A stretch of DNA of 64,000 bases from Amorphoplanes digitatis (GTDB taxonomy: Bacteria > Actinomycetota > Actinomycetes > Mycobacteriales > Micromonosporaceae), in NCBI RefSeq assembly GCF_014205335.1, contig NZ_JACHNH010000001.1:4086501-4150500 (forward strand), written 5' to 3'. The number at the start of each line of letters is the position of its first letter. Position 1 is the stretch's first letter. Of this stretch, positions 1-64,000 are shown piece by piece. A program made the position numbers and the translations under genes. Under the pieces are notes generated by a model, which saw only the letters and a list, made by a program, of their open reading frames with translations, ran no database searches and was not told where the DNA came from.

Positions 1-2
1 TT

Positions 3-194
3 CCGGGCGCGATCGGCCTCATCGGCGTCACCGAGGTCCTCGGCAACCCGGCCGCCGCCGGCGTCGACGCCCTGATCGAGCCGCTCGCCTCGATCGTCGC
101 GATCACGCTCGGCGTCCTCTGTGGCGTGTCCACCTACCGTGGGCTGGCCGCGGCCCTGTCCGGCCGCCGAGCGAGGGCCCGGTTGCTGGAATGA
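3..194 (+). CDS. C-terminal end of a hydrophobic protein (partial)
   Basis: The only frame open from the left edge to a stop (TGA at 192-194) gives about 63 residues. They contain an alanine/valine/isoleucine-rich stretch (LASIVAITLGVLCGV), read as one membrane segment, followed by a basic tail ending RARARLLE. The start and most of the gene lie outside the window. A threonine/serine exporter-like tail is one possibility, but there is too little sequence to assign a family. The stop codon sits in the first arm of a strong terminator hairpin, which supports this being the true gene end. Confidence 0.5.
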   Translation, partial: PGAIGLIGVTEVLGNPAAAGVDALIEPLASIVAITLGVLCGVSTYRGLAAALSGRRARARLLE

Positions 195-221
195 GGCCGG
201 GGCGGGTTCGCCCCGGCCTCA
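192..221. terminator. Bidirectional intrinsic terminator hairpin
   Basis: A perfect 12-bp inverted repeat (TGAGGCCGGGGC at 192-203, GCCCCGGCCTCA at 210-221) encloses a 6-base loop. It lies between the end of the partial plus-strand gene and the end of the minus-strand lipoprotein gene, so it can serve both. There is no U-tract, which is usual in high-GC actinomycetes. Confidence 0.8.
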
Positions 222-252
222 CTCACTCACTCACGCACGCGGCGCGACCCGC

Positions 253-1281
253 TCACACCGGGCCCGGACCACCCTGGCCGTCGTCATATCCGTATCCGGG
301 TCCGCTCTGCGGGGGTCCGCCCTGCGGGCCGTATCCGGGTCCGCCTTGCGGGGGTCCGCCTTGCGAGCCGTATCCGGGTCCGCTCTGCGGGCCGTATCCC
401 GGCTGGGGCTGACCGCCGAGCGCCGCGGAGAGCGTCCGCACGATGTCCTCGACGCGGGGCCGCAGCAGCTGCCACTCCCGCCCGGTGGCCAGCGCCTCGT
501 TCTCGGCGTCGACGCCCGAGATCAGGTCCTGGAGGAGCACGCCCACCTGACCGGAGCGCTGCCGCTGCTCCTCGCTGGGAGCGGCCGCGGCGTGCTGCCC
601 CCACCGGGCCGCGAGGTCGGCGAGGTCCGCCCGCACCGGCGGCCAGGCCAGCGCGCGATCGGCCGCCGTCGTCGTGGTCAGGATCGACGGCAGCCGTACG
701 CCGACGACGGCGCGGCTGTCCGCCGCCAGCACCTCGGCGCCGGTCTGCCAGTCCTGCTTGCGCCGCGACCGCCAGACCATCAGGGCGCCGACCACGGCGG
801 CGAGCAGCATGATCATCAGGAACCAGAAGACCGGGCCGAGGCTCGCGGTGGCGGAGGTCGTCGAGGTCACCGGCGCGGCCGAGGCCGGGGTCGGCGCCGG
901 GGCCTCGGTCGTCGGCTCCTTCGTCGGCTCCGTCGTTTCCGGTGCCTTGGTGGTCGTCTGCGTCTTCGTCGGCGTGGCCGGCTCGGTGGTGGCCTCGGCC
1001 GTGGTCCGGTCCGGCGTCGCCGTCCTGGTCGGCCGGCTGGTGGGTTCCGGTGTCTCCTGGGCGGTCGCCTCGTCGGTCGGTTCCTCCGGTTCGGGGGTGC
1101 GGGTGCGCTCGGTCCGGGTCGGCGTCGGCCGCTCGGTCGGCTCCTGCGCCGAGGGCCGGGCCGACGGCGGGTTCGGCCGGTTCTCCCCGTCGCCGCACGC
1201 CACCGGGCCGAACAGCAGGCCGAGCGCGACCGCCACGAGGACCGCCGTGCCGGGCCGCCGGCCGTGGGGTGAGATTCCCAT
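253..1281 (-). CDS. Thr/Pro-rich lipoprotein with one membrane segment and Gly-Tyr-Gly-Pro tail
   Basis: 342 residues. The N-terminus is a lipoprotein signal (hydrophobic VLVAVALGLLFGP, then the lipobox VAC-G). About 100 residues rich in Thr, Pro and Glu follow, typical of a cell-wall-spanning linker. A transmembrane helix (about residues 150-170, VFWFLMIMLLAAVVGALMVW) leads into a soluble helical domain of about 120 residues. The tail consists of repeated PGYGPQGGPP units. Having both a lipobox and an internal helix is odd: the protein may loop out and return, or the first segment may be an ordinary signal anchor. No family was recognised. It stands alone between the glutamine amidotransferase and the left terminator. 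Confidence 0.75.
   Translation of the reverse strand: MGISPHGRRPGTAVLVAVALGLLFGPVACGDGENRPNPPSARPSAQEPTERPTPTRTERTRTPEPEEPTDEATAQETPEPTSRPTRTATPDRTTAEATTEPATPTKTQTTTKAPETTEPTKEPTTEAPAPTPASAAPVTSTTSATASLGPVFWFLMIMLLAAVVGALMVWRSRRKQDWQTGAEVLAADSRAVVGVRLPSILTTTTAADRALAWPPVRADLADLAARWGQHAAAAPSEEQRQRSGQVGVLLQDLISGVDAENEALATGREWQLLRPRVEDIVRTLSAALGGQPQPGYGPQSGPGYGSQGGPPQGGPGYGPQGGPPQSGPGYGYDDGQGGPGPV
285..408 (-). repeat. In-gene tandem repeat encoding PGYGPQ(G/S)GPP
   Basis: Within the 3' end of the lipoprotein gene, a unit of about 30 bases built on TATCCGGGTCCGC and TGCGGGGGTCCGCC recurs about four times with small changes. It encodes Gly/Tyr/Pro/Gln-rich, presumably disordered, units. Confidence 0.75.
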
Positions 1282-1480
1282 GTGTGTGGTCCCCTCGTCG
1301 CAAAACGTCGGACAAACCTCGCATCGACGTTAGGCGCGGCGATCCGGCGCGTGATCCTCCGCAACGGGTGACGTCCGGCCGCCGACCGGGACACGGGCGC
1401 CATCCGCATGGGGTGAGGCCTTCCGCGCCGGGTTGGGCGACGATGCGTGGGTTTGGTCCGTCTTCCGAACGGAGAGAGCC

Positions 1481-2317
1481 ATGTGTCGCTGGCTGGCGTA
1501 CTCGGGATCGCCGATCCTGCTGGAGGAGCTGCTCTACAAGCCGCAGTACTCGCTGATCAACCAGAGCCTGCACTCGCGCCTCGGCGTGGAGCCGACGAAC
1601 GGCGACGGCTTCGGCGTCGGCTGGTACGGCGTCGACCGCACCCTCGACGCGGCCCTGTTCCGCGGGGTCGGTCCGGCGTGGGGCGACCCGAACCTGCGCG
1701 AGCTCGCCGGGCACATCTCCTCGCCGCTGTTCCTGGCGCACATCAGGGCGAGCACCGGCACGCCGGTGCAGCACACCAACTCGCATCCGTTCCGCCACGG
1801 GCGGTGGATGTGGGTGCACAACGGCGCGATCCGCGAGTTCCCGAAGGTCAAGCGGGACCTGGTGCTCGCGGTGGACCCGGCGCTGTACACCAGCATCGCC
1901 GGCTCCACCGACTCCGAGGTGATGTTCTACCTCGCGCTGACCTTCGGCCTGCGGGAGAACCCGGTCGAGGCCGTGCAGCGGATGGTGGGATTCGTGGAGG
2001 CGACCGGCCGGCGGTACGGCGTGGAGTATCCGATCCAGATGAGCGTCGGCACCACCGACGGCGAGAAGTTCTGGGCCTTCCGCTACTCCAGCGAGGGCGA
2101 GAGCCGGTCGCTGTTCTTCAGCACCGACATGACCGCGCTGCGGCAGCTGCATCCGGAGGTCGAGGCGCTGCGGCACATCTCGGCGGAGACCCGCATCGTC
2201 GTCTCGGAGCCGCTGGGTGAGCTCGTCGGCGCCTGGCAGCCCGTGCCGGAGGCGACCTACGGCGTCGTCCAGAAGGGTGCGGACCTGATGGCGCCGTTCC
2301 AGCCCATCGCGCCATGA
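1481..2317 (+). CDS. Class II glutamine amidotransferase (YafJ/EgtC-like)
   Basis: 278 residues, close to the family norm. The protein begins MCRW, so Cys2 becomes the N-terminal nucleophile after Met removal. This fixes the start at 1481 behind a GGAGAG ribosome site rather than at the upstream ATG at 1433. Further Ntn-hydrolase hallmarks are NGDGFGVGWYG (about residues 37-47), the HIRASTG stretch, the HPF motif and HNGAIREF. The family hydrolyses glutamine or gamma-glutamyl amides. EgtC-type members act in ergothioneine synthesis, but no other egt gene is nearby, so a stand-alone role is likelier. The substrate is unknown. Confidence 0.85.
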   Translation: MCRWLAYSGSPILLEELLYKPQYSLINQSLHSRLGVEPTNGDGFGVGWYGVDRTLDAALFRGVGPAWGDPNLRELAGHISSPLFLAHIRASTGTPVQHTNSHPFRHGRWMWVHNGAIREFPKVKRDLVLAVDPALYTSIAGSTDSEVMFYLALTFGLRENPVEAVQRMVGFVEATGRRYGVEYPIQMSVGTTDGEKFWAFRYSSEGESRSLFFSTDMTALRQLHPEVEALRHISAETRIVVSEPLGELVGAWQPVPEATYGVVQKGADLMAPFQPIAP

Positions 2318-2330
2318 CCGCATCGCGGCC

Positions 2331-2354
2331 TTGCATGCATACGTATGACCGCAA
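2331..2354. promoter_or_regulatory. Candidate LacI-family operator
   Basis: The palindrome CATACGTATG (2338-2347), with the central CG typical of LacI-family sites, is flanked symmetrically by TTGC (2331-2334) and GCAA (2351-2354). The dyad is 24 bp with three mismatched pairs on each side of the core. It lies 22 bases upstream of the LacI-type gene, consistent with autoregulation. Confidence 0.45.
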
Positions 2355-2376
2355 CCGTCGTAGTAGTGTTCAGGGC

Positions 2377-3504
2377 ATGTCGCAGTCCCGGCGGCGCCGG
2401 CCGAAGCCCGAGACACCGGCCGTCCCGGCCGCCGACGGCCCGCCCGAGGACGCCGCCCCGGCGAAACCCGGCCGCAAGGCGGCGACCATGCGGGACATCG
2501 CCGCCGCGGCCGAGGTGTCGCAGAGCACGGTCTCGCGCGTGCTCAGCGGCGTCGAGACGCGGGTGCCGATCGCGCCGGAGACCCGGGAGCGGGTCATCGA
2601 GGCGTCGCGCCGGCTCGCCTACCGCCCCAACCCGCTCGCCCGCGGTCTGCGGGGCGCGTCGACGAACCTGATCGGCGCGGTGGTGCGCGACTTCAGCGAC
2701 CCGTTCTTCGCCGAGGCGATCGAGGCCCTGGTCACCGAGTCGATGGCGCACGGCTACAACGTCGTCCTCGGCCACGTGCATCCCCGGCTCGACGAGGCGA
2801 TCCCGCTGACGTCGGTCCTCGAGACGCGCCACACCGACGCCATCGTGCTGCTCGGTGACGTGCGGATCCATCCGCAGCTGCTGGACGACCTGCGCATCTC
2901 GCGGGTGCCGGTGGTGGCGCTCTGGCAGGGCACCAGCCCGCTCGAGTTCCCGACCGCGGACACCGACGACCGCGCCGGCATCCGGGCCGGCCTCGACCAC
3001 CTCGCGTCGCTGGGCCACCGCCGCATCGCGTTCGTCGACGCGGAGCTGCCCGGCGGCTTCCGGGTGCGCGAGACCGCGTACGCGGAGTTCATGCGCGAGC
3101 GGTTCGGTGGCGTGCCGGACGGATACCTGGAGCGCTGCCCCAACACCCTCGCCGGCGGCGACGCGGCCGTGCGCCGGCTGCTGGCCCTGCCCGACCCACC
3201 GACCGCGGTGGCGACCTCGACGGACCTGATCGCCGTCGGGGTGCTGCACGCGGCGCACAGCCTCGGCGCCACGGTCCCGGAATGGCTGTCGGTCGTCGGC
3301 TTCGACGACATCCAGCTCTCCGGGCACACCGTGCCCGCGCTGACGACGTCGCGGATGCCGACCGCCAGGATCGTCTCCTACGCGATCAACCTGGCGGTCC
3401 GGCTGGCCCGCGACCCCGAGGCCGTGCCCGAGCCGGGCATCGAGATCTTCGCGCCCGAGCTCGTCGTCCGGGACTCGACCGCGCCGCCCGCCCGGCGGCG
3501 CTGA
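2377..3504 (+). CDS. LacI-family transcriptional regulator
   Basis: About 375 residues. A polar, Pro/Ala-rich leader of about 35 residues precedes the DNA-binding domain (TMRDIAAAAEVSQSTVSRVL, then ETRERVIEASRRLAYRPN, the hinge region). A periplasmic-binding-protein-like effector domain (LIGAVVRDFSDPFFAEAIEAL to the VVGFDDIQLSGHTVPALTT region) completes it. The start at ATG 2377 is preceded by only a weak ribosome site, and the ATG at 2488 is an alternative that would remove the leader. It is convergent with, and 17 bases from, the GH127 gene that ends the sugar-import operon on the opposite strand. It probably represses that operon in response to an imported sugar. Confidence 0.88.
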   Translation: MSQSRRRRPKPETPAVPAADGPPEDAAPAKPGRKAATMRDIAAAAEVSQSTVSRVLSGVETRVPIAPETRERVIEASRRLAYRPNPLARGLRGASTNLIGAVVRDFSDPFFAEAIEALVTESMAHGYNVVLGHVHPRLDEAIPLTSVLETRHTDAIVLLGDVRIHPQLLDDLRISRVPVVALWQGTSPLEFPTADTDDRAGIRAGLDHLASLGHRRIAFVDAELPGGFRVRETAYAEFMRERFGGVPDGYLERCPNTLAGGDAAVRRLLALPDPPTAVATSTDLIAVGVLHAAHSLGATVPEWLSVVGFDDIQLSGHTVPALTTSRMPTARIVSYAINLAVRLARDPEAVPEPGIEIFAPELVVRDSTAPPARRR

Positions 3505-3521
3505 GCCCGGGCCGCGGGACC

Positions 3522-5390
3522 TCAGCGCGGCACCCAGACCCGCATGCCGCCGGGGCCGCGGTTGGCCCAGGCGTGGTAGGGGACCGCGGGCACCGTGCCG
3601 CCGCCGGCGACCGGCACCTCCACCCCGATCACGCCGTCGCCGAGGTCGGAGCGGGGCGAGGTGAGCGGCTCGCGGGCGGGGTCGCAGCGCAGGTCCTCCA
3701 GGACGGCGCCGTCCGGCAGGTCGGCCGACTCGACGCAGTACACCAGCGGGCCGCGTTCGAAGGCGACGCATCCGCGTACGGCGTCGACGCGCGGGTCCGG
3801 CTCGGTCCGGCGTACGGGTGTGTCCAGGACCAGGACCACCTCGTCGCCGGGCCGCCAGGCGCGCGTGCGCTCGGCGACGCCGGCCGGCACCGGTGCCGGC
3901 GCGTCGCCGGCGACCGAGAGGGTCGCCGCGCCGGACCAGTGCGGTACCCGCAACGACAGCGTCCACGGGTGCCCGGGCGTGCGCGCGACGCGGACCTCGA
4001 CGCGGCCGTCCCAGGGGTACCCGGTGCGGACCTCGAGCTCCGCCTCGCCGCCGCCGACGGGCGTGCGGATGACCGCCGGCGCGTACTGGTGCAGCTGGAC
4101 GCCGGTGTCGTCGGCGGTGGCCAGGTACTGCGGCCACGAGCTGAGCAGCCGCATCAGGTTGGGCGGGCAGCAGGCGCAGGACTGCCACGGCATGCGCCGG
4201 CCGTGCCCGTCGGACTCGAAGGTGCGGTGCGTGCGCCGCTGCAACGGGTTGACGTAGAAGAACTCGGTGCCCGAGCGGGACAGCCCGGACAGCACGCCGT
4301 TGTAGACGGCCCGCTCGATGGCGTCGGCGTAGCGGGGCTCGCCGGTCGCCAGCAGCAGGCGCCAGGACAGCATGACGCTCGCGATGGCCGCGCAGGTCTC
4401 CGTGTACGCGCGGTCGGGCGGCAGCTCGTACGGGTCGCCGAACGCCTCGTCGCGGTGCCGGCTGCCCAGGCCGCCGGTGAGGTAGCGGCGCGTGCGCACC
4501 ATGTCCTGCCAGCGGCGCCGCACCGCGGAGAGCAGCTCCTCGTCGCCGAGCTCGACCGCGACGTCGACGGCGCCGCAGTCGAGGTAGAGCTGGCGCACGC
4601 TGTGCCCGGCGACCTCCGCGGCGTACCGGACCGGCTCGTGGTCCTGCCAGTAGGCCGGGCCGAACCGTCCGTCGCCGAGTGAGCCGTGTCCGCGCAGGTC
4701 GAGCATCCGGGCGGCCAGCGCGAGGTAGCGCCCCTCGCCGGTGGTCCGGGCGAGCTCTGCGAGGGCCATCTCGACGCAGGGGTGCCCGTCGATCCCGTCG
4801 CGGCCGCCGGCGCCGAACTCGCGGTCGATGTGGTCGACCACACCGACCGCGATCCTCAGGAGACGGTCGTCGCCGAGCGCCCGGTGCCACGCCACGGCGG
4901 CCTGCGCGAGGTGCCCGGCGCAGTAGAACTCGTGCCCCCACGGCAGGTCGGTGTAGGGCTCGCCGCCCCGGGTGGCCGCGACGAAGCTGTTGAGGTAGCC
5001 GTCCGGGCGCTGTGCCCGGGCCAGGACCCCGATCGCCTCGTCCGCCGATGCCCGCAGGCCGGGGTCGTCGCCGCGGCCCAGCTCCCAGCCGACCGCCTCG
5101 AGCCACTTGTAGACGTCCGAGTCGAGGAACGGCAGCAGGGCGCCGCCGGAGTCGGCGTCGGCCCGGTACGTGCCCGCGGCGCCGGCGGCGAGCCGCAGGT
5201 TGTCCAGGGTCCCGGCCCGGCCGAGCTGGGCGAAGCCGTGCGGGATGGTGCGCTCGCGGTTGGCCCGCAGCCGCTCGCCCCAGAATCCGCCGAGGACGTC
5301 CACCCGCGTCGCCGAGATCGGCCGCAGCGCGGACTTCGCCGCCGCCGACGGCTGCACACAGCGGGCGCCGGTGACCTCTTCCAGGCTCAT
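3522..5390 (-). CDS. GH127 beta-L-arabinofuranosidase-like glycoside hydrolase
   Basis: 622 residues, matching the GH127 (formerly DUF1680) family. The (alpha/alpha)6-barrel is followed by beta-sandwich regions. The zinc/nucleophile signature is visible: AYTETCA carries the Glu-x-Cys pair, and SCACCPPNLMR carries the paired cysteines that bind zinc and provide the nucleophile in the characterised Bifidobacterium enzyme. There is no signal peptide, so it acts in the cytoplasm on sugars brought in by the adjacent transporter. The start overlaps the permease stop (ATGA), so it is the last gene of a four-gene operon. The exact substrate (arabinofuranosyl disaccharide or other beta-linked sugar) is inferred from the family. 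Confidence 0.88.
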   Translation of the reverse strand: MSLEEVTGARCVQPSAAAKSALRPISATRVDVLGGFWGERLRANRERTIPHGFAQLGRAGTLDNLRLAAGAAGTYRADADSGGALLPFLDSDVYKWLEAVGWELGRGDDPGLRASADEAIGVLARAQRPDGYLNSFVAATRGGEPYTDLPWGHEFYCAGHLAQAAVAWHRALGDDRLLRIAVGVVDHIDREFGAGGRDGIDGHPCVEMALAELARTTGEGRYLALAARMLDLRGHGSLGDGRFGPAYWQDHEPVRYAAEVAGHSVRQLYLDCGAVDVAVELGDEELLSAVRRRWQDMVRTRRYLTGGLGSRHRDEAFGDPYELPPDRAYTETCAAIASVMLSWRLLLATGEPRYADAIERAVYNGVLSGLSRSGTEFFYVNPLQRRTHRTFESDGHGRRMPWQSCACCPPNLMRLLSSWPQYLATADDTGVQLHQYAPAVIRTPVGGGEAELEVRTGYPWDGRVEVRVARTPGHPWTLSLRVPHWSGAATLSVAGDAPAPVPAGVAERTRAWRPGDEVVLVLDTPVRRTEPDPRVDAVRGCVAFERGPLVYCVESADLPDGAVLEDLRCDPAREPLTSPRSDLGDGVIGVEVPVAGGGTVPAVPYHAWANRGPGGMRVWVPR

Positions 5391-6217
5391 TTCACTGCTC
5401 CGCTCATCAGGCCCGAGACGTAGTAACGCTGTAGGAGGAGGTAGACGGCCACGCACGGAACGATCGAGATCGTGATGCCGGCCTGCAACATGCCCCAGTC
5501 GGTGCCGCCGAGGCTGGTCTCGGTGCGGGCGGCCGCGAGGACGAGCGGAAGGGTGAACTTCGAGCCCTTGCTCATCATCACCAGGGCGCCGAGGAACTCG
5601 TTCCACGACATGATGAAGGCGAACAACGCGACCGTCACGACGGCCGGGAACGCGGCGGGCAGGAAGACCCTGCGCAGCGCCTGGTGCGAGTTGGCGCCGT
5701 CCATGACGGCCGCCTCCTCGAGCTCGCGCGGCACCGCGGCGAAGCTGTTGCGCAGCACGTAGACGCTGAACGGCAGCTGGATGGCGGTGTGCACGATGGC
5801 CAGGCCCACGAGCGAGTTGGTGAGGCCCACCTTGGCGAACGTCAGGAACATCGGGGTCAGCAGGGCCTGGTAGGGCACGATCAGGGCGAGCAGCAGGACG
5901 ACGAAGACGAGTTCCTTGGCCGGCACCCGGAACCGGGCCAGCGCGTACGCGGCCGGCACGGTCAGCGCCAGGGTGAAGACGATCGTCAGCACCGCCGTGC
6001 CGAAGCTGTTGAACAGGTACGTCGGCAGCCCCTGCTGGTAGTTCCACAGCCGTTCGTAGCTGTCCAGGCTCAGCGCGTGCGGCAGGTAGGTCGGCGGCGT
6101 CGCGGCGGCCTCCTCGGTCGGCTTCACCGAGGCGAGCACGGAGGCGAGCAGCGGCATGAGCATGACCGTGCACAGCGCGACACACACCGCACCGACCAGA
6201 TAGCCCCGCCGTCTCAT
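5387..6217 (-). CDS. Carbohydrate ABC transporter permease (MalG/UgpE type)
   Basis: 276 residues with about six membrane helices: N-terminal LVGAVCVALCTVMLMPLLAS, then five more. The binding-protein-dependent permease loop EEAAVMDGANSHQALRRVF (EAA motif) contacts the ATPase. It overlaps both neighbours by four bases (ATGA), showing tight translational coupling with the other permease upstream and GH127 downstream. No ATP-binding subunit is encoded nearby. As is common in actinomycetes, a shared MsiK-type ATPase elsewhere probably powers the system. Confidence 0.9.
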   Translation of the reverse strand: MRRRGYLVGAVCVALCTVMLMPLLASVLASVKPTEEAAATPPTYLPHALSLDSYERLWNYQQGLPTYLFNSFGTAVLTIVFTLALTVPAAYALARFRVPAKELVFVVLLLALIVPYQALLTPMFLTFAKVGLTNSLVGLAIVHTAIQLPFSVYVLRNSFAAVPRELEEAAVMDGANSHQALRRVFLPAAFPAVVTVALFAFIMSWNEFLGALVMMSKGSKFTLPLVLAAARTETSLGGTDWGMLQAGITISIVPCVAVYLLLQRYYVSGLMSGAVK

Positions 6218-7092
6218 GAGTGGCTCCGGCGGGCGAGCAGGAGTTGCAGCACGGTGAAGGCCAGGATCGTCAGCGCCAGCACCATCGACAACGCCGCGCC
6301 GTAGCCGAGCTTGAGGTACGGGAACGAGTTCAGGTACACGAAGAACACCGAGGTCGACGTCTGGTTCTGCGGCTGGCCCGCGGTCATGATGTAGAACTGG
6401 TCGAACGCGAGCAGCGAGCCGACCACGCTGAGCAGCGTCACCAGCAGCACGGTGCGCAGCGTCAGCGGCAGGATGATGCGGGTCACCCGTTGCCGGAACC
6501 CGGCGCCGTCGACGACGCTCGCCTCGGTGATCTCGGTCGGTATCGCCTGGATGGCGCCGATGAACAGCACCATGCCGAAGCCGATGACCTTCCAGACCAC
6601 CGACGCGGTGATCGCGATCAGCGAGCGGTCGGCGTCGACGCCGAGCCAGACGACCGGCTCGCCGATGACGCCGGCGTCCCGCAGAAGCGCGTTGATCGGC
6701 CCGAAGTCGGTGCTGAACAGCCAGTACCAGAGCAGGCTCGACACGCCGAGCCCGATGACGACCGGGGTGAACAGCACCGTCCGGGTGAAGCGGCGCATCA
6801 TGGTGTCGCCGGAGGTGAGCAGCGCGAGCAGGTAGCCGCCGATGATGAGGATCGGCGTGATGAGCAGCGTGTATTCGAGGGTGAACCGGAACGAGACCCA
6901 GAACTGCCGGTCGTGGAACGCTCGGGTGTAGTTGTCCAGGCCGACCCAGGTCGGCGGGCTGATCAGTGACCAGTTGTGCAGCGACATCCAGCCCATCTGC
7001 GCCAGCGGCAGCACCGTGAAGGCGAGCACGAACAGCAGCGCCGGGCTCAGGTACAGCAGGCCGAGCCACCTGCGTCTCCAGCCGCGGTACAC
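6214..7092 (-). CDS. Carbohydrate ABC transporter permease (MalF/UgpA type)
   Basis: 292 residues with six predicted helices, beginning with a basic cytoplasmic stretch (YRGWRRRWLG) and a long first helix. The EAA loop is EITEASVVDGAGFRQRVTRI. It is the partner of the MalG-type permease whose start codon overlaps its stop. It lies 33 bases after the binding-protein gene in the direction of transcription, so the two permeases and the lipoprotein form one import complex for the LacI-controlled sugar. Confidence 0.9.
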   Translation of the reverse strand: MYRGWRRRWLGLLYLSPALLFVLAFTVLPLAQMGWMSLHNWSLISPPTWVGLDNYTRAFHDRQFWVSFRFTLEYTLLITPILIIGGYLLALLTSGDTMMRRFTRTVLFTPVVIGLGVSSLLWYWLFSTDFGPINALLRDAGVIGEPVVWLGVDADRSLIAITASVVWKVIGFGMVLFIGAIQAIPTEITEASVVDGAGFRQRVTRIILPLTLRTVLLVTLLSVVGSLLAFDQFYIMTAGQPQNQTSTSVFFVYLNSFPYLKLGYGAALSMVLALTILAFTVLQLLLARRSHS

Positions 7093-7125
7093 GCCGAACC
7101 TCCTCCCGTGGACCGGCGATGGGTC

Positions 7126-8442
7126 CTAGCCCTGACTCGCGATGTCCTTCATCGACTTCTTGGCGTCGGCGATGACGGTGTCGAGGTTGTCGTCGGTGTA
7201 GTACGCCCGTTGCAGCATCTGCAGCCAGGGCCCCTGCGGAGAGTTGATCTGCTCGAAGAACGTCGTCGTGTACGGCGTGCGCCCGACGGTGAGTGCCTGT
7301 GCCACGTCCTGCACGAGCGGTTCCGCCTCGAAGTACTTGTTCTTCACCATGTCCTCGCGGGTGGTGAGGTTGAGCGCCTTGGCGTAGACCTCGACCTGCA
7401 CCTCGTCGGAGAGCAGGAACTTCATGAAGTTCACCGCGTCGGCGACCCGCTTGCTGCCCTTGGGCACCACGACGAGGTCCCCGCCGATGAACGAGGCGGA
7501 CGAGTTCGGCGCCGCACCCGGCAGCAGGGCGATCCCGAACTTCATCTTGGGGTTCTGCTGGCGTGCCAGGGTGATGTTGAAGTTGCCGGTGCCCATCATG
7601 CCGACCTTGCCGGAGCCGAACTGGAGGTGGAACGTCTCGCCGTTCTCGGCCCGGTCGCCCTCGTGCACGTTGCCGGCCTTCACCATGTCCCTGGTGAACT
7701 GGAGGACCTGCTTGACGCCGTCGCCGGTGAGCGGCTCGTCGCCCGGGCCGGTGGCCTCGATCTTCGCCCCGGAGGCCCACATCAGCGGCCCGACGGTGAA
7801 GATGTTGCAGCCGGCGCAGTTGCCGGGCAGGTAGTAGCCCTTGACGTCGCCGCCGAGCGCGGTGATCTTGTCGGCGTACGCCCGCATCTCGGCGAGGCTG
7901 ACCGGCGGCTTGGCCGGGTCGAGCCCGGCACGCTTGAAGAGGTCCTGGTTGTAGAACAGGGCCGAGACGTCGGCGTAGAGCGGCACGCCGTAGAGTCGGT
8001 CCTCCCAGGTCGCCACGGTCATGTGGCCCTTGCTCGCGGTCTTGAGCTCCGGCCAGTCGCGGGTCCGGTCCGTGAGGTCGACGAGCTGCTGCGCCTTCTC
8101 GAACTGCGGCGCGTAGATGAGGTCCATGCCCATCAGGTCGGGCACCTCGCCGGACGCGATGCCCTGGGCGATCTTTCCGACCATCTCGGTGTGCGGGATG
8201 TAGGTGAGGTTGATCTTGCAGGTGGGGTTCTTCGTGTTCCACGCCTCGACCAGCAGGTCCACCATCTGCTTGTTGCCGCCCGAGCGCTCCCACATGGTGA
8301 GGTCGCCGGTGCCGGCGCAGGACGTCGTGGCGGGAACCACGGGTTCCTCGGCCGCCTCGTCATCGCCGGAGCTGCACGCCCCGGCGAACAGCAGCAAGGT
8401 CGCGGTGGCTATGGCGGCGGCCCGCCGGGAACGGGTACTCAT
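7126..8442 (-). CDS. Extracellular sugar-binding lipoprotein of ABC importer
   Basis: 438 residues. The start at 8442 is chosen for its AGGAGG ribosome site; a longer reading from 8532 would bury the signal peptide. The lipobox is LLLFAGAC (Cys about residue 22), followed by SSGDDEAAEE. The mature part has the family-1 solute-binding fold (LTMWERSGGNKQMVDLLVEA near the N-terminus, FNITLARQQNP, and GGDLVVVPKGSKR). It is the first gene of the operon with two permeases and GH127, so it probably captures an arabinose- or beta-linked oligosaccharide. A weak dyad centred near 8524 could be a regulator site. Confidence 0.9.
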   Translation of the reverse strand: MSTRSRRAAAIATATLLLFAGACSSGDDEAAEEPVVPATTSCAGTGDLTMWERSGGNKQMVDLLVEAWNTKNPTCKINLTYIPHTEMVGKIAQGIASGEVPDLMGMDLIYAPQFEKAQQLVDLTDRTRDWPELKTASKGHMTVATWEDRLYGVPLYADVSALFYNQDLFKRAGLDPAKPPVSLAEMRAYADKITALGGDVKGYYLPGNCAGCNIFTVGPLMWASGAKIEATGPGDEPLTGDGVKQVLQFTRDMVKAGNVHEGDRAENGETFHLQFGSGKVGMMGTGNFNITLARQQNPKMKFGIALLPGAAPNSSASFIGGDLVVVPKGSKRVADAVNFMKFLLSDEVQVEVYAKALNLTTREDMVKNKYFEAEPLVQDVAQALTVGRTPYTTTFFEQINSPQGPWLQMLQRAYYTDDNLDTVIADAKKSMKDIASQG

Positions 8443-8591
8443 CGCATGCCTCCTCTTACCTGAGGGGAACCCGGACGGTCCTCGGACCTCCGGGTAAACA
8501 GGCACGCTACTCGGGTGTGAATACGATTGCACTCATTCGATTTCATACTCTGCGACGACCGTTCGGCCAAATATGGGATATCGTCTCGTTT

Positions 8592-9158
8592 ATGAGAGAC
8601 ACCCTGGACTCGCGGCTGGCCGCCCGGGTCGCCGAGCTGCGGGTTGCCCGCGGCTGGTCCCTGGACGACCTGGCCGGGCGCACCGGCGTGAGCCGCTCGA
8701 CGCTGTCGCGCCTCGAACGCGCCGAGATCAGCCCGACGGCGTCCCTGCTCGGACGGCTCTGCGCCGCGTACGGGTGGACGATGTCGCGCCTGCTGGCCGA
8801 GGTGGAGGCCGGCGCCGAGCCACCGGCCCTCGTCCGCGCCGCCGACCAGCGGGTCTGGCGCGACGAGGCGTCCGGGTTCACCCGCCGCTCGGTCTCCCCG
8901 CCGCACGCCGGCCTGCGCGGCGAGCTGATCGAGGGCGTGCTGGAGCCGGGCGCCGACATCGCCTACGACGCGCCGCCGGTGGCCGGCATGGAGCAGCACG
9001 TCTGGGTCCTCGACGGCCGCCTGGAGTTCACCGACGACGGCACCCCGCACACCCTGGACGCGGGCGACTGCCTGCGACTGCGCCTGCTGGGCTCCACCCG
9101 CCTGCGCAACCCCGGCACCGGCCCGGTCCGCTACGCGATCTTCGTGGCGCTGCCGTGA
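8592..9158 (+). CDS. XRE-family regulator with C-terminal cupin domain
   Basis: 188 residues. The helix-turn-helix occupies about residues 10-65 (SLDDLAGRTGVSRSTLSRLE). The C-terminal half is a small cupin beta-barrel (MEQHVWVLDGRLEFTDDG, then LDAGDCLRLRLLGS). The start at ATG 8592 is chosen because the HTH follows at once; the reading frame also opens upstream to 8517. Its stop overlaps the start of the acetyltransferase gene (GTGA), so the two are co-translated. It is divergent from the sugar operon. Such HTH-cupin proteins usually control their own operon after binding a small metabolite; the ligand is unknown. Confidence 0.85.
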   Translation: MRDTLDSRLAARVAELRVARGWSLDDLAGRTGVSRSTLSRLERAEISPTASLLGRLCAAYGWTMSRLLAEVEAGAEPPALVRAADQRVWRDEASGFTRRSVSPPHAGLRGELIEGVLEPGADIAYDAPPVAGMEQHVWVLDGRLEFTDDGTPHTLDAGDCLRLRLLGSTRLRNPGTGPVRYAIFVALP

Positions 9159-9670
9159 CCATCACCCGGCTCACCGCTGAGGCCTTCGAGGCCGCCGTGC
9201 CCGAGCTCGCCGACCTGCTGGTCGACTCGGTGGCCGGCGGCGCCTCGGTCGGCTTCCTCGCCGGCTTCGACCACGCGGCCGCCGTCGCCTGGTGGCGGTC
9301 CCGGGCCGCGGCCGTCGCCGACGGCACCCTGCTCGTCTGGCTCGCCGCCGGCCCGGCGGGCCCCTGCGGCACGATCAGCCTCGCGTACGCGGAAAAGCCC
9401 AACGCCCGGCACCGCGCCGAGGTCCTGAAACTCGCGGTCCATCGCGGCGCGCGCGGCCGCGGCCTGGGCCGGCGGCTGCTGGCGGCCGCGGAGCGGGCGG
9501 CCGCCGAGTCGGGCGCCACCCTGCTGCTGCTCGACACGGAGACCGCCAGCGCCGCGGAGCGCCTCTACGAGAGCGCGGGCTGGGTGCGCTACGGCATCGT
9601 CCCGGACTACGCGGCGGGCCCGGAGGGCGCGCTCAAGGACTGCAGCTTCTTCTACAAGAAGCTCGGCTGA
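9155..9670 (+). CDS. GNAT-family N-acetyltransferase
   Basis: 171 residues starting at GTG 9155, four bases inside the XRE/cupin gene. The GNAT core is clear: beta4 VLKLAVHR, then the acetyl-CoA pyrophosphate loop RGARGRGLGRRLL (the Q/RxxGxG/A motif), and near the C-terminus LLLLDTETASAAERLYESAG followed by WVRYGIVPDYA. It transfers acetyl from acetyl-CoA to an amine. Coupling to the HTH-cupin regulator suggests modification of a small molecule sensed by that regulator, possibly a toxic amine. The substrate cannot be read from sequence. Confidence 0.88.
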   Translation: MTITRLTAEAFEAAVPELADLLVDSVAGGASVGFLAGFDHAAAVAWWRSRAAAVADGTLLVWLAAGPAGPCGTISLAYAEKPNARHRAEVLKLAVHRGARGRGLGRRLLAAAERAAAESGATLLLLDTETASAAERLYESAGWVRYGIVPDYAAGPEGALKDCSFFYKKLG

Positions 9671-9763
9671 CTTCTCACGGGGGACAGGGTGCGTTCCGAT
9701 CGTGGTCGGGGTAAGCGTTGATGTCACAATGCGTTATCGCTCGACCATGAGGAGTAATCGTCC

Positions 9764-10378
9764 ATGGGGTTTCCCCGTGTCGGCGGGACGCACCTGCTTA
9801 TCGACTTCGGTGAGGTCGTCAGCCTCGCTCAGCCCGCCGGCGAGGTCGCCGCCCTCGCCGCCCTGGCCGGGCTGCCGGTGGGCGAGTTCTCCCGGCGTTA
9901 CTGGGCGCACCGGCCGGCGTACGACGCCGGCGGCACCGCACTCGCGTACTGGACCGCGGTCATCGGTGCGGCGCCCGGCGGCGAGCGGCTGCGCCGGCTC
10001 GTCGAGTTGGACGTGGCGAGCTGGCTGCACCTCGACCCGGGGATGCTGCGCCTGCTCGACGCCGTGCACGAGGCGGGCACGCCGGTGTCGCTGTTGTCCA
10101 ACGCGCCCCGGGAACTGGCCCGCGCGCTCGGCCGGCACGCCGACCTCAAGCCGTTCGCGCACCTGCTGTTCAGCGCGGACCTCGCCCTGGTCAAGCCGGA
10201 CCCGGCCATCTTCGCGGCGGCGCTGGAGGCCCTCGGCGCCGCGCCCGGCGACGTCGTCTTCGTCGACGACCGCCCGGCCAACGTCGACGCCGCGGCGGCG
10301 CTGGGCATCCGGGGGATCGTCTTCACGGGCACGGCGGCCTGCCTGGCCGGGGTGGCCCGGGCGGCGTTTGTCGGATAA
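9764..10378 (+). CDS. HAD-superfamily hydrolase
   Basis: 204 residues. HAD motif I is LLIDFGEV, with the nucleophile Asp but Gly in place of the usual second Asp, as in many subfamily IA proteins of the DFGGV type. Motif II is LLSNAP, motif III VKPDPAIF and motif IV FVDDRPANVDAA. It is probably a small-molecule phosphatase; loss of the general-acid Asp makes the catalytic mode uncertain. It stands alone, preceded by about 90 bases without an obvious strong ribosome site except AGGAG about 16 bases upstream. Confidence 0.82.
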   Translation: MGFPRVGGTHLLIDFGEVVSLAQPAGEVAALAALAGLPVGEFSRRYWAHRPAYDAGGTALAYWTAVIGAAPGGERLRRLVELDVASWLHLDPGMLRLLDAVHEAGTPVSLLSNAPRELARALGRHADLKPFAHLLFSADLALVKPDPAIFAAALEALGAAPGDVVFVDDRPANVDAAAALGIRGIVFTGTAACLAGVARAAFVG

Positions 10379-10432
10379 CAGGCTCTCCACAATGGATGGC
10401 GTCGCACCTGCGGTGCGCTAGCGTGACGCGTT

Positions 10433-10894
10433 ATGAGCAGGCGCTATCGAGTGCTCATGGTCTCCAGCAGCGGGGGCGTGCTGTTGGATCTGCTCGCCCT
10501 GCGCCCCTGGTGGTCGGGCCATGACGTGGTGTGGGTGGCGGTCCGCGCACCGGACACCGAGATCGCCCTCGCGGGCCGGCGCGTGCACTGGCGCCCCGAG
10601 GTGTTCGCCTCCACCCGGCTGCGGCTGGTCCCGGCGACCTGGCGTGCGCTGCGCCTGCTGCGCGCCGAGCGGCCGGACGTCATTGTCTCCGCCGGCACGG
10701 GTGTCGCGGTCGGGTTCTTCCTCGCCGCCCGGCTGCTGCGCGTGCCCAGCCTGTGGCTGGAGACCCTGAACATGACCGGCCGGGCCGGCGTCGCCGCGCG
10801 GATCTGCACCCGGCTCGCGGCCGCCGTGCTGGTGCAGCGGCCGGCGCTGCTCAAGACGCGGCCGCGCGCGGTGTTGATCGGCGAGCTCTACTGA
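10433..10894 (+). CDS. Alg14-like subunit of a split glycosyltransferase
   Basis: 153 residues matching the Alg14/PssD fold: N-terminal VLMVSSSGGVLLDLLAL (glycine-rich loop), then PDVIVSAGTGVAVGFFLAARLL and SLWLETLNMTGRAGVAARI. Alone it lacks the nucleotide-sugar-binding C-terminal domain, which is encoded by the next gene overlapping by one base (TGATG). In characterised pairs the Alg14-like subunit anchors the complex to the membrane and binds the lipid acceptor. It probably contributes to a surface polysaccharide or glycolipid, but no other glycan genes are adjacent. Confidence 0.8.
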   Translation: MSRRYRVLMVSSSGGVLLDLLALRPWWSGHDVVWVAVRAPDTEIALAGRRVHWRPEVFASTRLRLVPATWRALRLLRAERPDVIVSAGTGVAVGFFLAARLLRVPSLWLETLNMTGRAGVAARICTRLAAAVLVQRPALLKTRPRAVLIGELY

Positions 10895-11391
10895 TGGCCC
10901 GGATCCTGGTCACCGTCGGGATGGGGCGGTGGCCCTTCGACCGGCTCATCGGTGCCCTCGCGCCGCTCTGCGCGGTGCACGAGGTGTTCGCGCAGACCGG
11001 CGCCTCGACGGTGCGGCCGCCGTGCCCGCACGCGCCGTACCTGGCCCTTGACGAGTTGCAGGAGCGGCTCGCCGCCGCCGACGTCGTCATCACCCACGCC
11101 GGCAGCACCGTCCGGCTCGTGCAGCGGCTCGGCGCGGTGCCGATCGTGGTCGCCCGCGAGCGCGCCCGCGGCGAGATGGTCAACGACCACCAGGTCGACT
11201 ACCTGCGCTCCGAGGAGCGGGCGGGGCGGGTGGTCGCGCTCTGGGACGTGCGAGGGCTGGCGGCCGCCGTGGCGGGGCACGCGGCGGCGACGGCCCGGCT
11301 GCTCGCGGAACGGCCGCTGCCGCCGCCGGTCTCCGACGACCGGCTGGTCGCGGTGCTCGACGACCTCTGCGGACGCCTGGTGCGCAAGTAA
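10894..11391 (+). CDS. Alg13-like catalytic subunit of a split glycosyltransferase
   Basis: 165 residues corresponding to the C-terminal half of GT28-type glycosyltransferases (Alg13/PssE). ILVTVGMGRWPFDRLI at the start and DVVITHAGSTVRLVQRL in the middle form the nucleotide-sugar site; the THAGS loop is the MurG-type motif. The start codon overlaps the stop of the Alg14-like gene, so a 1:1 complex is likely. The donor is usually UDP-GlcNAc or another UDP-sugar in the family; the acceptor is unknown. Confidence 0.82.
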   Translation: MARILVTVGMGRWPFDRLIGALAPLCAVHEVFAQTGASTVRPPCPHAPYLALDELQERLAAADVVITHAGSTVRLVQRLGAVPIVVARERARGEMVNDHQVDYLRSEERAGRVVALWDVRGLAAAVAGHAAATARLLAERPLPPPVSDDRLVAVLDDLCGRLVRK

Positions 11392-11524
11392 TTCGAACGG
11401 GCGATTGTCGGTTCCTTCGCACAGCATGTGCGTATTCCACCTGGGTTAGCGGGTTGCCTGTAGGACGCAATCCGGGATCGACTCACGCGAGGTTTTTCGC
11501 GCCGCATCAGAAGGAGTGGAATAC

Positions 11525-12661
11525 ATGAGTGCGATTCCGCAGAAAACGATCGTTAGGCAGTATGTCCACCGATCATCGGCAGTATTCCTGGCCGTTCTGC
11601 TGAGTATATTCGGCGTCCTCGTCGGCGCCCGTCCGGCCGCGGCCGCGCCCGTGCCCGGCACCGTGCTCTCGTCCACAGTGGCCACCCTGCCGCCCGAGCT
11701 CGCGCCGCACGGCACCGCCAGGCGCATCGAGTACGTCTCCACCGACCTCACCGGCGCGGCCGTCACGGTCACCGGCCTGGTGATCACGCCGAGACGTAAG
11801 GCGCTGCGGACGGTGGCGTGGGGGCACGGCACCACGGGGCTCGCGGACCAGTGCGCGCCCTCGGACCACCAGGACGTGTTCTGGCCCGAGGCCCGCGCGG
11901 CCGTCGCTGAGCTGCTCAAACGCGGCTGGACGGTCGCGGCCGCGGACTACCCCGGCCTCGGCACGCCCGCGGCGCACCCGTACCTGATCGGCGGCACCAC
12001 CGCCCGCGCGATGATCGACAGCGTGAAGGCGGCCCGCAATCTCGACAGCACGCTGACCACCCAGTACGCCGTCGACGGCCACTCGCAGGGCGGACAGGGT
12101 GCGCTGTTCGCCGGCCAGCTCGCGCCCGCCTACGACGGAGTGCTCGAGCTGCGCGGGGTGGCCGCCATCGCGCCCGTGTCCAACGTGGACCTGCTCGCCC
12201 CGGTTATTCCCGGAACGCCCGGACAGGGTTATCTGGTGATGGCCCTTTATGGCCTGAACGCGGTGGAACCCGGCTTCAATCCATCCACCGTCCTGGCCCA
12301 GCCGGCCCAGCAAAGGGTCCCGGTACTGCGGACCGGTTGCCTCAACGAAATCCTCGCCGCCTACGCGCCGTTGACGGCCCGGCAACTGCTGAACGGCGGC
12401 GCGCTGCCCCCGCCCGTTGTCAGGAAACTCGCGCAATATGACAACCCGGCGCAATCGGCCCCGAGCGCTCCCATTCTCATCGTCCAGGGGACCGCGGACG
12501 CGGCCGTGCCGTACGAGATCACCGCCGGCCCGTTGCTCGACCAGCTCCGCGCCTACAGCCAGCCCGTCAGGTTCGTACCCCTGGAGGGCGAGACCCACGA
12601 CGGCGCGGTCTTCGCGTCGACCACCCTGGTCGCCGACTGGATCGCGACCAGATTCGCCTGA
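11525..12661 (+). CDS. Secreted lipase / alpha-beta hydrolase (LIP family)
   Basis: 378 residues. The start at ATG 11525 has GGAG eight bases upstream; the in-frame GTG at 11516 overlaps that ribosome site. A signal peptide (VFLAVLLSIFGVLVGARPAAAA) is followed by an alpha/beta-hydrolase fold of the fungal-type secretory lipase family. The nucleophile elbow is GHSQGGQG, the oxyanion region includes WGHGTTGLADQCAP, and the acid and base are likely Asp in VQGTADAAVP and His in GETHDGAVF. It probably hydrolyses extracellular esters or triglycerides. Confidence 0.85.
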   Translation: MSAIPQKTIVRQYVHRSSAVFLAVLLSIFGVLVGARPAAAAPVPGTVLSSTVATLPPELAPHGTARRIEYVSTDLTGAAVTVTGLVITPRRKALRTVAWGHGTTGLADQCAPSDHQDVFWPEARAAVAELLKRGWTVAAADYPGLGTPAAHPYLIGGTTARAMIDSVKAARNLDSTLTTQYAVDGHSQGGQGALFAGQLAPAYDGVLELRGVAAIAPVSNVDLLAPVIPGTPGQGYLVMALYGLNAVEPGFNPSTVLAQPAQQRVPVLRTGCLNEILAAYAPLTARQLLNGGALPPPVVRKLAQYDNPAQSAPSAPILIVQGTADAAVPYEITAGPLLDQLRAYSQPVRFVPLEGETHDGAVFASTTLVADWIATRFA

Positions 12662-12706
12662 CGCGCGGATCTGTCGGGTGTGGAGCTGCGGTCCTAAGCT
12701 GCCGGA

Positions 12707-13213
12707 ATGCCGTACGCCGCCGGCTGGGCCGTCCTCGGGCTGCTCGCCTGCCTGCCCTTCGTATTCGACTCCTCGGTGCCCGAGGGGCCCCGGGCGCCGT
12801 TCGGCCTGCTGCTCCTGGTCCTGCTCGCCGCGCTGCCGGCACTCGTCGGCGGAGGCTTCGCCGTCTTCGAGGGTAAGCGGCCCGATCAGCCGGACTACCT
12901 GCGGCTGCTCGGCCTGGTAAGGCGGCTGTCACGCCCGATCCGGGTCGGAGCGGCCGCCGTGGCACTCGCCGGGGCCGGGCTGTTTCTGGCCGGCATGGTG
13001 AGCATGCCGTCCGGCACGCCGGCGAGGACCGGCACCGGCTATGCGGTCAGGCTCAAGAACGGCGAGGTCGTCCCGGTCTCCGAGCAGCGGTATCTGACGG
13101 ACCGGCGCGCCGAGCGGCGGGTCTTCCTCGGGATGGCGGTCCTCGCCAACGCCGGGGGCGGCGCGCTCTGCTGGGCGGCGAAGTTGCGCGACGACGAGGA
13201 AGATCCGTTTTAG
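12707..13213 (+). CDS. Small four-helix membrane protein of unknown function
   Basis: 168 residues with about four hydrophobic segments (AGWAVLGLLACLPFVF, GLLLLVLLAALPALVGGG, VGAAAVALAGAGLFLAGMV and VFLGMAVLANAGGGALCW). A short soluble stretch with charged residues lies before the last helix, and the acidic tail is DDEEDPF. No family was recognised. It lies between a lipase gene and a protein kinase gene in the same orientation with gaps of 46 and about 115 bases, which does not suggest a function. Confidence 0.7.
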   Translation: MPYAAGWAVLGLLACLPFVFDSSVPEGPRAPFGLLLLVLLAALPALVGGGFAVFEGKRPDQPDYLRLLGLVRRLSRPIRVGAAAVALAGAGLFLAGMVSMPSGTPARTGTGYAVRLKNGEVVPVSEQRYLTDRRAERRVFLGMAVLANAGGGALCWAAKLRDDEEDPF

Positions 13214-13328
13214 CGGCCGCGGCCGCACCGCGGGAGGCGCGGCGGCGCCCGGACGGCCGGGGTCGCGCGCGTGACATGATGCCCGACGGTCGGCCGCGTG
13301 GGGCGGTCCGGGCACGGACGGTGAGGCA

Positions 13329-15104
13329 GTGCTGCACTCGGGGCTGAAGCTCGGCGGTCGATACCGCCTCGACGCCCGGATCGGCGCCGGGGGCATGGGC
13401 GAGGTGTGGCGGGCCTTCGACGAGGTGCTCGGCCGGGTGGTCGCCGTCAAGGCCATGCTGCCCGAGGTCGCCGACCAGCCCGACTTCGCCCGGCGGTTCC
13501 TGGTCGAGGCGAAGTCGATGGCGAGCGTGAACCACGCCGCGGTCGCCTCCATCCACGACTTCGGGCGCAGCGACGGCATCACGTTCCTGGTGATGGAGTT
13601 CATCGACGGCGAGTCGCTGTCGCAGGCGCTCGGCCGCGCCGGCCGGCTCGGTGCCGCGGACACCATGCGGCTCGTCGCGCAGGCCGCCGACGGGCTACAG
13701 GCGGTGCACGACCGGGGGATCGTGCACCGCGACATCAAGCCGGCCAACCTGCTGGTGCGGCGGGACGGCTCGCTGCTGATCACGGACTTCGGGATCTCGC
13801 GGACCCAGGACGGCACGCATCTCACCGTCTCCGGCGCGATTCTCGGCACGCCGACCTACCTGTCGCCGGAGCAGGTGCTCGGGCGGCCGGCGACGGGGCT
13901 CAGCGACGTGTACTCACTCGGGCTCGCCGCGTACGAGTGCCTCGCCGGGCAGCGGCCGTTCAGCGGGGAGAACCCGTACGCGGTGGCGTTGCAGCGGTTG
14001 CAGGCCGGGCCGCCGCCGCTGGGCGGGGACGTGCCGCGGCCGGTGGCGCAGGTGATCGAGCGGGCGCTGGCGATCGAGCCGGCCGATCGCTGGGGTTCCG
14101 CGGCGGAGTTCGCGGCCGCGGCGCGCGCCGCGCTGCACGGACCCGCCGGTCAACCCTCCCCGCCGGCCGGATGGTCACCGCCACCGCAACCGCAGTCGTG
14201 GAGCCGAACCCCGCCACCGGCCCACCAGCCCTGGCCACCCGCCGCCGCAGCGCCCGGCTCCGTGGCACCTGGCTACGCGACGCCCAGCTCCGGGGCGCCC
14301 GGCTCCGGGGCGCGCGGCTACGCGACGCCTGGTTCCGGAGCGGCCGGATATGCGACGCCCGGTTCTGGGGCGCCTGGCTACGCGACGCCTGGTTCTGGGG
14401 CGCCTGGCTATGCGACGCCTGGTTCCGGAGCGGCCGGATATGCGACGCCAGGTTCCGGGGCGGGCGGGTTCGGGGCGTCCGCGTCCGGTTCCGCGGTGGT
14501 TGCGCCGGCGGTGGACCGCCCGGCGGTGGGCCAACCTGCGGTGGACCGCCCGGCGGCGGCCCCGGGCCGGCGGCCGGCCCGTCGCCTGGTGGTTGTCGCC
14601 CTCCTGCTGGTGACCGTCGTGGTCGGCGGCGTCACCGTCTGGCAGATCTTCGGCAAGGCCGCGCCGAACCCCGGCCCGGCCGACGCCTCCGGCCCGCGTG
14701 CCAGCACCGCGGCCGAGACGCCGGGCTTCGCACCGTGCGGCCCCGTGCTCTGCCCCGTCGAGCCGCTCTGCTGGGGCGGCCTCACCGCGAGCAGCGGCAA
14801 GGCGGCACCGCCCTGGCCCACGGACTGCGCGCAGACCCACGTCTGGGAGACCTTCGCGGCGATCCCGCTGCCCGCGTCCGCGGCCCGCACCCGCGAGGAC
14901 GAGCTGATCCAGAACAGCGCCGTCGCCGCCGCCTGCTTGCCCGCGCTCATGACGTCGCGCAGCCGGGACCGGTCCGCCACCGCCGAGTGGGTGTCCGAGG
15001 CCTGGCCGATCCAGGTCGGTGGCGCCGGCCCGCGCCTGATCCACTGCCTGGCCCAGCCGCAGGGCGAGAACCGCGAGCGCAAGGGCGCCGCGTTCCGGAG
15101 CTGA
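13329..15104 (+). CDS. Membrane-bound eukaryotic-type serine/threonine protein kinase
   Basis: 591 residues from GTG 13329. The kinase domain spans about residues 10-265: glycine loop RIGAGGMGEVWRAF, catalytic Lys41 in VAVKAML, HRDIKPANLL catalytic loop, DFGIS magnesium loop, and GTPTYLSPEQ activation segment. A long Pro/Gly/Ala linker with 10-residue repeats follows, then one helix (about 420-440, VVVALLLVTVVVGGVTVW), then an extracellular domain of about 140 residues with six or more cysteines (FAPCGPVLCPVEPLCW and others). The organisation is PknB-like but the sensor lacks PASTA repeats. Its substrate and signal are unknown. Confidence 0.9.
   Translation: MLHSGLKLGGRYRLDARIGAGGMGEVWRAFDEVLGRVVAVKAMLPEVADQPDFARRFLVEAKSMASVNHAAVASIHDFGRSDGITFLVMEFIDGESLSQALGRAGRLGAADTMRLVAQAADGLQAVHDRGIVHRDIKPANLLVRRDGSLLITDFGISRTQDGTHLTVSGAILGTPTYLSPEQVLGRPATGLSDVYSLGLAAYECLAGQRPFSGENPYAVALQRLQAGPPPLGGDVPRPVAQVIERALAIEPADRWGSAAEFAAAARAALHGPAGQPSPPAGWSPPPQPQSWSRTPPPAHQPWPPAAAAPGSVAPGYATPSSGAPGSGARGYATPGSGAAGYATPGSGAPGYATPGSGAPGYATPGSGAAGYATPGSGAGGFGASASGSAVVAPAVDRPAVGQPAVDRPAAAPGRRPARRLVVVALLLVTVVVGGVTVWQIFGKAAPNPGPADASGPRASTAAETPGFAPCGPVLCPVEPLCWGGLTASSGKAAPPWPTDCAQTHVWETFAAIPLPASAARTREDELIQNSAVAAACLPALMTSRSRDRSATAEWVSEAWPIQVGGAGPRLIHCLAQPQGENRERKGAAFRS
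14271..14465 (+). repeat. 30-bp tandem repeats encoding GYATPGSGA(P/A)
   Basis: Within the kinase linker, a 30-base unit beginning GGCTACGCGACGCC or GGATATGCGACGCC recurs about six times, one interrupted by an extra five codons. Near-identity between copies points to recent expansion or slippage, so copy number may vary between strains. Confidence 0.85.
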
Positions 15105-15110
15105 GGGCGA

Positions 15111-18100
15111 TCACCGGGCGGCGACGGCCTCGGCGAGCCGGCCGTCGCGCAGCTCGAAGCTCGCGTCGACCCGGTCAAGGCCCTCGGTGCGGTGGGTGAG
15201 CAGCAGCACCGTGTGCCCGGCCGACGCCGCGAGCAGGTCGTCCATCAGCGCCGCGGCGCCGGCCTCGTCGATGCCCTCGGTCGGCTCGTCGAGGATCAGC
15301 AGGTCGGGCCGGGCGAGCAGGGCCCGGGCGGTGGCGAGCCGGCGCCGCTGACCGCCGGAGATCGTGCCGCCGCCGGTGCCGAGCCAGGTGCCGAGCCCGT
15401 CCGGCTGCCGCGCCAGCCAGTCGTCGAGCCGGACCCGGGCCAGGGCAGCGCGCAGCTCATCGTCGGTGGCGCCGGGCCGGGCCAGCCGCAGGTTCTCCCG
15501 CACGGTCGAGGCGAAGACGTGGTCGGTCCCGTCGCCGACGAGCACGGCCCGGCCGACGCCGGTGACCGTCCCGGCCCACGGGTCGAGCAGCCCGGCGAGC
15601 ACCGCCGCCAGGGTCGACTTCCCGCCGCCGGAGGGCCCGAGGACGGCGATCCGCGATCCGGCGGGCAGGTCGAGGTCGACGTCGCGCAGCGCCGGTTCCC
15701 GGTCCGGGTCCCAGCCCGCGACCAGCCCCCGGAGCGTCACGTCGCCGCCAGGCCCGGCGGCCCGTGGTGCCGCGGCCGGCCGCCGGGCGGCGATCTCGGC
15801 CAGCCGGGTCCGGGCGCCGGCCGCCCGCCGCCGCGCCACGGCCGCGCCGGGCAGCGCCGCGACGGGTTCGCCGAGCGCGACGACGGCGAGCAGCAGGACG
15901 GTCGCCCACTCGTGCGACAGGCCGCCGCGGGCGGCCACGACGGCGGTCCCGGCGACCGCGAGGCCCCAGCCGAGGTGGCTCAGGGCCGCGGCGGCGCCGG
16001 CCGAGCGGGCCGCGCGCGCCTCGAGGCGGGCGAGGCGCCGGCTCCGGCGGTCCGGCACGGCCAGGGCGTCGCCGCGGTCGCGGCCGGCCAGCTCCTCGAT
16101 GCCGTCGACGGTCTCGACGACGGCGTCGCGCAGCTCGGCCCGGGCCCGCCCGGTGGCCGCCTCGATCCGGGTGGCGTGCCGGGCGGCGAGGGCCGGGGCG
16201 AGCACGGCGCTGACCAGAAGCCCGGCGGCGAGCGGCGCCGCGGCGGCGGGCAGCATCAGCGCGGCCGTCGCCGCGCCGACGGCCAGGGTCGCCGCGGCTG
16301 CCAGGGCCGGCAGAATCCCGCGCAGCAGGCCGTCGACGCGGGCGTCGACGTCGTCGGCGACCCGGGTGAGCAGGTCGCCGCGGCGGTGGAGCCGCGGTCC
16401 GGGCGTCCGGGGCACGAGGTTGGCGAAGACCCGGGCGCGCCACTCGCCGAGCCGCGCGAAGGCCACGTCGTGGGAGACCAGCCGCTCCAGGTAGCGCAGC
16501 AGCGGCCGGGCGACGGCGCTGCCCCGCACCAGCACGACGGCGGCCGAGAGGGTCAGCACCGGCGGCAGGCCGGCGGCGCGCACCAGCAGCCAGGCGGCGG
16601 CGCCGGTCAGGACCGTGCCGGCGAGCCAGGACGCGGCGCCGAGCCCGACGGCGGTACCGGGCCGCGAGACCCGTCGGGCGAACCACGGTGGCAGGAAGCC
16701 GTCCGCCGGTGCCCGCGGTGACGGCCCGGCGGTGGGCGCCGGCGGAGGGTGCGGTGGATCCGCCGGCACCGGCGCGGGCGGCGGGACGTCGATGACGCGG
16801 TCGGCGGCGGCCAGCAGCGCCGGCCGGTGCGCGACGACCAGGACCGCGCACCCGGCGGCCGCGGCCGCCCGCAGCCGGGCGATGACGAGGTCCTCGGCGG
16901 CCGCGTCCAGGTGCGCGGTCGGCTCGTCCAGCAGCAGCACGGCCGGTCGGCGGCGGGCCGCGCGCAGCACCGCGGCCAGGGCGATTCGCTGGCGCTGCCC
17001 GGCCGACACCCCGCCGCCGTGCTCGCCGAGGACCGTGCCGGGCGGGATCTCCAGCCCGACGCCGCGCAGCTCCGCCCGGATCTCCTCCTCGCCGGCGCCG
17101 GGGAACACGTCGGCGACCGCGCGGGCGTGCGGCAGTGCGGGTCGCTGCGGCAGGTACAGCAGGCCGGGACCGGAGAGCTCGATCCGGCCGCCGAGAGCGG
17201 GCTGGAGGCCGGCCAGCACCCGCAGCGCGGTCGTCTTGCCCGCGCCGGAGGCGCCGCGGAGCGCGACCAGCTCGCCCTCGCGCACGGCGAGGGAGTCCAG
17301 GGCGAGCGCGTCGGCGGTGGCGCCGGGGTAGCGCACCCGCAGCCGGGACGCGAGGACCGCGGGCCGCGGGCCGCCGGACCCGAACCGGCCGTCGGCGATG
17401 ACCGCGTCCGCGGGCACGAAGCCGGCCTCGTCGGCCAGGATCTCGTCCACGTCGGAGATCACCGCCGAGGCGTCGGCGCTGGCGTGGTAGCGCGCCGCCA
17501 TCTCGCGCAGCGGCCGGTAGACCTCCGGCGCCAGCAGGATCACCAGCAGCGCCGGGCCGAGCGGCATCGACCCCGCGGCCACCCGCAGGCCGGCCTCGAC
17601 CGCTATCAGGCCGACCGACAGCGTCGCCACCAGGTCCAGCGCGGTCGAGGACAGGAACGCCACCCGCAGGACCCGTACCGTCGCGCGGCGGTGCCGGCCG
17701 GTCATCTCGCGGACCACCGCGGTCTGGCGCTCGGCGCGCCCGAAGACCCGCAGGGTCGGCAGCCCGTGTACGACGTCGAGGAAGTGCCCTGCCAGCCGGG
17801 CGTCGGACTCCCAGGCCGCCTGCGCCTTGCGCTGGGTGGCCCAGCCGATCAGCGCGCCCAGCACCGGGATCAGCGGGAGCGTCACCAGCGCGACCAGCGC
17901 CGACGCCGGGTCCGCGACGGCCATCGCCACGATGACCAGCGGCGGCAGCGCCACGCCCAGCACGAGCGCCGGCAGGTAGCCGGAGAACCACGGCCGCAGC
18001 GAGTCCAGGCCGCCGGAGAGCACCGCGGAGAGCCGTCCGGCGCCGTAGCCGGCCACCCAGGCGGGGCCCCGGCGCAGGGCGGCGGCGAGGGCCGAGCGCC

Positions 18101-18353
18101 GCAGCTCGTCGGTCACCGCGGCGGCGGTGCGCCGCGCGACGACCTGCTCGGCCCAGGTCAGCGCCGCCCGCAGCGCGAACGCACCGGCGAGCAGCGCGAG
18201 CGCGTCGCGGCCGGTGACGATGCGGGCCAGGGCGACGGCGACGGCGAGCGTCGCCGCCGCCTGCCCGGCGCCGAGCAGGGCCAGGACCCCGATTCCGGTA
18301 CGGCCGGAGCGCGCGTGCCGCAGCAGCCGCGGGTCGATCGGCCCCCGGCTCAA
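15111..18353 (-). CDS. cydDC: Fused ABC exporter CydDC for cytochrome bd assembly
   Basis: 1080 residues. CydD and CydC, separate in enteric bacteria, are joined in one chain as in many actinomycetes. Each half has a six-helix exporter domain followed by an ATPase. The first ATPase has Walker A GASGAGKTT, signature VSAGQRQR and Walker B VLLLDEPT; the second has GPSGGGKST, ISGGQRRR and LLILDEPT. A Pro-rich linker joins the halves. The start is TTG 18353, overlapping the cydB stop as TTGA. The complex exports thiols or haem-related cargo needed to assemble the bd oxidase encoded just upstream. Confidence 0.9.
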   Translation of the reverse strand: MSRGPIDPRLLRHARSGRTGIGVLALLGAGQAAATLAVAVALARIVTGRDALALLAGAFALRAALTWAEQVVARRTAAAVTDELRRSALAAALRRGPAWVAGYGAGRLSAVLSGGLDSLRPWFSGYLPALVLGVALPPLVIVAMAVADPASALVALVTLPLIPVLGALIGWATQRKAQAAWESDARLAGHFLDVVHGLPTLRVFGRAERQTAVVREMTGRHRRATVRVLRVAFLSSTALDLVATLSVGLIAVEAGLRVAAGSMPLGPALLVILLAPEVYRPLREMAARYHASADASAVISDVDEILADEAGFVPADAVIADGRFGSGGPRPAVLASRLRVRYPGATADALALDSLAVREGELVALRGASGAGKTTALRVLAGLQPALGGRIELSGPGLLYLPQRPALPHARAVADVFPGAGEEEIRAELRGVGLEIPPGTVLGEHGGGVSAGQRQRIALAAVLRAARRRPAVLLLDEPTAHLDAAAEDLVIARLRAAAAAGCAVLVVAHRPALLAAADRVIDVPPPAPVPADPPHPPPAPTAGPSPRAPADGFLPPWFARRVSRPGTAVGLGAASWLAGTVLTGAAAWLLVRAAGLPPVLTLSAAVVLVRGSAVARPLLRYLERLVSHDVAFARLGEWRARVFANLVPRTPGPRLHRRGDLLTRVADDVDARVDGLLRGILPALAAAATLAVGAATAALMLPAAAAPLAAGLLVSAVLAPALAARHATRIEAATGRARAELRDAVVETVDGIEELAGRDRGDALAVPDRRSRRLARLEARAARSAGAAAALSHLGWGLAVAGTAVVAARGGLSHEWATVLLLAVVALGEPVAALPGAAVARRRAAGARTRLAEIAARRPAAAPRAAGPGGDVTLRGLVAGWDPDREPALRDVDLDLPAGSRIAVLGPSGGGKSTLAAVLAGLLDPWAGTVTGVGRAVLVGDGTDHVFASTVRENLRLARPGATDDELRAALARVRLDDWLARQPDGLGTWLGTGGGTISGGQRRRLATARALLARPDLLILDEPTEGIDEAGAAALMDDLLAASAGHTVLLLTHRTEGLDRVDASFELRDGRLAEAVAAR

Positions 18354-19330
18354 GACGGCACCCGCTCGCTGGCGACCCGGCGCCGGAACACCCAGTACGA
18401 GTACGCCTGGTAGACCAGCACGCCCGGTAGCACGATCACGCCGGCGACGCTGAGCAGCCGCAGGGCCGAGTCGGTCGCCGCGGCGCCGGTCATGGTCAGC
18501 GACCACGCCGGATCGAGCGTGCTGCGCAGCACCACGTCGCCGTGCGCGGTGAACACGGCGACCACCGCGCCCGCGATGCCCAGGGCGGCGCCGCCGAAGG
18601 CCGGGACCTCCGCGCCGCTGCGGGCGAGCATCGCGAGGCCCGCGCAGAGCACCGCCGCCGCGAGGGCCGGCCGCGACCCGGTGCCGAGGCCGGCCGCGCC
18701 GAGGGCCAGCGCCCCGCCGGTGGACAGGGCGACGCTCAGGCGCCGCGCGCGCTCGCGTACCGGGCCGGTGGTGCGCAGGGCGAGGAACATCGCGCCGATC
18801 AGCAGCGTCGCGAACAGGGCCGCAGCGGCACCGGCGAGCGCGGGAACGCTGAGCAGCGGCGCGGTGCTGCGGTGCAGGCCGGCGCCGGTGACCTGGCCGT
18901 CGGCGCCGAGCGCGAGTCCGTGGGTGAGTACGCCGAGCACCGCGCCCCAGAGCAGCACGATCCCGGCCGAGCTGGCGGCGAGGGCCGCGTCGCAGCGCCG
19001 CCGCCAGCGTTCGCCGTCGCCCTTGCCGCGGAACTCCAGCGCGACGCCGCGGACCGCGAGCAGCAGCAGCAGCGCGACCATCGGCAGGTACAGGCCGGAG
19101 AGCAGGGCCGCGTACCAGTCGGGGAAGGCCGCGAACGTCACGCCGATCGCGGCGACCAGCCAGACCTCGTTGCCGTCCCAGAACGGGCCGACGGTGCGGA
19201 CGATCGCGCCGCGCTCGTGGTCGTCGCGGCCGGCGACCGGGCCGAGCATGCCGACGCCGAAGTCGAAGCCCTCGAGGACGAAGAACAGCACCCAGCAGAG
19301 GACCACCAGGCCGAACCAGACAGTCACCAT
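18350..19330 (-). CDS. cydB: Cytochrome bd ubiquinol oxidase subunit II
   Basis: 326 residues with about eight membrane helices. The family start MVTVWFGLVVLCWVLFFVLEG and FDFGVGMLGP is intact, and the conserved GPFWDGNEVWLV segment follows. The ribosome site GGAG is about 11 bases before ATG 19330. It is the second gene of cydA-cydB-cydDC, with 14 bases after cydA and a four-base overlap with cydDC. With CydA it forms the high-affinity terminal oxidase that reduces oxygen to water at low oxygen or under respiratory inhibition. Confidence 0.93.
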   Translation of the reverse strand: MVTVWFGLVVLCWVLFFVLEGFDFGVGMLGPVAGRDDHERGAIVRTVGPFWDGNEVWLVAAIGVTFAAFPDWYAALLSGLYLPMVALLLLLAVRGVALEFRGKGDGERWRRRCDAALAASSAGIVLLWGAVLGVLTHGLALGADGQVTGAGLHRSTAPLLSVPALAGAAAALFATLLIGAMFLALRTTGPVRERARRLSVALSTGGALALGAAGLGTGSRPALAAAVLCAGLAMLARSGAEVPAFGGAALGIAGAVVAVFTAHGDVVLRSTLDPAWSLTMTGAAATDSALRLLSVAGVIVLPGVLVYQAYSYWVFRRRVASERVPS

Positions 19331-19344
19331 CGTTTCGTCGCTCC

Positions 19345-20739
19345 TCAGTAGACCGGTGCTTCGGCGAGCGCGGCGCCGGCCGGTGCCGGGTCCGGTGCCG
19401 GGGTGAGTGGCCGCCGGGTGAGCTGCCGGACCAGGCGCAGCCAGACGACGGCGAGCGCGCCGTACACGGCGGTGAATCCGATCAGGGAGGCCAGGACCTC
19501 GGCGGCGGTCAGGCCGGGGGAGATGCCGTCGGCGACCCGGGAGATCCCGAACGCGAGCCACGGCTGGCGGGCGGTCTCGGTGAAGAGCCAGCCGAAGGTG
19601 TTGGCGGCGGTCGGCAGCAGCGGGATCAGCGGCAGGAGGCGCAGGAGCAGCCGGCCCGCCCGGCCGCGGCCGGGGGTGCGGCCGCCGCGGGTCGACCACA
19701 GGTAGAGCGCGGCGGCCGCCATGGCCAGCATGCCGACGCCGATCATGAGCCGGAAGGTCCAGAACGCGACGGGGATCATCGGCACGTAGCTGCCCGGCCC
19801 GAACTGGGCGGCGTACTGGGCCTGCAGGTCGTCGATGCCCTGTACCTCGGCGCCGGGGCCGCCCTTGGCCAGGATCGAGAGCAGCCAGGGCACCTCGATG
19901 CTGAAGAACGGCTTGCCGCCGCTGATGTCGCCGACCGCGAAGATCGAGAACGGCGCGCCGGTCGTGGTCTCGTACAGCGACTCGGCGGCGGCCATCTTCA
20001 TCGGCTGCACCTCGGTGATCACCTTGCCGAGGTGGTCGCCGGTCAGGGCGGTCAGCGCGCCGCCCGCGACGGTCATCCAGGCGCCGAGGCGGGCGAGGGG
20101 GTGGAACCCGGCGTCGGACGCCGTGCGCCGCACGGCGACGGCCAGCAGCAGCGACCCGCCCACCATGATCGCCCCGGCGAGGGTGTGCGGGAACGCGGCC
20201 AGGTTGACCTTGTTGAGCAGCAGGGCGCCGAAGTCGTCGAGGCGGGCCCGCCCGGTGACCGGGTCCAGCGAGTAGGCGACCGGGTTCTGCATGAACGAGT
20301 TCGCGGCCAGGATGATGAACGCGGACAGCACCGTGCCGACGGCGACGACCACGATCGTCGCGGCGTGCAGCCGCCGCGGCAGCCGGTCCCAGCCGAAGTA
20401 CCACAGGGCCAGGAACGTGGCCTCGAGGAAGAACGCGAGCATGCCCTCGACGGCGAGCGTCGGGCCGAACACGTCGCCGTAGAAGCGGGCGAAGTTGCTC
20501 CACGCCATGCCGAACTGGAACTCCTGCACGAGCCCGGTGACGACGCCGACGGCGAACGTGACGATGAGCAGCCCGCCGACGAACTTGGTGAGCCGCAGGT
20601 AGTTCTCCCGGCCGGTGCGCAGCCAGGCGATCTCCAGGCCGGCGGCGGCGCAGGCGAGGCTGATCGACAGCGGCACGAAGAAGTAGTGGTAGATCGTCAC
20701 CACCGCGAACTGGAGCCGGGTCAGGTCGAGCACATCCAT
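19345..20739 (-). CDS. cydA: Cytochrome bd ubiquinol oxidase subunit I
   Basis: 464 residues. The N-terminus LDLTRLQFAVVTIYHYFFVP carries the haem b595 ligand His. The helices around GLVQEFQFGMAWSNFARFYG and the long quinol (Q) loop with GDHLGKVITEVQPMKMAAAE are characteristic. GWLFTETARQPW matches the conserved GRQPW-type C-terminal motif. First gene of the bd operon, started by ATG 20739 behind GAGGGGGAT. Its promoter region holds two BlaI-type operators shared with the divergent blaI gene, so expression is probably relieved when BlaI is inactivated. Confidence 0.93.
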   Translation of the reverse strand: MDVLDLTRLQFAVVTIYHYFFVPLSISLACAAAGLEIAWLRTGRENYLRLTKFVGGLLIVTFAVGVVTGLVQEFQFGMAWSNFARFYGDVFGPTLAVEGMLAFFLEATFLALWYFGWDRLPRRLHAATIVVVAVGTVLSAFIILAANSFMQNPVAYSLDPVTGRARLDDFGALLLNKVNLAAFPHTLAGAIMVGGSLLLAVAVRRTASDAGFHPLARLGAWMTVAGGALTALTGDHLGKVITEVQPMKMAAAESLYETTTGAPFSIFAVGDISGGKPFFSIEVPWLLSILAKGGPGAEVQGIDDLQAQYAAQFGPGSYVPMIPVAFWTFRLMIGVGMLAMAAAALYLWSTRGGRTPGRGRAGRLLLRLLPLIPLLPTAANTFGWLFTETARQPWLAFGISRVADGISPGLTAAEVLASLIGFTAVYGALAVVWLRLVRQLTRRPLTPAPDPAPAGAALAEAPVY

Positions 20740-20753
20740 GGGTGATCCCCCTC

Positions 20754-20789
20754 TACGACGATGCGTAGTAGATACTACGGGTCGTAGTA
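20754..20789. promoter_or_regulatory. Two adjacent BlaI/MecI-type operators
   Basis: Two 17-bp dyads of the form TAC(T/G)AC-N5-GTAGTA lie back to back: 20754-20770 (TACGAC GATGC GTAGTA) and 20773-20789 (TACTAC GGGTC GTAGTA). They match the known BlaI/MecI consensus (TACTAC/GTAGTA half sites). They occupy the 76-base gap between divergent cydA and blaI, so one repressor can control both. Confidence 0.85.
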
Positions 20790-20815
20790 CGACGCTGTGC
20801 AGTAGAGTGGGCCGC

Positions 20816-21184
20816 ATGGCACTGGGGGACCTGGAGCGCGAGGTCATGGCGCAGTTGTGGGACGCGTGCGCGCCGCTGACCGTGCGACAGGTGCACGACG
20901 GGCTGAGCCGCGACCGCGACCTGGCGTACACGACGGTGATGACCGTGCTGGACCGGCTCGCCAAGAAGGGCGTCGTGCTCCAGCAGCGCGCCGACCGCGC
21001 CTACCGCTACGCGCCCGCGCAGAGCCGCGAGGAGATGACGGCCGCCCTGATGCTCGACGCGCTCAGCGCCGCGCCCGACGGCGTCCGCGACGCGGCGCTC
21101 GCGCACTTCGTCGGCCGGATCGACCCGTCCGCGCTCACCGCCGCGATCGAGGCGGCGCGGAGGGACCCGGGCGCCGCCCGGTGA
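20816..21184 (+). CDS. blaI: BlaI/MecI-family transcriptional repressor
   Basis: 122 residues. The winged helix is GDLEREVMAQLWDACAPLTV, then QVHDGLSRDRDLAYTTVMTV and LDRLAKKGVVLQQ, a close family match; the C-terminal helices mediate dimerisation. Start at ATG 20816. Its stop overlaps the start of the M56 peptidase gene (GTGA), the usual repressor-sensor pairing. The operators just upstream imply autoregulation and control of the divergent bd oxidase operon. Mycobacterial BlaI is known to affect respiration genes, so this wiring is a plausible general actinobacterial theme. Confidence 0.92.
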   Translation: MALGDLEREVMAQLWDACAPLTVRQVHDGLSRDRDLAYTTVMTVLDRLAKKGVVLQQRADRAYRYAPAQSREEMTAALMLDALSAAPDGVRDAALAHFVGRIDPSALTAAIEAARRDPGAAR

Positions 21185-22098
21185 CCGCGCTGCTGCTCGG
21201 CGCGCTCGGGCTGACCCTGTCCCTCGCCGTTCCGGGGATCCTCGCGACGGCACGCTGGCCCGACCGGGCGCCGGCCGCCGCGGTGCTGCTCTGGCAGAGC
21301 GTCACCCTCGCCGGGGTGCTCTGCGCGCTCGGCGTGGTGCTGGCCGGCCCGCAGGAGCTGGTCAGCGAGCTGGGCTCGGGGCGGATGGTGGGCGCGGCCG
21401 CGCTGATCGGCGCCCTCGCCGTCGCCGCGCTGATCATCCTGCGGCTGCTGGTCTCGCTGTTCCGGGTCGCCACCCGGGCGCGGGCCCGCCGGGCCCGGCA
21501 CCGGATGCTCGTCGACCTGCTCGACACCGCCGAGCGGCACGGCGAGCTGCCGGCCGAGGTGCCCGACGGGCTGCGGGTGCTGCACGGGCCCTTGCCGGTC
21601 GCGTACTGCCTGCCGGGGCGCTCGTCGCGGGTGGTGCTCAGCAGTGGCGCGCTGCGGGTCCTGGACGCCGCGCAGGTGGGCGTCGTCATCGCGCACGAGC
21701 AGGCACACCTGCGGCACCGCCACGACGTGGTGATGGAGTCGTTCACCGCGTTCTACCGGGCAGTGCCGCGCCCGCTGCGCAGCCGCGCGCCGCTCGAGGC
21801 CGTACACCTGCTGTTGGAGATGGTCGCGGACGACGCGGCCCGGCGGCGCGGCGGCGCGGCCGCGCTGCGCACGGCCCTCGCGCTGCTCGGCGACGCGGTC
21901 AGCCCGGACGCGCCGGCCGGGGCCGGCGGGGCCGAGGCGGAGCGCCGGCGCCGGATGGACCGGCTGGCCGGCGCCGACCCGCGGTCGGCCGGCCTGACCG
22001 TCGCGGCGGCCGGCGCGGCGGCCGGGTTGCTGGTGTTACCGACAGTGATCGTGGTGCTGCCCTGGCTGGACCGGGCCTTCTCCGCGTGGCCCCTTTAA
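21181..22098 (+). CDS. M56-family membrane metallopeptidase (BlaR1-like, no sensor domain)
   Basis: 305 residues from GTG 21181, coupled to blaI. Membrane helices flank a cytoplasmic zinc protease domain with the HEQAH (HExxH) motif in VVIAHEQAHLRHRHD, plus VLSSGALRVL before it. A further acidic ligand probably lies in LLLEMVADDAARRRGG. Unlike staphylococcal BlaR1 there is no extracellular penicillin-binding sensor. It probably cleaves BlaI on an unknown envelope or respiratory signal and so derepresses the bd oxidase. Confidence 0.9.
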   Translation: MTALLLGALGLTLSLAVPGILATARWPDRAPAAAVLLWQSVTLAGVLCALGVVLAGPQELVSELGSGRMVGAAALIGALAVAALIILRLLVSLFRVATRARARRARHRMLVDLLDTAERHGELPAEVPDGLRVLHGPLPVAYCLPGRSSRVVLSSGALRVLDAAQVGVVIAHEQAHLRHRHDVVMESFTAFYRAVPRPLRSRAPLEAVHLLLEMVADDAARRRGGAAALRTALALLGDAVSPDAPAGAGGAEAERRRRMDRLAGADPRSAGLTVAAAGAAAGLLVLPTVIVVLPWLDRAFSAWPL

Positions 22099-22199
22099 GT
22101 CTCCATTAATTACTGAGGGTCACTGGGTGTTATGCGGTGTGTGCCCTGGTAATGCCGGGTTCTCTTACCCATTGATCGGGAGTACGGTGGTGCCGGCTC

Positions 22200-22365
22200 G
22201 GCAGTCCCCCCTCGTCCGAACCCCCGGGCGAACTGACGGGCCACCGCCTAATCGTGTTTCACGAGCCGGGGACCCAGGAAACCGGGGTCAAGCCACAGCT
22301 CCATCGTGGCCGGGCGTGCTTCCCGCCCGAACCCGTCAGCTAACCCGGTCGGCGGATGAGGGAAG
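22200..22365 (+). ncRNA. c-di-AMP riboswitch (ydaO/yuaA class)
   Basis: The 285-base leader of the NlpC/P60 gene carries the actinobacterial ydaO-class hallmarks in order: the CGAACCCCCGGGCG region, GGAAACCGGGGTCAAGCC at about 22277-22294, and the closing CCCGTCAGCTAACCCGGTCGGCGG at about 22332-22355. Known members of this class sit upstream of wall-hydrolase and resuscitation-factor genes in actinomycetes and turn expression off when c-di-AMP is abundant. Boundaries are approximate. No separate terminator stem was resolved between it and the ribosome site AAAGGA. Confidence 0.85.
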
Positions 22366-22383
22366 AAAGGACACTGCACCTAC

Positions 22384-23373
22384 GTGAAACGGATTGAGGC
22401 GCGCCACGCCGCAATTCTGCGCAGCGTCGCGTGCGCCGTCGCCGCGGTCGGGATTCTTCTCGCGCCCGGGGTGGCACACGCGGTGCCGTCACCGTCGAGC
22501 ATCGAAAAGCAGATCGACGAGCAGTGGAACAAGCTGGAACCGGTCATCGAGCAGTACAACAACGTGCACAATCAGCTGCTCAAGAACCGGGCACAGCTCA
22601 AGAAGATCGACAAGCGGCTCGCTCCGCTGGAGCTGCAAGTCAATCTCGCCATGTCGCAGGTGGGCGCCATGGCGGGGCAGGCCTACATGCAGGGTTCGCC
22701 CAACGCATTGAAGGCCATGATCGTCAGTGGCTCGCCGACCGGCCTGACCGAGAAGCTCACGTTCCTCGACCAGCTCGGCCGGCACCAGCGCGAGTCGGTC
22801 GCGGACGTGTCGAAGCTGCGTGACAAGCTCTCGGCCGACAGGCGTGATCTGGACACCCTGACCAATGCTGTCGCGGCGCGCGACAAGCTGCTGGGACAGC
22901 AGAAGAAGGAAATCCAGAAGAAGGTCGACGAGCTGCAGAAGCTGCGGATCAAGGCCTACGGCGCGAACGGCGGCGACGACGGTCAGTTCAAGACGGGACC
23001 CTGTCCGGTCGACTACGCCAACGACAAGGGCGGCCGGGCGGCGCAGAGGGCGTGCGACCTCATCGGCAAGCCTTACGTCTTCGGCGCCGAGGGCCCGAGC
23101 GGTTACGACTGCTCCGGCCTGACCAAGGTGGCGTGGGCGGCCGTCGGGGTGCACCTGGAGCACTACACAGGTGACCAGATCAGGGAGGGCAGATCGGTCA
23201 GCCGCAGTGATCTGCAGCCGGGCGACCTGGTCTTCTACGGCAGTCCCGTGCACCACGTGGGCATCTATGTTGGCGGCAACACCATGGTTCACGCGCCACA
23301 CACCGGTGACCACGTACGCATGGCCTCGATCGACCGCGGCGGTGCCATCACCGGCATCCGACGGCCGGCCTGA
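22384..23373 (+). CDS. Secreted NlpC/P60 peptidoglycan endopeptidase (RipA-like)
   Basis: 329 residues from GTG 22384. A signal peptide ends near AHAVP (about residue 33). A coiled-coil region of about 170 residues follows (repeated Lys/Gln/Leu heptads such as LLKNRAQLKKIDKRLAPLEL). The C-terminal NlpC/P60 domain has Cys243 in YDCSGLTKVAW, His291 in VHHVGIYVG and a third polar residue in the HAPHTGDHV stretch. It cleaves D-Glu-mesoDAP links in stem peptides during daughter-cell separation. The long coiled coil likely holds the enzyme inactive until partners bind. The c-di-AMP riboswitch upstream ties it to osmotic and wall homeostasis. Confidence 0.92.
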   Translation: MKRIEARHAAILRSVACAVAAVGILLAPGVAHAVPSPSSIEKQIDEQWNKLEPVIEQYNNVHNQLLKNRAQLKKIDKRLAPLELQVNLAMSQVGAMAGQAYMQGSPNALKAMIVSGSPTGLTEKLTFLDQLGRHQRESVADVSKLRDKLSADRRDLDTLTNAVAARDKLLGQQKKEIQKKVDELQKLRIKAYGANGGDDGQFKTGPCPVDYANDKGGRAAQRACDLIGKPYVFGAEGPSGYDCSGLTKVAWAAVGVHLEHYTGDQIREGRSVSRSDLQPGDLVFYGSPVHHVGIYVGGNTMVHAPHTGDHVRMASIDRGGAITGIRRPA

Positions 23374-23396
23374 CCTGGGCAGCGCAGCACACGGAG

Positions 23397-23422
23397 AAAG
23401 CCGCCACACCCGTGGCGGCTTT
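23397..23422 (+). terminator. Intrinsic terminator after NlpC/P60 gene
   Basis: An 11-bp perfect stem (AAAGCCGCCAC / GTGGCGGCTTT) with loop ACCC is followed by further Ts. This is a classical rho-independent terminator 24 bases after the stop codon. Confidence 0.93.
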
Positions 23423-23442
23423 TTCTGTACCACAATGATCCG

Positions 23443-24345
23443 ATGTTTCCGGAGGGCTTCACCCGCAACGTCGCCACGGCCTGGGGCGACGCCGGCCGCG
23501 ACTGGCTGGCCGGCCTGCCGGCGCTCATCGACGCCGTGGCCCGGGACTGGCGGCTGACCGTCGGCGCGCCGTACCCGCTGAGCTTCAACTGGGTGGCGCC
23601 CGTGCGCACCGCCGACGGCTCGCCGGCGGTGCTCAAGCTCGGCGTGCCGACGGCGCCCGACCTGGCGTCGGAGGCCGGTGCGCTGTCGTTCTTCGCCGGC
23701 GCGGGCGCGGCCGCGCTGCTGAACCACGACCGGGACCGCGGCGCGCTGCTGCTGGAGCGGGTGGAGCCCGGGCGCACGCTGCGCACCCTGGTCCGCGAAC
23801 ACGACGAGCAGGCCACGGCCGTGCTCGTCGCCATGATGCGGCGCCTGCACCGGCCCGCGCCGCCCGGGCTGCCGTGCCGGGAACTCGCCACCTACGGGGA
23901 CGAGTTCGCCGCGTACCTGCGGCGTTTCCCGGGCGACGGCCCCATTCCGCGTCGCCTCGTCGAGCGGGCCGCCGGGCTCTTCGGCGAGCTGTGCGCCTCC
24001 GCGCCGCGCCGCGTCGTCCTGCACGGCGACCTGCACCACGAGAACGTGCTGGCCGGGACCCGGGAGCCGTGGCTGGCCATCGACCCGCACGGCGTGCTCG
24101 GCGATCCCGGCTACGAGATCGGCGCGGTGCTCTACAACCCGTTCGACGGCGACGAGCCCGTGCTCGACCTGCTCCCGGCGCGCGTCGAGCAGTTCGCGGA
24201 CGGCCTCGCCATGCCGGTCGAGCGGGTGGTCGCCTGGGGTTTCGTGCAGGCCGTGCTCTCGGAGGTCTGGTCCGCCGGTGACGCGGCCGCGTCGCCCGGC
24301 CAGGCACGCGACGTGGCGCTCAGCCTTCAGCCGCGGCTGAGCTGA
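23443..24345 (+). CDS. APH(6)-family aminoglycoside/hydroxyurea phosphotransferase-like protein
   Basis: 300 residues resembling the APH_6_hur family (streptomycin 6-kinase type). VLHGDLHHENVL contains the catalytic Asp (HGDLHxEN), and the magnesium-binding segment is LAIDPHGVLGDPGYEIGAVL. N-terminal SPAVLKLGVP supplies the nucleotide-binding Lys, and ALLLERVEPGRTLRTLV is the hinge. Such proteins phosphorylate streptomycin or related hydroxyls, but many chromosomal homologues have unknown substrates. The 3' end overlaps the convergent marR gene by 26 bases. Confidence 0.85.
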   Translation: MFPEGFTRNVATAWGDAGRDWLAGLPALIDAVARDWRLTVGAPYPLSFNWVAPVRTADGSPAVLKLGVPTAPDLASEAGALSFFAGAGAAALLNHDRDRGALLLERVEPGRTLRTLVREHDEQATAVLVAMMRRLHRPAPPGLPCRELATYGDEFAAYLRRFPGDGPIPRRLVERAAGLFGELCASAPRRVVLHGDLHHENVLAGTREPWLAIDPHGVLGDPGYEIGAVLYNPFDGDEPVLDLLPARVEQFADGLAMPVERVVAWGFVQAVLSEVWSAGDAAASPGQARDVALSLQPRLS

Positions 24346-24739
24346 CCAGGCGCAGCAGCCGCACGAACTCCCCGCGCTCGGCGGCCGACAGCGGCGCGAG
24401 CAGCTCGTCCTGGATCTCCGCGGCCCGCCGCGCCAGGGCCGCCGCGCGCCGGCGTCCCGCCGCGGTCACCGTGACGGTGTTGCGGCGCCGGTCGGCCGGG
24501 TCCGGCCGGCGCTCGACATAGCCGCCGTCGGACAGCTCGTTGAGCGCCGCGACCATGTCGCTGAAGTGGATGTCCGTGCGCCGTCCCAGGTCCGCCTGGC
24601 TGGCCGGCCCGTCGTCGATGAGCGTCGTGAGCAGCCGGTAGTGGTAGCCGCGCGCGCCGATCTCGGCGAAACGCTCGGTGACGAGGCGGTGTGCCAGCGC
24701 CGCGGTCCGGGTCAGCAGCCGGCTCGGGAGGTCGTCCAT
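24320..24739 (-). CDS. MarR-family transcriptional regulator
   Basis: 139 residues with a winged helix (ASQADLGRRTDIHFSDMVAA and LNELSDGGYVERRPDPADRR, the MarR wing) and dimerisation helices at both ends. It is divergent from an epoxide hydrolase gene. Three 15-bp repeats lie between the two, immediately upstream of its own ATG. MarR proteins usually repress the divergent detoxification gene and dissociate on binding a lipophilic ligand, here perhaps an epoxide or its precursor. Confidence 0.88.
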   Translation of the reverse strand: MDDLPSRLLTRTAALAHRLVTERFAEIGARGYHYRLLTTLIDDGPASQADLGRRTDIHFSDMVAALNELSDGGYVERRPDPADRRRNTVTVTAAGRRRAAALARRAAEIQDELLAPLSAAERGEFVRLLRLVSSAAAEG

Positions 24740-24748
24740 GTGTGCAGG

Positions 24749-24793
24749 CTAACATTTGCCATCCTAACGTTAGTCGGCCTAACGTTAGTCGCA
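24749..24793. promoter_or_regulatory. Triple 15-bp direct repeat, MarR operator array
   Basis: Three units begin at 24749, 24764 and 24779. Each starts with CTAAC(A/G)TT(T/A)G; units two and three contain the perfect 10-bp palindrome CTAACGTTAG, while the first is degenerate (CTAACATTTG). The exact 15-base period places the sites about one and a half helical turns apart. The last unit reaches to within four bases of the epoxide-hydrolase ATG. Confidence 0.8.
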
Positions 24794-25878
24794 TGAACGA
24801 TATTCAGCCCTTCCGGGTAGCCGTACCGCAGTCCGACCTCGACGACCTCGCCGACCGCCTCGCCCGCACCCGCTGGCCCGACGAGCTGCCCGGCGCGGGC
24901 TGGGACTACGGCATCCCGCTGTCCCGGGTCCGCGACCTGGCCGAGCACTGGCGCACCGGCTACGACTGGCGCGGGCACGAGGCGGCGCTCAACGCGTACC
25001 CGCAGTTCGTCAGCCGGATCGACGGGCAGCGGGTGCACTTCCTGCACGTGCGGTCCGCGAACCCGGACGCGCTGCCGCTCCTGCTCGTGCACGGCTGGCC
25101 CGGCTCGGTGCTGGACTTCCTCGACATGATCGAGCCGCTGACCGGCCACTTCCACCTGGTGATCCCGTCGATCCCGGGCTTCGGGTTCTCCGGCCCGACC
25201 GCGGAGCGCGGCTGGGACCAGCACCGGATCGCCCGGGCGTTCGCCGAGCTGATGACCCGGCTCGGCTACCCGCGGTTCGGCGCGCAGGGCGGCGACTGGG
25301 GCTCCGGCATCGCCCGGGCGCTGGGCACGGTCGCGCCCGAGCGGGTGGTCGGCGTCCACGTCAACTACCTGCCGCTGACCGGGCCGACCGCCGGGCTGTC
25401 CGAGTCCGACACCGAGCGCGCCGAGCGGACCGCGGCCTTCGCCGCGAACCGGCCCGGCTACCAGGTCCTGCAGGCGACCCGCCCGCAGACGATCTCGTAC
25501 GCCCTCACCGACTCGCCCGTCGGCCAGCTCGCCTGGGTCGCCGAGAAGTTCACCGAGTGGGCCGACCCGGCGTCGAAGATCAGCGACGACGTCCTGCTCA
25601 CCGACGTGTCGATCTACTGGCTGACCCGCACGGCCGGCTCGTCGGCCCGGCTGGGCAAGGAGAGCGGCTACGGCGTGCCCTGCCCGGTGCCGATGGGCGT
25701 CGCCGTGCTGCCGCACGACATCCTGCTGTCGGTGCGCCCGCTGGCCGAGCGCACCTACGACATCCGCCACTGGACCGAGCTGCCGCGCGGCGGGCACTTC
25801 GCCGCCCTGGAGGTGCCCGAGGAGCTCGCCGCCGACGTGATCGCGTTCTTCGCCACCCTCGGGACCTGGGCCGCCTGA
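24793..25878 (+). CDS. Epoxide hydrolase (EHN-domain alpha/beta hydrolase)
   Basis: 361 residues. An N-terminal EHN lid domain (IQPFRVAVPQSDLDDLADRL, then RTRWPDELPGAGWDYG) precedes the hydrolase fold. The oxyanion motif is HGWPGS, the nucleophile Asp lies in GAQGGDWGSGIA, and the C-terminal His is in RGGHFAALE. It opens epoxides to diols through an alkyl-enzyme ester. Start at ATG 24793, where the operator array leaves no room for a normal ribosome site, so the transcript may be leaderless or nearly so. Control by the divergent MarR gene is likely. Confidence 0.9.
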   Translation: MNDIQPFRVAVPQSDLDDLADRLARTRWPDELPGAGWDYGIPLSRVRDLAEHWRTGYDWRGHEAALNAYPQFVSRIDGQRVHFLHVRSANPDALPLLLVHGWPGSVLDFLDMIEPLTGHFHLVIPSIPGFGFSGPTAERGWDQHRIARAFAELMTRLGYPRFGAQGGDWGSGIARALGTVAPERVVGVHVNYLPLTGPTAGLSESDTERAERTAAFAANRPGYQVLQATRPQTISYALTDSPVGQLAWVAEKFTEWADPASKISDDVLLTDVSIYWLTRTAGSSARLGKESGYGVPCPVPMGVAVLPHDILLSVRPLAERTYDIRHWTELPRGGHFAALEVPEELAADVIAFFATLGTWAA

Positions 25879-25910
25879 CCGCTCGCGGCCGCCGGGCATA
25901 ATCGCCTCTC

Positions 25911-27146
25911 ATGAGCGACAGCCTGATCGACAGTCTGCTCGCGGCGGTCGCCGCGCGGCCGGACGACCTGCCGCTGCGGCGGCACCTGGCCGAGCTGCTG
26001 CTGGCCGCCGGGCGGCCCGGCGAGGCGGTCGGGCACGCCGCGCAGGTCCTGGCCCGCGACCCCGGCGACGACGCGGCCCGCCGGCTGATGGCCGCCGCGC
26101 TCGGCGGCGAGCCGCCGGCCCCGGCGGCACCGGTCTCACCCGCGGCGCCGCCGGCGCGGCCGGGCGTCGACTGGGCCGCCATGGAGGACCAGTTCCAGGG
26201 TGTCGTGCCGCCGCGCTTCGTGCCCGCCGGCGACGAGCCCGAGCCGGTCCGGGGCCCGGACGACCGGGCGCACGACGTCGAGCGGGCCACCGTCACCCTC
26301 GCCGACGTCGGCGGCATGGACGAGGTGAAGAAGCGGCTCGAGCTCGCGTTCCTCGGTCCGCTGCGCAACCCGGAGCTGCGCACCCTGTTCGGCAAGAGCC
26401 TGCGCGGCGGGCTGCTGCTCTACGGCCCGCCCGGCTGCGGCAAGACCTTCCTCGCCCGGGCGGTCGCCGGGGAGATGGGCGCCGGCTTCATCTCGCTCTC
26501 GATCGTCGACGTGCTCAACATGTGGGTCGGCAGCTCCGAGCGCAACCTGCACGACCTGTTCGCGGCCGCCCGAACCCACGCCCCGTGCGTGCTGCTCCTC
26601 GACGAGATCGACGCGCTCGGGCACAAGCGCAACCAGCTCGGCTCCTCGGCCATGCGCACCCTGGTCAACCAGCTGCTCGCCGAGCTGGACGGCGTCGACG
26701 GCAACAACGACGGCGTCTTCGTGCTGGCCGCGACGAACGCGCCCTGGGACGTGGACGCCGCCCTGCGCCGCCCCGGCCGCCTCGACCGGACCGTGCTGGT
26801 CCTGCCGCCCGACGCGGCCGCCCGCGCCGCCATCCTCGAATACCACCTGCGCGACCGGCCCATCGCCGACATCGACCTGAGCGCCCTCGCGGCCGGCACC
26901 GAGCACTTCTCCGGCGCCGACCTGGCACACGTGTGCGAGACCGCGGCCGAGTTCGCGATGCGCGACGCGATCACCACCGGCCAGGTCCGGATGATCTCCC
27001 AGCAGGACATGACCGCCGCCATCGGCGAGGTGCGCCCGTCCACCGGCGCGTGGTTCGCCTCCGCCCGCAACGTCGCCATGTTCGGCAACGAGAGCGGCGA
27101 GTACGACGACCTGGCCGCGTACCTGAAGAAGCGCAAGCTGCTGTGA
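25911..27146 (+). CDS. AAA+ ATPase with N-terminal helical (TPR-like) region
   Basis: 411 residues. The first 80 form amphipathic helices resembling a TPR pair (LRRHLAELLLAAGRPGEAVG). The AAA module starts at VTLADVGGMDEVKKRLELAF, as in Cdc48/FtsH relatives, with Walker A LYGPPGCGKTFLARA, Walker B VLLLDEIDALG, sensor VFVLAATNAPWDVDAALRRP and arginine finger in GRLDRTV. It is probably a protein-remodelling ATPase. Its stop overlaps the start of a TPR membrane protein (GTGA), suggesting the two work together. Confidence 0.88.
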   Translation: MSDSLIDSLLAAVAARPDDLPLRRHLAELLLAAGRPGEAVGHAAQVLARDPGDDAARRLMAAALGGEPPAPAAPVSPAAPPARPGVDWAAMEDQFQGVVPPRFVPAGDEPEPVRGPDDRAHDVERATVTLADVGGMDEVKKRLELAFLGPLRNPELRTLFGKSLRGGLLLYGPPGCGKTFLARAVAGEMGAGFISLSIVDVLNMWVGSSERNLHDLFAAARTHAPCVLLLDEIDALGHKRNQLGSSAMRTLVNQLLAELDGVDGNNDGVFVLAATNAPWDVDAALRRPGRLDRTVLVLPPDAAARAAILEYHLRDRPIADIDLSALAAGTEHFSGADLAHVCETAAEFAMRDAITTGQVRMISQQDMTAAIGEVRPSTGAWFASARNVAMFGNESGEYDDLAAYLKKRKLL

Positions 27147-28312
27147 GCGGGGAGGACGCGTACCGCAGGGCCTGGCACCTCGCCGAGGCCGGCCGCTACG
27201 CCGACGCCGAGTCGACGCTGCGCGCGGCCCTGGCCACCGACCCGGCCGACGCCCGCCTGCTGACCATGCTCGGCTTCGTGCTGCGCAAGCAGTTCGACTA
27301 CGTGTCCGCGCTGGCCGCCTGCGACGCGGCGATCGCGTCCCGGCCCGGCCTCGCCGACGCGCACGGCGAGCGCGCCGAGGCGCTGCTCTGCCTGCTGCGC
27401 GACCGCGACGCGATCGCCGCGGCGACCGAGTCCGTCCGGCTCGCGCCGCAACATCCGGCGAGCCACCTGGTGCTGGCCCGCACGCTGGCGTCGGACCGCC
27501 GCTTCGACGAGGCCCGCGCCGCCGCCGACCGGGGCCGGTCGCTCGCGCCGCAGTCGGTCGACGCCCTGCTCACGGTCGCCGATGTGTCCCGCGTCGCCGG
27601 CAGGCGGGACGCGGCCGAGCAGGCGGCCCGGGCCGCGCTGGCGATCGACCCCGACAACGAATACGGGCGTTGGCTGCTCGCCATGATCGACGGGGAGCGG
27701 CTGCGGGTCGGCCGGTCGATGCGGGCACTGCGCGACGTCGCGAGCGCGAACCCGGCCCGCCCCGACGTGGTCTCGATGACCTGGCCGATCCGGGGCCTGC
27801 TCGGCTCGCTGCGCATCTGGTTCTCGGTGGCGATCGCGCTGGTCACGGCCGGCGCCCTGGCCGGCGCGGGCTGGCCGCCGGCCGGGACCCTCGCCCGGAT
27901 CGCGGCCGGGCTCTTCGCCGCCGTGGTCGCCGGCTTCGCGCTGCGCCTGCTGGTCCCGGCGGGCCGCCTGCCCTGGCGCTGCCTGCGCCTCGCGCCCGCC
28001 CTGCTGCGCCGCGCCGCGCACGGCGGGGTGGTCACCGTGTGCGCGCAGGTAGCGCTCCTCATCGGGTACGCGGTGACGGGCCGGTGGTGGCTGCCGGTGC
28101 TCGCCCTGGCGGCCGTGCCGGTGCTGTGGTGCTTCGGCCTGGCGGAGCTGGTCGGCGCGCGGATGGACGACCCCGGCTACCTGCACGCGCTGAAGGACGT
28201 CGCCCAGGACCTGCGGCAGTGGCGCGCCGACTTCGGCCAATGGTGGCGCGACTCCAAGCGCGAGCTCCGCGAGACCTGGAACGACGACAACCCGGACTCG
28301 ACGCCGAGGTGA
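27143..28312 (+). CDS. TPR-repeat membrane protein
   Basis: 389 residues from GTG 27143. About six TPR repeats fill residues 1-190 (AWHLAEAGRYADAESTLRAA, ALATDPADARLLTMLGFVL and later units). A basic linker leads to about four membrane helices (IWFSVAIALVTAGALAGAG, IAAGLFAAVVAGFALRLLV, GVVTVCAQVALLIGYAV, LALAAVPVLWCFGLAEL). The charged cytoplasmic tail is rich in Trp, Arg and Asp. It is translationally coupled to the AAA+ ATPase and could be its membrane adaptor. No family-level function is known. Confidence 0.82.
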   Translation: MSGEDAYRRAWHLAEAGRYADAESTLRAALATDPADARLLTMLGFVLRKQFDYVSALAACDAAIASRPGLADAHGERAEALLCLLRDRDAIAAATESVRLAPQHPASHLVLARTLASDRRFDEARAAADRGRSLAPQSVDALLTVADVSRVAGRRDAAEQAARAALAIDPDNEYGRWLLAMIDGERLRVGRSMRALRDVASANPARPDVVSMTWPIRGLLGSLRIWFSVAIALVTAGALAGAGWPPAGTLARIAAGLFAAVVAGFALRLLVPAGRLPWRCLRLAPALLRRAAHGGVVTVCAQVALLIGYAVTGRWWLPVLALAAVPVLWCFGLAELVGARMDDPGYLHALKDVAQDLRQWRADFGQWWRDSKRELRETWNDDNPDSTPR

Positions 28313-28322
28313 CCGGCCCGGT

Positions 28323-30176
28323 TCAGCCCGTCACGCGGATCGAGAACTGGTTGTTCGTGTCGTAGAGCGGCTGCATCGTGACGCCGCCGGTGACGATCGG
28401 CGGCAGCACGTACGCGTGGTCCTTGCGGATCACGTCGTCCAGGATCCGGCCGAGCCGTAGCGCGGGCAGCCCCGGCGCGGGGCGCAGCCAGAGCTGCCAC
28501 GTTCCCGCCGGCAGCGCGCCGATCCGTACCGCGAAACCGGAGTCGGTGACGGAGGCCGGCAGCTCCCGGTCGGTGTCGCCCCGCAGCTCCAGCACCGGAC
28601 CGGCGGGTTCGGCGCCGACCAGGCGCCCCTCGATCCGCAGGCCGTCCCCGTCGATCCGCACGGCGGCGATCTCGGCGTACGCCGGCCGGTCCCAGACCCG
28701 CAGGCCGAGGCAGCCGTCGTTGAGCCGGTGCGGCAGCTCGACGCGGGTGGCCGTGCCGGCGATCAGGGCCCGGGTGTCCAGCCGGCCGGCCCGGACCGCC
28801 GCACCGTCCTGGGTGCGCAGCCGCCAGTTGCCCTCCGTCAGGTCGCCGCCGACCGGCACCTTGTCCTCGCCGCGGCACCAGACCAGGCCCGCGCCGCCCG
28901 CCAGCACCAGCTCGCCGTCCGCGGTGACCTGCGCGTCGACGGTCGGCACGGCGGACGTCAGCGCCGGGCCGAGTGCCGGCTGCGGAGCCGGCCGGGGCTG
29001 TAGGCGGTGCCACCAGCGCCATCGGGCCTTGCGGGCCGCGAGTCGTTCGAACAGCTGCTCGTAGCGCTCGGCGATCAGCGCCGGGTCGTAGCGTTCCGAG
29101 TTCTTCAGCGCGGCGTCGGCCATCGCCTCCCGTTCCGCGTCGTCGTTGATCAGCCGCAGCAGCGCGGCCGCCATGGCGGCCTCGTCACCGACCGGCGTGA
29201 GCAGGCCGTCCACCCCGTCCTGGAGGATCTCGGCCGGACCGTGCGGCGCGGCCGTGCTGACCACCGGCACCCCGGCGCGCATCGCCTCGACCAGGGTCAT
29301 GCCGAACGACTCCCGGTCGGAGGTCACGGCCGCGATCGCGCCCTTGGCCCACTCCGTCTCGATCGGCGTGTACGGGCCCATCATCAGCACGTTGTCGTGC
29401 AGCCCCAGCTCGGCGACCAGGGCGCGCAGGTCGCCGGCCTCCTGGCCCTGGCCGTAGATCCGCAGCTGCCAGTCCGGGCGCTCGGCCGCCACCGCGGCGA
29501 AGGCCCGGATCAGCAGGTCGTACCGCTTGGTGCCGACCAGCCGGCCGGCCGCCACCACGATCTTGTCCCGGCCGTGCGAGCGCGGCACGGCCGGCGCCGG
29601 CACGCTGTTCGGGATGGACGTCAGCTCGGTGTTCGTCAGCTTCACGTGCGCCCGGTAGTCCTCGGCGTCGCGCGCGGTGTTGGTCACGAACGCGTCCAGC
29701 TTGCGCAGGTGCAGCGGCAGCTCCGCGCGCATCGCCTTGCGCTGGTGCAGCCGGGTCAGGTGCTCCTGGCCGATCCTGATCATCCGGGCCGGTGCGAACC
29801 GGGCGACATAGGCGATCAGCCCGGCCCGGGTGGCGATCACCACGTCGGCGTCGCTGCCCTTCAGGTATCGCTCGTACCGCTCCTCGACCATCAGGTCGTA
29901 GTCGCTGGACCGGTAGTCGGCCTTCGGGTAGACATTCGGCGGCAGGCCGCGCTGCGGATCGTCCTTGAGGTAGTCGGGATGGCCCTTCCGCGCCTCGACC
30001 AGCGCCATCAGGCGCACGTCCGGGTGCAGCGGCAGCTGGGGCACATCGTGCCAGCGCATGGTGCTGAGCACCTCGACCTGATGTCCCCGCTCGGCGAGGG
30101 CGCCGCCGAGATTGAAGGTCGTGGTGATCGTGCCGCCGATGCCGAAACCGTTGTTGATGAGGAAAAGGACCTTCAC
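28323..30176 (-). CDS. GT4-family glycosyltransferase with C-terminal beta domain
   Basis: About 617 residues from GTG 30176 (an ATG at 30200 is possible). The N-terminus VKVLFLINNGFGIGGTITTT is the typical GT-B start with a glycine-rich acceptor loop. The donor domain has KIVVAAGRLVGTKRYDLLIR, and the EX7E motif lies in ESFGMTLVEAMRAGVPVVST. About 200 extra C-terminal residues form beta-rich repeats (LVWCRGEDKVPVGGDLTEGN and similar) seen in actinomycete teichoic-acid- or wall-glycan-type transferases. It probably acts in wall polymer synthesis. No partner genes lie beside it. Confidence 0.85.
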   Translation of the reverse strand: MKVLFLINNGFGIGGTITTTFNLGGALAERGHQVEVLSTMRWHDVPQLPLHPDVRLMALVEARKGHPDYLKDDPQRGLPPNVYPKADYRSSDYDLMVEERYERYLKGSDADVVIATRAGLIAYVARFAPARMIRIGQEHLTRLHQRKAMRAELPLHLRKLDAFVTNTARDAEDYRAHVKLTNTELTSIPNSVPAPAVPRSHGRDKIVVAAGRLVGTKRYDLLIRAFAAVAAERPDWQLRIYGQGQEAGDLRALVAELGLHDNVLMMGPYTPIETEWAKGAIAAVTSDRESFGMTLVEAMRAGVPVVSTAAPHGPAEILQDGVDGLLTPVGDEAAMAAALLRLINDDAEREAMADAALKNSERYDPALIAERYEQLFERLAARKARWRWWHRLQPRPAPQPALGPALTSAVPTVDAQVTADGELVLAGGAGLVWCRGEDKVPVGGDLTEGNWRLRTQDGAAVRAGRLDTRALIAGTATRVELPHRLNDGCLGLRVWDRPAYAEIAAVRIDGDGLRIEGRLVGAEPAGPVLELRGDTDRELPASVTDSGFAVRIGALPAGTWQLWLRPAPGLPALRLGRILDDVIRKDHAYVLPPIVTGGVTMQPLYDTNNQFSIRVTG

Positions 30177-30352
30177 GGGTCGGAACCTTAGACCGACCAT
30201 GCGCCCGCTGTCTGTCCCGGTGTTCCGGTGTGTCGGTATCTCACAGACCCGTGTTGACCTCGACCCGGGTTGTCGGATCCGGGCAGCATCGTTCGTAGCC
30301 GGGGTGAGCGGTCGCCACGAGGGCGCCGTCACGATCACAGGAGTCGCCGACC

Positions 30353-31171
30353 ATGCCGCACACACAGGCCCGGGTCCACCGCATGTTCGAGCTCGTGGAG
30401 CCGATCGCCACCGTCACCTTCTCCGAGATACCGAACGAGGAGTTCCTGGCCCTCGGCATGCGCAACTACTGGGACGGATACTTCGCGGGCCGCGCCGCGC
30501 CGCTGGGGACGGCACCGGCCGAGGTGGTGCACGCGATCTTCTACAACTTCGCCGACGGCGAGGTGGCGCGCCACATCCCGTGGGTCTGGGGGAAGACCAC
30601 CCCGCGGGAGGCCGTCGCCGTGCGCGAGCGGGGGAGCGCCGCCGCGCTGCGGACGATGATGGGCGACCTCGCCGCCTCACCCGGCCTGGTGCGGGTCACC
30701 GACCTCGCCACCCGGGCGGCGGTCAGCGCGCCGACCGAGGGCCGCGCGCTGTACGCCGGGCTCCGGGCGCTCGACGTGCCCGAGGAACCGGTGGCCCGGC
30801 TCTGGCACGCGGCGACGCTGCTGCGGGAGCACCGCGGAGACGGCCACAACGCGGCCCTGCTCACCCACGGCATCGGCGGCACCGAGGCACACGTGCTGCT
30901 CGCCCTCTCCCTCGGCATGCGGGCGGCGGAGTTCGGCCGGGTGCACCACCTGCCCAGGGAACAACTCGCCGCCGTCGTCGACGGGCTGCGCGCCCGCGGC
31001 CTCGTGGACGCCGCCGGCGGGTTCACCGACGCCGGCCGGGAGACCAGGCGGCGGATCGAGGCGCTCACCGACGAGCTGGCGGCCCCGGCGTACGAGGTGC
31101 TCAGCGTGGACGAACTCGACGAGCTGATCGCGGGGCTCGAGCCGATCGCCGCCGCGGTCGGGGCCGCCTAA
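30353..31171 (+). CDS. SCO6745-family protein
   Basis: 272 residues matching the SCO6745 family of actinomycetes, a conserved family of unknown biochemical role: MFELVEPIATVTFSEIPNEE, then the NYWDGYFAGRAAPLG and EVVHAIFYNFADGEVARHIP segments and a C-terminal winged-helix-like part (LPREQLAAVVDGLRARGLVD). ATG 30353 follows the weak site AGGAG. The 3' end overlaps a convergent gene by four bases. Confidence 0.82.
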   Translation: MPHTQARVHRMFELVEPIATVTFSEIPNEEFLALGMRNYWDGYFAGRAAPLGTAPAEVVHAIFYNFADGEVARHIPWVWGKTTPREAVAVRERGSAAALRTMMGDLAASPGLVRVTDLATRAAVSAPTEGRALYAGLRALDVPEEPVARLWHAATLLREHRGDGHNAALLTHGIGGTEAHVLLALSLGMRAAEFGRVHHLPREQLAAVVDGLRARGLVDAAGGFTDAGRETRRRIEALTDELAAPAYEVLSVDELDELIAGLEPIAAAVGAA

Positions 31172-31692
31172 CTCGCGGTGTAGACGGCGAGCGCCCACGA
31201 GGCGGGCGCGTCCGACGGGGTGTCGGCGACGGTGGGCATCTCATGCCAGATCAGGTGCCGCCGGCCGTCCTCGCCGGGCAGCCAGCTCGGGTCGATGGTC
31301 TGCGCCAGCCGCTGGTTGTCCGAGCCGGGATCGCACCAGAGGTACTCGTTGCCTCCGGTGTCCGGCAGGTCCGCCACGTTTCCGCCGTCACGCATCCACC
31401 ACACCTGCACCGAGAGCGCGGACAGCGCCCGGCGGCGGTGCAGGAACGCGAGCCGGCAGGCGGCGCGCACCAGGATCGGCCGCGAGGTGGCGGGCACCGA
31501 CACCGACACCCGCTTCTCGCCGGGGTAGGACCTGAAGGTGACGAGGTGGGCACGCTCGTGGACGACGCCCTCGACGGTGATCGTCCGCGGCAGTTCGTCG
31601 CCGGGCGCGGGCGGCGAGATCTGGAATCCGGCGACCACGAGGACGGCGGACACCAGGGCGGCTCCGAGCAGCCACCGTTTGATCACCATCAC
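31168..31692 (-). CDS. Membrane-anchored secreted protein of unknown function
   Basis: 174 residues. One N-terminal hydrophobic segment (WLLGAALVSAVLVVAGF) serves as signal or anchor. The remainder is a beta-rich soluble domain with two cysteines (VRAACRLAF and EYLWCDPGS) and several tryptophans (VQVWWMRDGG, LIWHEMPTV). No family was recognised. It is convergent with the SCO6745 gene and divergent from the LLM oxidoreductase with a gap of only 52 bases. Confidence 0.7.
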   Translation of the reverse strand: MMVIKRWLLGAALVSAVLVVAGFQISPPAPGDELPRTITVEGVVHERAHLVTFRSYPGEKRVSVSVPATSRPILVRAACRLAFLHRRRALSALSVQVWWMRDGGNVADLPDTGGNEYLWCDPGSDNQRLAQTIDPSWLPGEDGRRHLIWHEMPTVADTPSDAPASWALAVYTAS

Positions 31693-31744
31693 TCATGGTA
31701 TTGGGGCGCCTTGTCGTCGCGCCAGCGCTCATTATGATCACCTG

Positions 31745-32611
31745 ATGCCTCGCATCGGAGTGATGTTCGACCGTGACCGTGCCCCCGAGGAGCTGCCGGC
31801 GTACGCCGCCGCGGTGGAGGAGCTCGGCGTCGACGACCTGTGGCTGGTCGAGGACCTGGGCTGGGCCGGGTCGATCGGCTCCACCGCGCTCGCCCTGGCC
31901 GCCACCTCCCGGATCCGCGTCGGCATCGGCATCGCGCCGGTACCGCTGCGCAACCCGGCCCTGCTCGCCATGGAGCTCGCGACGCTGGCCCGGGTGCATC
32001 CGGGCCGGGTCGTCGCCGGCGTCGGGCACGGGGTGACGGAGTGGATGCGCCAGGTCGGTGCGGAGCGCAAGGCCAAGCTCGCCCTGCTGGAGGAGAGCGT
32101 CACCGCGGTCCGGGGCCTGCTCCGCGGCGAGACCGTGACCCTGGACGGCGCCGAGGTGCACCTCGACGGGGTCAGCCTGGTGCACCCGCCGTCGGTGGTG
32201 CCGCCGATCGTCACCGGCGTGGTCAGGCCGCGCTCGCTGGAGCTGTCCGGCCGGGTCGCGGACGGGACGATCCTCGCCGAGGGCAACGGCCCGGCACAGG
32301 TCGGCGCCGCGCTGGGGCACATCCGCCGCGGCGGCGCCGGGGACGGCCACGAGCTGATCACCTTCGTGTACCTGCACGTCAACGACGACCCGGCGGACGC
32401 CGCGAAGGTCACCGGCGAGCTGGTGGCCGCCCAGGCGGACTGGCTGGGGGTGCCTCAGGACGAGCTGTTCACCCTGATCGGCCCGGCACGCGACATCCCG
32501 GCCAAGATCCAGGCCCTGACCGACGCCGGTGTCGCGACGATCGTGCTGCGCCCGCTCGGGCCCGACCCGCTCGGCCAGACCCGCAGCGCCCTGGCGGCCC
32601 TCGCGGGCTGA
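31745..32611 (+). CDS. LLM-class F420- or FMN-dependent oxidoreductase
   Basis: 288 residues with the luciferase-like TIM-barrel order: N-terminal RIGVMFDRDRAPEELPAYAA, DLWLVEDLGWAGSIGSTALA, RIRVGIGIAPVPLRNPALLA, RVVAGVGHGVTEWMRQVGA, and RVADGTILAEGNGPAQV near the end. These match the F420-binding branch common in actinomycetes. The start at ATG 31745 is supported by the family N-terminus although the ribosome site is poor. The reaction is unknown. It lies next to the TetR/DUF1772 deletion scar. Confidence 0.85.
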   Translation: MPRIGVMFDRDRAPEELPAYAAAVEELGVDDLWLVEDLGWAGSIGSTALALAATSRIRVGIGIAPVPLRNPALLAMELATLARVHPGRVVAGVGHGVTEWMRQVGAERKAKLALLEESVTAVRGLLRGETVTLDGAEVHLDGVSLVHPPSVVPPIVTGVVRPRSLELSGRVADGTILAEGNGPAQVGAALGHIRRGGAGDGHELITFVYLHVNDDPADAAKVTGELVAAQADWLGVPQDELFTLIGPARDIPAKIQALTDAGVATIVLRPLGPDPLGQTRSALAALAG

Positions 32612-32623
32612 CCCGGTCTCCTC

Positions 32624-32974
32624 CTACCGGCGGTCGGTCCCGAAGCGGGCGGCGAGCTCGGCCTCGTAGAGCGACGGATGCACCGCCGCGAAGTCGAGGT
32701 ATGCGCCGGCCACCGCCGTGACGGCCCGCGCGCCGGTCTTGCGCCCCACGGCGGCTCGCGTCGCCGATGCCAGCTCGGTGAATCCGGAGAGCGCCACCGT
32801 GCGCATGATATCGGTCTTCCCGCCGGGGAAGTGCGCGTAGAGCACGGGCTGCGTGTAGCCGATCACGTCGGCGAGCCGCCGCGACGTGACGGCGGCCCAG
32901 CCGTCGGCCTCGGACACGGCCCGGGCCGCGTCGAGGATCTGCTGCCGGCGCTCGGCCGCTCGCCGCGGTCTTCG
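32624..32974 (-). pseudogene. Truncated TetR-family regulator
   Basis: The minus strand encodes a TetR helix-turn-helix (ERRQQILDAARAV, then RRLADVIGYTQPVLYAHFPG and GKTDIMRTVALSG) and a short part of the ligand domain ending RFGTDRR. An in-frame TGA lies directly upstream (32977-32975), and no ATG or GTG precedes the HTH, so the start is missing. The protein would stop after about 110 residues where TetR proteins have about 190, so the C-terminal half is missing too. Both ends are lost; it abuts a broken DUF1772-like gene at its 5' side and the LLM gene at its 3' side. Confidence 0.75.
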
Positions 32975-33348
32975 TCAACCCGATCCTGCTGCGACTGCCG
33001 GCGGGCCCGTCACTCGAGGCGCGCGCCGACGGTGCGCGCGTCCTCGGCCGCGTCATGCCGTACTGGTACATCGCGTCGCTGATCCTCACGGCCGGTTTGG
33101 CCGCCGCCGGCTGGGGCGGGCCGGCGGCCGGCGCCGCCATCGCCGCCGCCGCCCTGCTCGCCGTGAGCGTCGTCATGTCGATCGCCCTGCTCGTGCCCAT
33201 CAACAACCGCTCCGCGACGTGGACGGCCGACGACCACCCAGACGACTGGCGTGAGCAGCAGCAGCGCTGGGACCGCCTGCACTACGCGCGGGTGGCCGTC
33301 ATCGTCGCCGCGTTCGTGCTCACCCTGGTCGCCGCGACCGCCGGCTGA
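32959..33348 (+). pseudogene. 5'-truncated DUF1772-like membrane protein
   Basis: From 32959 the plus strand reads LAAVFVNPILLRLPAGPSLE, then MPYWYIASLILTAG and two further membrane helices ending VIVAAFVLTLVAATAG, resembling DUF1772/anthrone-oxygenase-like proteins. The first helix and the start codon are absent; the frame runs back into sequence belonging to the TetR remnant. An internal ATG at 33055 could make a 97-residue stub. The join suggests one deletion removed the divergent promoter region and both 5' ends. Confidence 0.65.
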
Positions 33349-33358
33349 GCCGCCGCGC

Positions 33359-33841
33359 TCACGGCTGTGGCCGGGGACGCTGTTTCTGCTCGGTCGCCAG
33401 CAGACGGATCATCTCGGCGATGCGCTCGGGGCGTTGCTCGGGCCGGCGTCTGGTGGCGTCGATCCATCGCAGATAGGCGCGGCGGTAGAACTGAGCGAGG
33501 GAGTCGAAGAAGGCCCCGGCCTTCGGGTCGGCGTCCAGGGCCGCGGCGACATCGTCGGGCAGGTCGGCGCGCTGAGGACCCTCCGGCATGATCTCGACGG
33601 TGACTTTGTGCCCGGGGGCCAGGTCGCAATCACGCAGCCAGGCAGGGCCGAGGGTAAGTGCGTAGCCGTCCGGTGCCGTGGTGACCGCGCCGCGCACGCG
33701 CACACCGTTGACCGTGCCGCCCACCAGATGACGATCCTTGCGCCCCCACACGGTGTCAGGGTCGAAGGGGACAGGGATCAGGACATGACCACGAGGCGCG
33801 GCCTGCACCGTGGAGGTGAACCGACGGCGGGTCGCTGCCAT
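33359..33841 (-). CDS. DUF1905 / YdeI-OmdA-like protein
   Basis: 160 residues. The DUF1905 barrel (TSTVQAAPRGHVLIPVPF, HLVGGTVNGVRVRGAVTT, YALTLGPAWLRDCDL) is followed by the bacteriocin-protection YdeI/OmpD-associated helical tail (AFFDSLAQFYRRAYLRWIDA and RIAEMIRLL). The start at 33841 (MAATRRRF) is preferred over the longer ATG at 33856. Homologues are widespread but poorly characterised; YdeI is linked to envelope stress in enteric bacteria. The protein is soluble and stands alone. Confidence 0.82.
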   Translation of the reverse strand: MAATRRRFTSTVQAAPRGHVLIPVPFDPDTVWGRKDRHLVGGTVNGVRVRGAVTTAPDGYALTLGPAWLRDCDLAPGHKVTVEIMPEGPQRADLPDDVAAALDADPKAGAFFDSLAQFYRRAYLRWIDATRRRPEQRPERIAEMIRLLATEQKQRPRPQP

Positions 33842-33899
33842 TGACCCAGTATCCACCCGAGACCAGGGCGCCGGACTTCGACTGCCGAGCAGATCGCCC

Positions 33900-34685
33900 T
33901 CACGCTCCGGAGGGAGTGGTCGCGAAGTAGGCCTTCACGCTGGCCGAGCGGTTGGCGGCTACGGCCGCGCGGTTGGCGGCGTCGGCCTGGCCGGTCACCG
34001 GAACCGTGACGCGGCCGTCGCCGGAGATCTCGATCAGGTCGCCGATGGGCGTCACCGTCTCGGCCTGCTGAGGCTGTCCGGGCTCCGAGTCGCTCCACAC
34101 CAGATATACGAGCCGGACCGTGACGGGCACGCCGTTGGTGTTTGTCAGCTCGACGGCGGCGATGCGGCCGTCCCCGGTGGTCGACAGCCCTTGATCGTCG
34201 AGGGCCGTGACGTCCACCTCGTCGCTGTGGGACGGGAATCGCACGGTGGGCGCGTCGTCGACGGTGACCCTGACGTCCGCTACTTCCCCCGCGGGTTGTC
34301 CGCCGAAGATGAGCACGTCGTAGCCGCCGCCAGGCGGTACCACCAATCCACCGCGGTCGCTGCCGTAGGCCGTCGTGACCGTGACGCCCGGTAGAGGTTC
34401 CCCGGACCCGTCCAGCGCGGTGAACGAGAGAGTCGGCGTCACCGCGGTCGCGTCATCGTTGTCGATCAGCAACAGCTGATCCATCATGCCGTCGCCCGGC
34501 TGGGAGACGTAGGTGAACGTCAGCCTTTCGCGGGTGGAGGTGTCCACGATGTCCCAAGTCACAAGGCCCGCCACCGTCAGAGCGACGACACCGATGAGTA
34601 TCTTGCCGATCGGCCCGGCGCGCATCCCGGCGAAGCGTGAGGGCCGGCTCTCATGGCTCGACGGGATCGGCGGGCTGGGGAACAT
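33900..34685 (-). CDS. Membrane-anchored protein with beta-sandwich domain, unknown
   Basis: 261 residues from ATG 34685. A short Pro/Ser-rich cytoplasmic stretch is followed by one helix (GKILIGVVALTVAGLVTW). The outer domain appears beta-rich, with alternating hydrophobic strands (LTFTYVSQPGDGMMDQLLLI, VRVTVDDAPTVRFPS, VPVTVRLVYLVWS), and no cysteines. No enzymatic motif was seen. It may be a wall-associated ligand-binding protein. It is divergent from the small 59-residue gene. Confidence 0.68.
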   Translation of the reverse strand: MFPSPPIPSSHESRPSRFAGMRAGPIGKILIGVVALTVAGLVTWDIVDTSTRERLTFTYVSQPGDGMMDQLLLIDNDDATAVTPTLSFTALDGSGEPLPGVTVTTAYGSDRGGLVVPPGGGYDVLIFGGQPAGEVADVRVTVDDAPTVRFPSHSDEVDVTALDDQGLSTTGDGRIAAVELTNTNGVPVTVRLVYLVWSDSEPGQPQQAETVTPIGDLIEISGDGRVTVPVTGQADAANRAAVAANRSASVKAYFATTPSGA

Positions 34686-34868
34686 GGCCACCGCGGCAGG
34701 ATAGGCGACAAGATCTTGACGCGCGACCCGCCGGCACATCGAGCGCACGGAGCAGAGCGACCTCGTCGCGGCGAAGCAGATCGCGTTACGGTTCGCTGGA
34801 TGCCTTGATGGAGCGGGCAGGAACGATGGGAACCTGCCGGTCTGCGAGGCCGACGAAGGAGGTCAGCG

Positions 34869-35048
34869 ATGAGTGAGCATCGTGAACCGGCCGAGCCCGG
34901 CACGGATGAGGAGCTGGCGTCCCTGCGGCACAAGCGGTTCGGTCAGCTGCCTGCCCGGGTTCGGCCGGAGGACCTGGTCGAGGCGGAGGAAGCGGAGCCC
35001 GCGCATGAGGAACCGGGACAGCCCATGGTGCGCCGGGAATGGGGATAG
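34869..35048 (+). CDS. Small charged protein (59 residues)
   Basis: ATG 34869 is preceded by a perfect AGGAGG ribosome site, and the frame runs to TAG 35046. The product is highly charged, with central SLRHKRFGQLPARVRPEDLV, a pattern I recall from other small actinomycete proteins, and an acidic stretch before the tail REWG. It has no membrane segment or cysteine. The gene ends 17 bases before an AlkZ-like gene and may be co-transcribed with it. Function unknown. Confidence 0.65.
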   Translation: MSEHREPAEPGTDEELASLRHKRFGQLPARVRPEDLVEAEEAEPAHEEPGQPMVRREWG

Positions 35049-35065
35049 CCGATACAGGGCGCGGC

Positions 35066-36145
35066 ATGGTGCGGGACCTCGATATTGCTCGCTGGCGGCT
35101 GCGTAGTCAGCACCTGGCCGCGCCGCACGCCGCCGCGGCCGGCGAGGCTGTCGGTTCGCTGCTGGCGGTCCAGGCGGAGAATCCGGGTCAGGCGGCGTGG
35201 GCCGTGGCGGCGCGCACCCGGCACCCGGACCGGGCGGACCTGGCGACGCTGCTCGACGAGGGCGTCGTTCTGCGGACGCATGTGCTGCGGCCGACCTGGC
35301 ATTTCGTGCGCGCCGAGGATCTCGGCTGGCTGCTCGACCTGACCGGTCCCCGTGTCCGGCGGGTCACCGGGCAGCAGCTGCGCGCCGTACACGGCCTCGA
35401 CGAGCGTGCCGTCGACCGGGCGGTCGTCGCCGTCACCGAGGCGCTGGCGGGCCGGCAGCTCACCCGCGCCCGGCTGGCCGACGAGCTGGGCGGGCGCGGC
35501 GTCGGGGGGAGCGGGCAGATGCTGATGATCCTCCTCGCGCACGCCGAGCTGGACGGGCTGATCTGTAGCGGAGCGGTCGTCGACGGCGAGCACACCTACG
35601 CCCTCATGGCCGAGCGGGTGCCGGCGCCGCGGCGGCTCGACCGCGGCGAGGCCCTGGCCGAGCTCGCCCTGCGCTACTTCACCGGACACGGCCCCGCGAC
35701 CGAACGCGACCTCGCCTACTGGGCCACCCTCACCCTCACCGACGTGCGGGCCGGCCTGCACGAGGTCCGCGACCGGCTCGACTCGTTCCACCACGACGGG
35801 CGCACCTTCTGGCACGCCCCGGCCGATCCGCCCGACGGTCCCGAGGAGCCCGCCGGCCATCTCCTCCAGGTCCTCGACGAGACCTACCGCGGCTACCAGG
35901 ACTCCCGCTGGGTGCTGGACGCCGCCGGCGCCGTGCCCCGCACCCGGGAGTCCGCGATCGGGATGGCTCTGGTCGACGCTCAACTGGTCGCCGCCATGCG
36001 GCGGACCGTCACCCCCGACCACGTGCGCTTCGACCTGTTGCCCTACCGGCCCCTGGCGCCCGCACAGATCGACGCCCTCGGCCAGGCCGCCGAACGGTAC
36101 GGCCGATTCCTGCGGCTCGACGCCCGGCTCGCCCTGCCGGGGTGA
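35066..36145 (+). CDS. Winged-helix AlkZ-like (HTH_42) DNA-glycosylase family protein
   Basis: 359 residues of the HTH_42/AlkZ superfamily. SLLAVQAENPGQAAWAVAAR carries the QxQ/QxD-like catalytic motif as Gln-Ala-Glu; THVLRPTWHFVRAEDLGWLL is a family signature; three winged-helix modules follow. AlkZ proteins unhook interstrand crosslinks or remove bulky alkylated bases, often in resistance to genotoxic natural products. The Glu variant at the second catalytic position makes activity less certain. The start at ATG 35066 is the first with a family-like N-terminus. Confidence 0.8.
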   Translation: MVRDLDIARWRLRSQHLAAPHAAAAGEAVGSLLAVQAENPGQAAWAVAARTRHPDRADLATLLDEGVVLRTHVLRPTWHFVRAEDLGWLLDLTGPRVRRVTGQQLRAVHGLDERAVDRAVVAVTEALAGRQLTRARLADELGGRGVGGSGQMLMILLAHAELDGLICSGAVVDGEHTYALMAERVPAPRRLDRGEALAELALRYFTGHGPATERDLAYWATLTLTDVRAGLHEVRDRLDSFHHDGRTFWHAPADPPDGPEEPAGHLLQVLDETYRGYQDSRWVLDAAGAVPRTRESAIGMALVDAQLVAAMRRTVTPDHVRFDLLPYRPLAPAQIDALGQAAERYGRFLRLDARLALPG

Positions 36146-36237
36146 CCTGGGCGAGCGTCGCGAATCCGAACAAGACCGCGGCCGTGAATGGCATAGGCTC
36201 GCACTGTCGTCGATGATCGTCGCAAAGTGGGGGCTCG

Positions 36238-37011
36238 ATGAGCATTCTGCAGGCACTCGTGGCCGGGATCAGCGGTGGGTCCATCGCCGTCGTCGACCTC
36301 ACCGCGCCGCTGTCCAGCCGTACCCCGATCCTCAGGCTGCCGGAGCCGTTCGCCGACACGGCGACCTTCAGCCTGGAGGAGATCAGCCGGTACGACGACC
36401 GCGGGCCGGCCTGGTACTGGAACAACATCCACACCGGCGAGCACACCGGCACCCATCTGGACGCCCCGGTGCACTGGGTCACCGCCAAGGACGGCGAGGA
36501 CGTCTCGCAGATCCTGCCGCGGCGGCTGGTCGCGCCGGCCGCGGTGATCGACGTGGCGGACCGGGTCGCGGCCGATCCCGACTTCCTGCTGGAGGTCGAT
36601 GACGTACGGCGGTGGGAGGCGGCGCACGGGCCGTTGCCGGAGGGCGGCTGGCTGCTGCTGCGTACCGGATGGGACGCCCGGTCCGGCGACCAGGAGGCGT
36701 TCCTCAACGCCGACGAGACCGGCCCGCACACCCCCGGCATCTCGGTCGAGGCGGCGAAGTGGCTGGCCGAGGAGGCGCCGGTGATCGGCGTCGGCGTGGA
36801 GACGGTCGGCACGGACGCCGGTGCCGCGCACTCGTTCGACCCGCCGTTCCCGTGCCACACGTTCGTGCTCGGCGCCGGCAAGTACGGGCTGACCCAGCTA
36901 CAGAATCTCAACGAGCTGCCGCCTACCGGCGCCGTGCTGATCACCGCACCCCTGCCGATCGTCGGCGGTTCCGGCAGCCCCACCCGGGTCCTCGCCCTCA
37001 TCGAGCGATGA
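36238..37011 (+). CDS. Cyclase-family metal-dependent hydrolase
   Basis: 257 residues. The cyclase (kynurenine-formamidase-like) signature HTGTHLDAPVHW (His69, His73, Asp75, His79) binds the divalent metal; IGVGVETVGTDAG and HTFVLGAGKYGLTQLQNL further fit the family. Known members hydrolyse N-formylkynurenine, isatin or cyclic amides and esters. The stop overlaps an ATG in a 17-bp tandem repeat leading to the ThDP enzyme gene, so the two are translationally linked. Membership in the fluorometabolite locus is possible but unproven. Confidence 0.87.
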   Translation: MSILQALVAGISGGSIAVVDLTAPLSSRTPILRLPEPFADTATFSLEEISRYDDRGPAWYWNNIHTGEHTGTHLDAPVHWVTAKDGEDVSQILPRRLVAPAAVIDVADRVAADPDFLLEVDDVRRWEAAHGPLPEGGWLLLRTGWDARSGDQEAFLNADETGPHTPGISVEAAKWLAEEAPVIGVGVETVGTDAGAAHSFDPPFPCHTFVLGAGKYGLTQLQNLNELPPTGAVLITAPLPIVGGSGSPTRVLALIER

Positions 37012-37046
37012 CCGAGGCCGAGCGATGACCGAGGCCGAGCGATGAC
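37003..37046 (+). repeat. 17-bp tandem repeat creating ATGA-coupled mini-cistrons
   Basis: GAGCGATGACCGAGGCC occurs at 37003-37019 and 37020-37036, with a 10-base third copy at 37037. Each copy holds an ATG. Those at 37008 and 37025 open six-codon frames (MTEAER) that end in TGA overlapping the next ATG; the third ATG (37042) starts the ThDP gene. The cyclase stop TGA (37009-37011) overlaps the first ATG. Confidence 0.9.
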
Positions 37047-38679
37047 GGCGACCGTCGCCGAGGTGGTCGGCGCGACGCTGGCCGGCCTCGGCGCCGACCA
37101 CGTCTTCGGTGTCGTCGGTAGCGGCAACTTCCACGTCACCAACGCGCTGGTGCGGCACGGCGCGCGGTTCGTCGCCACCCGCCACGAGGGCGGCGCGGCG
37201 ACGGCGGCCGACGCGTACGCCCGGGTCAGCGGGCGCGTCGGCGTTGTCACCGTGCACCAGGGTTGCGGGCTGACCAACGCGATGACCGGCATCACCGAGG
37301 CGGCGAAGAGCCGCACGCCGATGCTGGTCCTCGCCGCCGAGCCGGCGGCCAGCGCGCTGCGGTCGAACTTCCGGGTCGACCAGGACGCCCTGGCCCACGC
37401 GGTCGGCGCGGTGAGCGACCGGGTACACCGGCCGGACACGGCGGTCGCCGACACCGTGCGGGCCTGGCGTACCGCGGTGGGGCAGCGCCGGACCGTCGTG
37501 CTCAACCTCCCGCTCGACATCCAGGGCGCGCCCGCGGAACCGGGCGTACCCCAGGATCAGCTCGACGTGCGGCAGCCGCGCGCGTCCGACGAGGCGGTCA
37601 CGGACCTGGCCGATCTGCTCACCCGCGCGCGGCGCCCGGTCTTCATCGCCGGCCGCGGCGCCCTCGACGCGCGGGCGGAACTCGAGACGCTCGCCTCGGC
37701 CTGCGGAGCGCTGCTGGCCACCTCGGCGGTGGCCAAGGGACTGTTCGCCGGCAACCCGTGGAGCCTCGACGTGTCCGGCGGCTTCGCCACACCGCTGGCC
37801 GCCGAGCTGATCGGCGCCGCCGACCTGGTCGTGGCCTGGGGCGCGTCGCTGAACATGTGGACCACCCGGCACGGCGCGCTGCTCGGTGCCGGCGCCACGG
37901 TGGTCCAGGTCGACCTCGACCCGGCCGCGCTGGGCGCCCACCACCGCGTCGACGCCGGCATCGTCGGCGACGCCCGCACCAGCGCGCTCGCGGTGCGCGC
38001 CGCCCTGCCGGGGGAGAGCGCCGGCTACCGCACCGCGGAGGTGTCGGCCCGGCTGGGCGCCGAGGGGCGGTGGCGGGACGTCGCGTACACCGATGACGGC
38101 GACGGCTCGCACATCGACCCGCGCACGGCCAGCATCGCGCTCGACGACCTGCTTCCCGCCGAGCGGGTGGTCGCGGTCGACTCCGGCAACTTCATGGGGT
38201 ACCCGTCGATGTTCCTGTCCGTGCCGGACCACCGCGGCTTCTGCTTCACCCAGGCGTTCCAGTCCATCGGGCTGGGACTGGCCAGCGCGCTCGGTGCGGC
38301 GCTGGCCGCACCGGACCGGCTGCCGGTGGCCGCGTGCGGCGACGGCGGCTTCCTGATGGGCATCGCCGAGCTGGACACCGTACGGCGGCTCGGGCTGGGA
38401 ATGCTCGTGGTGGTGTACAACGACGACGCCTACGGCGCCGAGGTGCACCACTTCGGCCCCGCCGGGCATCCGCTCTCCACCGTCGTCTTCCCCGAGACCG
38501 ACCTGGCCGCGATCGCCCGTGGCTACGGCTGCGAAGCGGCGACCGTCCGGCGGGACGGCGACCTGGCCCCGGTCGCGGACTGGGTGGCCGGCCCGCGCCA
38601 CGTGCCGATGGTGGTCGACCTGAAGGTCTCCGCGGGCCGCCCCGCGTGGTGGCTGGAGGAGGCGTTCCGGGGACACTGA
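37042..38679 (+). CDS. ThDP-dependent enzyme (acetolactate-synthase/benzoylformate-decarboxylase superfamily)
   Basis: 545 residues with three domains. The PYR domain has catalytic Glu49 in ATRHEGGAATAADAYA; the central domain includes RRPVFIAGRGALDARAELE; the PP domain has the ThDP/magnesium motif GDGGF (Asp434) to NDDAYG (Asn460). The superfamily decarboxylates 2-oxo acids or ligates the activated aldehyde to another carbonyl. The specific reaction cannot be read. It follows the cyclase gene through overlapping start/stop codons and converges, one base apart, on the fluorothreonine transaldolase gene. A role on fluoroacetaldehyde or a 2-oxo acid is speculation. Confidence 0.87.
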   Translation: MTATVAEVVGATLAGLGADHVFGVVGSGNFHVTNALVRHGARFVATRHEGGAATAADAYARVSGRVGVVTVHQGCGLTNAMTGITEAAKSRTPMLVLAAEPAASALRSNFRVDQDALAHAVGAVSDRVHRPDTAVADTVRAWRTAVGQRRTVVLNLPLDIQGAPAEPGVPQDQLDVRQPRASDEAVTDLADLLTRARRPVFIAGRGALDARAELETLASACGALLATSAVAKGLFAGNPWSLDVSGGFATPLAAELIGAADLVVAWGASLNMWTTRHGALLGAGATVVQVDLDPAALGAHHRVDAGIVGDARTSALAVRAALPGESAGYRTAEVSARLGAEGRWRDVAYTDDGDGSHIDPRTASIALDDLLPAERVVAVDSGNFMGYPSMFLSVPDHRGFCFTQAFQSIGLGLASALGAALAAPDRLPVAACGDGGFLMGIAELDTVRRLGLGMLVVVYNDDAYGAEVHHFGPAGHPLSTVVFPETDLAAIARGYGCEAATVRRDGDLAPVADWVAGPRHVPMVVDLKVSAGRPAWWLEEAFRGH

Positions 38680-38680
38680 G

Positions 38681-40573
38681 TCAGGCGTTCGCGGTCGCGT
38701 GCAGCGCCTTGGCCAGGGTGGCGAGCAGTTCGCTCCCCTCCTCCAGCGAGGCGCTCCAGAGCACCAGGCCGTGCCGCCGGACGTAGATGAGCCGGCTCTT
38801 CCGGGCCGCCTCGGCGACGGATTCGGCGAGCTGGACGCTGCCGTACTCCTTGGGCGGGATGACCAGCACGTCGAACCGGCTGAGCTCCTGGTCGTCGGGG
38901 ATGTAGTGGTTGTGCACGACGAAGGCGGCGTCGACCGTGGTACGCATCAGGTAGTGCATGTACGACTCGGCGGACGGCGTGCCGGTGCCGCGGCACCGCA
39001 GCGTGGTGCCGGTGCGGGCCTCCAGCTCGACGAAGTCGGCCGGTCCCAGGTCCCGGATGTAGGCGCCGGTGGCGGTGACGAAGGTGCTGCCGTCGCGCTG
39101 GAAGCTGATGTTTCCCGCCGAGTCGGTCTGGTGCTCGAAGACACCGGCGAGCCGGCCGAGTGACCGGGCACCGTCGAACGACCGGTGATCGATCTCGATG
39201 GGCTCGCGGCGCAGCTGGATGTCGGCCCAGCGCGGTGCGGCGACAGGGGTGGAGGGTGCCGCCGGCCGGCCGATGGCCGCGGTGCCGCCGATCCTGGGCA
39301 CCGCCTCCGTCACGAGCCCGTGCTCGGGCTCGCAGTACTTGATCTGATTCCGGGAGCCGACCAGGTCGGCGACGGCCAGCGAGATCGGTCCCGGGTCCGC
39401 GTCGTGCAGCAGCAGTTGCGCCAGCCAGTCCGCCACGAGATCGAAGTCCGCGTTCGTGAACCCGCGCCGCACGACCTCCTGTACGCCGAGGCGCATCGTG
39501 TCGGTCTGCTCGAACGCCACGGAGCGGTTGACCGCGATCCCGGCCCGCAGCAGCCGTTCCAGCAGGGCCGGGCCGGCGCCGAGCGGCCGGTTGTCGATGA
39601 AGGACATGTGGTTGCGGGTGAAGCCGCGGTCGGCGGCGATCATCGGTACCCCGCGGTCGTGCAGGGCTGCGGCCAGATACCGGGAGCTCTCGACGACCCG
39701 GCTGGCGTATTCGCGGCCGTGGAAGTACATCTCGTGCAGGGCGATGAACAGCGCGAGCGTCGAGGCGGTGTGCTGGCTGCTGACCATGCCGTTGGACAGG
39801 GTGTAGCTGATCCGTTCCATCAGCCCCCGGCTGTTGCCGAGAATGATGCCCTTCTGCGGTCCGAACATCGTCTTGTGGGTGTTGGCCTGAAGGATGTCGG
39901 CGCCCTCGGCGAGCGGGTTCTGGAACTGGCCGCCGGCGATCAGCCCGAGGGTGTGCGAGGCGTCGTAGACCAGCGGCACGTCGCCGCACATCTCCTTCAG
40001 CTCGCGCACGGGGAAGGGGAACAGGTAGTTCATCGCGTCCAGGAACAGCAGCGTGGGTCGTTCGGCCTCGAAGACCTCCCGGGTGCGGTCCAGGTCGATC
40101 TCGGAGAGGTCGCGGTAGGCGTACGTGCAGCTGCGCCGGCCGAAGGAGCGGCAGATCAGCTCGGTGAGGAAATGGCCGCCGTCCTTTGTGGAAATGCGCA
40201 TGATCTTCTCGCCGGGCTGGGACAGCGCGGCGAAGGTCGTCTGCATCGCGTGGATGCCGGAGAGGCACCGGAACTCGGCGTAATCGGCGCCGAAGAGTTG
40301 CCGGCAGACCTCCGTCGCGGACGCCTCGATCGCGTTGACGCCGTTCATTCCCCGGTAGAGGAAATTGTTCAGCCGCGACGGCGAGTCCTCGCGCATCTCC
40401 AGGTGTTCCAACAGGTACCGGTTTCCGAGTGGGGTGGACAGCACCCGTTGCGCCGCCGGTGACGGCAGCGTCTCGTTGGCGGTCAGGTGGAGAACGGCGG
40501 CCGACTCGATTTCTTCCTGTTCGATCAGTCGGCTTATCCGGGCGAGCGTCATGGGTTGCTGTGCTGAGGACAT
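38681..40573 (-). CDS. fthA: Fluorothreonine transaldolase-like SHMT/class II aldolase fusion
   Basis: 630 residues, close to the characterised Streptomyces enzymes. The N-terminal two-thirds is a serine-hydroxymethyltransferase-like PLP fold: LLFLDAMNYL, Asp204 in VYDASHT and Schiff-base Lys234 in NTHKTMFGPQ. From about residue 455 a class II aldolase/adducin domain follows, with Glu536 in TPSAES, His554/His556 in VVHNHY and His601 in VRRHGLVLW, a complete catalytic and metal set. The known reaction swaps acetaldehyde of L-threonine for fluoroacetaldehyde, giving 4-fluorothreonine. It is divergent from mtnA. The symbol follows the S. cattleya fluorothreonine genes; specificity is inferred from the fusion and its fluorinase context. 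Confidence 0.85.
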   Translation of the reverse strand: MSSAQQPMTLARISRLIEQEEIESAAVLHLTANETLPSPAAQRVLSTPLGNRYLLEHLEMREDSPSRLNNFLYRGMNGVNAIEASATEVCRQLFGADYAEFRCLSGIHAMQTTFAALSQPGEKIMRISTKDGGHFLTELICRSFGRRSCTYAYRDLSEIDLDRTREVFEAERPTLLFLDAMNYLFPFPVRELKEMCGDVPLVYDASHTLGLIAGGQFQNPLAEGADILQANTHKTMFGPQKGIILGNSRGLMERISYTLSNGMVSSQHTASTLALFIALHEMYFHGREYASRVVESSRYLAAALHDRGVPMIAADRGFTRNHMSFIDNRPLGAGPALLERLLRAGIAVNRSVAFEQTDTMRLGVQEVVRRGFTNADFDLVADWLAQLLLHDADPGPISLAVADLVGSRNQIKYCEPEHGLVTEAVPRIGGTAAIGRPAAPSTPVAAPRWADIQLRREPIEIDHRSFDGARSLGRLAGVFEHQTDSAGNISFQRDGSTFVTATGAYIRDLGPADFVELEARTGTTLRCRGTGTPSAESYMHYLMRTTVDAAFVVHNHYIPDDQELSRFDVLVIPPKEYGSVQLAESVAEAARKSRLIYVRRHGLVLWSASLEEGSELLATLAKALHATANA

Positions 40574-40664
40574 GGGTGATCTCCCGCGTTCGCCGATATT
40601 GCCTGCGAATCTATGGGAGGCGATCGGATCGCACAGGTGGGCGCCCGAGCGAAGAACGAAGAGT

Positions 40665-40689
40665 GCACCATTGATGTATCCGGTGGTGC
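40665..40689. promoter_or_regulatory. Inverted repeat between fthA and mtnA
   Basis: GCACCA (40665-40670) and TGGTGC (40684-40689) form a 6-bp dyad with 13 bases between. It lies inside the 191-base divergent promoter region of the transaldolase and isomerase genes, 75 bases before mtnA. It could be an operator for a locus regulator; this is only a sequence pattern. Confidence 0.35.
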
Positions 40690-40764
40690 GACTTAGCTCC
40701 GATGCCGGGCGACCGCGCTGTGAACCATCATGGGACGCCCATGGGCGACCGGAAGGTGACCATC

Positions 40765-41766
40765 ATGCGCGCGATCGACTGGCGGGACGACGCGGTCGTC
40801 ATCATCGATCAGACCCTGCTGCCGGAGCGGACGACCCGGGTCGTGGTCCGCGAACCGGCACAGTTGGTCACGGAGATCAGGCGGCTGGCGATACGCGGTG
40901 CTATGGCGCTCGGCGTGGCGGGGGCCATGGGCGTAGCGCTCGGTGCCGTACGCGCCCGGGAACGCGGGGCCGACGTCCTCGCCGCGGCGACCGACGCGTG
41001 CGCCCTGCTGGCCGGCGCGCGCCCGACCGCGATCAACCTGGCGTGGGGCGCCCAGCGGGCGCTGGCCGCCGCGCCGGACGGCGCCGCGGCGGTGGTCGCC
41101 GCCGCGCTGGCGTTGCGCGACGCCGACATCGCGGCCAACCGGGCCATCGGCCGGCGCGGCGCGGATCTGCTGGACGGCGCCCGGCGGGTGCTGACCCATT
41201 GCAACACCGGAGCGCTGGCGGCCGTCGAGATCGGCACGGCGGTGGGCGTGATCGCCGAGCTGCACCGGCGCCGGCCGCTGACCATGGTGTACGCGACGGA
41301 GACCCGGCCGCTGCTGCAAGGTTCCCGGCTGACCGCCTGGGAACTGGGCAAAGCCGGGCTGCCCCATCGGATCCTGGTGGACGGTGCCGCGGCCGGCCTG
41401 ATCCTGGCGGGGGAGGTCGACGCCGTGGTGGTCGGTGCCGACCGGATCGCGGCCAACGGCGACACGGCCAACAAGGTCGGCACGGTGGCGCACGCGCTCG
41501 CCGCGGCACGGGCCGGCATCCCGTTCGTGGTGGCCGCGCCCGAGGCGACGTTCGCGGCGACGACGTACACCGGGGCCGAGATACCCATCGAGGAGCGGCA
41601 CGAGGACGAGGTGCTGTTCGTGGGTTCGCGCCGCGTCGCCCCGCCCGGTACGCGGGCGAGGAACCCCGGCTTCGACGTGACGCCGGCGGACCTGATCACC
41701 GCGGTCGTGACGGAGCGGCGGGTGCTGCCGCTGGGCCGCGCCGTCGCCGGCGCGGCCGCTCGCTGA
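40765..41766 (+). CDS. mtnA: MtnA-type aldose-1-phosphate isomerase (5-FDRP isomerase candidate)
   Basis: 333 residues from ATG 40765 with GGAAGG upstream. It matches S-methyl-5-thioribose-1-phosphate isomerase: RGA (44-46) phosphate loop, catalytic Cys146 in THCNTGAL and Asp226 in VGADRIAANGDTANKVG. MtnA opens and isomerises a 5-substituted ribose-1-phosphate to the ribulose-1-phosphate. In fluorometabolism the same chemistry converts 5-fluoro-5-deoxyribose-1-phosphate, the FlB product. No mtnK, mtnB, mtnC or mtnD gene is nearby, and its neighbours are fluorothreonine genes, so a dedicated fluorosugar role is likely. Its end lies 25 bases from the convergent deacylase gene. Confidence 0.9.
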   Translation: MRAIDWRDDAVVIIDQTLLPERTTRVVVREPAQLVTEIRRLAIRGAMALGVAGAMGVALGAVRARERGADVLAAATDACALLAGARPTAINLAWGAQRALAAAPDGAAAVVAAALALRDADIAANRAIGRRGADLLDGARRVLTHCNTGALAAVEIGTAVGVIAELHRRRPLTMVYATETRPLLQGSRLTAWELGKAGLPHRILVDGAAAGLILAGEVDAVVVGADRIAANGDTANKVGTVAHALAAARAGIPFVVAAPEATFAATTYTGAEIPIEERHEDEVLFVGSRRVAPPGTRARNPGFDVTPADLITAVVTERRVLPLGRAVAGAAAR

Positions 41767-41790
41767 GGGGCGCACCGGCGGACGCGGGCG

Positions 41791-42294
41791 TCAGGGTGCC
41801 GGCGTGTTCTCCGCGGCGATGGGCTCGAACCGGGGATCCGCGATGCGCAGGTAGTCCTCGGTGCGCAACGCCATCGATCGATCCAGGCGTGCGGCGTTGA
41901 AGAAGAGCTCGGGGAAGGCCTTGATGCCGGGGTCGGCGATGAGTTCCAGCTCGTCGCTGAAGGTGAAGGGCAGGATCGTCCCGGCGACGCAGCCCGAGAG
42001 CCGCTCAGCGATCTCCGGGTTGGCGAAGGAGATGTACGTGCCACCGAGCAGGCCCTTGATCGCCTGGAGGTCGACCCGCGCGTCTCCCGGCACGACCGCC
42101 AGCACGTACTTCGTGACCTTCTTGCCGAGCTTGACCATGACGATCATGCACTTCGCGGCGGCCGCGACCTCGTGCCCGCGGTAGCCGCTGACGATCTCCG
42201 TGCGTCCCTCTTCCGCGTGGTCGATCAGCCGGTATGTCGCCTCGTGCCGATCCAGTAGGTCGATCAGCCGGTCGTAGGTTTCCGCGTATTCCAT
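41791..42294 (-). CDS. fthB: YbaK/PrdX-type aminoacyl-tRNA deacylase, fluorothreonyl-tRNA editing candidate
   Basis: 167 residues from ATG 42294 (AGAGGA ribosome site). The fold is the YbaK/EbsC trans-editing domain: IVSGYRGHEVAAAAKCMIVM with the conserved Lys48, LAVVPGDARVDLQAIKGLLG, and the late glycine/Pro-Phe loop GCVAGTILPFTF. These enzymes hydrolyse mischarged tRNAs. Streptomyces cattleya has a freestanding deacylase (FthB) that removes 4-fluorothreonine from tRNA-Thr, encoded with a transporter next to the transaldolase. The same arrangement here supports that role. It is divergent from the EamA exporter. Confidence 0.8.
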   Translation of the reverse strand: MEYAETYDRLIDLLDRHEATYRLIDHAEEGRTEIVSGYRGHEVAAAAKCMIVMVKLGKKVTKYVLAVVPGDARVDLQAIKGLLGGTYISFANPEIAERLSGCVAGTILPFTFSDELELIADPGIKAFPELFFNAARLDRSMALRTEDYLRIADPRFEPIAAENTPAP

Positions 42295-42335
42295 TCGGCG
42301 TCCTCTCATGGTGTCCACTGTCGCCGTTCAGCATA

Positions 42336-42363
42336 GTACACAATTTCGGCCATTATATTGTAC
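42336..42363. promoter_or_regulatory. AT-rich dyad in the fthB/fthC divergent promoter
   Basis: GTACACAAT (42336-42344) and ATTGTAC (42357-42363) form an imperfect inverted repeat within an unusually AT-rich stretch (CATTATATTG). It lies midway between the divergent deacylase and exporter genes. It is a candidate promoter/operator, perhaps for the XRE/cupin regulator encoded after the exporter. Confidence 0.45.
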
Positions 42364-42419
42364 GGTGGCTCTTCCGCCTTACGGGTTCGGCGGCACCACA
42401 GAAAGGTGAATAGCGGATC

Positions 42420-43505
42420 ATGAACAAGTCCACGGGGGACCGATCGCGGCCGACAACTGATATCAGAATTCCACTGCCCCGGCAGCCTGTCCGCCCCGTC
42501 GTGGGCCGCGCGTCGCTGCTCCGCTCCGACCTCTCCATCCTGCTGGTCGCCGTCATCTGGGGTTCCAGCTACGTCGTGATGCAGGACGTGGGTGACAGGG
42601 TGCCGGCCGCGGCGTTCCTCGCCCTGCGATTCCTCACCGCGCTCCCGGTCGTGTTGCTGCTGGCCGCGCCGTCGCTGCGCCGGCTCAACCGGGTGGAGGT
42701 GCTGGCCGGCGCCGGGTTCGGCGTGATGCTCTACGGCATCCTCATCCTGGAGACGGTCGGCGTGCAGCACACGTCGGCGGCCAACGCCGGGTTCCTCATC
42801 ACGGTCTCGGTGGTGTTCGTCCCCGTGCTGGAGCGGATCCTCAGCCGCAAGGCCCAACCCTTCATCGTGTACGCGGCCACGGTCGTCGCCCTGTTCGGCT
42901 GCGGGCTGCTGTTGCTCTCCGGCGGCCTGCACCCCCGATCGGGTGACTTGATCATCCTGGCCGCCGCGGCGATCAGGGCCACCCAGATCACCCTCTTCGG
43001 CCGGCACGTGCACGGCCAGTCGATCCAGAACCTCACCGTCGTCGAGTTCGTCGTGGTGATCGTGCTCGCCTCGCTCACCTCCGTGTTCACCGGCGATCCG
43101 GTGTGGTCCGCGGCGGGACAGGTCGACGGCCGCTCGTGGCTGCTGATCGCCTACCTGGGCGTGCTGGGAACGGCCTTCGCCTTCTTCATGCAGCTGCGGT
43201 CCGCCCGGCTGTCGAGCTCCACCCGGGTGGGGCTGATCCTCTGCACCGAGCCCGTCTTCGCCACGATCTTCGCGATCGCCGTCGCCGGCGAGTCGCTGGG
43301 CTTCATCCAGGCGCTCGGCGGCGTGCTGATGGTCGGCTCGGCGCTGGTCGGCCGCGCGGCCGAGGCCTCCGGCCGGGCGGCGGGGGCGCCCCGCCCGATG
43401 GCCCTGACCTCGGGCCGGGAACCGATCGGGCCCGCAACCTACGACCCGGTAGTGTCGGGACACCTGTCCGACACTTCACCGTTGAATGGACGCCGTGACG
43501 AATGA
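42420..43505 (+). CDS. fthC: EamA/DMT-family exporter, fluorothreonine efflux candidate
   Basis: 361 residues with about ten membrane helices in two EamA repeats. The first starts LSILLVAVIWGSSYVVMQDV, and the second half contains WLLIAYLGVLGTAFAFFMQL and VGLILCTEPVFATIFAIAVA (the conserved Glu-Pro-Val-Phe motif). Drug/metabolite transporters of this type often export amino acids such as threonine. In S. cattleya an EamA protein (FthC) accompanies the fluorothreonyl-tRNA deacylase, as here. It probably lowers intracellular 4-fluorothreonine. The last 20 bases overlap the XRE/cupin gene, so the two are co-expressed. Confidence 0.85.
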   Translation: MNKSTGDRSRPTTDIRIPLPRQPVRPVVGRASLLRSDLSILLVAVIWGSSYVVMQDVGDRVPAAAFLALRFLTALPVVLLLAAPSLRRLNRVEVLAGAGFGVMLYGILILETVGVQHTSAANAGFLITVSVVFVPVLERILSRKAQPFIVYAATVVALFGCGLLLLSGGLHPRSGDLIILAAAAIRATQITLFGRHVHGQSIQNLTVVEFVVVIVLASLTSVFTGDPVWSAAGQVDGRSWLLIAYLGVLGTAFAFFMQLRSARLSSSTRVGLILCTEPVFATIFAIAVAGESLGFIQALGGVLMVGSALVGRAAEASGRAAGAPRPMALTSGREPIGPATYDPVVSGHLSDTSPLNGRRDE

Positions 43506-44103
43506 GAGTTTGGGGCCGCCCGCAGCCGGGATGGGAGCGGCGGTCGGCCGGGAGGTCCGCCGCTTCCGGGAGGCCCGCCAGATGTCGGTGTCCGAGCTGG
43601 CCCGCCGGGCGGGCGTGAGCAAGGGCACGCTGTCCAAGCTGGAGGCCGGCCTGGGCAATCCGACGATCGAGACGATCGCGGCCATCGCCGTCGCACTGCG
43701 ACTCACCCTTGGCGACCTCATTCCGACGTCGGCGCCGAACACACCCACCCTGCACCGCGGTACCCCGGAGCCGGACTACAGCCGGCAGGAGCTGTTGCAG
43801 CGCATCGGACCCGGCGTCCTGACCGAGATCTGGCGGGTCCGGATCCGGCAGGCCGGCGGCTTCGTGGAGAGCCCGCCGCACGCCGCGGGCACCGTGGAAT
43901 ACCTGCTGGTGAGCCGGGGCGTCTTCCGCGCGGGTCCGGCGGAGGGCCTGAGCGAGTTGCACGCGGGGGACTTCCTGGTCTTCCAGGCCGACGTGCCGCA
44001 CCGGTACGAGGTCGTGGAGGGTCCGGCCGAGGCCAGCCTCGTGATGACCTATCCCGCCATGAACGTGGGAGTCACCGCGGCCCTGCACCCCGCCGCCATC
44101 TGA
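43486..44103 (+). CDS. XRE-family regulator with cupin sensor domain
   Basis: 205 residues. The helix-turn-helix occupies about residues 18-70 (VGREVRRFREARQMSVSELA, RRAGVSKGTLSKLEAGLGNP). The C-terminal cupin (GTVEYLLVSRGVFRAG, LHAGDFLVFQADVPHRYEV) could bind a small ligand, and HRY retains a metal-ligand-like His. Its start lies within the end of the exporter gene, so it is translationally coupled to it. It probably senses an intermediate or product of the locus, such as fluorothreonine or fluoroacetaldehyde, and controls export and editing genes; that is inference from position. Confidence 0.85.
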   Translation: MDAVTNESLGPPAAGMGAAVGREVRRFREARQMSVSELARRAGVSKGTLSKLEAGLGNPTIETIAAIAVALRLTLGDLIPTSAPNTPTLHRGTPEPDYSRQELLQRIGPGVLTEIWRVRIRQAGGFVESPPHAAGTVEYLLVSRGVFRAGPAEGLSELHAGDFLVFQADVPHRYEVVEGPAEASLVMTYPAMNVGVTAALHPAAI

Positions 44104-44224
44104 CCTGGTGCAGGCCGGGATGTATCGAACGTCGTAGCTGAATACGACCTCCGACGCGTTACCTGAACGTCACTTGCCGATAACAATGGGTGGTAGGCGT
44201 TGTTCCGTGACAACGGAGGTGGCG

Positions 44225-44896
44225 ATGCCCGCGGCACAGACGATCGAGGTTCCCGTGGTGCGTCGCGGCCACCATTCCCATCCGCGCCGGGGCGCCTGCC
44301 TCATGGAGCTGGTGAGCACCCTTACCGGCGGGCCGTGGACCGACCGGCCCGGGCGCGTCCATCCGATGCTGGCGACCGTGTGCCGGGCGGTCAACGACCG
44401 GCTCGGCGATGCCGGCCGGGCCGCCGTGCTGACCGCGGTGCCGTGGCTGGAGCACACGGCGGCACCCGTGCCGCGCCGGCAGGCGGACGAGGTGCTGCGT
44501 GACGGCCTGCTCGAGCTGGCTGCCCGGCACGCGGGTGACGCGGCGCTCGCGGCCCGGCGCCCCGGGCAGCGGGCCGCGGCCGGCGCACTGCGACGGGCGG
44601 TCCGGCGGGTGGCGGCGCGCCCGGACCGCGACGAGGCGATGCGGCGATTCCTGTTCGAGGCGATCGACCTGGTCCGGGGCCACGCCGGCCTGCCGCCCGT
44701 GCCCGAGGGCCGGCCGATGTCGGTCGACGGCGTCGGGTGGCTGCCGGTGCGGGTCGAGGTCCGCTGTCCCGACGACGGCCTCTCGGCCTACCTGCACTGC
44801 ACCGCCGAACTGGACCGGTGGCCGGCCGAGCTGCGGCCGGAGCCCACGGCCCCGCGAGCGTCCCGCGACCGCCGCCCGGCGGGCCGGCCCGCCTAG
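44225..44896 (+). CDS. Conserved actinomycete protein of unknown function
   Basis: 223 residues from ATG 44225, with GGAGG five bases upstream. The hairpin CGTTGT-TCCGTG-ACAACG (44198-44215) abuts that ribosome site. The segment RRGACLMELVSTLTGGPWTD, followed by HPMLATVCRAVNDRLGD, resembles a widespread Streptomyces family of unknown role that usually starts with the G-ACLME-S motif. The tail is Arg/Pro-rich. No membrane segment or enzyme motif was seen. Its TAG stop lies within the first arm of a 22-bp inverted repeat, so an insertion may have fixed the present 3' end. Confidence 0.7.
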   Translation: MPAAQTIEVPVVRRGHHSHPRRGACLMELVSTLTGGPWTDRPGRVHPMLATVCRAVNDRLGDAGRAAVLTAVPWLEHTAAPVPRRQADEVLRDGLLELAARHAGDAALAARRPGQRAAAGALRRAVRRVAARPDRDEAMRRFLFEAIDLVRGHAGLPPVPEGRPMSVDGVGWLPVRVEVRCPDDGLSAYLHCTAELDRWPAELRPEPTAPRASRDRRPAGRPA

Positions 44897-45057
44897 GCCT
44901 GTCCTGCCGATCATGACGGCCTGCGCCGGGCCCAGCTTCCGCCTCGCGGCGCGGTCCGAACGGCCGAATACAACACCGGTATTCGACCGTCCGGCCCACT
45001 TGCGACGCGAAACCTGGACCTCGGCTCGGCGTCGCCATGATCGGCAGGACAGGCCTA
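44894..45057. mobile_element. MITE-like 164-bp element with 22-bp perfect terminal inverted repeats
   Basis: TAGGCCTGTCCTGCCGATCATG at 44894-44915 is exactly complementary to 45036-45057 (shown here only as ends and positions: starts TAGGCCTG, ends GATCATG). Both outer ends finish in TA, consistent with a TA target duplication of the IS630/Tc1 kind. The 120-base interior has no gene and contains an 11-bp near-dyad around GAATAC-AACACCG-GTATTC. It fills the gap between two convergent genes, contributing a stop codon to one and lying seven bases from the other. A non-mobile paired-arm structure is the alternative. Confidence 0.6.
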
Positions 45058-45064
45058 ACCCGGG

Positions 45065-45802
45065 TCAGGCGAGCCCGGCCTTGGCGGCGCGCCGGACCGC
45101 ATCGGTACGGGACGTCGCGCCGAGCTTCGCGTAGATGTTCGTCAGGTGCCGTTTGACCGTGCCCTCGGCGATGAACAGCTTCCCGGCGATGTCCGAGTTG
45201 CGCATGCCCTCGGCCACCAGCGTGAGAACCTCCACCTCACGGGTCGAGAGGATCGGCTCGCTGTTGGCCCTCAGCCGGTTCATCGTCTCGCGGGACACCG
45301 AGAGCACGACGCGGTCGTCGTGCTGGTCCACCACCCGAATGGTGGTCACCAGCTCCTCCAGGGTCGTGTTCTTCATGATGTAGGCGTGCGCGCCGGAGGA
45401 CAGCAGATGCTCCACCCGGCGAGGGTCGTCGTGGGTGGCGAGGACGACCAGCTTGGAACCCGGTACGGCGTGGCGCAGCAGGTGCAGCTCGTCGAGCGCG
45501 TGCAGATCGCCCGCGTCGAGGCCGACCAGCAGGACGTCCGGCAGCTGATGGCGCAGCGCCTGGATCGCCTCGGGCCCGGAGCCGGTGACACCGACGACGC
45601 GGATGTCGGGTTGCCGCTCCAGCAGCCCGACCAGGCCCTCCCGGAACAACCCCGGCTTGTCGATCAGTGCGATGCGGATCCGGTCGGCGGGCGAGGCCGG
45701 TGGCTGCGGCGGTGGCTTTCCGGTCCGGGCCGGCTCAGGCGGCGGCGTCGACTCGGCGTGTTGGTGGTGGTCAAGGGTCGTGTTGGCGTCGTCGTGGATC
45801 AC
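45065..45802 (-). CDS. LuxR/NarL-family response regulator with degenerate receiver
   Basis: 245 residues from GTG 45802. A Pro/His-rich leader of 40 residues precedes the receiver domain ([20 protein letters not shown]). The phosphoacceptor position at the end of beta-3 reads [11 protein letters not shown], with Gly94 where Asp is expected, and the acidic pair is Asp48-Lys49; Lys144 (YIMKN) is retained. The GerE-type HTH ([16 protein letters not shown], then [18 protein letters not shown]) is intact. No sensor kinase gene is nearby. It probably binds DNA without phosphorylation and may be the pathway-specific activator of the fluorinase locus; S. cattleya also has regulators of this type in its fl cluster. 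Confidence 0.85.
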
Positions 45803-46275
45803 ACGCAGCCCCCAGAGATGGCTTCGCTACTCCGTGTCCGTGCCCGCGTTGGAGCTACTCACGTTTGTGGTAACGATTCGCGTCTTCATCGCCGCGCCGG
45901 GCGGGGGTCAGGCCCGCCGGCGCCGTGATGGCTATAGACGTCAGGGCCTATCAGGGAGCACCTCTGCACATGCCTCATGTCCGTCCCCCGTTTGATTTGC
46001 CGGTCCGCTCGCCGCGAAACATGCTGGGAAGCCGGCACTGATCCCGCCCCGATGCGGCTGCCCGGCTCCGACCGTCCGTTCAATATTGCGCACGGTACGG
46101 GCGTAAGTAAAGAGGCTTCCGATTGCTTGGATATCGGATCCCATATTGCGACGAACGTCGTAGCGGTAGGTGTTACGGCGGCCGGTCGACGTGGGTCTTT
46201 CCAGGTCGGCGCCGGTGCGTTTTCATCACTGTGGCCGGGTATCGGGCCCGGCATCGATCATGTCGAGGACGGTGG
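45803..46275. other. 473-base divergent intergenic region, LuxR gene / apt
   Basis: No convincing gene was seen: short frames here lack ribosome sites and coding bias. GC content is visibly lower than in flanking genes. It should hold the promoters of the response regulator and of apt. CGAACGTCGTAGC at 46152-46164 also occurs at 44126-44138, upstream of the unknown gene at 44225. An AT-rich patch (GATATCGGATCCCATATTG, 46131-46149) lies just before the shared motif. Confidence 0.5.
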
Positions 46276-46809
46276 ATGATGTTTACCGGAGTGAACATTG
46301 ATCTGAAATCCGCGGTGCGGGTCTATCCGGACTTCCCGACACCCGGGATCGCATTTCAAGATCTGGCTCCGCTGTACGGGACGCCGGGTCTGCTCGGGCG
46401 GCTCGGCGAGGCGCTGGCCAGGTCCTTCCCCCAGGGGTACGAGGTCGTCCTCGCGGTGGAGGCGCGCGGCTTCGTGATCGGTACGGCCGTGGCCATGGCG
46501 GCCGGTCGCCCCCTGGTCCTGGCCCGCAAGCAGGGCAAGCTGCCGGGGCCGCTGCACCGGACGGAGTACGCCCTGGAATACGGCTCCGCGGTGCTCACGA
46601 TCCAGCACGCGGCGGTGCCGCCCGGCGCGAAGGTCCTCGTGGTGGACGACGTGCTGGCCACCGGCGGCACCCTGGCCGCCGCCGCGCGCCTGGTCGAGGA
46701 GGCGGGTGCGGCGGTGTCCGGGTTCGGCGTGGTGCTGGACATCGAGGCGCTCGGTGCCCGCGCGCGGCTCGCGCCGGTTCCGGTCGTCTCCCTGCTGACG
46801 GCATCCTGA
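46276..46809 (+). CDS. apt: Adenine phosphoribosyltransferase
   Basis: 177 residues. The family signatures are VYPDFPTPGIAFQDLAPLYG near the start, AVEARGFVIGTAVAMAAGRP, and the PRPP-binding motif VLVVDDVLATGGTL. It converts adenine and PRPP to AMP. Apt is normally beside relA in actinomycetes; here it is 387 bases upstream of the fluorinase gene. FlB releases adenine from 5'-fluoro-5'-deoxyadenosine, so this copy probably removes and recycles that adenine. Start at ATG 46276 or the adjacent ATG 46279, behind GAGGACGG. Confidence 0.9.
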   Translation: MMFTGVNIDLKSAVRVYPDFPTPGIAFQDLAPLYGTPGLLGRLGEALARSFPQGYEVVLAVEARGFVIGTAVAMAAGRPLVLARKQGKLPGPLHRTEYALEYGSAVLTIQHAAVPPGAKVLVVDDVLATGGTLAAAARLVEEAGAAVSGFGVVLDIEALGARARLAPVPVVSLLTAS

Positions 46810-48093
<1,284 letters not shown>

Positions 48094-48101
48094 CTCCGCC
48101 C

Positions 48102-48135
48102 GAGGGCCGGCACGGATTCGTCCGTGCCGGCCCTC
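48102..48135 (+). terminator. Intrinsic terminator after fluorinase gene
   Basis: A perfect 15-bp stem (GAGGGCCGGCACGGA at 48102-48116; complementary arm 48121-48135) is closed by a very stable TTCG tetraloop. It lies eight bases after the flA stop and 57 bases before the antiporter start, so the antiporter needs read-through or its own promoter. Confidence 0.93.
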
Positions 48136-48192
48136 CTCTCGGACCGGGGTCGTCGCCGGGCCGCCGCCCACCGCTCGCACGAAGGGGACGTC

Positions 48193-49578
48193 GTGAGCCT
48201 CTCCTCCTACCAGGTAGCCACACTGATAGCCACGATCGCGATAGTCGTGCTGGTCTCGCACGCGGTCGGTGGCCTCTTCGCCCGCTTCCGCCAGCCCGTC
48301 GTGGTCGGCGAGATCCTCGCGGGCCTGATCTTCGGACCCACCCTGCTCGGACTGGTGGCGCCCGACATCCAGCACCTGCTGTTTCCGAAGACCGGACCGG
48401 TCGCGGCGGTCCTCGCCGGGCTGGCCCAGCTCGGCCTGCTGCTGCTGATGTTCATCACCGGTGGCGAACTGCGGCTGACCGGCGTCGCCCGGGATCGCAG
48501 GACCATCAGCCTGGTCACCGTCACCGGCCTGGTGTTGCCGTTCTCGATCGGGGTCGCGGTCGTCTCGGCGATCGACCACCGCGATCTCGCCGGCCCGGCC
48601 GGGACACAGACCACCACGATCCTGGTCTTCGCGATCGCGGTCGCGGTCACCAGCATTCCGGTGATCTCCCGGATCATGCTCGACCTCGGCCTGCTCGGCG
48701 GCTCGTTCGCCCGCATCGTGCTCGGGGTGGCGGCGCTGGAGGACATCGCGCTGTACGTGGTGCTCGCCATCGTGCTGAGCCTGGCGAGCGCGCCGGCGAC
48801 GGAGTTCGGCCTGTGGGACCTGATCGGCATACACACCACCGGCTGGACGGTGGGCTACCACACGGCCGTGACCGTGGTGTTCCTGACCGCCTTCATGGTG
48901 TGGGGCCCACAGGTCTTCCGCTACCTGCTGTACGGCCGGCCCGGGGTCCTCGCCCGGCGCAACGCGACGGCGTACCGGCTGGTGCTGCTGCTGATCACCG
49001 TGCTCCTCTGCACGATGCTGGGCATCAACCCGATCTTCGGGGCGCTGCTCACCGGGGTCTGCGCCCGCCGGGCCGAACCGGAGCAGGAACTGGACGGCTC
49101 GGCGACCGCGACCGAGCAGACCAACTCGTGGATCACCATCCGGCGCTTCTCGCTCGCCTTCTTCATTCCGATCTACTTCTTCACGGTAGGGCTCGGCCTG
49201 AACCTCGTGCAGGACTTCGACGTGCTCTTCTTCGCCTGGTTCTTCGCGCTCTGCTGCGTGGTGAAGGCGGCCAGCGTGCTGCTGGGCGCGGTCCTGGCCG
49301 GTGAGCGGCTGCGCTGGTCGATCGACCTCTCGATCGCCCTGAACGCCCGCGGCGGACCCGGGATCGTGCTGGCCACGACGACCCTGGCCGCCGGGGTGGT
49401 CAACCGCTCCTTCTACACCTCGATGGTGGTGCTGTCCGTCCTGACCTCGCTGATCGCCGGGATATGGCTGGATCGGCGGGCCACGGCACTGCGGCAGGCC
49501 GACCTCGAGAGAGCGCGGGACCCGAAGGTCCCGCAGGCCGTCACCGCGGGCGGCGAGCACGCGGGCACCGCCACCTGA
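48193..49578 (+). CDS. flH: Cation/proton antiporter (KefB/NhaA-type CPA2), FlH-like
   Basis: 461 residues from GTG 48193 (GAAGGGGA ribosome site), with about 12 membrane helices. The CPA2 signatures are RFRQPVVVGEILAGLIFGPT, LMFITGGELRLTGVARD, VAVAVTSIPVISRIMLDLGL, VLGVAALEDIALYVVLAIVL (with the transport Glu-Asp pair) and IALNARGGPGIVLATTTLAA. Known fluorometabolite clusters carry a Na+/H+ antiporter (FlH) next to the fluorinase; its role, perhaps pH or fluoride-linked homeostasis, is not proven. It is separated from flA by a terminator and converges on adoK. Confidence 0.88.
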   Translation: MSLSSYQVATLIATIAIVVLVSHAVGGLFARFRQPVVVGEILAGLIFGPTLLGLVAPDIQHLLFPKTGPVAAVLAGLAQLGLLLLMFITGGELRLTGVARDRRTISLVTVTGLVLPFSIGVAVVSAIDHRDLAGPAGTQTTTILVFAIAVAVTSIPVISRIMLDLGLLGGSFARIVLGVAALEDIALYVVLAIVLSLASAPATEFGLWDLIGIHTTGWTVGYHTAVTVVFLTAFMVWGPQVFRYLLYGRPGVLARRNATAYRLVLLLITVLLCTMLGINPIFGALLTGVCARRAEPEQELDGSATATEQTNSWITIRRFSLAFFIPIYFFTVGLGLNLVQDFDVLFFAWFFALCCVVKAASVLLGAVLAGERLRWSIDLSIALNARGGPGIVLATTTLAAGVVNRSFYTSMVVLSVLTSLIAGIWLDRRATALRQADLERARDPKVPQAVTAGGEHAGTAT

Positions 49579-49597
49579 CCACGGTGGGCGGCGGGGT

Positions 49598-49629
49598 CGG
49601 GACCGGGTGTCTGCGGGCACCCGGTCCCG
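49598..49629. terminator. Bidirectional terminator between flH and adoK
   Basis: A 12-bp perfect stem (CGGGACCGGGTG at 49598-49609; CACCCGGTCCCG at 49618-49629) with an 8-base loop lies in the 57-base gap between the convergent antiporter and adenosine kinase genes and can stop transcription from both sides. Confidence 0.88.
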
Positions 49630-49635
49630 GCTCGT

Positions 49636-50613
49636 TCACCAGCCGAGAACGGCGGCCGTACGCGAGGCGGCGGCCCGGCCGTACGCGGCCGTCAGCTCCT
49701 CGAGGAACCGGCCGCGGTCCACCTCGTACTCCTGGGGACCCACCGTGCGCAGGACCAGCGCGGCCAGCGTGCATCCCAGCCGGGCGGCCAGCTCGTAGTC
49801 GGCCCCCGCGTGCGCCGCGGCGAGGAACCCGGCCCGGAACGCGTCGCCCACGCCGGTCGGGTCGACGGGCTCGGGGACCGGTACGGCCGGTACCTGGACC
49901 GCCGGGCGGCCGGCCCGGTCGATGCGCGCCCCGCCCGGGCCGAGGGTCGTGACCCAGGTAGCGACCCGGGCCAGCACCTCGCGCTCGGTCCATTCCGTCT
50001 TCTGGAGCACCAGCGCGTGTTCGTAGGCGTTGGTGAACAGGAACTGGGCACCCTCGATCAGCCGGCGGATGTCCTTGGGCTCCATCACCGCGAGCTGCTG
50101 GGACGGATCGGCCGTGAACGGGTAGTCCCGGGCCCGGCACTCGTCGGTGTGCCGGAGCATCGCCTCGGGGTCGTTGGGCCCGATCACGATCTGGTCCACG
50201 CCGGCCAGCCGGTCGACGGTGTCCCGCAGGTCGAGCCCGCGGGCCAGGGACATGGCCCCGGCGTAGAACGAGGCGAGCTGGTTGCCGTCGTGATCGGTGA
50301 TGCACTGGAACCGGGCGGTGTGCAGCTCCTCCGACTGCCGGATCGAGGCCACGTCGACGCCGCCGAGTTCCAGCAGGGAGCGGTAGCCGGCGAAATCCTG
50401 TCCCGCGGCGGCGACCACGGCGGGGCGCAGGCCCAGCCGGGCCAGGCCGAGCGCGATGTTCGCCGCCACCCCGCCCCGGCGGACCTGCAGGGAGTCGACC
50501 AGGAAGGACAGCGACAGGTGGTCCAGCGCGCCGGGCACCAACTGCTCGACGAACCGGCCGGGGAAGGTGCTGAGCTGGTCGATCGCGATCGACCCGGTCA
50601 CGATGATGGTCAT
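49636..50613 (-). CDS. adoK: Adenosine kinase (PfkB family)
   Basis: 325 residues, closely following the mycobacterial adenosine kinase: start MTIIVTGSIAIDQLSTFPGR, then SLSFLVDSLQVRRGGVAANI, IGPNDPEAMLRHTDECRARD, PFTADPSQQLA and the catalytic anion-hole motif DPTGVGDAFRAGF. It phosphorylates adenosine to AMP with ATP. It is the last gene of the minus-strand set sahH-metK-adoK, ten bases after metK, so it removes adenosine made by SAH hydrolase and pulls that reversible step forward. Confidence 0.92.
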   Translation of the reverse strand: MTIIVTGSIAIDQLSTFPGRFVEQLVPGALDHLSLSFLVDSLQVRRGGVAANIALGLARLGLRPAVVAAAGQDFAGYRSLLELGGVDVASIRQSEELHTARFQCITDHDGNQLASFYAGAMSLARGLDLRDTVDRLAGVDQIVIGPNDPEAMLRHTDECRARDYPFTADPSQQLAVMEPKDIRRLIEGAQFLFTNAYEHALVLQKTEWTEREVLARVATWVTTLGPGGARIDRAGRPAVQVPAVPVPEPVDPTGVGDAFRAGFLAAAHAGADYELAARLGCTLAALVLRTVGPQEYEVDRGRFLEELTAAYGRAAASRTAAVLGW

Positions 50614-50623
50614 GGGTCGCGCC

Positions 50624-51811
50624 TCACCCGTGGACCGCGGCCTGGAGTTCGTTCACCCGGTCGAGGCGCTCCCAGGTGAACGTCGGACCGCTGCGGCCGA
50701 AGTGCCCGAAGGCCGCGGTCGGCAGGTAGATCGGGCGCAGCAGGTCCAGCTCCCGGATGATCGACTGCGGCCGCAGATCGAAGACATTGTCGAGGGCCGC
50801 CTCGATCCGCGCGATCGGCACCGTCTCGGTGCCGAAACACTCCAGGAAGGTGCCGACCGGCTCCGCCTTGCCGATGGCGTACGCCACCTGCACCTCGCAG
50901 CGCTCCGCGAGCCCGGCCGCCACCACGTTCTTGGCCACCCATCGCATCGCGTACGCGGCGGAGCGGTCCACCTTCGAGGGGTCCTTGCCGGAGAACGCGC
51001 CACCGCCGTGCCGCGCCGACCCGCCGTACGAGTCCATGATGATCTTCCGGCCGGTCAGGCCGGTGTCGCCCATCGGGCCGCCGATCTCGAACCGGCCGGT
51101 CGGGTTGACGAGCAGCCGGTAGTCGTCGACGCGCAGGTCGAGCTGGTGCAGCTCCGGCTCGACCACGTGCTTGCGGATGTCCTCGGGCAGCAGGGTGTCC
51201 GCGTCGGGCGCGTGCTGGGCGGAGACCACCACCGTGTCCAGCGACACCGGACGCGATCCCTCGTACGCGATCGTGACCTGCGTCTTGCCGTCCGGGCGCA
51301 GATAGCCGAGCGTCCCGTCACGCCGGGCCGTCGACAGACGGCGGGCCAGCCGATGGGCGAGGGCGATGGGCAGCGGCATCAGCTCCGGTGTCTCCGCGCA
51401 GGCGTAGCCGAACATCAGCCCCTGGTCGCCGGCGCCCTGCCGGGCGGCGCCCGCGGCGCCACCCTCGGTCCGTGCCTCGTACGAGCGGCTCACCCCCTGT
51501 GCGATGTCGGGGGACTGCCTCCCGATCGACACGCTCACGGCGCAGGTCCGCCCGTCGAACCCCTTGGCCGACGAGTCGTACCCGATGGCGTTGACCTGGG
51601 CGCGGGCGACGGCCGCGAGGTCGACGACGGCGCGGGAACCGACCTCGCCGGCGATGATGATCTGGCCGGTGGTCACGAGGGTCTCGACGGCCACCCGGCT
51701 GTGCGGGTCGCCGTCGAGATAGGCGTCGAGCAACGCGTCGCTGATCTGGTCGGCGATCTTGTCCGGATGGCCCTCGGTCACGGATTCCGAGGTGAAGAGC
51801 CGATAGCTCAC
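50624..51811 (-). CDS. metK: S-adenosylmethionine synthetase
   Basis: 395 residues from GTG 51811, chosen because GGAGGATC lies just upstream and the family start [20 protein letters not shown] follows; the frame opens 15 codons earlier. Other signatures are [23 protein letters not shown] (ATP site), [20 protein letters not shown] and [20 protein letters not shown]. It makes SAM, the fluorinase substrate, from methionine and ATP. Because fluorination returns methionine, this gene closes a local cycle. It is probably a second copy beside a housekeeping metK elsewhere; that cannot be checked here. Confidence 0.95.
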
Positions 51812-51884
51812 AGTGATCCTCCATGTCGGTTGCCGGGATGCGGAGACGGCCCCCAACCGAGGCTGAGGGCCGTCGCGGTGCCGA

Positions 51885-53324
<1,440 letters not shown>

Positions 53325-53504
53325 GGGCTCTCCCGGCAGAAAGGGGCCGGCGGTGACCGGCGCGGGCATTTCCAAGCTAGTGGCGGGCCGCAGAGCCGCA
53401 CAGACGAATAAATCGGCGAACAAAGCGGTACGAGAATCGCGACCAAAGGCGAATGCCGACTACCCTTTTCGTCAGCTCGACCGGACGGCCGGCGATGTTA
53501 GTTT

Positions 53505-53522
53505 CCTCCCGGCGACGGGAGG
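53505..53522 (+). promoter_or_regulatory. Hairpin sequestering the flB ribosome binding site
   Basis: CCTCCCG (53505-53511), tetraloop GCGA (GNRA type) and CGGGAGG (53516-53522) form a perfect 7-bp stem. The right arm contains the whole Shine-Dalgarno sequence GGGAGG, six bases before the flB ATG. Initiation should be blocked while it is folded, so it is a strong candidate for translational control. Confidence 0.75.
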
Positions 53523-53528
53523 CAAGAC

Positions 53529-54401
53529 ATGATCAACGCGCGAGGGGTCCGGCCGCGGATCGGCGTCATCGGCGGCAGCGGACTGTACGACCTCGACATG
53601 CTCGACGACGTCGAATCGATCGAACTGGACACACCGTACGGAAGCCCGAGCGGCAGCATCACTATCGGCACCCTGCGCGGCACCCGGCTGGCTTTCCTGC
53701 CCCGGCACGGCCTCGGGCACCGGCTCAGCCCGAGCGAGGTGCCCGCCCGGGCGAACATCTACGCCCTGTGCGAGCTCGGCGTCCGCCGGGTGTTCGCGAT
53801 CAGCGCGGTGGGCGGTCTCGCCGAACGCTACGCACCCGGCACCCTGGTCGTGCCGGACCAGATCGTCGACCGGACCAAGGGCCTGCGCCCCGCCACGTTC
53901 TTCGGCGGCGGCGTGGTGGCGCACGTGTCCATGGCCGACCCCTTCTGCCAACGGCAGCGCGAGCACCTCATCGCCGCGGCGAAATCCGCCGGGCACACCG
54001 ACGTGATCGACGGCGCGACGTACTGCTGCATCGAGGGCCCGCAGTTCTCCACCCGGGCCGAGTCCCACCTGTACCGCTCGTGGGGCCTGGACATCATCGG
54101 CATGACGGCGGTACCGGAGGCGGCACTGGCCAGGGAGGCCCAGCTCTGCTACGCCGGGCTCGCGCTGGTGACCGACTACGACTGCTGGCACGAGAACGAG
54201 GAGACCGTGACCGCCGACATGGTGGCGCAGACCATGCGCCGCAACGTCCGCGCGGCGCGGGAGGTGCTGGAGGAGGCGGTCGCCACCCTGGATCCGTCCG
54301 GCGACTGTGAGTGCCGCCATGCCCTCACCGGTGCCGTGCTGACCGACCCCACCCTGATCGCCCCCGACCGGCCGGACTCGCCCGGCCCTCCATCCTGCTG
54401 A
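53529..54401 (+). CDS. flB: 5'-fluoro-5'-deoxyadenosine phosphorylase (MTAP family)
   Basis: 290 residues. The purine nucleoside phosphorylase/MTA phosphorylase signatures are RIGVIGGSGLYDLDML, FLPRHGLGHRLSPSEVPARA, FAISAVGGLAERYAPGTLVV, CIEGPQFSTRAESHLY, IIGMTAVPEAALAREAQLCY and VTDYDCWHENE (purine-binding Asp). It cleaves 5'-FDA with phosphate to adenine and 5-fluoro-5-deoxyribose-1-phosphate, the second step after fluorinase. It could also act on methylthioadenosine. It is divergent from sahH; its ribosome site is hidden in a hairpin. It converges on a WD40 protein gene that ends the locus. Confidence 0.92.
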   Translation: MINARGVRPRIGVIGGSGLYDLDMLDDVESIELDTPYGSPSGSITIGTLRGTRLAFLPRHGLGHRLSPSEVPARANIYALCELGVRRVFAISAVGGLAERYAPGTLVVPDQIVDRTKGLRPATFFGGGVVAHVSMADPFCQRQREHLIAAAKSAGHTDVIDGATYCCIEGPQFSTRAESHLYRSWGLDIIGMTAVPEAALAREAQLCYAGLALVTDYDCWHENEETVTADMVAQTMRRNVRAAREVLEEAVATLDPSGDCECRHALTGAVLTDPTLIAPDRPDSPGPPSC

Positions 54402-54496
54402 TCACCGCCAGAAGAACTCAGGCACGCGACGACCATGGCCGCCGGAACCTCCGCCGGCCCCACCCGGTAAACCCGATTCGACCGCTGCGCACAACG

Positions 54497-56749
54497 TCAC
54501 AGCGCCCGCTGTCTGATCATCCACAACCTGGCGGTGTCGTCGTTGCTCGCCGTGGCCAGCAGCCGTCCGTTGCGGCTGTACGCGACCCCCACGACGATGT
54601 CGCTGTGCCCTTCGAGCCTGCTCGCCAGTTTGGCATGACTCGTATCGGTCAGGTCCCAGATCATCGGCGACCGATCGCTGTCGGTCACGAGCATGCGGCC
54701 GTCAGGGCTGAACGCCAGGGCGTAACCCGCCCCGACACCGGGAATCACGGCCGTGCACACCCCCGACCCGGCGCCCTCGGTCTGCCACAGCCTGACGGTG
54801 TTGTCCAGGCTGCCTGTCGCCAGGATCGTGCCGTCACCGTTGAAGGCGACGCCGTCCACCACCCGGCCGTGCCCGGTGAGCGTGGTGATGAGTGACGGCC
54901 GATCCGGACTACGGACGTCCCACAACTTCGATGTCAGGTCGGCGCTGCCGGTCGCCAACTTGGTGCTGTCCGGGGTGAACGCCACGGCGATGACGTAATT
55001 CAGGTGCCCCGCGATCGTCGCGATGGGCTGGGTACGCAACGGCGCGGAAAGACTCCACAGTCGCGCGGTCCCGTCGCCGACCGCGGCGGCCAGCGTGCGC
55101 CCGTCCGGGCTGAACACGGCCGCATGTATCCAGGGCTGGTCGCCGATGCCGCCGAGAGGACCGAGGGTTGCGGTAAGTGTGGATCTCGACGGATCGGCGA
55201 TGTCCCAGACCTTGACCGTGCCGTCGTCGCTCGCCGTGGCCAGCGTGTGGTCATCGGGGCTGAACGCGACGCCGTTCACGTCATCGGAGTGTCCGTTGAG
55301 CGTCGCGAGCAGCGCCGGCCGGCGCGGATCGGCGATGTTCCACAGTCTCGCCGTCCGGTCGGCGCTCGCCGTGGCCAGGATCCTGCCGGTGGAGTCGAGG
55401 GCCACACCCTTCACATCACTCGCATGGCCGACCACGGCTACCGAGAACAGATCCGCGGCCGGCGGGGCGGCGTGCGTGACCCACCGGCTCAGCGGCGGCA
55501 GCCCCAGCCATGCGTAGGTGACGCAGAACAGGATCGCCGAGGTACCAAGGCTCATGATGAAGAATCGAGGCCGTTCGACGCCGCCTCTGGCACGGACACC
55601 GCCAGATATCAGCGCGGCGACGATGAGCACGAACACCGTCACGAGCATGGTGACATTGTTGGTCCAAAGCACGTCGCCCAGCGCCAGGGCGTCAACGTCG
55701 AGACCCACGCTGCGCAGAGCGTTCCAGATCGGCCAGGTCGCGAGGTTGCTCAGCGAGATGAGCACCCAGAACGCTCCGGCGAGCAGCACCACCACGCCGA
55801 CGCCGTTGCACGAGAAGCGCTGCGTCCGCGGAGCCAGCGCGGCGAACCCGAATGCGGCCCCGCACAATCCGAGTATCACGGCGGCGGCGCACAGCACCCC
55901 ACCCCAGAACGCCGTCGCGCCGGAGGTTGCCGCAACGCCGCCGGCGTACGCCGCCAACTCCCGCACCACGGCGAGCTGGATGATCCCGACCGCGCTCAGT
56001 GCGATCAGCGGTATGCAGAAGAACCGCACCGCGCTCCCGACGGCGGACCAGATCCGCAGTGCCACCTGCCGGGCGTGGCGGCCGAACTCCTGTGCGGATT
56101 GAGCGCTGAAGACCGCCGCGATGTAGACGACCCGAGCCAGCTTGATCGTGGTGAGGTAGCTCTGCTCGACCAGTGTCGCGAAGGGGTCGGTCGCCTGCCG
56201 CTGTCGTCCCACGGACATGGTGATCTGCGCCTGCAGAAAGGGATAGTCGGGCGCGCGGAACCGTTTGGCGACCGTGCTGACGCTGAACGCCAGCACCAGC
56301 ACGAACGCGACGAGGAACCCGATGGAGCTGATCGCCGTCTTCCAGCGCAGGACGACCAGCCACCCCGGCTCCGCCGTGCCTTGCGGGCGAGGCACCTGCA
56401 GCATGTCGGGCAGCATGGTGAGAAACAGGTGCAGCAAACCCGTGACGAGCGCCTGTACGACCACGAGGTAGCCGGACACCGCCGTCAACTGGGCGACGAG
56501 GCGGTCCGGGCCCTTCTCGATCGCGGCCACGACGAAGACCAGCGGGACGACCGCGCCCACGACGATCGCCACATCAACAAGGGTCGTGTACCCGAGGCCA
56601 TCGTCCAGACCGAGGGCTATGGCCCACCAGAGGCCCGGCACCGCGACGAGCATCACCGCCAGGTAGGTTCCCCGGGCTGATGGAACGGTCTCCAGAACCG
56701 TCTGTCTCCCCGCAAAGAAGGCGTACCCGATAGCGGCGACGAGCAGCAC
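54497..56749 (-). CDS. Membrane protein with C-terminal WD40 propeller
   Basis: 750 residues from GTG 56749. The first 450 residues hold about ten membrane helices (GTYLAVMLVAVPGLWWAIAL and others). The rest is a WD40 beta-propeller of six or seven repeats with the usual LATASADRTARLWNIAD, GVAFSPDDHTLATASDDGTV and LWDVRSPDRPSLITTLTGH units. WD40 domains in actinomycetes often follow kinases or scaffolds; the orientation of the propeller is uncertain. It lies six bases after a small zinc-ribbon membrane protein gene and is probably co-transcribed. No evident tie to fluorometabolism. Confidence 0.85.
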   Translation of the reverse strand: MLLVAAIGYAFFAGRQTVLETVPSARGTYLAVMLVAVPGLWWAIALGLDDGLGYTTLVDVAIVVGAVVPLVFVVAAIEKGPDRLVAQLTAVSGYLVVVQALVTGLLHLFLTMLPDMLQVPRPQGTAEPGWLVVLRWKTAISSIGFLVAFVLVLAFSVSTVAKRFRAPDYPFLQAQITMSVGRQRQATDPFATLVEQSYLTTIKLARVVYIAAVFSAQSAQEFGRHARQVALRIWSAVGSAVRFFCIPLIALSAVGIIQLAVVRELAAYAGGVAATSGATAFWGGVLCAAAVILGLCGAAFGFAALAPRTQRFSCNGVGVVVLLAGAFWVLISLSNLATWPIWNALRSVGLDVDALALGDVLWTNNVTMLVTVFVLIVAALISGGVRARGGVERPRFFIMSLGTSAILFCVTYAWLGLPPLSRWVTHAAPPAADLFSVAVVGHASDVKGVALDSTGRILATASADRTARLWNIADPRRPALLATLNGHSDDVNGVAFSPDDHTLATASDDGTVKVWDIADPSRSTLTATLGPLGGIGDQPWIHAAVFSPDGRTLAAAVGDGTARLWSLSAPLRTQPIATIAGHLNYVIAVAFTPDSTKLATGSADLTSKLWDVRSPDRPSLITTLTGHGRVVDGVAFNGDGTILATGSLDNTVRLWQTEGAGSGVCTAVIPGVGAGYALAFSPDGRMLVTDSDRSPMIWDLTDTSHAKLASRLEGHSDIVVGVAYSRNGRLLATASNDDTARLWMIRQRAL

Positions 56750-56755
56750 CGAGGG

Positions 56756-57139
56756 TCACCACGGGGCGGCGGACGGCCCGGCCTGATCGGCACGGCCCGC
56801 GGCCCACCAGACAAACCACGCGATCATCACCAGCGCGGTCGACACGGCGGCCGCGCCGAGGGCGCGGCCGCGAGACAACGCCACCAGGAACGCGTTCAGT
56901 AGGCACAGCGTCAGGAACGCATCGAGGGCCCAGACGTCGTCGGTGCGACGGAAGAGGAACAGCGCGGCAAGGCCGCAGACGATCAGTACCGCGATGCAGG
57001 CACCGTTCAGGCGCGATCCGCCCGAGCGCCGGAACAGGATCCATTCGCCGCAGTTGGCGGTGCCGCAGAAGATTGTGACGTGTGGATTCGCGTGGCCTCT
57101 CCCGCATGCCAGCGACGCGTCCACGTTCCCGGCCTCCAC
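56756..57139 (-). CDS. Zinc-ribbon membrane protein
   Basis: 127 residues. The N-terminus has four cysteines and a His in CGRGHANPHVTIFCGTANCG, like actinomycete zinc ribbons (CxxGHxNPxxxxFCxxCG). Three helices follow (GACIAVLIVCGLAALFLF, ALDAFLTLCLLNAFLVALS and VSTALVMIAWFVWWAAG). It precedes the WD40 membrane protein by six bases, suggesting a two-protein membrane unit. Function unknown. Confidence 0.75.
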   Translation of the reverse strand: MEAGNVDASLACGRGHANPHVTIFCGTANCGEWILFRRSGGSRLNGACIAVLIVCGLAALFLFRRTDDVWALDAFLTLCLLNAFLVALSRGRALGAAAVSTALVMIAWFVWWAAGRADQAGPSAAPW

Positions 57140-57348
57140 ATGGTCGCCCTGGCTGATCCGGCGGACTGGGTTCGGTATAATCGTTTACCTACCACTACGG
57201 AGAGTCAATCTCTCGCGCTGAGAGTCAGGCGATCGGGCGAACCACCTTGTTCCGGGCTGCCCAACGCGTGGATCCTCTTGCCTTTGTGAGCCGGTCATGG
57301 CGCGACGACAATTACGCCAGAACGGCCTGGCGGCAAACGTTGTGGATG

Positions 57349-57678
57349 TCAGCAGGTTCTCGCTGCGAGCCACCGGGCAGACAAGGTCTTGATGTCCTGG
57401 TCGCTGAGCAGTTCTCGTCCTTCATCGGGCGAGTCGAGGTGGTGAACGCGCCAGAGTCGGCACGGCCATATCGTGACCGCTGTGGCGGCTCGGAATACGG
57501 CCAAGCCTTGCCGGGTCCAGGGGGACTGGTAGGGGCTCCGCCAGTACCGACGCGGCCCCAAAGCGGCCAGCGCCGCCGGGTCGAACTGGACGCGGACGCC
57601 AGGTGCCGGGAACCGCGAGCCAAAAAAGTCGGGCTGTTCGGTGCTGGCCGCGAAGTGATACGTACCGTGCTCGTCCAT
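57349..57678 (-). CDS. Hypothetical soluble protein (109 residues)
   Basis: Frame from ATG 57678 (MDEHGTYHFAASTEQPDFFG) to a stop at 57349, with ACGGGG about seven bases upstream. Codon use has the expected G/C third positions, supporting a real gene. It is rich in Trp, Arg and Pro (GPRRYWRSPYQSPWTRQG, TIWPCRLWRVHHLDSPDEG). No family was recognised. An in-frame start 24 codons upstream at 57750 is possible. The flanking 209 and 264 bases appear empty. Confidence 0.5.
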   Translation of the reverse strand: MDEHGTYHFAASTEQPDFFGSRFPAPGVRVQFDPAALAALGPRRYWRSPYQSPWTRQGLAVFRAATAVTIWPCRLWRVHHLDSPDEGRELLSDQDIKTLSARWLAARTC

Positions 57679-57942
57679 TTTTACCCCGTTAAGGACCGTG
57701 ACTGGGGAACTGTTGCGCGACGAGGACCTGCTCAGCAGGGCCAAGGGCACGGCCGCGGGCTTAGGTGTCCAGCCTAAGATCCGCTGATGCAGCGGGTCGA
57801 GACCACCTGGGAAAGTCGCTCGGTGACAGTCCGTATCGATCCACTGATTACCTGCTGACCCTGCACTCCGGCGCAGCCTGACGCCCTGCTCCAGGCCACC
57901 CTGTCCCGCAGGACGGCGCTGGATGCGGCATGATCACCGCTC

Positions 57943-59190
57943 GTGAATTGCCCCCAGTGCTCCGTCGCCGTCACCGCGGCTCGCGACGCCGCACCCTGGT
58001 GCCCGTCGTGCGAGTGGAACCTCGGCCACTTCGAGCCCGGCCGGCGCCGGCCTGAGCTGGGCTGGGTCTGGGCGGATCGCGCCACCCACCGGGTGGCCTG
58101 GCGGTTGACCGCCGGGCAGTTCACCCGGCTCGCGGACGGGCCGCTGCGGCGGCGCTCCTGGAGCGCGGCACGGGTCATCACCATGGCGGTGGCGGTGTTC
58201 CTGCTGCTTTTCGTCGTCGCCGTGGCGGGGCTGGGCGTGTGGCTGACCGGGTACCACTTCCCCGGCATCACGATCCTGCCTGGTGTCGCCCTGCTCGGCG
58301 TGGCGGTGGCGTTGCGCCCGCGGCTCGGGCGCGTCCGCGACGACCTGCACCTGCTCGACCGGGACGAGGCCCCCGAACTCTGGGCGCTGGTCGACCGGGT
58401 CGCGGTGGCGTCTGGTGCGCCCGTGCCGCACCTGGTCGGGCTGGACAGCTCGTTCGGCGCGTACACGACGACCGTCGGCCTGCGCCGCCGCCGCGTGCTC
58501 TGCCTCGGCGCGCCGCTCTGGTCCGTGCTCGACCCGCAGGAACGGGTGGCCCTGGTCGGCCATGAGCTGGGCCACTTCGTCAACGGAGACCTGCGCCGGG
58601 GTCCGCTGACCCAGGTGGCGCTCAGCACGCTGGGCCGGCTCGCCGTGCTGACCCGGCCCGCCGACGACTCCCGGTGGACCGGCATCATCGGCATGATCGC
58701 GGCGGCGATGCAGTGGCTGGTCCAGTGGCTGCTGTACCGGCTGGTCCTTGGCCTGCACCTGCTGGTCGTGTGGATCGGTCAGCGCGACGCGCAGCGGGCC
58801 GAATACCTGGCTGACGAGATCGCGGCGCGGGCCGCCGGCAGCGCCGCCGCCGTGCGCCTACTGGACGCGCTGCTGCTCCAGGACGCGATCGACACCGTGA
58901 TCTGCCGGGAGGCCCGGGCCAAACGCGCCGGCGCCGCCTGGCGCGAGGCCGCCGACGTCGCCCGGGCGAACCTGGCTACCGGCGTACCGGCGTTCCGGCA
59001 GCTGAGCCGGCGCGACGAGGTCTCGCTGTTCGCGTCGCACCCGCCGACCGGTCTGCGGGCCCGGATGCTGGAACGCCGGCCGCGGCATGCGGCCGCCGTG
59101 ACGCTGACGGAGCAGCAGGCGGAGCGGATCGACAACGAGATCGCCGGACCCGTGGAACGGGTCCGGCGAGATCTTGCGACTGCCTACTAG
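57943..59190 (+). CDS. M48-family zinc metallopeptidase with N-terminal zinc ribbon
   Basis: 415 residues from GTG 57943. The N-terminal zinc ribbon uses Cys3, Cys6, Cys20 and Cys23 (NCPQCS, WCPSCEW). Two membrane helices (about 75-115) precede the protease core with HELGH at 207-211 (VGHELGHFVNGD) and the third ligand Glu287 in AEYLADEIAARAAG. A further hydrophobic pair lies near 245-275. M48 proteases (HtpX/Ste24 relatives) degrade membrane proteins in quality control. The zinc ribbon is an uncommon addition and could bind substrate or nucleic acid. Confidence 0.88.
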   Translation: MNCPQCSVAVTAARDAAPWCPSCEWNLGHFEPGRRRPELGWVWADRATHRVAWRLTAGQFTRLADGPLRRRSWSAARVITMAVAVFLLLFVVAVAGLGVWLTGYHFPGITILPGVALLGVAVALRPRLGRVRDDLHLLDRDEAPELWALVDRVAVASGAPVPHLVGLDSSFGAYTTTVGLRRRRVLCLGAPLWSVLDPQERVALVGHELGHFVNGDLRRGPLTQVALSTLGRLAVLTRPADDSRWTGIIGMIAAAMQWLVQWLLYRLVLGLHLLVVWIGQRDAQRAEYLADEIAARAAGSAAAVRLLDALLLQDAIDTVICREARAKRAGAAWREAADVARANLATGVPAFRQLSRRDEVSLFASHPPTGLRARMLERRPRHAAAVTLTEQQAERIDNEIAGPVERVRRDLATAY

Positions 59191-59458
59191 CCCGGGTGCC
59201 GAGCTGTCCGCGCCTGGCCGTCGTGCGCGCCGCGGCCTGGCAAGTGGTGGCGGTTACTGCGCCTCCGGCGGGGGCGCTCCGGCTCCAGGGTGGCCGGCGC
59301 ACCCCGTCACCCTCGGCCCGGGCAAGCCGAGCAGACCCCCGCCGGCGCCCGCCGGCGTGGCTGCCTAGCGTCAAGGCCGTCTTGACGCGGCGAGCACCGG
59401 CGGGGCCCCGCTCCCACAATGGGCGGGACGAGGTTTTCGAACGCGACGCATCTGCTGG

Positions 59459-59953
59459 TCAGCCGTAGACGTTAATGCATGTCCGCGCCTTCAATTTGAC
59501 GTGATCCTCATAGAGAGAGGTGCAAATCTTCCCGCCCGAGGTCGGAAAGCTGATTGACCCTGTGTCGACCCCGCCCGATGTGTTACACCTGTTGTGATCC
59601 GGACCTTGCGCGTGAGTAAATCGGACTAATTTATTGTCCGACCACTTATAGAAGTCCTGGTCCATGTGCCAAAAGCAGACCGACTTGTAGGCTCGGAAGT
59701 AGCTCTTCGTATAGTCGACCCGGAGGCGACTCCCGCTCACATTTTGATAGAGTGCACCTTCTGGAACACATTTGCCTCCGAGGCAGAGCCAACCCCAGGT
59801 GGCCACGTTCTCGGCATTTGCCAGCGCGGCGGATCCAGATGCACCCGTTCCGATAACGATACTCACAGTTGTAAGCAACGCGAGCGCAAAAGTCCTACGG
59901 CGGGTAACGCGACGGCTCAAGGCGGAACGGCTTCGGTGAATGATCGACGTCAT
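59459..59953 (-). CDS. Secreted cysteine-containing protein of atypical base composition
   Basis: 164 residues. A signal peptide (FALALLTTVSIVIGTGASGS, cleavage near ALANA) is followed by a mature domain of about 115 residues with paired cysteines (WLCLGGKCVPEG, VCFWHMDQDFYKW, NRCNTSGG, KICTSLY, RTCINVYG), probably three disulfides. Aromatic and charged residues alternate. Third codon positions are far less GC-rich than in every neighbour, which suggests recent transfer. No family was recognised; a secreted effector, inhibitor or toxin-like protein is possible. Confidence 0.7.
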   Translation of the reverse strand: MTSIIHRSRSALSRRVTRRRTFALALLTTVSIVIGTGASGSAALANAENVATWGWLCLGGKCVPEGALYQNVSGSRLRVDYTKSYFRAYKSVCFWHMDQDFYKWSDNKLVRFTHAQGPDHNRCNTSGGVDTGSISFPTSGGKICTSLYEDHVKLKARTCINVYG

Positions 59954-60145
59954 TGCAATGTCCCGCTTTCAGCTCCAGCAGAATTGACTCACTGGGTGGC
60001 GTGAGGTGCAGTCCTAGGCAATCGTTGCACTTGGTGCGCGGGCAGACATTCCCCCGTTTGAGTGAAACCGGCCGAGAAGGCGTGGGATGTCCTTTTTCCT
60101 GTTGATGAGCGTCGTCCCAAGGCTGGCCCGTGCCGGAAAGCGGTC

Positions 60146-60175
60146 GAGCCGCCCGGCGGATGCCGGGCGGCTCGT
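60146..60175 (-). terminator. Intrinsic terminator of the GH26-like gene
   Basis: A perfect 13-bp stem (CGAGCCGCCCGGC at 60146-60158; GCCGGGCGGCTCG at 60163-60175) with loop GGAT lies 21 bases beyond the stop of the minus-strand hydrolase gene. Confidence 0.9.
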
Positions 60176-60196
60176 GGGGAAGTGCGATCGTGCGGG

Positions 60197-61246
60197 TTAG
60201 CCGATCTTGACGTTGAAGATCGGGTTGGCGGCGAGCTTCTTGAACGCGGCCAGGTTGTTCTTGGTCGAGTTGATGCTGATGTCGCGGTTGCCTTCGTCGT
60301 CGTTCTTGGTGTCGAAGTAGACGATGGCCTTGATCCCGGGCCGCTTGGCCAGCTCCGGCAGCACCGAGTTGTAGCCGGCGGTCTTGTCGGTGGGCTTGCC
60401 GATGCGGTGGTAGACACCCCACTCGGCGATCATGATGGGCTTGGACGCGTGCTTGGTGGTGGCCCAGTCGTACCAGCCCAGACCCTTGTTACCGGTGGCC
60501 TTACGGTCGAGCAGGTCGGCGAACTTGCCGTAGTGGTAGTAGCCCTTCTCCGCGCTGACGTAGGAGTCCAGGCCGATCCAGTCGACGACGTCGTCGCCGG
60601 GGTACAGGTCGGCCCACCAGGACTGGGCCATCCACTTCTCGTTACCCATGTACGCCATCACATTGATCGCGTTGTCCACACCCTTGGACTCCAGGCGCTT
60701 GATGGTGTGGCGGTACATGGCGGCGAAGTCCTTGGCCTCCCAGCCGGAGCCCTTCTTGGCGATGACGTCGTTCTCCGGCTCGTGGTTGAGCACGAGGAAG
60801 AACTTCTTGTCGCCGTAGGTCTTCTTGATCCGGGCGGCGAACGCGTCGATGCGCTTGTCCTGCTCGCCCTTGGCGACCTTGGCCCAGTTCGAGCCGTAGG
60901 CGATCTTCCAGTTGGTCAGCAGGACGCGGGGGTTGGCCGGGTCGGAGGTCATCGCGATCTCGGCGGCGGTGGGGAACGCTTCGTCGCCCTTGTGGTAGGT
61001 GTGGAAGATCGAAGCGGTGCGGCCCGAGAGCTTCTCCCAGTTCTTCAGCTCGACGTCGCGCGGCTTGGTGGTGAAACCACCCGCGGCGGCACCCCACAAC
61101 ACGCCGCAGGAGGGCACCAAGTTCTTGTCGGTGACACACGGCTTGGCCGGCGCGGCGGTCGCGGCGGTGGTGCCGGCCATCGCGGTTCCGGCGCCGACGG
61201 CCATGGCGGCCAGGACGGTCAACGACTTCGCAAACTTGATACGCAC
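60197..61246 (-). CDS. Secreted GH26-like glycoside hydrolase
   Basis: 349 residues from GTG 61246 (GGGGGAAA ribosome site). The signal peptide ends at AMAGTTAATAAPA. The mature protein is a TIM-barrel resembling GH26 beta-mannanases: acid/base Glu156 in VLNHEPENDV and nucleophile Glu275 in IMIAEWGVYH, plus VDWIGLDSYVSAEKGYYHYG. It has no carbohydrate-binding module. It probably cuts a mannan-like or other beta-linked polysaccharide outside the cell; the substrate is inferred only from fold resemblance. It stands alone with its own terminator. Confidence 0.82.
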   Translation of the reverse strand: MRIKFAKSLTVLAAMAVGAGTAMAGTTAATAAPAKPCVTDKNLVPSCGVLWGAAAGGFTTKPRDVELKNWEKLSGRTASIFHTYHKGDEAFPTAAEIAMTSDPANPRVLLTNWKIAYGSNWAKVAKGEQDKRIDAFAARIKKTYGDKKFFLVLNHEPENDVIAKKGSGWEAKDFAAMYRHTIKRLESKGVDNAINVMAYMGNEKWMAQSWWADLYPGDDVVDWIGLDSYVSAEKGYYHYGKFADLLDRKATGNKGLGWYDWATTKHASKPIMIAEWGVYHRIGKPTDKTAGYNSVLPELAKRPGIKAIVYFDTKNDDEGNRDISINSTKNNLAAFKKLAANPIFNVKIG

Positions 61247-61740
61247 TTTTTGGTTTCCCCCCGCATGTTCCGGCGCCAGGTTCGGCCGGGCATGACTAGA
61301 GATTCCGGTGCGGCAGGTGCGCGACCCGGTCCCGGACAGGTGCCGCCCGGTTGCGACCGACCCGAACGGCGAAACTTGAGGATTTCGGCGCTGGAAAACC
61401 TCGCCATACGGGTGGTTTCGGACACAGAACGGGCGCGACGTGACACGTTGGCGGGGGCCTCGGCGCGCGCCCGACAACCGACCAGAACGAGTGCGGGGTA
61501 TGGAGGCGACGTCAGTCCTGCCCTGCCGGTGCGTGCCGTCGCGTACCGGGCGATCCGTAAGCACGTGACCGGGTGCAGGCGGTGCTCCTGGGCTATGAAT
61601 GCGGCCTGCCCGATCACGACCGGAGCGCCACCCACGCGGGCAGGGCGCTGCCCCAGTGGTCACCGGACCACATAGACACCCGCGCCCGCGCCGTCCCCGG
61701 GCGACCCCACCGCACATTGCGCGGCCGCCCAGGAACGCCC
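61247..61740. other. 494-base region with no recognised gene
   Basis: It lies upstream of the GH26-like gene and downstream of the broken FetB gene. Frames in this stretch lack ribosome sites and family resemblance. It must include the GH26 promoter. The leader near 61247-61330 is G/C-rich with short complementary stretches, but I could not match it to a known riboswitch. Confidence 0.45.
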
Positions 61741-62516
61741 TCACGGCCGGCCGGAACGCCCCGCCGGATTCGTTGACGGTCGGTACAACAGCCCCGCCGC
61801 GACCAGCTCCACGGTGACCGCGACGGCGATCACCTTGACGGCCAGCAGGGCGACCAGGACCAGCAGCTGGGTGGCGCCCGCCTCCACGGCCGTGCCCCCG
61901 CCGAGCAGCACCCCGACGAACGCGCCCGGCAGCGTCACCAGGCCGACCGTCCGCGTCTGGTCCAGGGCCGGTACGAGCGCCTGCCCGGCGGTGGGCGGCA
62001 GACCTCGAGAGCGGCGTCACGAGGCAGGAAACCGAGGGCGAGCGCGGCCTCGTACTCGCCGTGCCGGTCACGCAGCTCGTCCAGGGCGCGACGGCCCGCC
62101 AGCGAGGTGGCGGTCATCGCGCCGCCGATGAGGATTCCCGCGACCGGCAGCACCGCGATCTGGTGCAACGGCATCGTGCCGGCGCCCACGATCAGGGCGC
62201 CGACCGGCAACGCCCCGGCCGCGATCGGCGCGATCACCAGCCGGCTCAGGCGCCACGACCCGAGCCGGCGCGCGGACGTGGCCGCGGCGACCAGCACCAT
62301 CAGAAGGATGAACCCGGCGGTCGCCCACCACGAACGCACCACGGCGGCGATCAGCAGGGAGACGGCGGCCAACTGCAGCACCGCCCGCACCGACGCGGTG
62401 ACCACCGCCCGGCTCACGCCGAGCCGGCCGGCGTAGGCAGCCGCAGCCGCGAGGACCACCAGCACTCCCAGCACGGCGGCCAGTGCGGGACCTACCGAGA
62501 CCGCTCCCTGATGCAC
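61741..62516 (-). pseudogene. Frameshifted FetB/YbbM-type (UPF0014) permease
   Basis: The first 175 residues (AAAAYAGRLGVSRAVVTASV, ISLLIAAVV-like helices, GGAMTATSLAGRRALDELRD) match the UPF0014 iron/metal ABC permease. After ALEVCRP the frame leaves the family and soon ends (stop at 61935). The expected continuation ALVPALDQTRTVGLVTLPGA and FVGVLLGGGTAVEAGATQLL is encoded in another frame overlapping it. A one-base (or equivalent) frameshift near 61990-62010 splits the gene. No ATP-binding partner gene is present. Either a true pseudogene or a sequence error. Confidence 0.8.
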
Positions 62517-62653
62517 AGTGCCCCCGGAAGTAGGACGTCGGGACCGTCAGGCAATCACACACCACGCCCGAGGGGCGTCTCGCCGGCCGTATAGCCTGTA
62601 GGCGACTTTCTGCGATCCAGAAGCAGCATGGTGCGGTCAGGCAGGGGGCGGTC

Positions 62654-62995
62654 GTGTCGGTGCCCCTGTACCAGGCGAAGGCGGAGTTGTTCCGAACCCT
62701 GGGGCATCCCGTCCGTATTCGGGTCCTGGAGTTGCTCCAGCCTGGGCCACGTCCGGTGCGTGATCTTCTTGCGGAGATCGACATCGAGCCGTCGAGTCTG
62801 TCGCAGCAACTTGCCGTCCTGCGTCGCTCCGGCATCGTGGTTTCGTACCGTGATGGCGGCTCGGTGATGTACGTGCTCAGTACGCCGGCCGTGCTGGATC
62901 TACTGGCGGCCGGCCGGCGGATTCTCGGTGAGGTCTTGACCGACAGCAAGGGACTGCTGGCCGAGTTGAAGGATCGAGTCGAGCCTCGCTCCTGA
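62654..62995 (+). CDS. ArsR-family winged-helix regulator
   Basis: 113 residues from GTG 62654. The HTH is typical: AELFRTLGHPVRIRVLELLQ, PGPRPVRDLLAEIDIEPSSL, SQQLAVLRRSGIVVSYRDGG, then the wing VMYVLST. There are no cysteines and few histidines, so it is probably not a thiolate-type metal sensor and may respond to another cue such as redox-independent ligand or protein. It is divergent from the broken FetB gene across 137 bases and may once have controlled it. Confidence 0.87.
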   Translation: MSVPLYQAKAELFRTLGHPVRIRVLELLQPGPRPVRDLLAEIDIEPSSLSQQLAVLRRSGIVVSYRDGGSVMYVLSTPAVLDLLAAGRRILGEVLTDSKGLLAELKDRVEPRS

Positions 62996-63015
62996 CCCTG
63001 TGACGGTATCCATGC

Positions 63016-63387
63016 TCATAGATCGAGCGCGCTTTCGATCGCGCGCAGTTGATGGCGAGCCATGGCCAGGTTCGCCCGGTCCTTGTTCAGAACCAGGTAG
63101 AGGAACAGGCCCTTGCCTGATCGGCTGGTCAAGGGGCGGACCAGGTGATACTGGGTGTCCAGGGTGATGAGGACGTCCTCGATCTTCTCCGTGAGGCCGA
63201 GCATCTCCATGGCGCGTAGCTTCGCGCGCACCACGTCGGTGTTGCCCGCCGCGGCAACCGTCAGGTCGAGGTCCCTGCTGCCGCCGGCGGTACCCAGCGC
63301 CATGCCGCTGGTCTGATCGACGAGCGCCGCTCCCAACGCCCCGTCGATCTGCATCGTGTCCTTGAGTGCCACATCCATCTCTGCCAT
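63016..63387 (-). CDS. Roadblock/LC7-domain protein
   Basis: 123 residues from ATG 63387 with GAGG upstream. The fold is the MglB/roadblock type: MQIDGALGAALVDQTSGMAL, then AAAGNTDVVRAKLRAMEMLG, VLITLDTQYHLVRPL and GLFLYLVLNKDRANLAMARH. In actinomycetes such proteins act on small GTPases, often within conservon operons (sensor kinase, roadblock, DUF742, GTPase). None of those partners is adjacent, so this is an orphan copy. It ends 20 bases from the convergent ArsR gene. Confidence 0.85.
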   Translation of the reverse strand: MAEMDVALKDTMQIDGALGAALVDQTSGMALGTAGGSRDLDLTVAAAGNTDVVRAKLRAMEMLGLTEKIEDVLITLDTQYHLVRPLTSRSGKGLFLYLVLNKDRANLAMARHQLRAIESALDL

Positions 63388-63581
63388 GTCCGACTCCTCA
63401 GGGTCCGTGTCGTGATGCCTCGAGGATGGCCGCGGTGAGCGAAAGTGGAACGCACACACTGTCCGGTGCCCACAGGCGACAGCCGGAGATAGTAGAAGCG
63501 TGAGCTGTTCGACTTGAAGAATTTCGCAACTGCACAAGTAGGCACAACGGAGCCGACGCAACTCCCTTAGCCGGATCGCCG

Positions 63582-63803
63582 CTAGCGAGAGCGAACTGAG
63601 CCGTAGCGCGAGCGGGAACGTTGGATATCGCTGCCTCGTCGTGACCGGTAGTGGTGCACGCCGAGGGTGACGGCGCAGGCGACCGCCACCACGCCGCAGA
63701 CGATGCCGGGGACGGTGGCGCCGATGGAGGAGGTCACTGCGTTGGCGGCGAGGCTGACGATCAGGACGAGCCAGAGGACCGGGCGGAGGCGGGATTCAGT
63801 CAT
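63582..63803 (-). CDS. Small two-helix membrane protein (73 residues)
   Basis: From ATG 63803 the product starts MTESRLRPVLWLVLIVSLAA, continues with a second helix (VPGIVCGVVAVACAVTLGVH) and ends in a very basic Arg/Ser tail (YRSRRGSDIQRSRSRYGS). Similar small membrane proteins are common in actinomycetes without known function. The longer in-frame ATG at 63830 has no better ribosome site. Confidence 0.6.
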   Translation of the reverse strand: MTESRLRPVLWLVLIVSLAANAVTSSIGATVPGIVCGVVAVACAVTLGVHHYRSRRGSDIQRSRSRYGSVRSR

Positions 63804-63821
63804 GGGGCTCACGCTAGGCAG

Positions 63822-64000
63822 CAGAGCCACCGCGGACGATCCTGCAGGCGTTCCGGTCCGTCGCGAACCGGGAGCGGGCCCGATTGTCGCGCTGGGGTCC
63901 CGAGATCATCGACCCGGAGCCGCTCCCGGACGGCGTGCTGCCCGCGCTGCGGGACAGCACGGTCCGGCGCGAGGCCGGGTGGGTGGTCACCCACGCGACG
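63822..64000 (+). CDS. Possible 5' part of a gene leaving the right edge
   Basis: After an in-frame TAG at 63815 the plus strand is open to the window end and reads LQAFRSVANRERARLSRWGP and PEPLPDGVLPALRDSTVRRE, which has protein-like composition and G/C third positions. No ATG or GTG precedes the first part, so the true start may be an internal GTG (about 63939) or a CTG, or the segment may be a remnant. No family was recognised. Confidence 0.3.

Follow-up and report, generated by a model that had tools for sequence, protein, structure and literature searches.

The locus at 38681–54401 of the window is very probably a self-protected locus for the biosynthesis of 4-fluorothreonine (4-FT). (The window is the 64,000-nucleotide stretch of contig NZ_JACHNH010000001.1, from the Amorphoplanes digitatis assembly GCF_014205335.1, that we analysed.) Biological formation of the carbon-fluorine bond is very rare. 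The original prediction was a fluorinase-centred 4-FT locus in an Actinoplanes or Paractinoplanes genome, and it held up: the fluorinase and the transaldolase both pass their signature equivalogs. The other genes that it listed (FlB, MtnA, a tRNA deacylase, EamA, an antiporter, apt and a SAM-cycle operon) are, like the transaldolase fusion, all present and intact, and the sequence shows the gene identities given below. What is new here is that the transaldolase's A domain keeps the active site of a class II aldolase, including its glutamate.

We examined the fluorinase (FlA, 5'-fluoro-5'-deoxyadenosine synthase; 47197–48093, + strand) by its residues, its profile score and its place in a tree. 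It is identical to FlA of Streptomyces cattleya (1rqp) at 232 of 292 aligned columns and to FlA1 of Streptomyces MA37 (5b6i) at 235 of 291, and it passes the NCBIfam equivalog TIGR04507 with 599.3 bits (cut-off 400). Using the active-site residues listed in the available text of PMC3999930 and PMC9234330, we found that all 14 residues that bind SAM or fluoride, Ser158 among them, are the same as in 1rqp. The insertion loop (FlA 90–111) is kept as well, so the intact active site and diagnostic loop had been read correctly. This loop is found in 12 of 12 fluorinase-group sequences and in none of the seven DUF62 proteins compared. The C-terminal motif RNAA, described as a fluorinase motif (PMC12871659), also occurs in the window's protein. 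The panel and tree comprised the window, 10 fluorinase loci, 1rqp and seven DUF62 loci. (Two sequences were excluded: a short match, L021, and the paralogue that this genome has at 1.09 Mb.) The tree separates the 12 fluorinases from the seven DUF62 proteins at 100/100, which argues against a SAM hydroxide adenosyltransferase; its bootstrap was unsettled, with 10 of 16 inner forks open, and we used the deep split alone. It is very improbable that the enzyme is instead a chlorinase or SAM hydrolase: they share a superfamily with it (PF01887), and chlorination is within FlA's own abilities (PMC9234330), but the equivalog match, the 14 residues and the loop that the seven compared DUF62 proteins lack already contradict this.

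The second signature gene encodes a 4-FT transaldolase of the NobM type (38681–40573, − strand; 630 amino acids). It has the two-domain S + A build (SHMT + Aldolase_II) and passes TIGR04506 with 1118.1 bits (cut-off 650). Its PLP lysine, K234, is present in all seven transaldolases, and it is 50–85% identical to five homologues (alignment A1). (The Actinopolyspora transaldolase, L025, is included in the counts out of seven and was excluded from alignments A1 and A2 (folding).) Next to it is an MtnA-type isomerase (40702–41766, +; TIGR00512, 348.9 bits, cut-off 279), which is 63% identical to a gene of the Nocardia brasiliensis locus. The genome has a second MtnA at 9.07 Mb. MtnA is present in 7/7 genomes with the transaldolase and in one of the three searched genomes without it. 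(Solihabitans, L013, is known from its 20.9-kb locus alone and was omitted from the whole-genome counts of MtnA and PF00596.)

Strong conservation of both fthB and fthC in 4-FT clusters is reported (PMC7408626). Here we found an FthB-like fluorothreonyl-tRNA deacylase (41791–42318, −; YbaK/tRNA_edit fold, PF04073, 66.7 bits) and an FthC-like EamA protein, the predicted exporter of 4-FT (42420–43505, +; PF00892); both are assigned by family and co-occurrence. All seven transaldolase genomes (counting the window; one homologue is cut at the edge of its slice) have an FthB homologue no further than about 10 kb from the fluorinase, and none of the four fluorinase loci without a transaldolase (including L013, for its 20.9-kb locus only) has one. 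The resistance gene tracks the transaldolase. EamA homologues (57–77%) are in the fluorinase loci of five of the six other transaldolase genomes, all but L012.

At the right end, FlB (53529–54401, +), the predicted 5'-FDA phosphorylase, belongs to the MTA phosphorylase family (PF01048, 157.2 bits; TIGR01694, 311.6 bits, cut-off 274.85). Before it is an operon on the − strand with S-adenosylhomocysteine hydrolase (AhcY, FlI/NobI type; 51885–53423; PF05221, 497.6 bits), S-adenosylmethionine synthetase (MetK; 50624–51856; PF00438/PF02772/PF02773) and, as the third gene, adenosine kinase (49636–50613; matches to 4pvv and 2pkf over residues 1–323, E = 1e-92 and 2.1e-92). AhcY homologues (73–86%) are found in 6 of 10 fluorinase loci. 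The adenine phosphoribosyltransferase gene (apt; 46123–46809, +) scores 182.1 bits with NF002636 (cut-off 125). That match begins at residue 59, most homologues align from residues 39–60, and the real start is probably further inside, near codon 50. Apt, AhcY, MetK and adenosine kinase have ordinary housekeeping functions too, which counts against the 4-FT reading.

The remaining genes are a transporter and two regulators. The Na+/H+ antiporter-type transporter (48124–49578, +; PF00999, 132.2 bits) is probably FlH/NobH-like, and 8 of 10 loci have a homologue no more than 10 kb from the fluorinase. From its position and size, the HTH-cupin regulator (43486–44103, +; PF01381, with a Cupin_2 match under its cut-off) may be FlF/NobF-like; it has homologues (57–86%) in L004, L006, L007 and L009. 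The LuxR-type response regulator (45065–45802, −; PF00196 and PF00072) may similarly be FlG/NobG-like, with homologues in those four loci and in L005 and L013. Between the regulators, 44104–45064 has no assigned gene, and neither of its long ORFs has a Pfam match. It is only partly conserved: a 72-amino-acid segment on the + strand is 69% identical to Paractinoplanes deccanensis, and the remainder has no match. The single Rfam hit in the window at the gathering threshold is a c-di-AMP riboswitch (22235–22369) and not the fluoride riboswitch that we considered.

The borders of the conserved locus come from comparison with related genomes. The left edge had been placed at 36238, which was wrong: the cyclase and TPP genes at 36238–38679 are outside the conserved cluster, and we dropped them as pathway genes because they are an ordinary operon of the genus. 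The TPP gene is found in 30 of 67 genus genomes (including this one; E ≤ 1e-120) and is absent from the only other one with a fluorinase. The cyclase adjoins it in 6/6 fluorinase-negative relatives whose DNA was examined. We sought an empty insertion site in these six relatives, but only the cyclase-TPP pair is shared in the 19.9-kb slices, with none of the tested flank genes on the left or right.

We then compared the locus to known loci. In P. deccanensis NBRC 13994 (L004), all 13 tested genes from the transaldolase to FlB have identical order and orientation, and the fluorinase is 94% identical, but the cyclase-TPP pair is missing at the left. The nob locus of N. brasiliensis (L009) also has the fluorinase, FlB, isomerase, transaldolase, apt, AhcY, antiporter, permease and regulators (PMC3999930), but gene order and orientation differ, and MetK and adenosine kinase are unmatched in its 20.9-kb locus. 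By description, the fl genes of S. cattleya and MA37 share the fluorinase, FlB and the FlI, FlH and FlF/FlG types (PMC3999930). The original prediction was right that the grouping differs from S. cattleya, where the transaldolase gene lies apart (PMC8072733), but such joining of the fluorination and fluorothreonine genes has been seen before. In N. brasiliensis, nobA, B, D and M are in one 10-gene cluster (PMC3999930), and in MA37, unlike S. cattleya, the transaldolase gene is near the fluorinase gene (PMC7162832). Besides these published cases, four further genomes combine the two sets. Among the six other transaldolase-bearing genomes of the panel, five have the transaldolase and fluorinase genes no more than 10 kb apart; in Actinopolyspora the two are on different contigs.

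Fluorinases proved to be as rare as had been claimed. Just 2 of the 67 genus genomes have one, and a pattern scan of a collection of 84,980 species gave 18 loci, 10 of which are fluorinases. We rejected plasmid carriage: eight records in the plasmid collection match at 26–29% identity (the level of DUF62), and no fluorinase is among them. Another known case, Actinoplanes sp. N902-109, shares the genus and a fluorinase by description (Deng 2014, via PMC3999930) and carries rapamycin genes (PMC9188914). An FkbO/RapK-type chorismatase was not found in our genome (in a search without a positive control), and the 20 KS domains of its main PKS region all lie on one strand. Our strain is probably not N902-109.

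If these proteins act as their characterised homologues do, FlA would convert SAM and fluoride to 5'-FDA and methionine. FlB would split 5'-FDA by phosphorolysis into 5-fluoro-5-deoxyribose-1-phosphate and adenine (which Apt would salvage), and the MtnA homologue would form 5-fluoro-5-deoxyribulose-1-phosphate. An aldolase would cleave this to fluoroacetaldehyde and DHAP; the candidates are the A domain of the transaldolase itself and a housekeeping enzyme from elsewhere in the genome. The transaldolase would then join fluoroacetaldehyde to the glycyl unit taken from L-threonine, forming 4-FT and releasing acetaldehyde. Mischarged fluorothreonyl-tRNA would be cleared by FthB, and 4-FT would be exported by the EamA protein. 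The fluorinase is inhibited by SAH; AhcY and adenosine kinase would remove SAH, and MetK would remake SAM. A caveat is that N. brasiliensis has a very similar cluster, yet its culture is described as giving no new organofluorine signal (PMC3999930), so by analogy the 4-FT locus may be silent in this strain.

The locus might also make fluoroacetate, as in S. cattleya, but we consider this somewhat doubtful. The two products share the intermediate fluoroacetaldehyde, and aldehyde dehydrogenases are widespread among actinomycetes. Both S. cattleya and MA37 produce fluoroacetate along with 4-FT (PMC7408626). But S. cattleya has flK (PMC3999930), and neither a dedicated flK nor an aldehyde dehydrogenase is among the annotated genes of our cluster. 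The genome's single PF22636 gene lies at 6.68 Mb; we rejected it as a dedicated FlK because the family is in 67/67 genus genomes, 65 of them without a fluorinase. With no dedicated flK found, the locus looks directed to 4-FT.

A figure legend of 2024 still calls the aldolase that yields fluoroacetaldehyde "putative" (PMC11227584). There is no separate aldolase gene within the cluster, a point against the 4-FT reading. We looked at the A domain (residues 448–630; 38684–39232, −), which belongs by fold to the class II aldolase superfamily. The full-length model is moderate (pLDDT 70.8, pTM 0.51), with low confidence marking a linker at about residues 413–445; the A-domain model is good (pLDDT 88.7). 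H554, H556, H601 and E536 align with His92, His94, His155 and Glu73 of FucA (numbering counted off the alignment), and this metal-binding triad and base are invariant in all seven transaldolases. The A domain's counterparts of residues in the FucA substrate site (G487, N488, T/S502, G503 and S534, with a role in phosphate binding) are likewise kept in 7/7. Catalytic residues are enriched at invariant positions (8 of 10 core residues, P = 1e-4; without histidines, 5 of 7, P = 0.007), but this is descriptive only, as metal and fold residues would be conserved under either model. FucA's Ser72 is not conserved (A, V or T across the seven sequences). The transaldolase ends 29 residues past H601 and its A-domain model covers FucA 1–184 of 206, so that it lacks the tail that E. 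coli FucA has at its C-terminus (past residue 184, with Tyr209); we rejected the A domain as a FucA proper. Also, structural matches within the superfamily include oxygenases (POD, NovR), epimerase/decarboxylase-type proteins and a dehydratase (APIP), and resemblance in structure does not by itself determine the reaction.

We lean towards the reading in which the A domain merely dehydrates the hydrate of fluoroacetaldehyde for the transaldolase (the published model) and a housekeeping class II aldolase from elsewhere supplies the aldehyde. First, exchanges in the A domain impair the transaldolase: H551A leaves 14.5% of the activity, H598A 18.1% and N484A 27.7% (PMC7162832). Second, S. cattleya lacking the transaldolase goes on producing fluoroacetate and must thus have a different aldolase (PMC8072733). 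Third, at 8.70 Mb our genome carries a stand-alone FucA-like gene, which 63/67 genus genomes have. The missing tail and Ser72 also fit this reading. On the other hand, the substrate-site residues and E536 have no evident use in a hydrate dehydratase. And G007 and the MAG G009 (whose completeness is unknown), two of the seven genomes with a transaldolase, have no other PF00596 gene apart from one long-frame ORF.

It is also conceivable, though we think it unlikely, that the transaldolase is bifunctional and that its A domain could be the pathway's missing aldolase. The domain would cleave 5-fluoro-5-deoxyribulose-1-phosphate to DHAP and fluoroacetaldehyde, feeding the fused PLP domain before hydration or leakage, with Glu536 as the predicted catalytic base. 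DrdA and other DHAP-shunt aldolases resemble the A domain in fold and in the positions of catalytic residues, and DrdA cleaves the non-fluorinated analogue, 5-deoxyribulose-1-phosphate (PMC6079011). But the A domain is part of a transaldolase fusion, is 20% identical to DrdA in a structural alignment, and its aldolase activity is putative. In the literature searched, including the available text of PMC7162832, PMC6079011, PMC6302742 and PMC11227584, cleavage is nowhere assigned to the A domain. Glu536 here corresponds to Glu533 of the S. morookaense protein, in which the other key residues carry the published MA37 numbers, and Glu533 is not named in the mutagenesis as described in the available text of PMC7162832.

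Every further locus of this kind supplies more enzymes for fluorine biocatalysis. Here the route, self-protection and SAM recycling are together in a single-contig genome with no dedicated flK found, a good system for asking if 4-FT arises without fluoroacetate. If the A domain is the aldolase, then the gap at the fluoroacetaldehyde-forming step would be closed, the cluster would encode every step from fluoride to 4-FT, and it would be a DHAP-shunt (phosphorylase, MtnA and aldolase) repurposed for fluorine.

From its sequence, we identify the protein encoded at 47197-48093 as a fluorinase. It scores 599.3 bits against the fluorinase equivalog (cut-off, 400), and it keeps the fluorinase loop and all 14 of the listed active-site residues, as the original prediction had claimed. 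Among solved structures, its closest relatives come from MA37 and S. cattleya, with 235/291 aligned columns identical to 5b6i (which we take to be MA37 FlA1) and 232/292 identical to 1rqp. The prediction would have been in doubt if the protein clustered with SAM hydroxide adenosyltransferases (DUF62). It groups with the fluorinases instead: a 19-protein tree separates 12 fluorinases (this one included) from 7 DUF62 proteins with 100/100 support. The genome (a single contig of 9,128,557 bases) also encodes a second PF01887 protein, a separate paralogue at 1.09 Mb.

The locus extends from 38681 to 54401. It encodes a fluorothreonine transaldolase (38681-40573, minus strand; 1118.1 bits, cut-off 650), an MtnA-type isomerase, an FthB-like deacylase, an EamA exporter, an HTH-cupin regulator, a LuxR response regulator, apt, the fluorinase, an antiporter, adenosine kinase, MetK, AhcY, and FlB. 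Paractinoplanes deccanensis has homologues of all 13 genes in the same order and orientation. The original prediction began at 36238 and included genes for a cyclase and for a TPP enzyme, which we rejected as genus background: the TPP gene is found in 30/67 genomes from the genus (E ≤ 1e-120, this genome counted) and was not found in the only other fluorinase carrier among those 67, and the cyclase adjoins it in all six relatives whose DNA was fetched. Immediately to the right of flB lies a 750-aa WD40-repeat protein (54497-56749), with no match within the fetched P. deccanensis locus. (Elsewhere in the window, a gene for an NlpC/P60 cell-wall hydrolase at 22384-23373 is closely preceded by a c-di-AMP riboswitch at 22235-22369, 85.7 bits.)

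Fluorinases are indeed rare, as had been stated. Only 2/67 genomes from the genus carry one, and a pattern scan of an 84,980-species collection, which can miss relatives because it requires exact short peptides, found 18 loci: 10 fluorinases (67-94%) and 8 DUF62 proteins (26-32%). Of 396 genomes sampled from the phylum, only this one scored above the cut-off of the transaldolase equivalog. But the joining of fluorination and fluorothreonine genes, which had been noted as a difference from S. cattleya, is already described for N. brasiliensis and MA37 (PMC3999930, PMC7162832), and the fluorinase is within 10 kb of the transaldolase in 5 of the 6 other transaldolase genomes (N. brasiliensis and four more). 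The locus is thus rare and well preserved, but of a known kind. It would rank as already known if this strain were Actinoplanes N902-109. Judging from the genome, it probably is not, because we found no FkbO/RapK-type chorismatase in it (in a search without a positive control) and because its PKS region at 2.20-2.30 Mb (G000:C1:2204008-2305761, about 100 kb) has 20 KS domains on the plus strand and one on the minus strand, while rapamycin requires about 14. N902-109 is reported to have rapamycin genes (PMC9188914).

In the proposed pathway, SAM and fluoride would yield 5'-FDA, which FlB would convert to a sugar phosphate and adenine. MtnA would isomerise the sugar, an aldolase would release fluoroacetaldehyde and DHAP, and the transaldolase would form 4-fluorothreonine, with FthB and the exporter protecting the cell. 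In 7/7 transaldolase genomes (this one included), a homologue of FthB is encoded no more than about 10 kb from the fluorinase, as against 0/4 loci without a transaldolase (one of these, from Solihabitans, is known from its locus alone). FthB thus tracks the transaldolase, so the protection genes lend independent support to 4-fluorothreonine as the predicted product. MtnA is found in 7/7 transaldolase genomes and in 1/3 searched genomes without one. Another MtnA is encoded at 9.07 Mb in this genome, so the cluster's MtnA is an extra copy. (MtnA directly followed by a class II aldolase also occurs in N. brasiliensis, G006:C147:35780-37354, and in the fluorinase-bearing Chloroflexi genome, G008:C201:7796-9476; these pairs are DHAP-shunt-like and off the fluorinase contig.)

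We found no dedicated flK in this genome; PF22636 (the FlK family) is present in 67/67 genomes of the genus. N. brasiliensis is described as also lacking flK, and its product was not detected in culture (PMC3999930), so expression of this locus is not assured. PF22636 had no match in the genome of the N. brasiliensis relative searched. In contrast to this locus, Actinopolyspora mzabensis has a PF22636 gene adjoining its transaldolase and MtnA (G007:C19:221167-227180).

Some other fluorinase loci differ. In A. bartoniae (L005, 8199-14665), Actinoallomurus (L008, 8979-14727), and Solihabitans (L013, 8146-14855), there is no transaldolase gene nearby. Instead, the fluorinase is beside a dihydroxyacid dehydratase (71-72% to that of L008), an SDR (67-70%), a YmdB-like phosphoesterase (65-67%), and, in two of the three, a cyclase. 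This is a salinosporamide/fdr-type set; the products may be 5-FHPA-type or a fluoro-extender. In MA37, the fdr set is reported to be far from the fl cluster (PMC5947533). A limited literature search turned up nothing evidently on such sets. Outside Actinomycetota, a Chloroflexi MAG (L011, 7848-16139) has a fluorinase (71%) near FlB, an SDR, a methyltransferase, acylating acetaldehyde dehydrogenase, DmpG-type 4-hydroxy-2-oxovalerate aldolase, FAA hydrolase, and a cyclase, possibly a different route onward from the fluorosugar. In a Proteobacteria MAG (L012, 10001-18128), a compact FlA-FthB-(682-aa ORF)-transaldolase-MtnA set is followed by a resolvase/recombinase gene, which suggests horizontal transfer. 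(The 682-aa ORF has no Pfam match; we spotted a Walker-A-like GPGEGKS by eye.)

Which aldolase produces the fluoroacetaldehyde? According to the published proposal, the transaldolase's C-terminal class II aldolase-like domain (A domain, residues 448-630) dehydrates fluoroacetaldehyde hydrate; another aldolase would then supply the fluoroacetaldehyde. This fits the reported A-domain mutants, which use free fluoroacetaldehyde more poorly (PMC7162832); one of them alters the Asn that we read as a substrate-site residue. Also, S. cattleya without the transaldolase is reported to still make fluoroacetate (PMC8072733), so another aldolase acts there. The A domain lacks the C-terminal tail of FucA and does not keep its Ser72, and the step could be supplied by a separate FucA-like gene, located at 8.70 Mb and present in 63/67 genomes of the genus. 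We consider it rather unlikely that the transaldolase is bifunctional, with the A domain itself cleaving 5-fluoro-5-deoxyribulose-1-phosphate to fluoroacetaldehyde and DHAP. For this idea, A. mzabensis is a clean genome, as it has a single MtnA, and the locus described here offers a sharp test of this step in the pathway.
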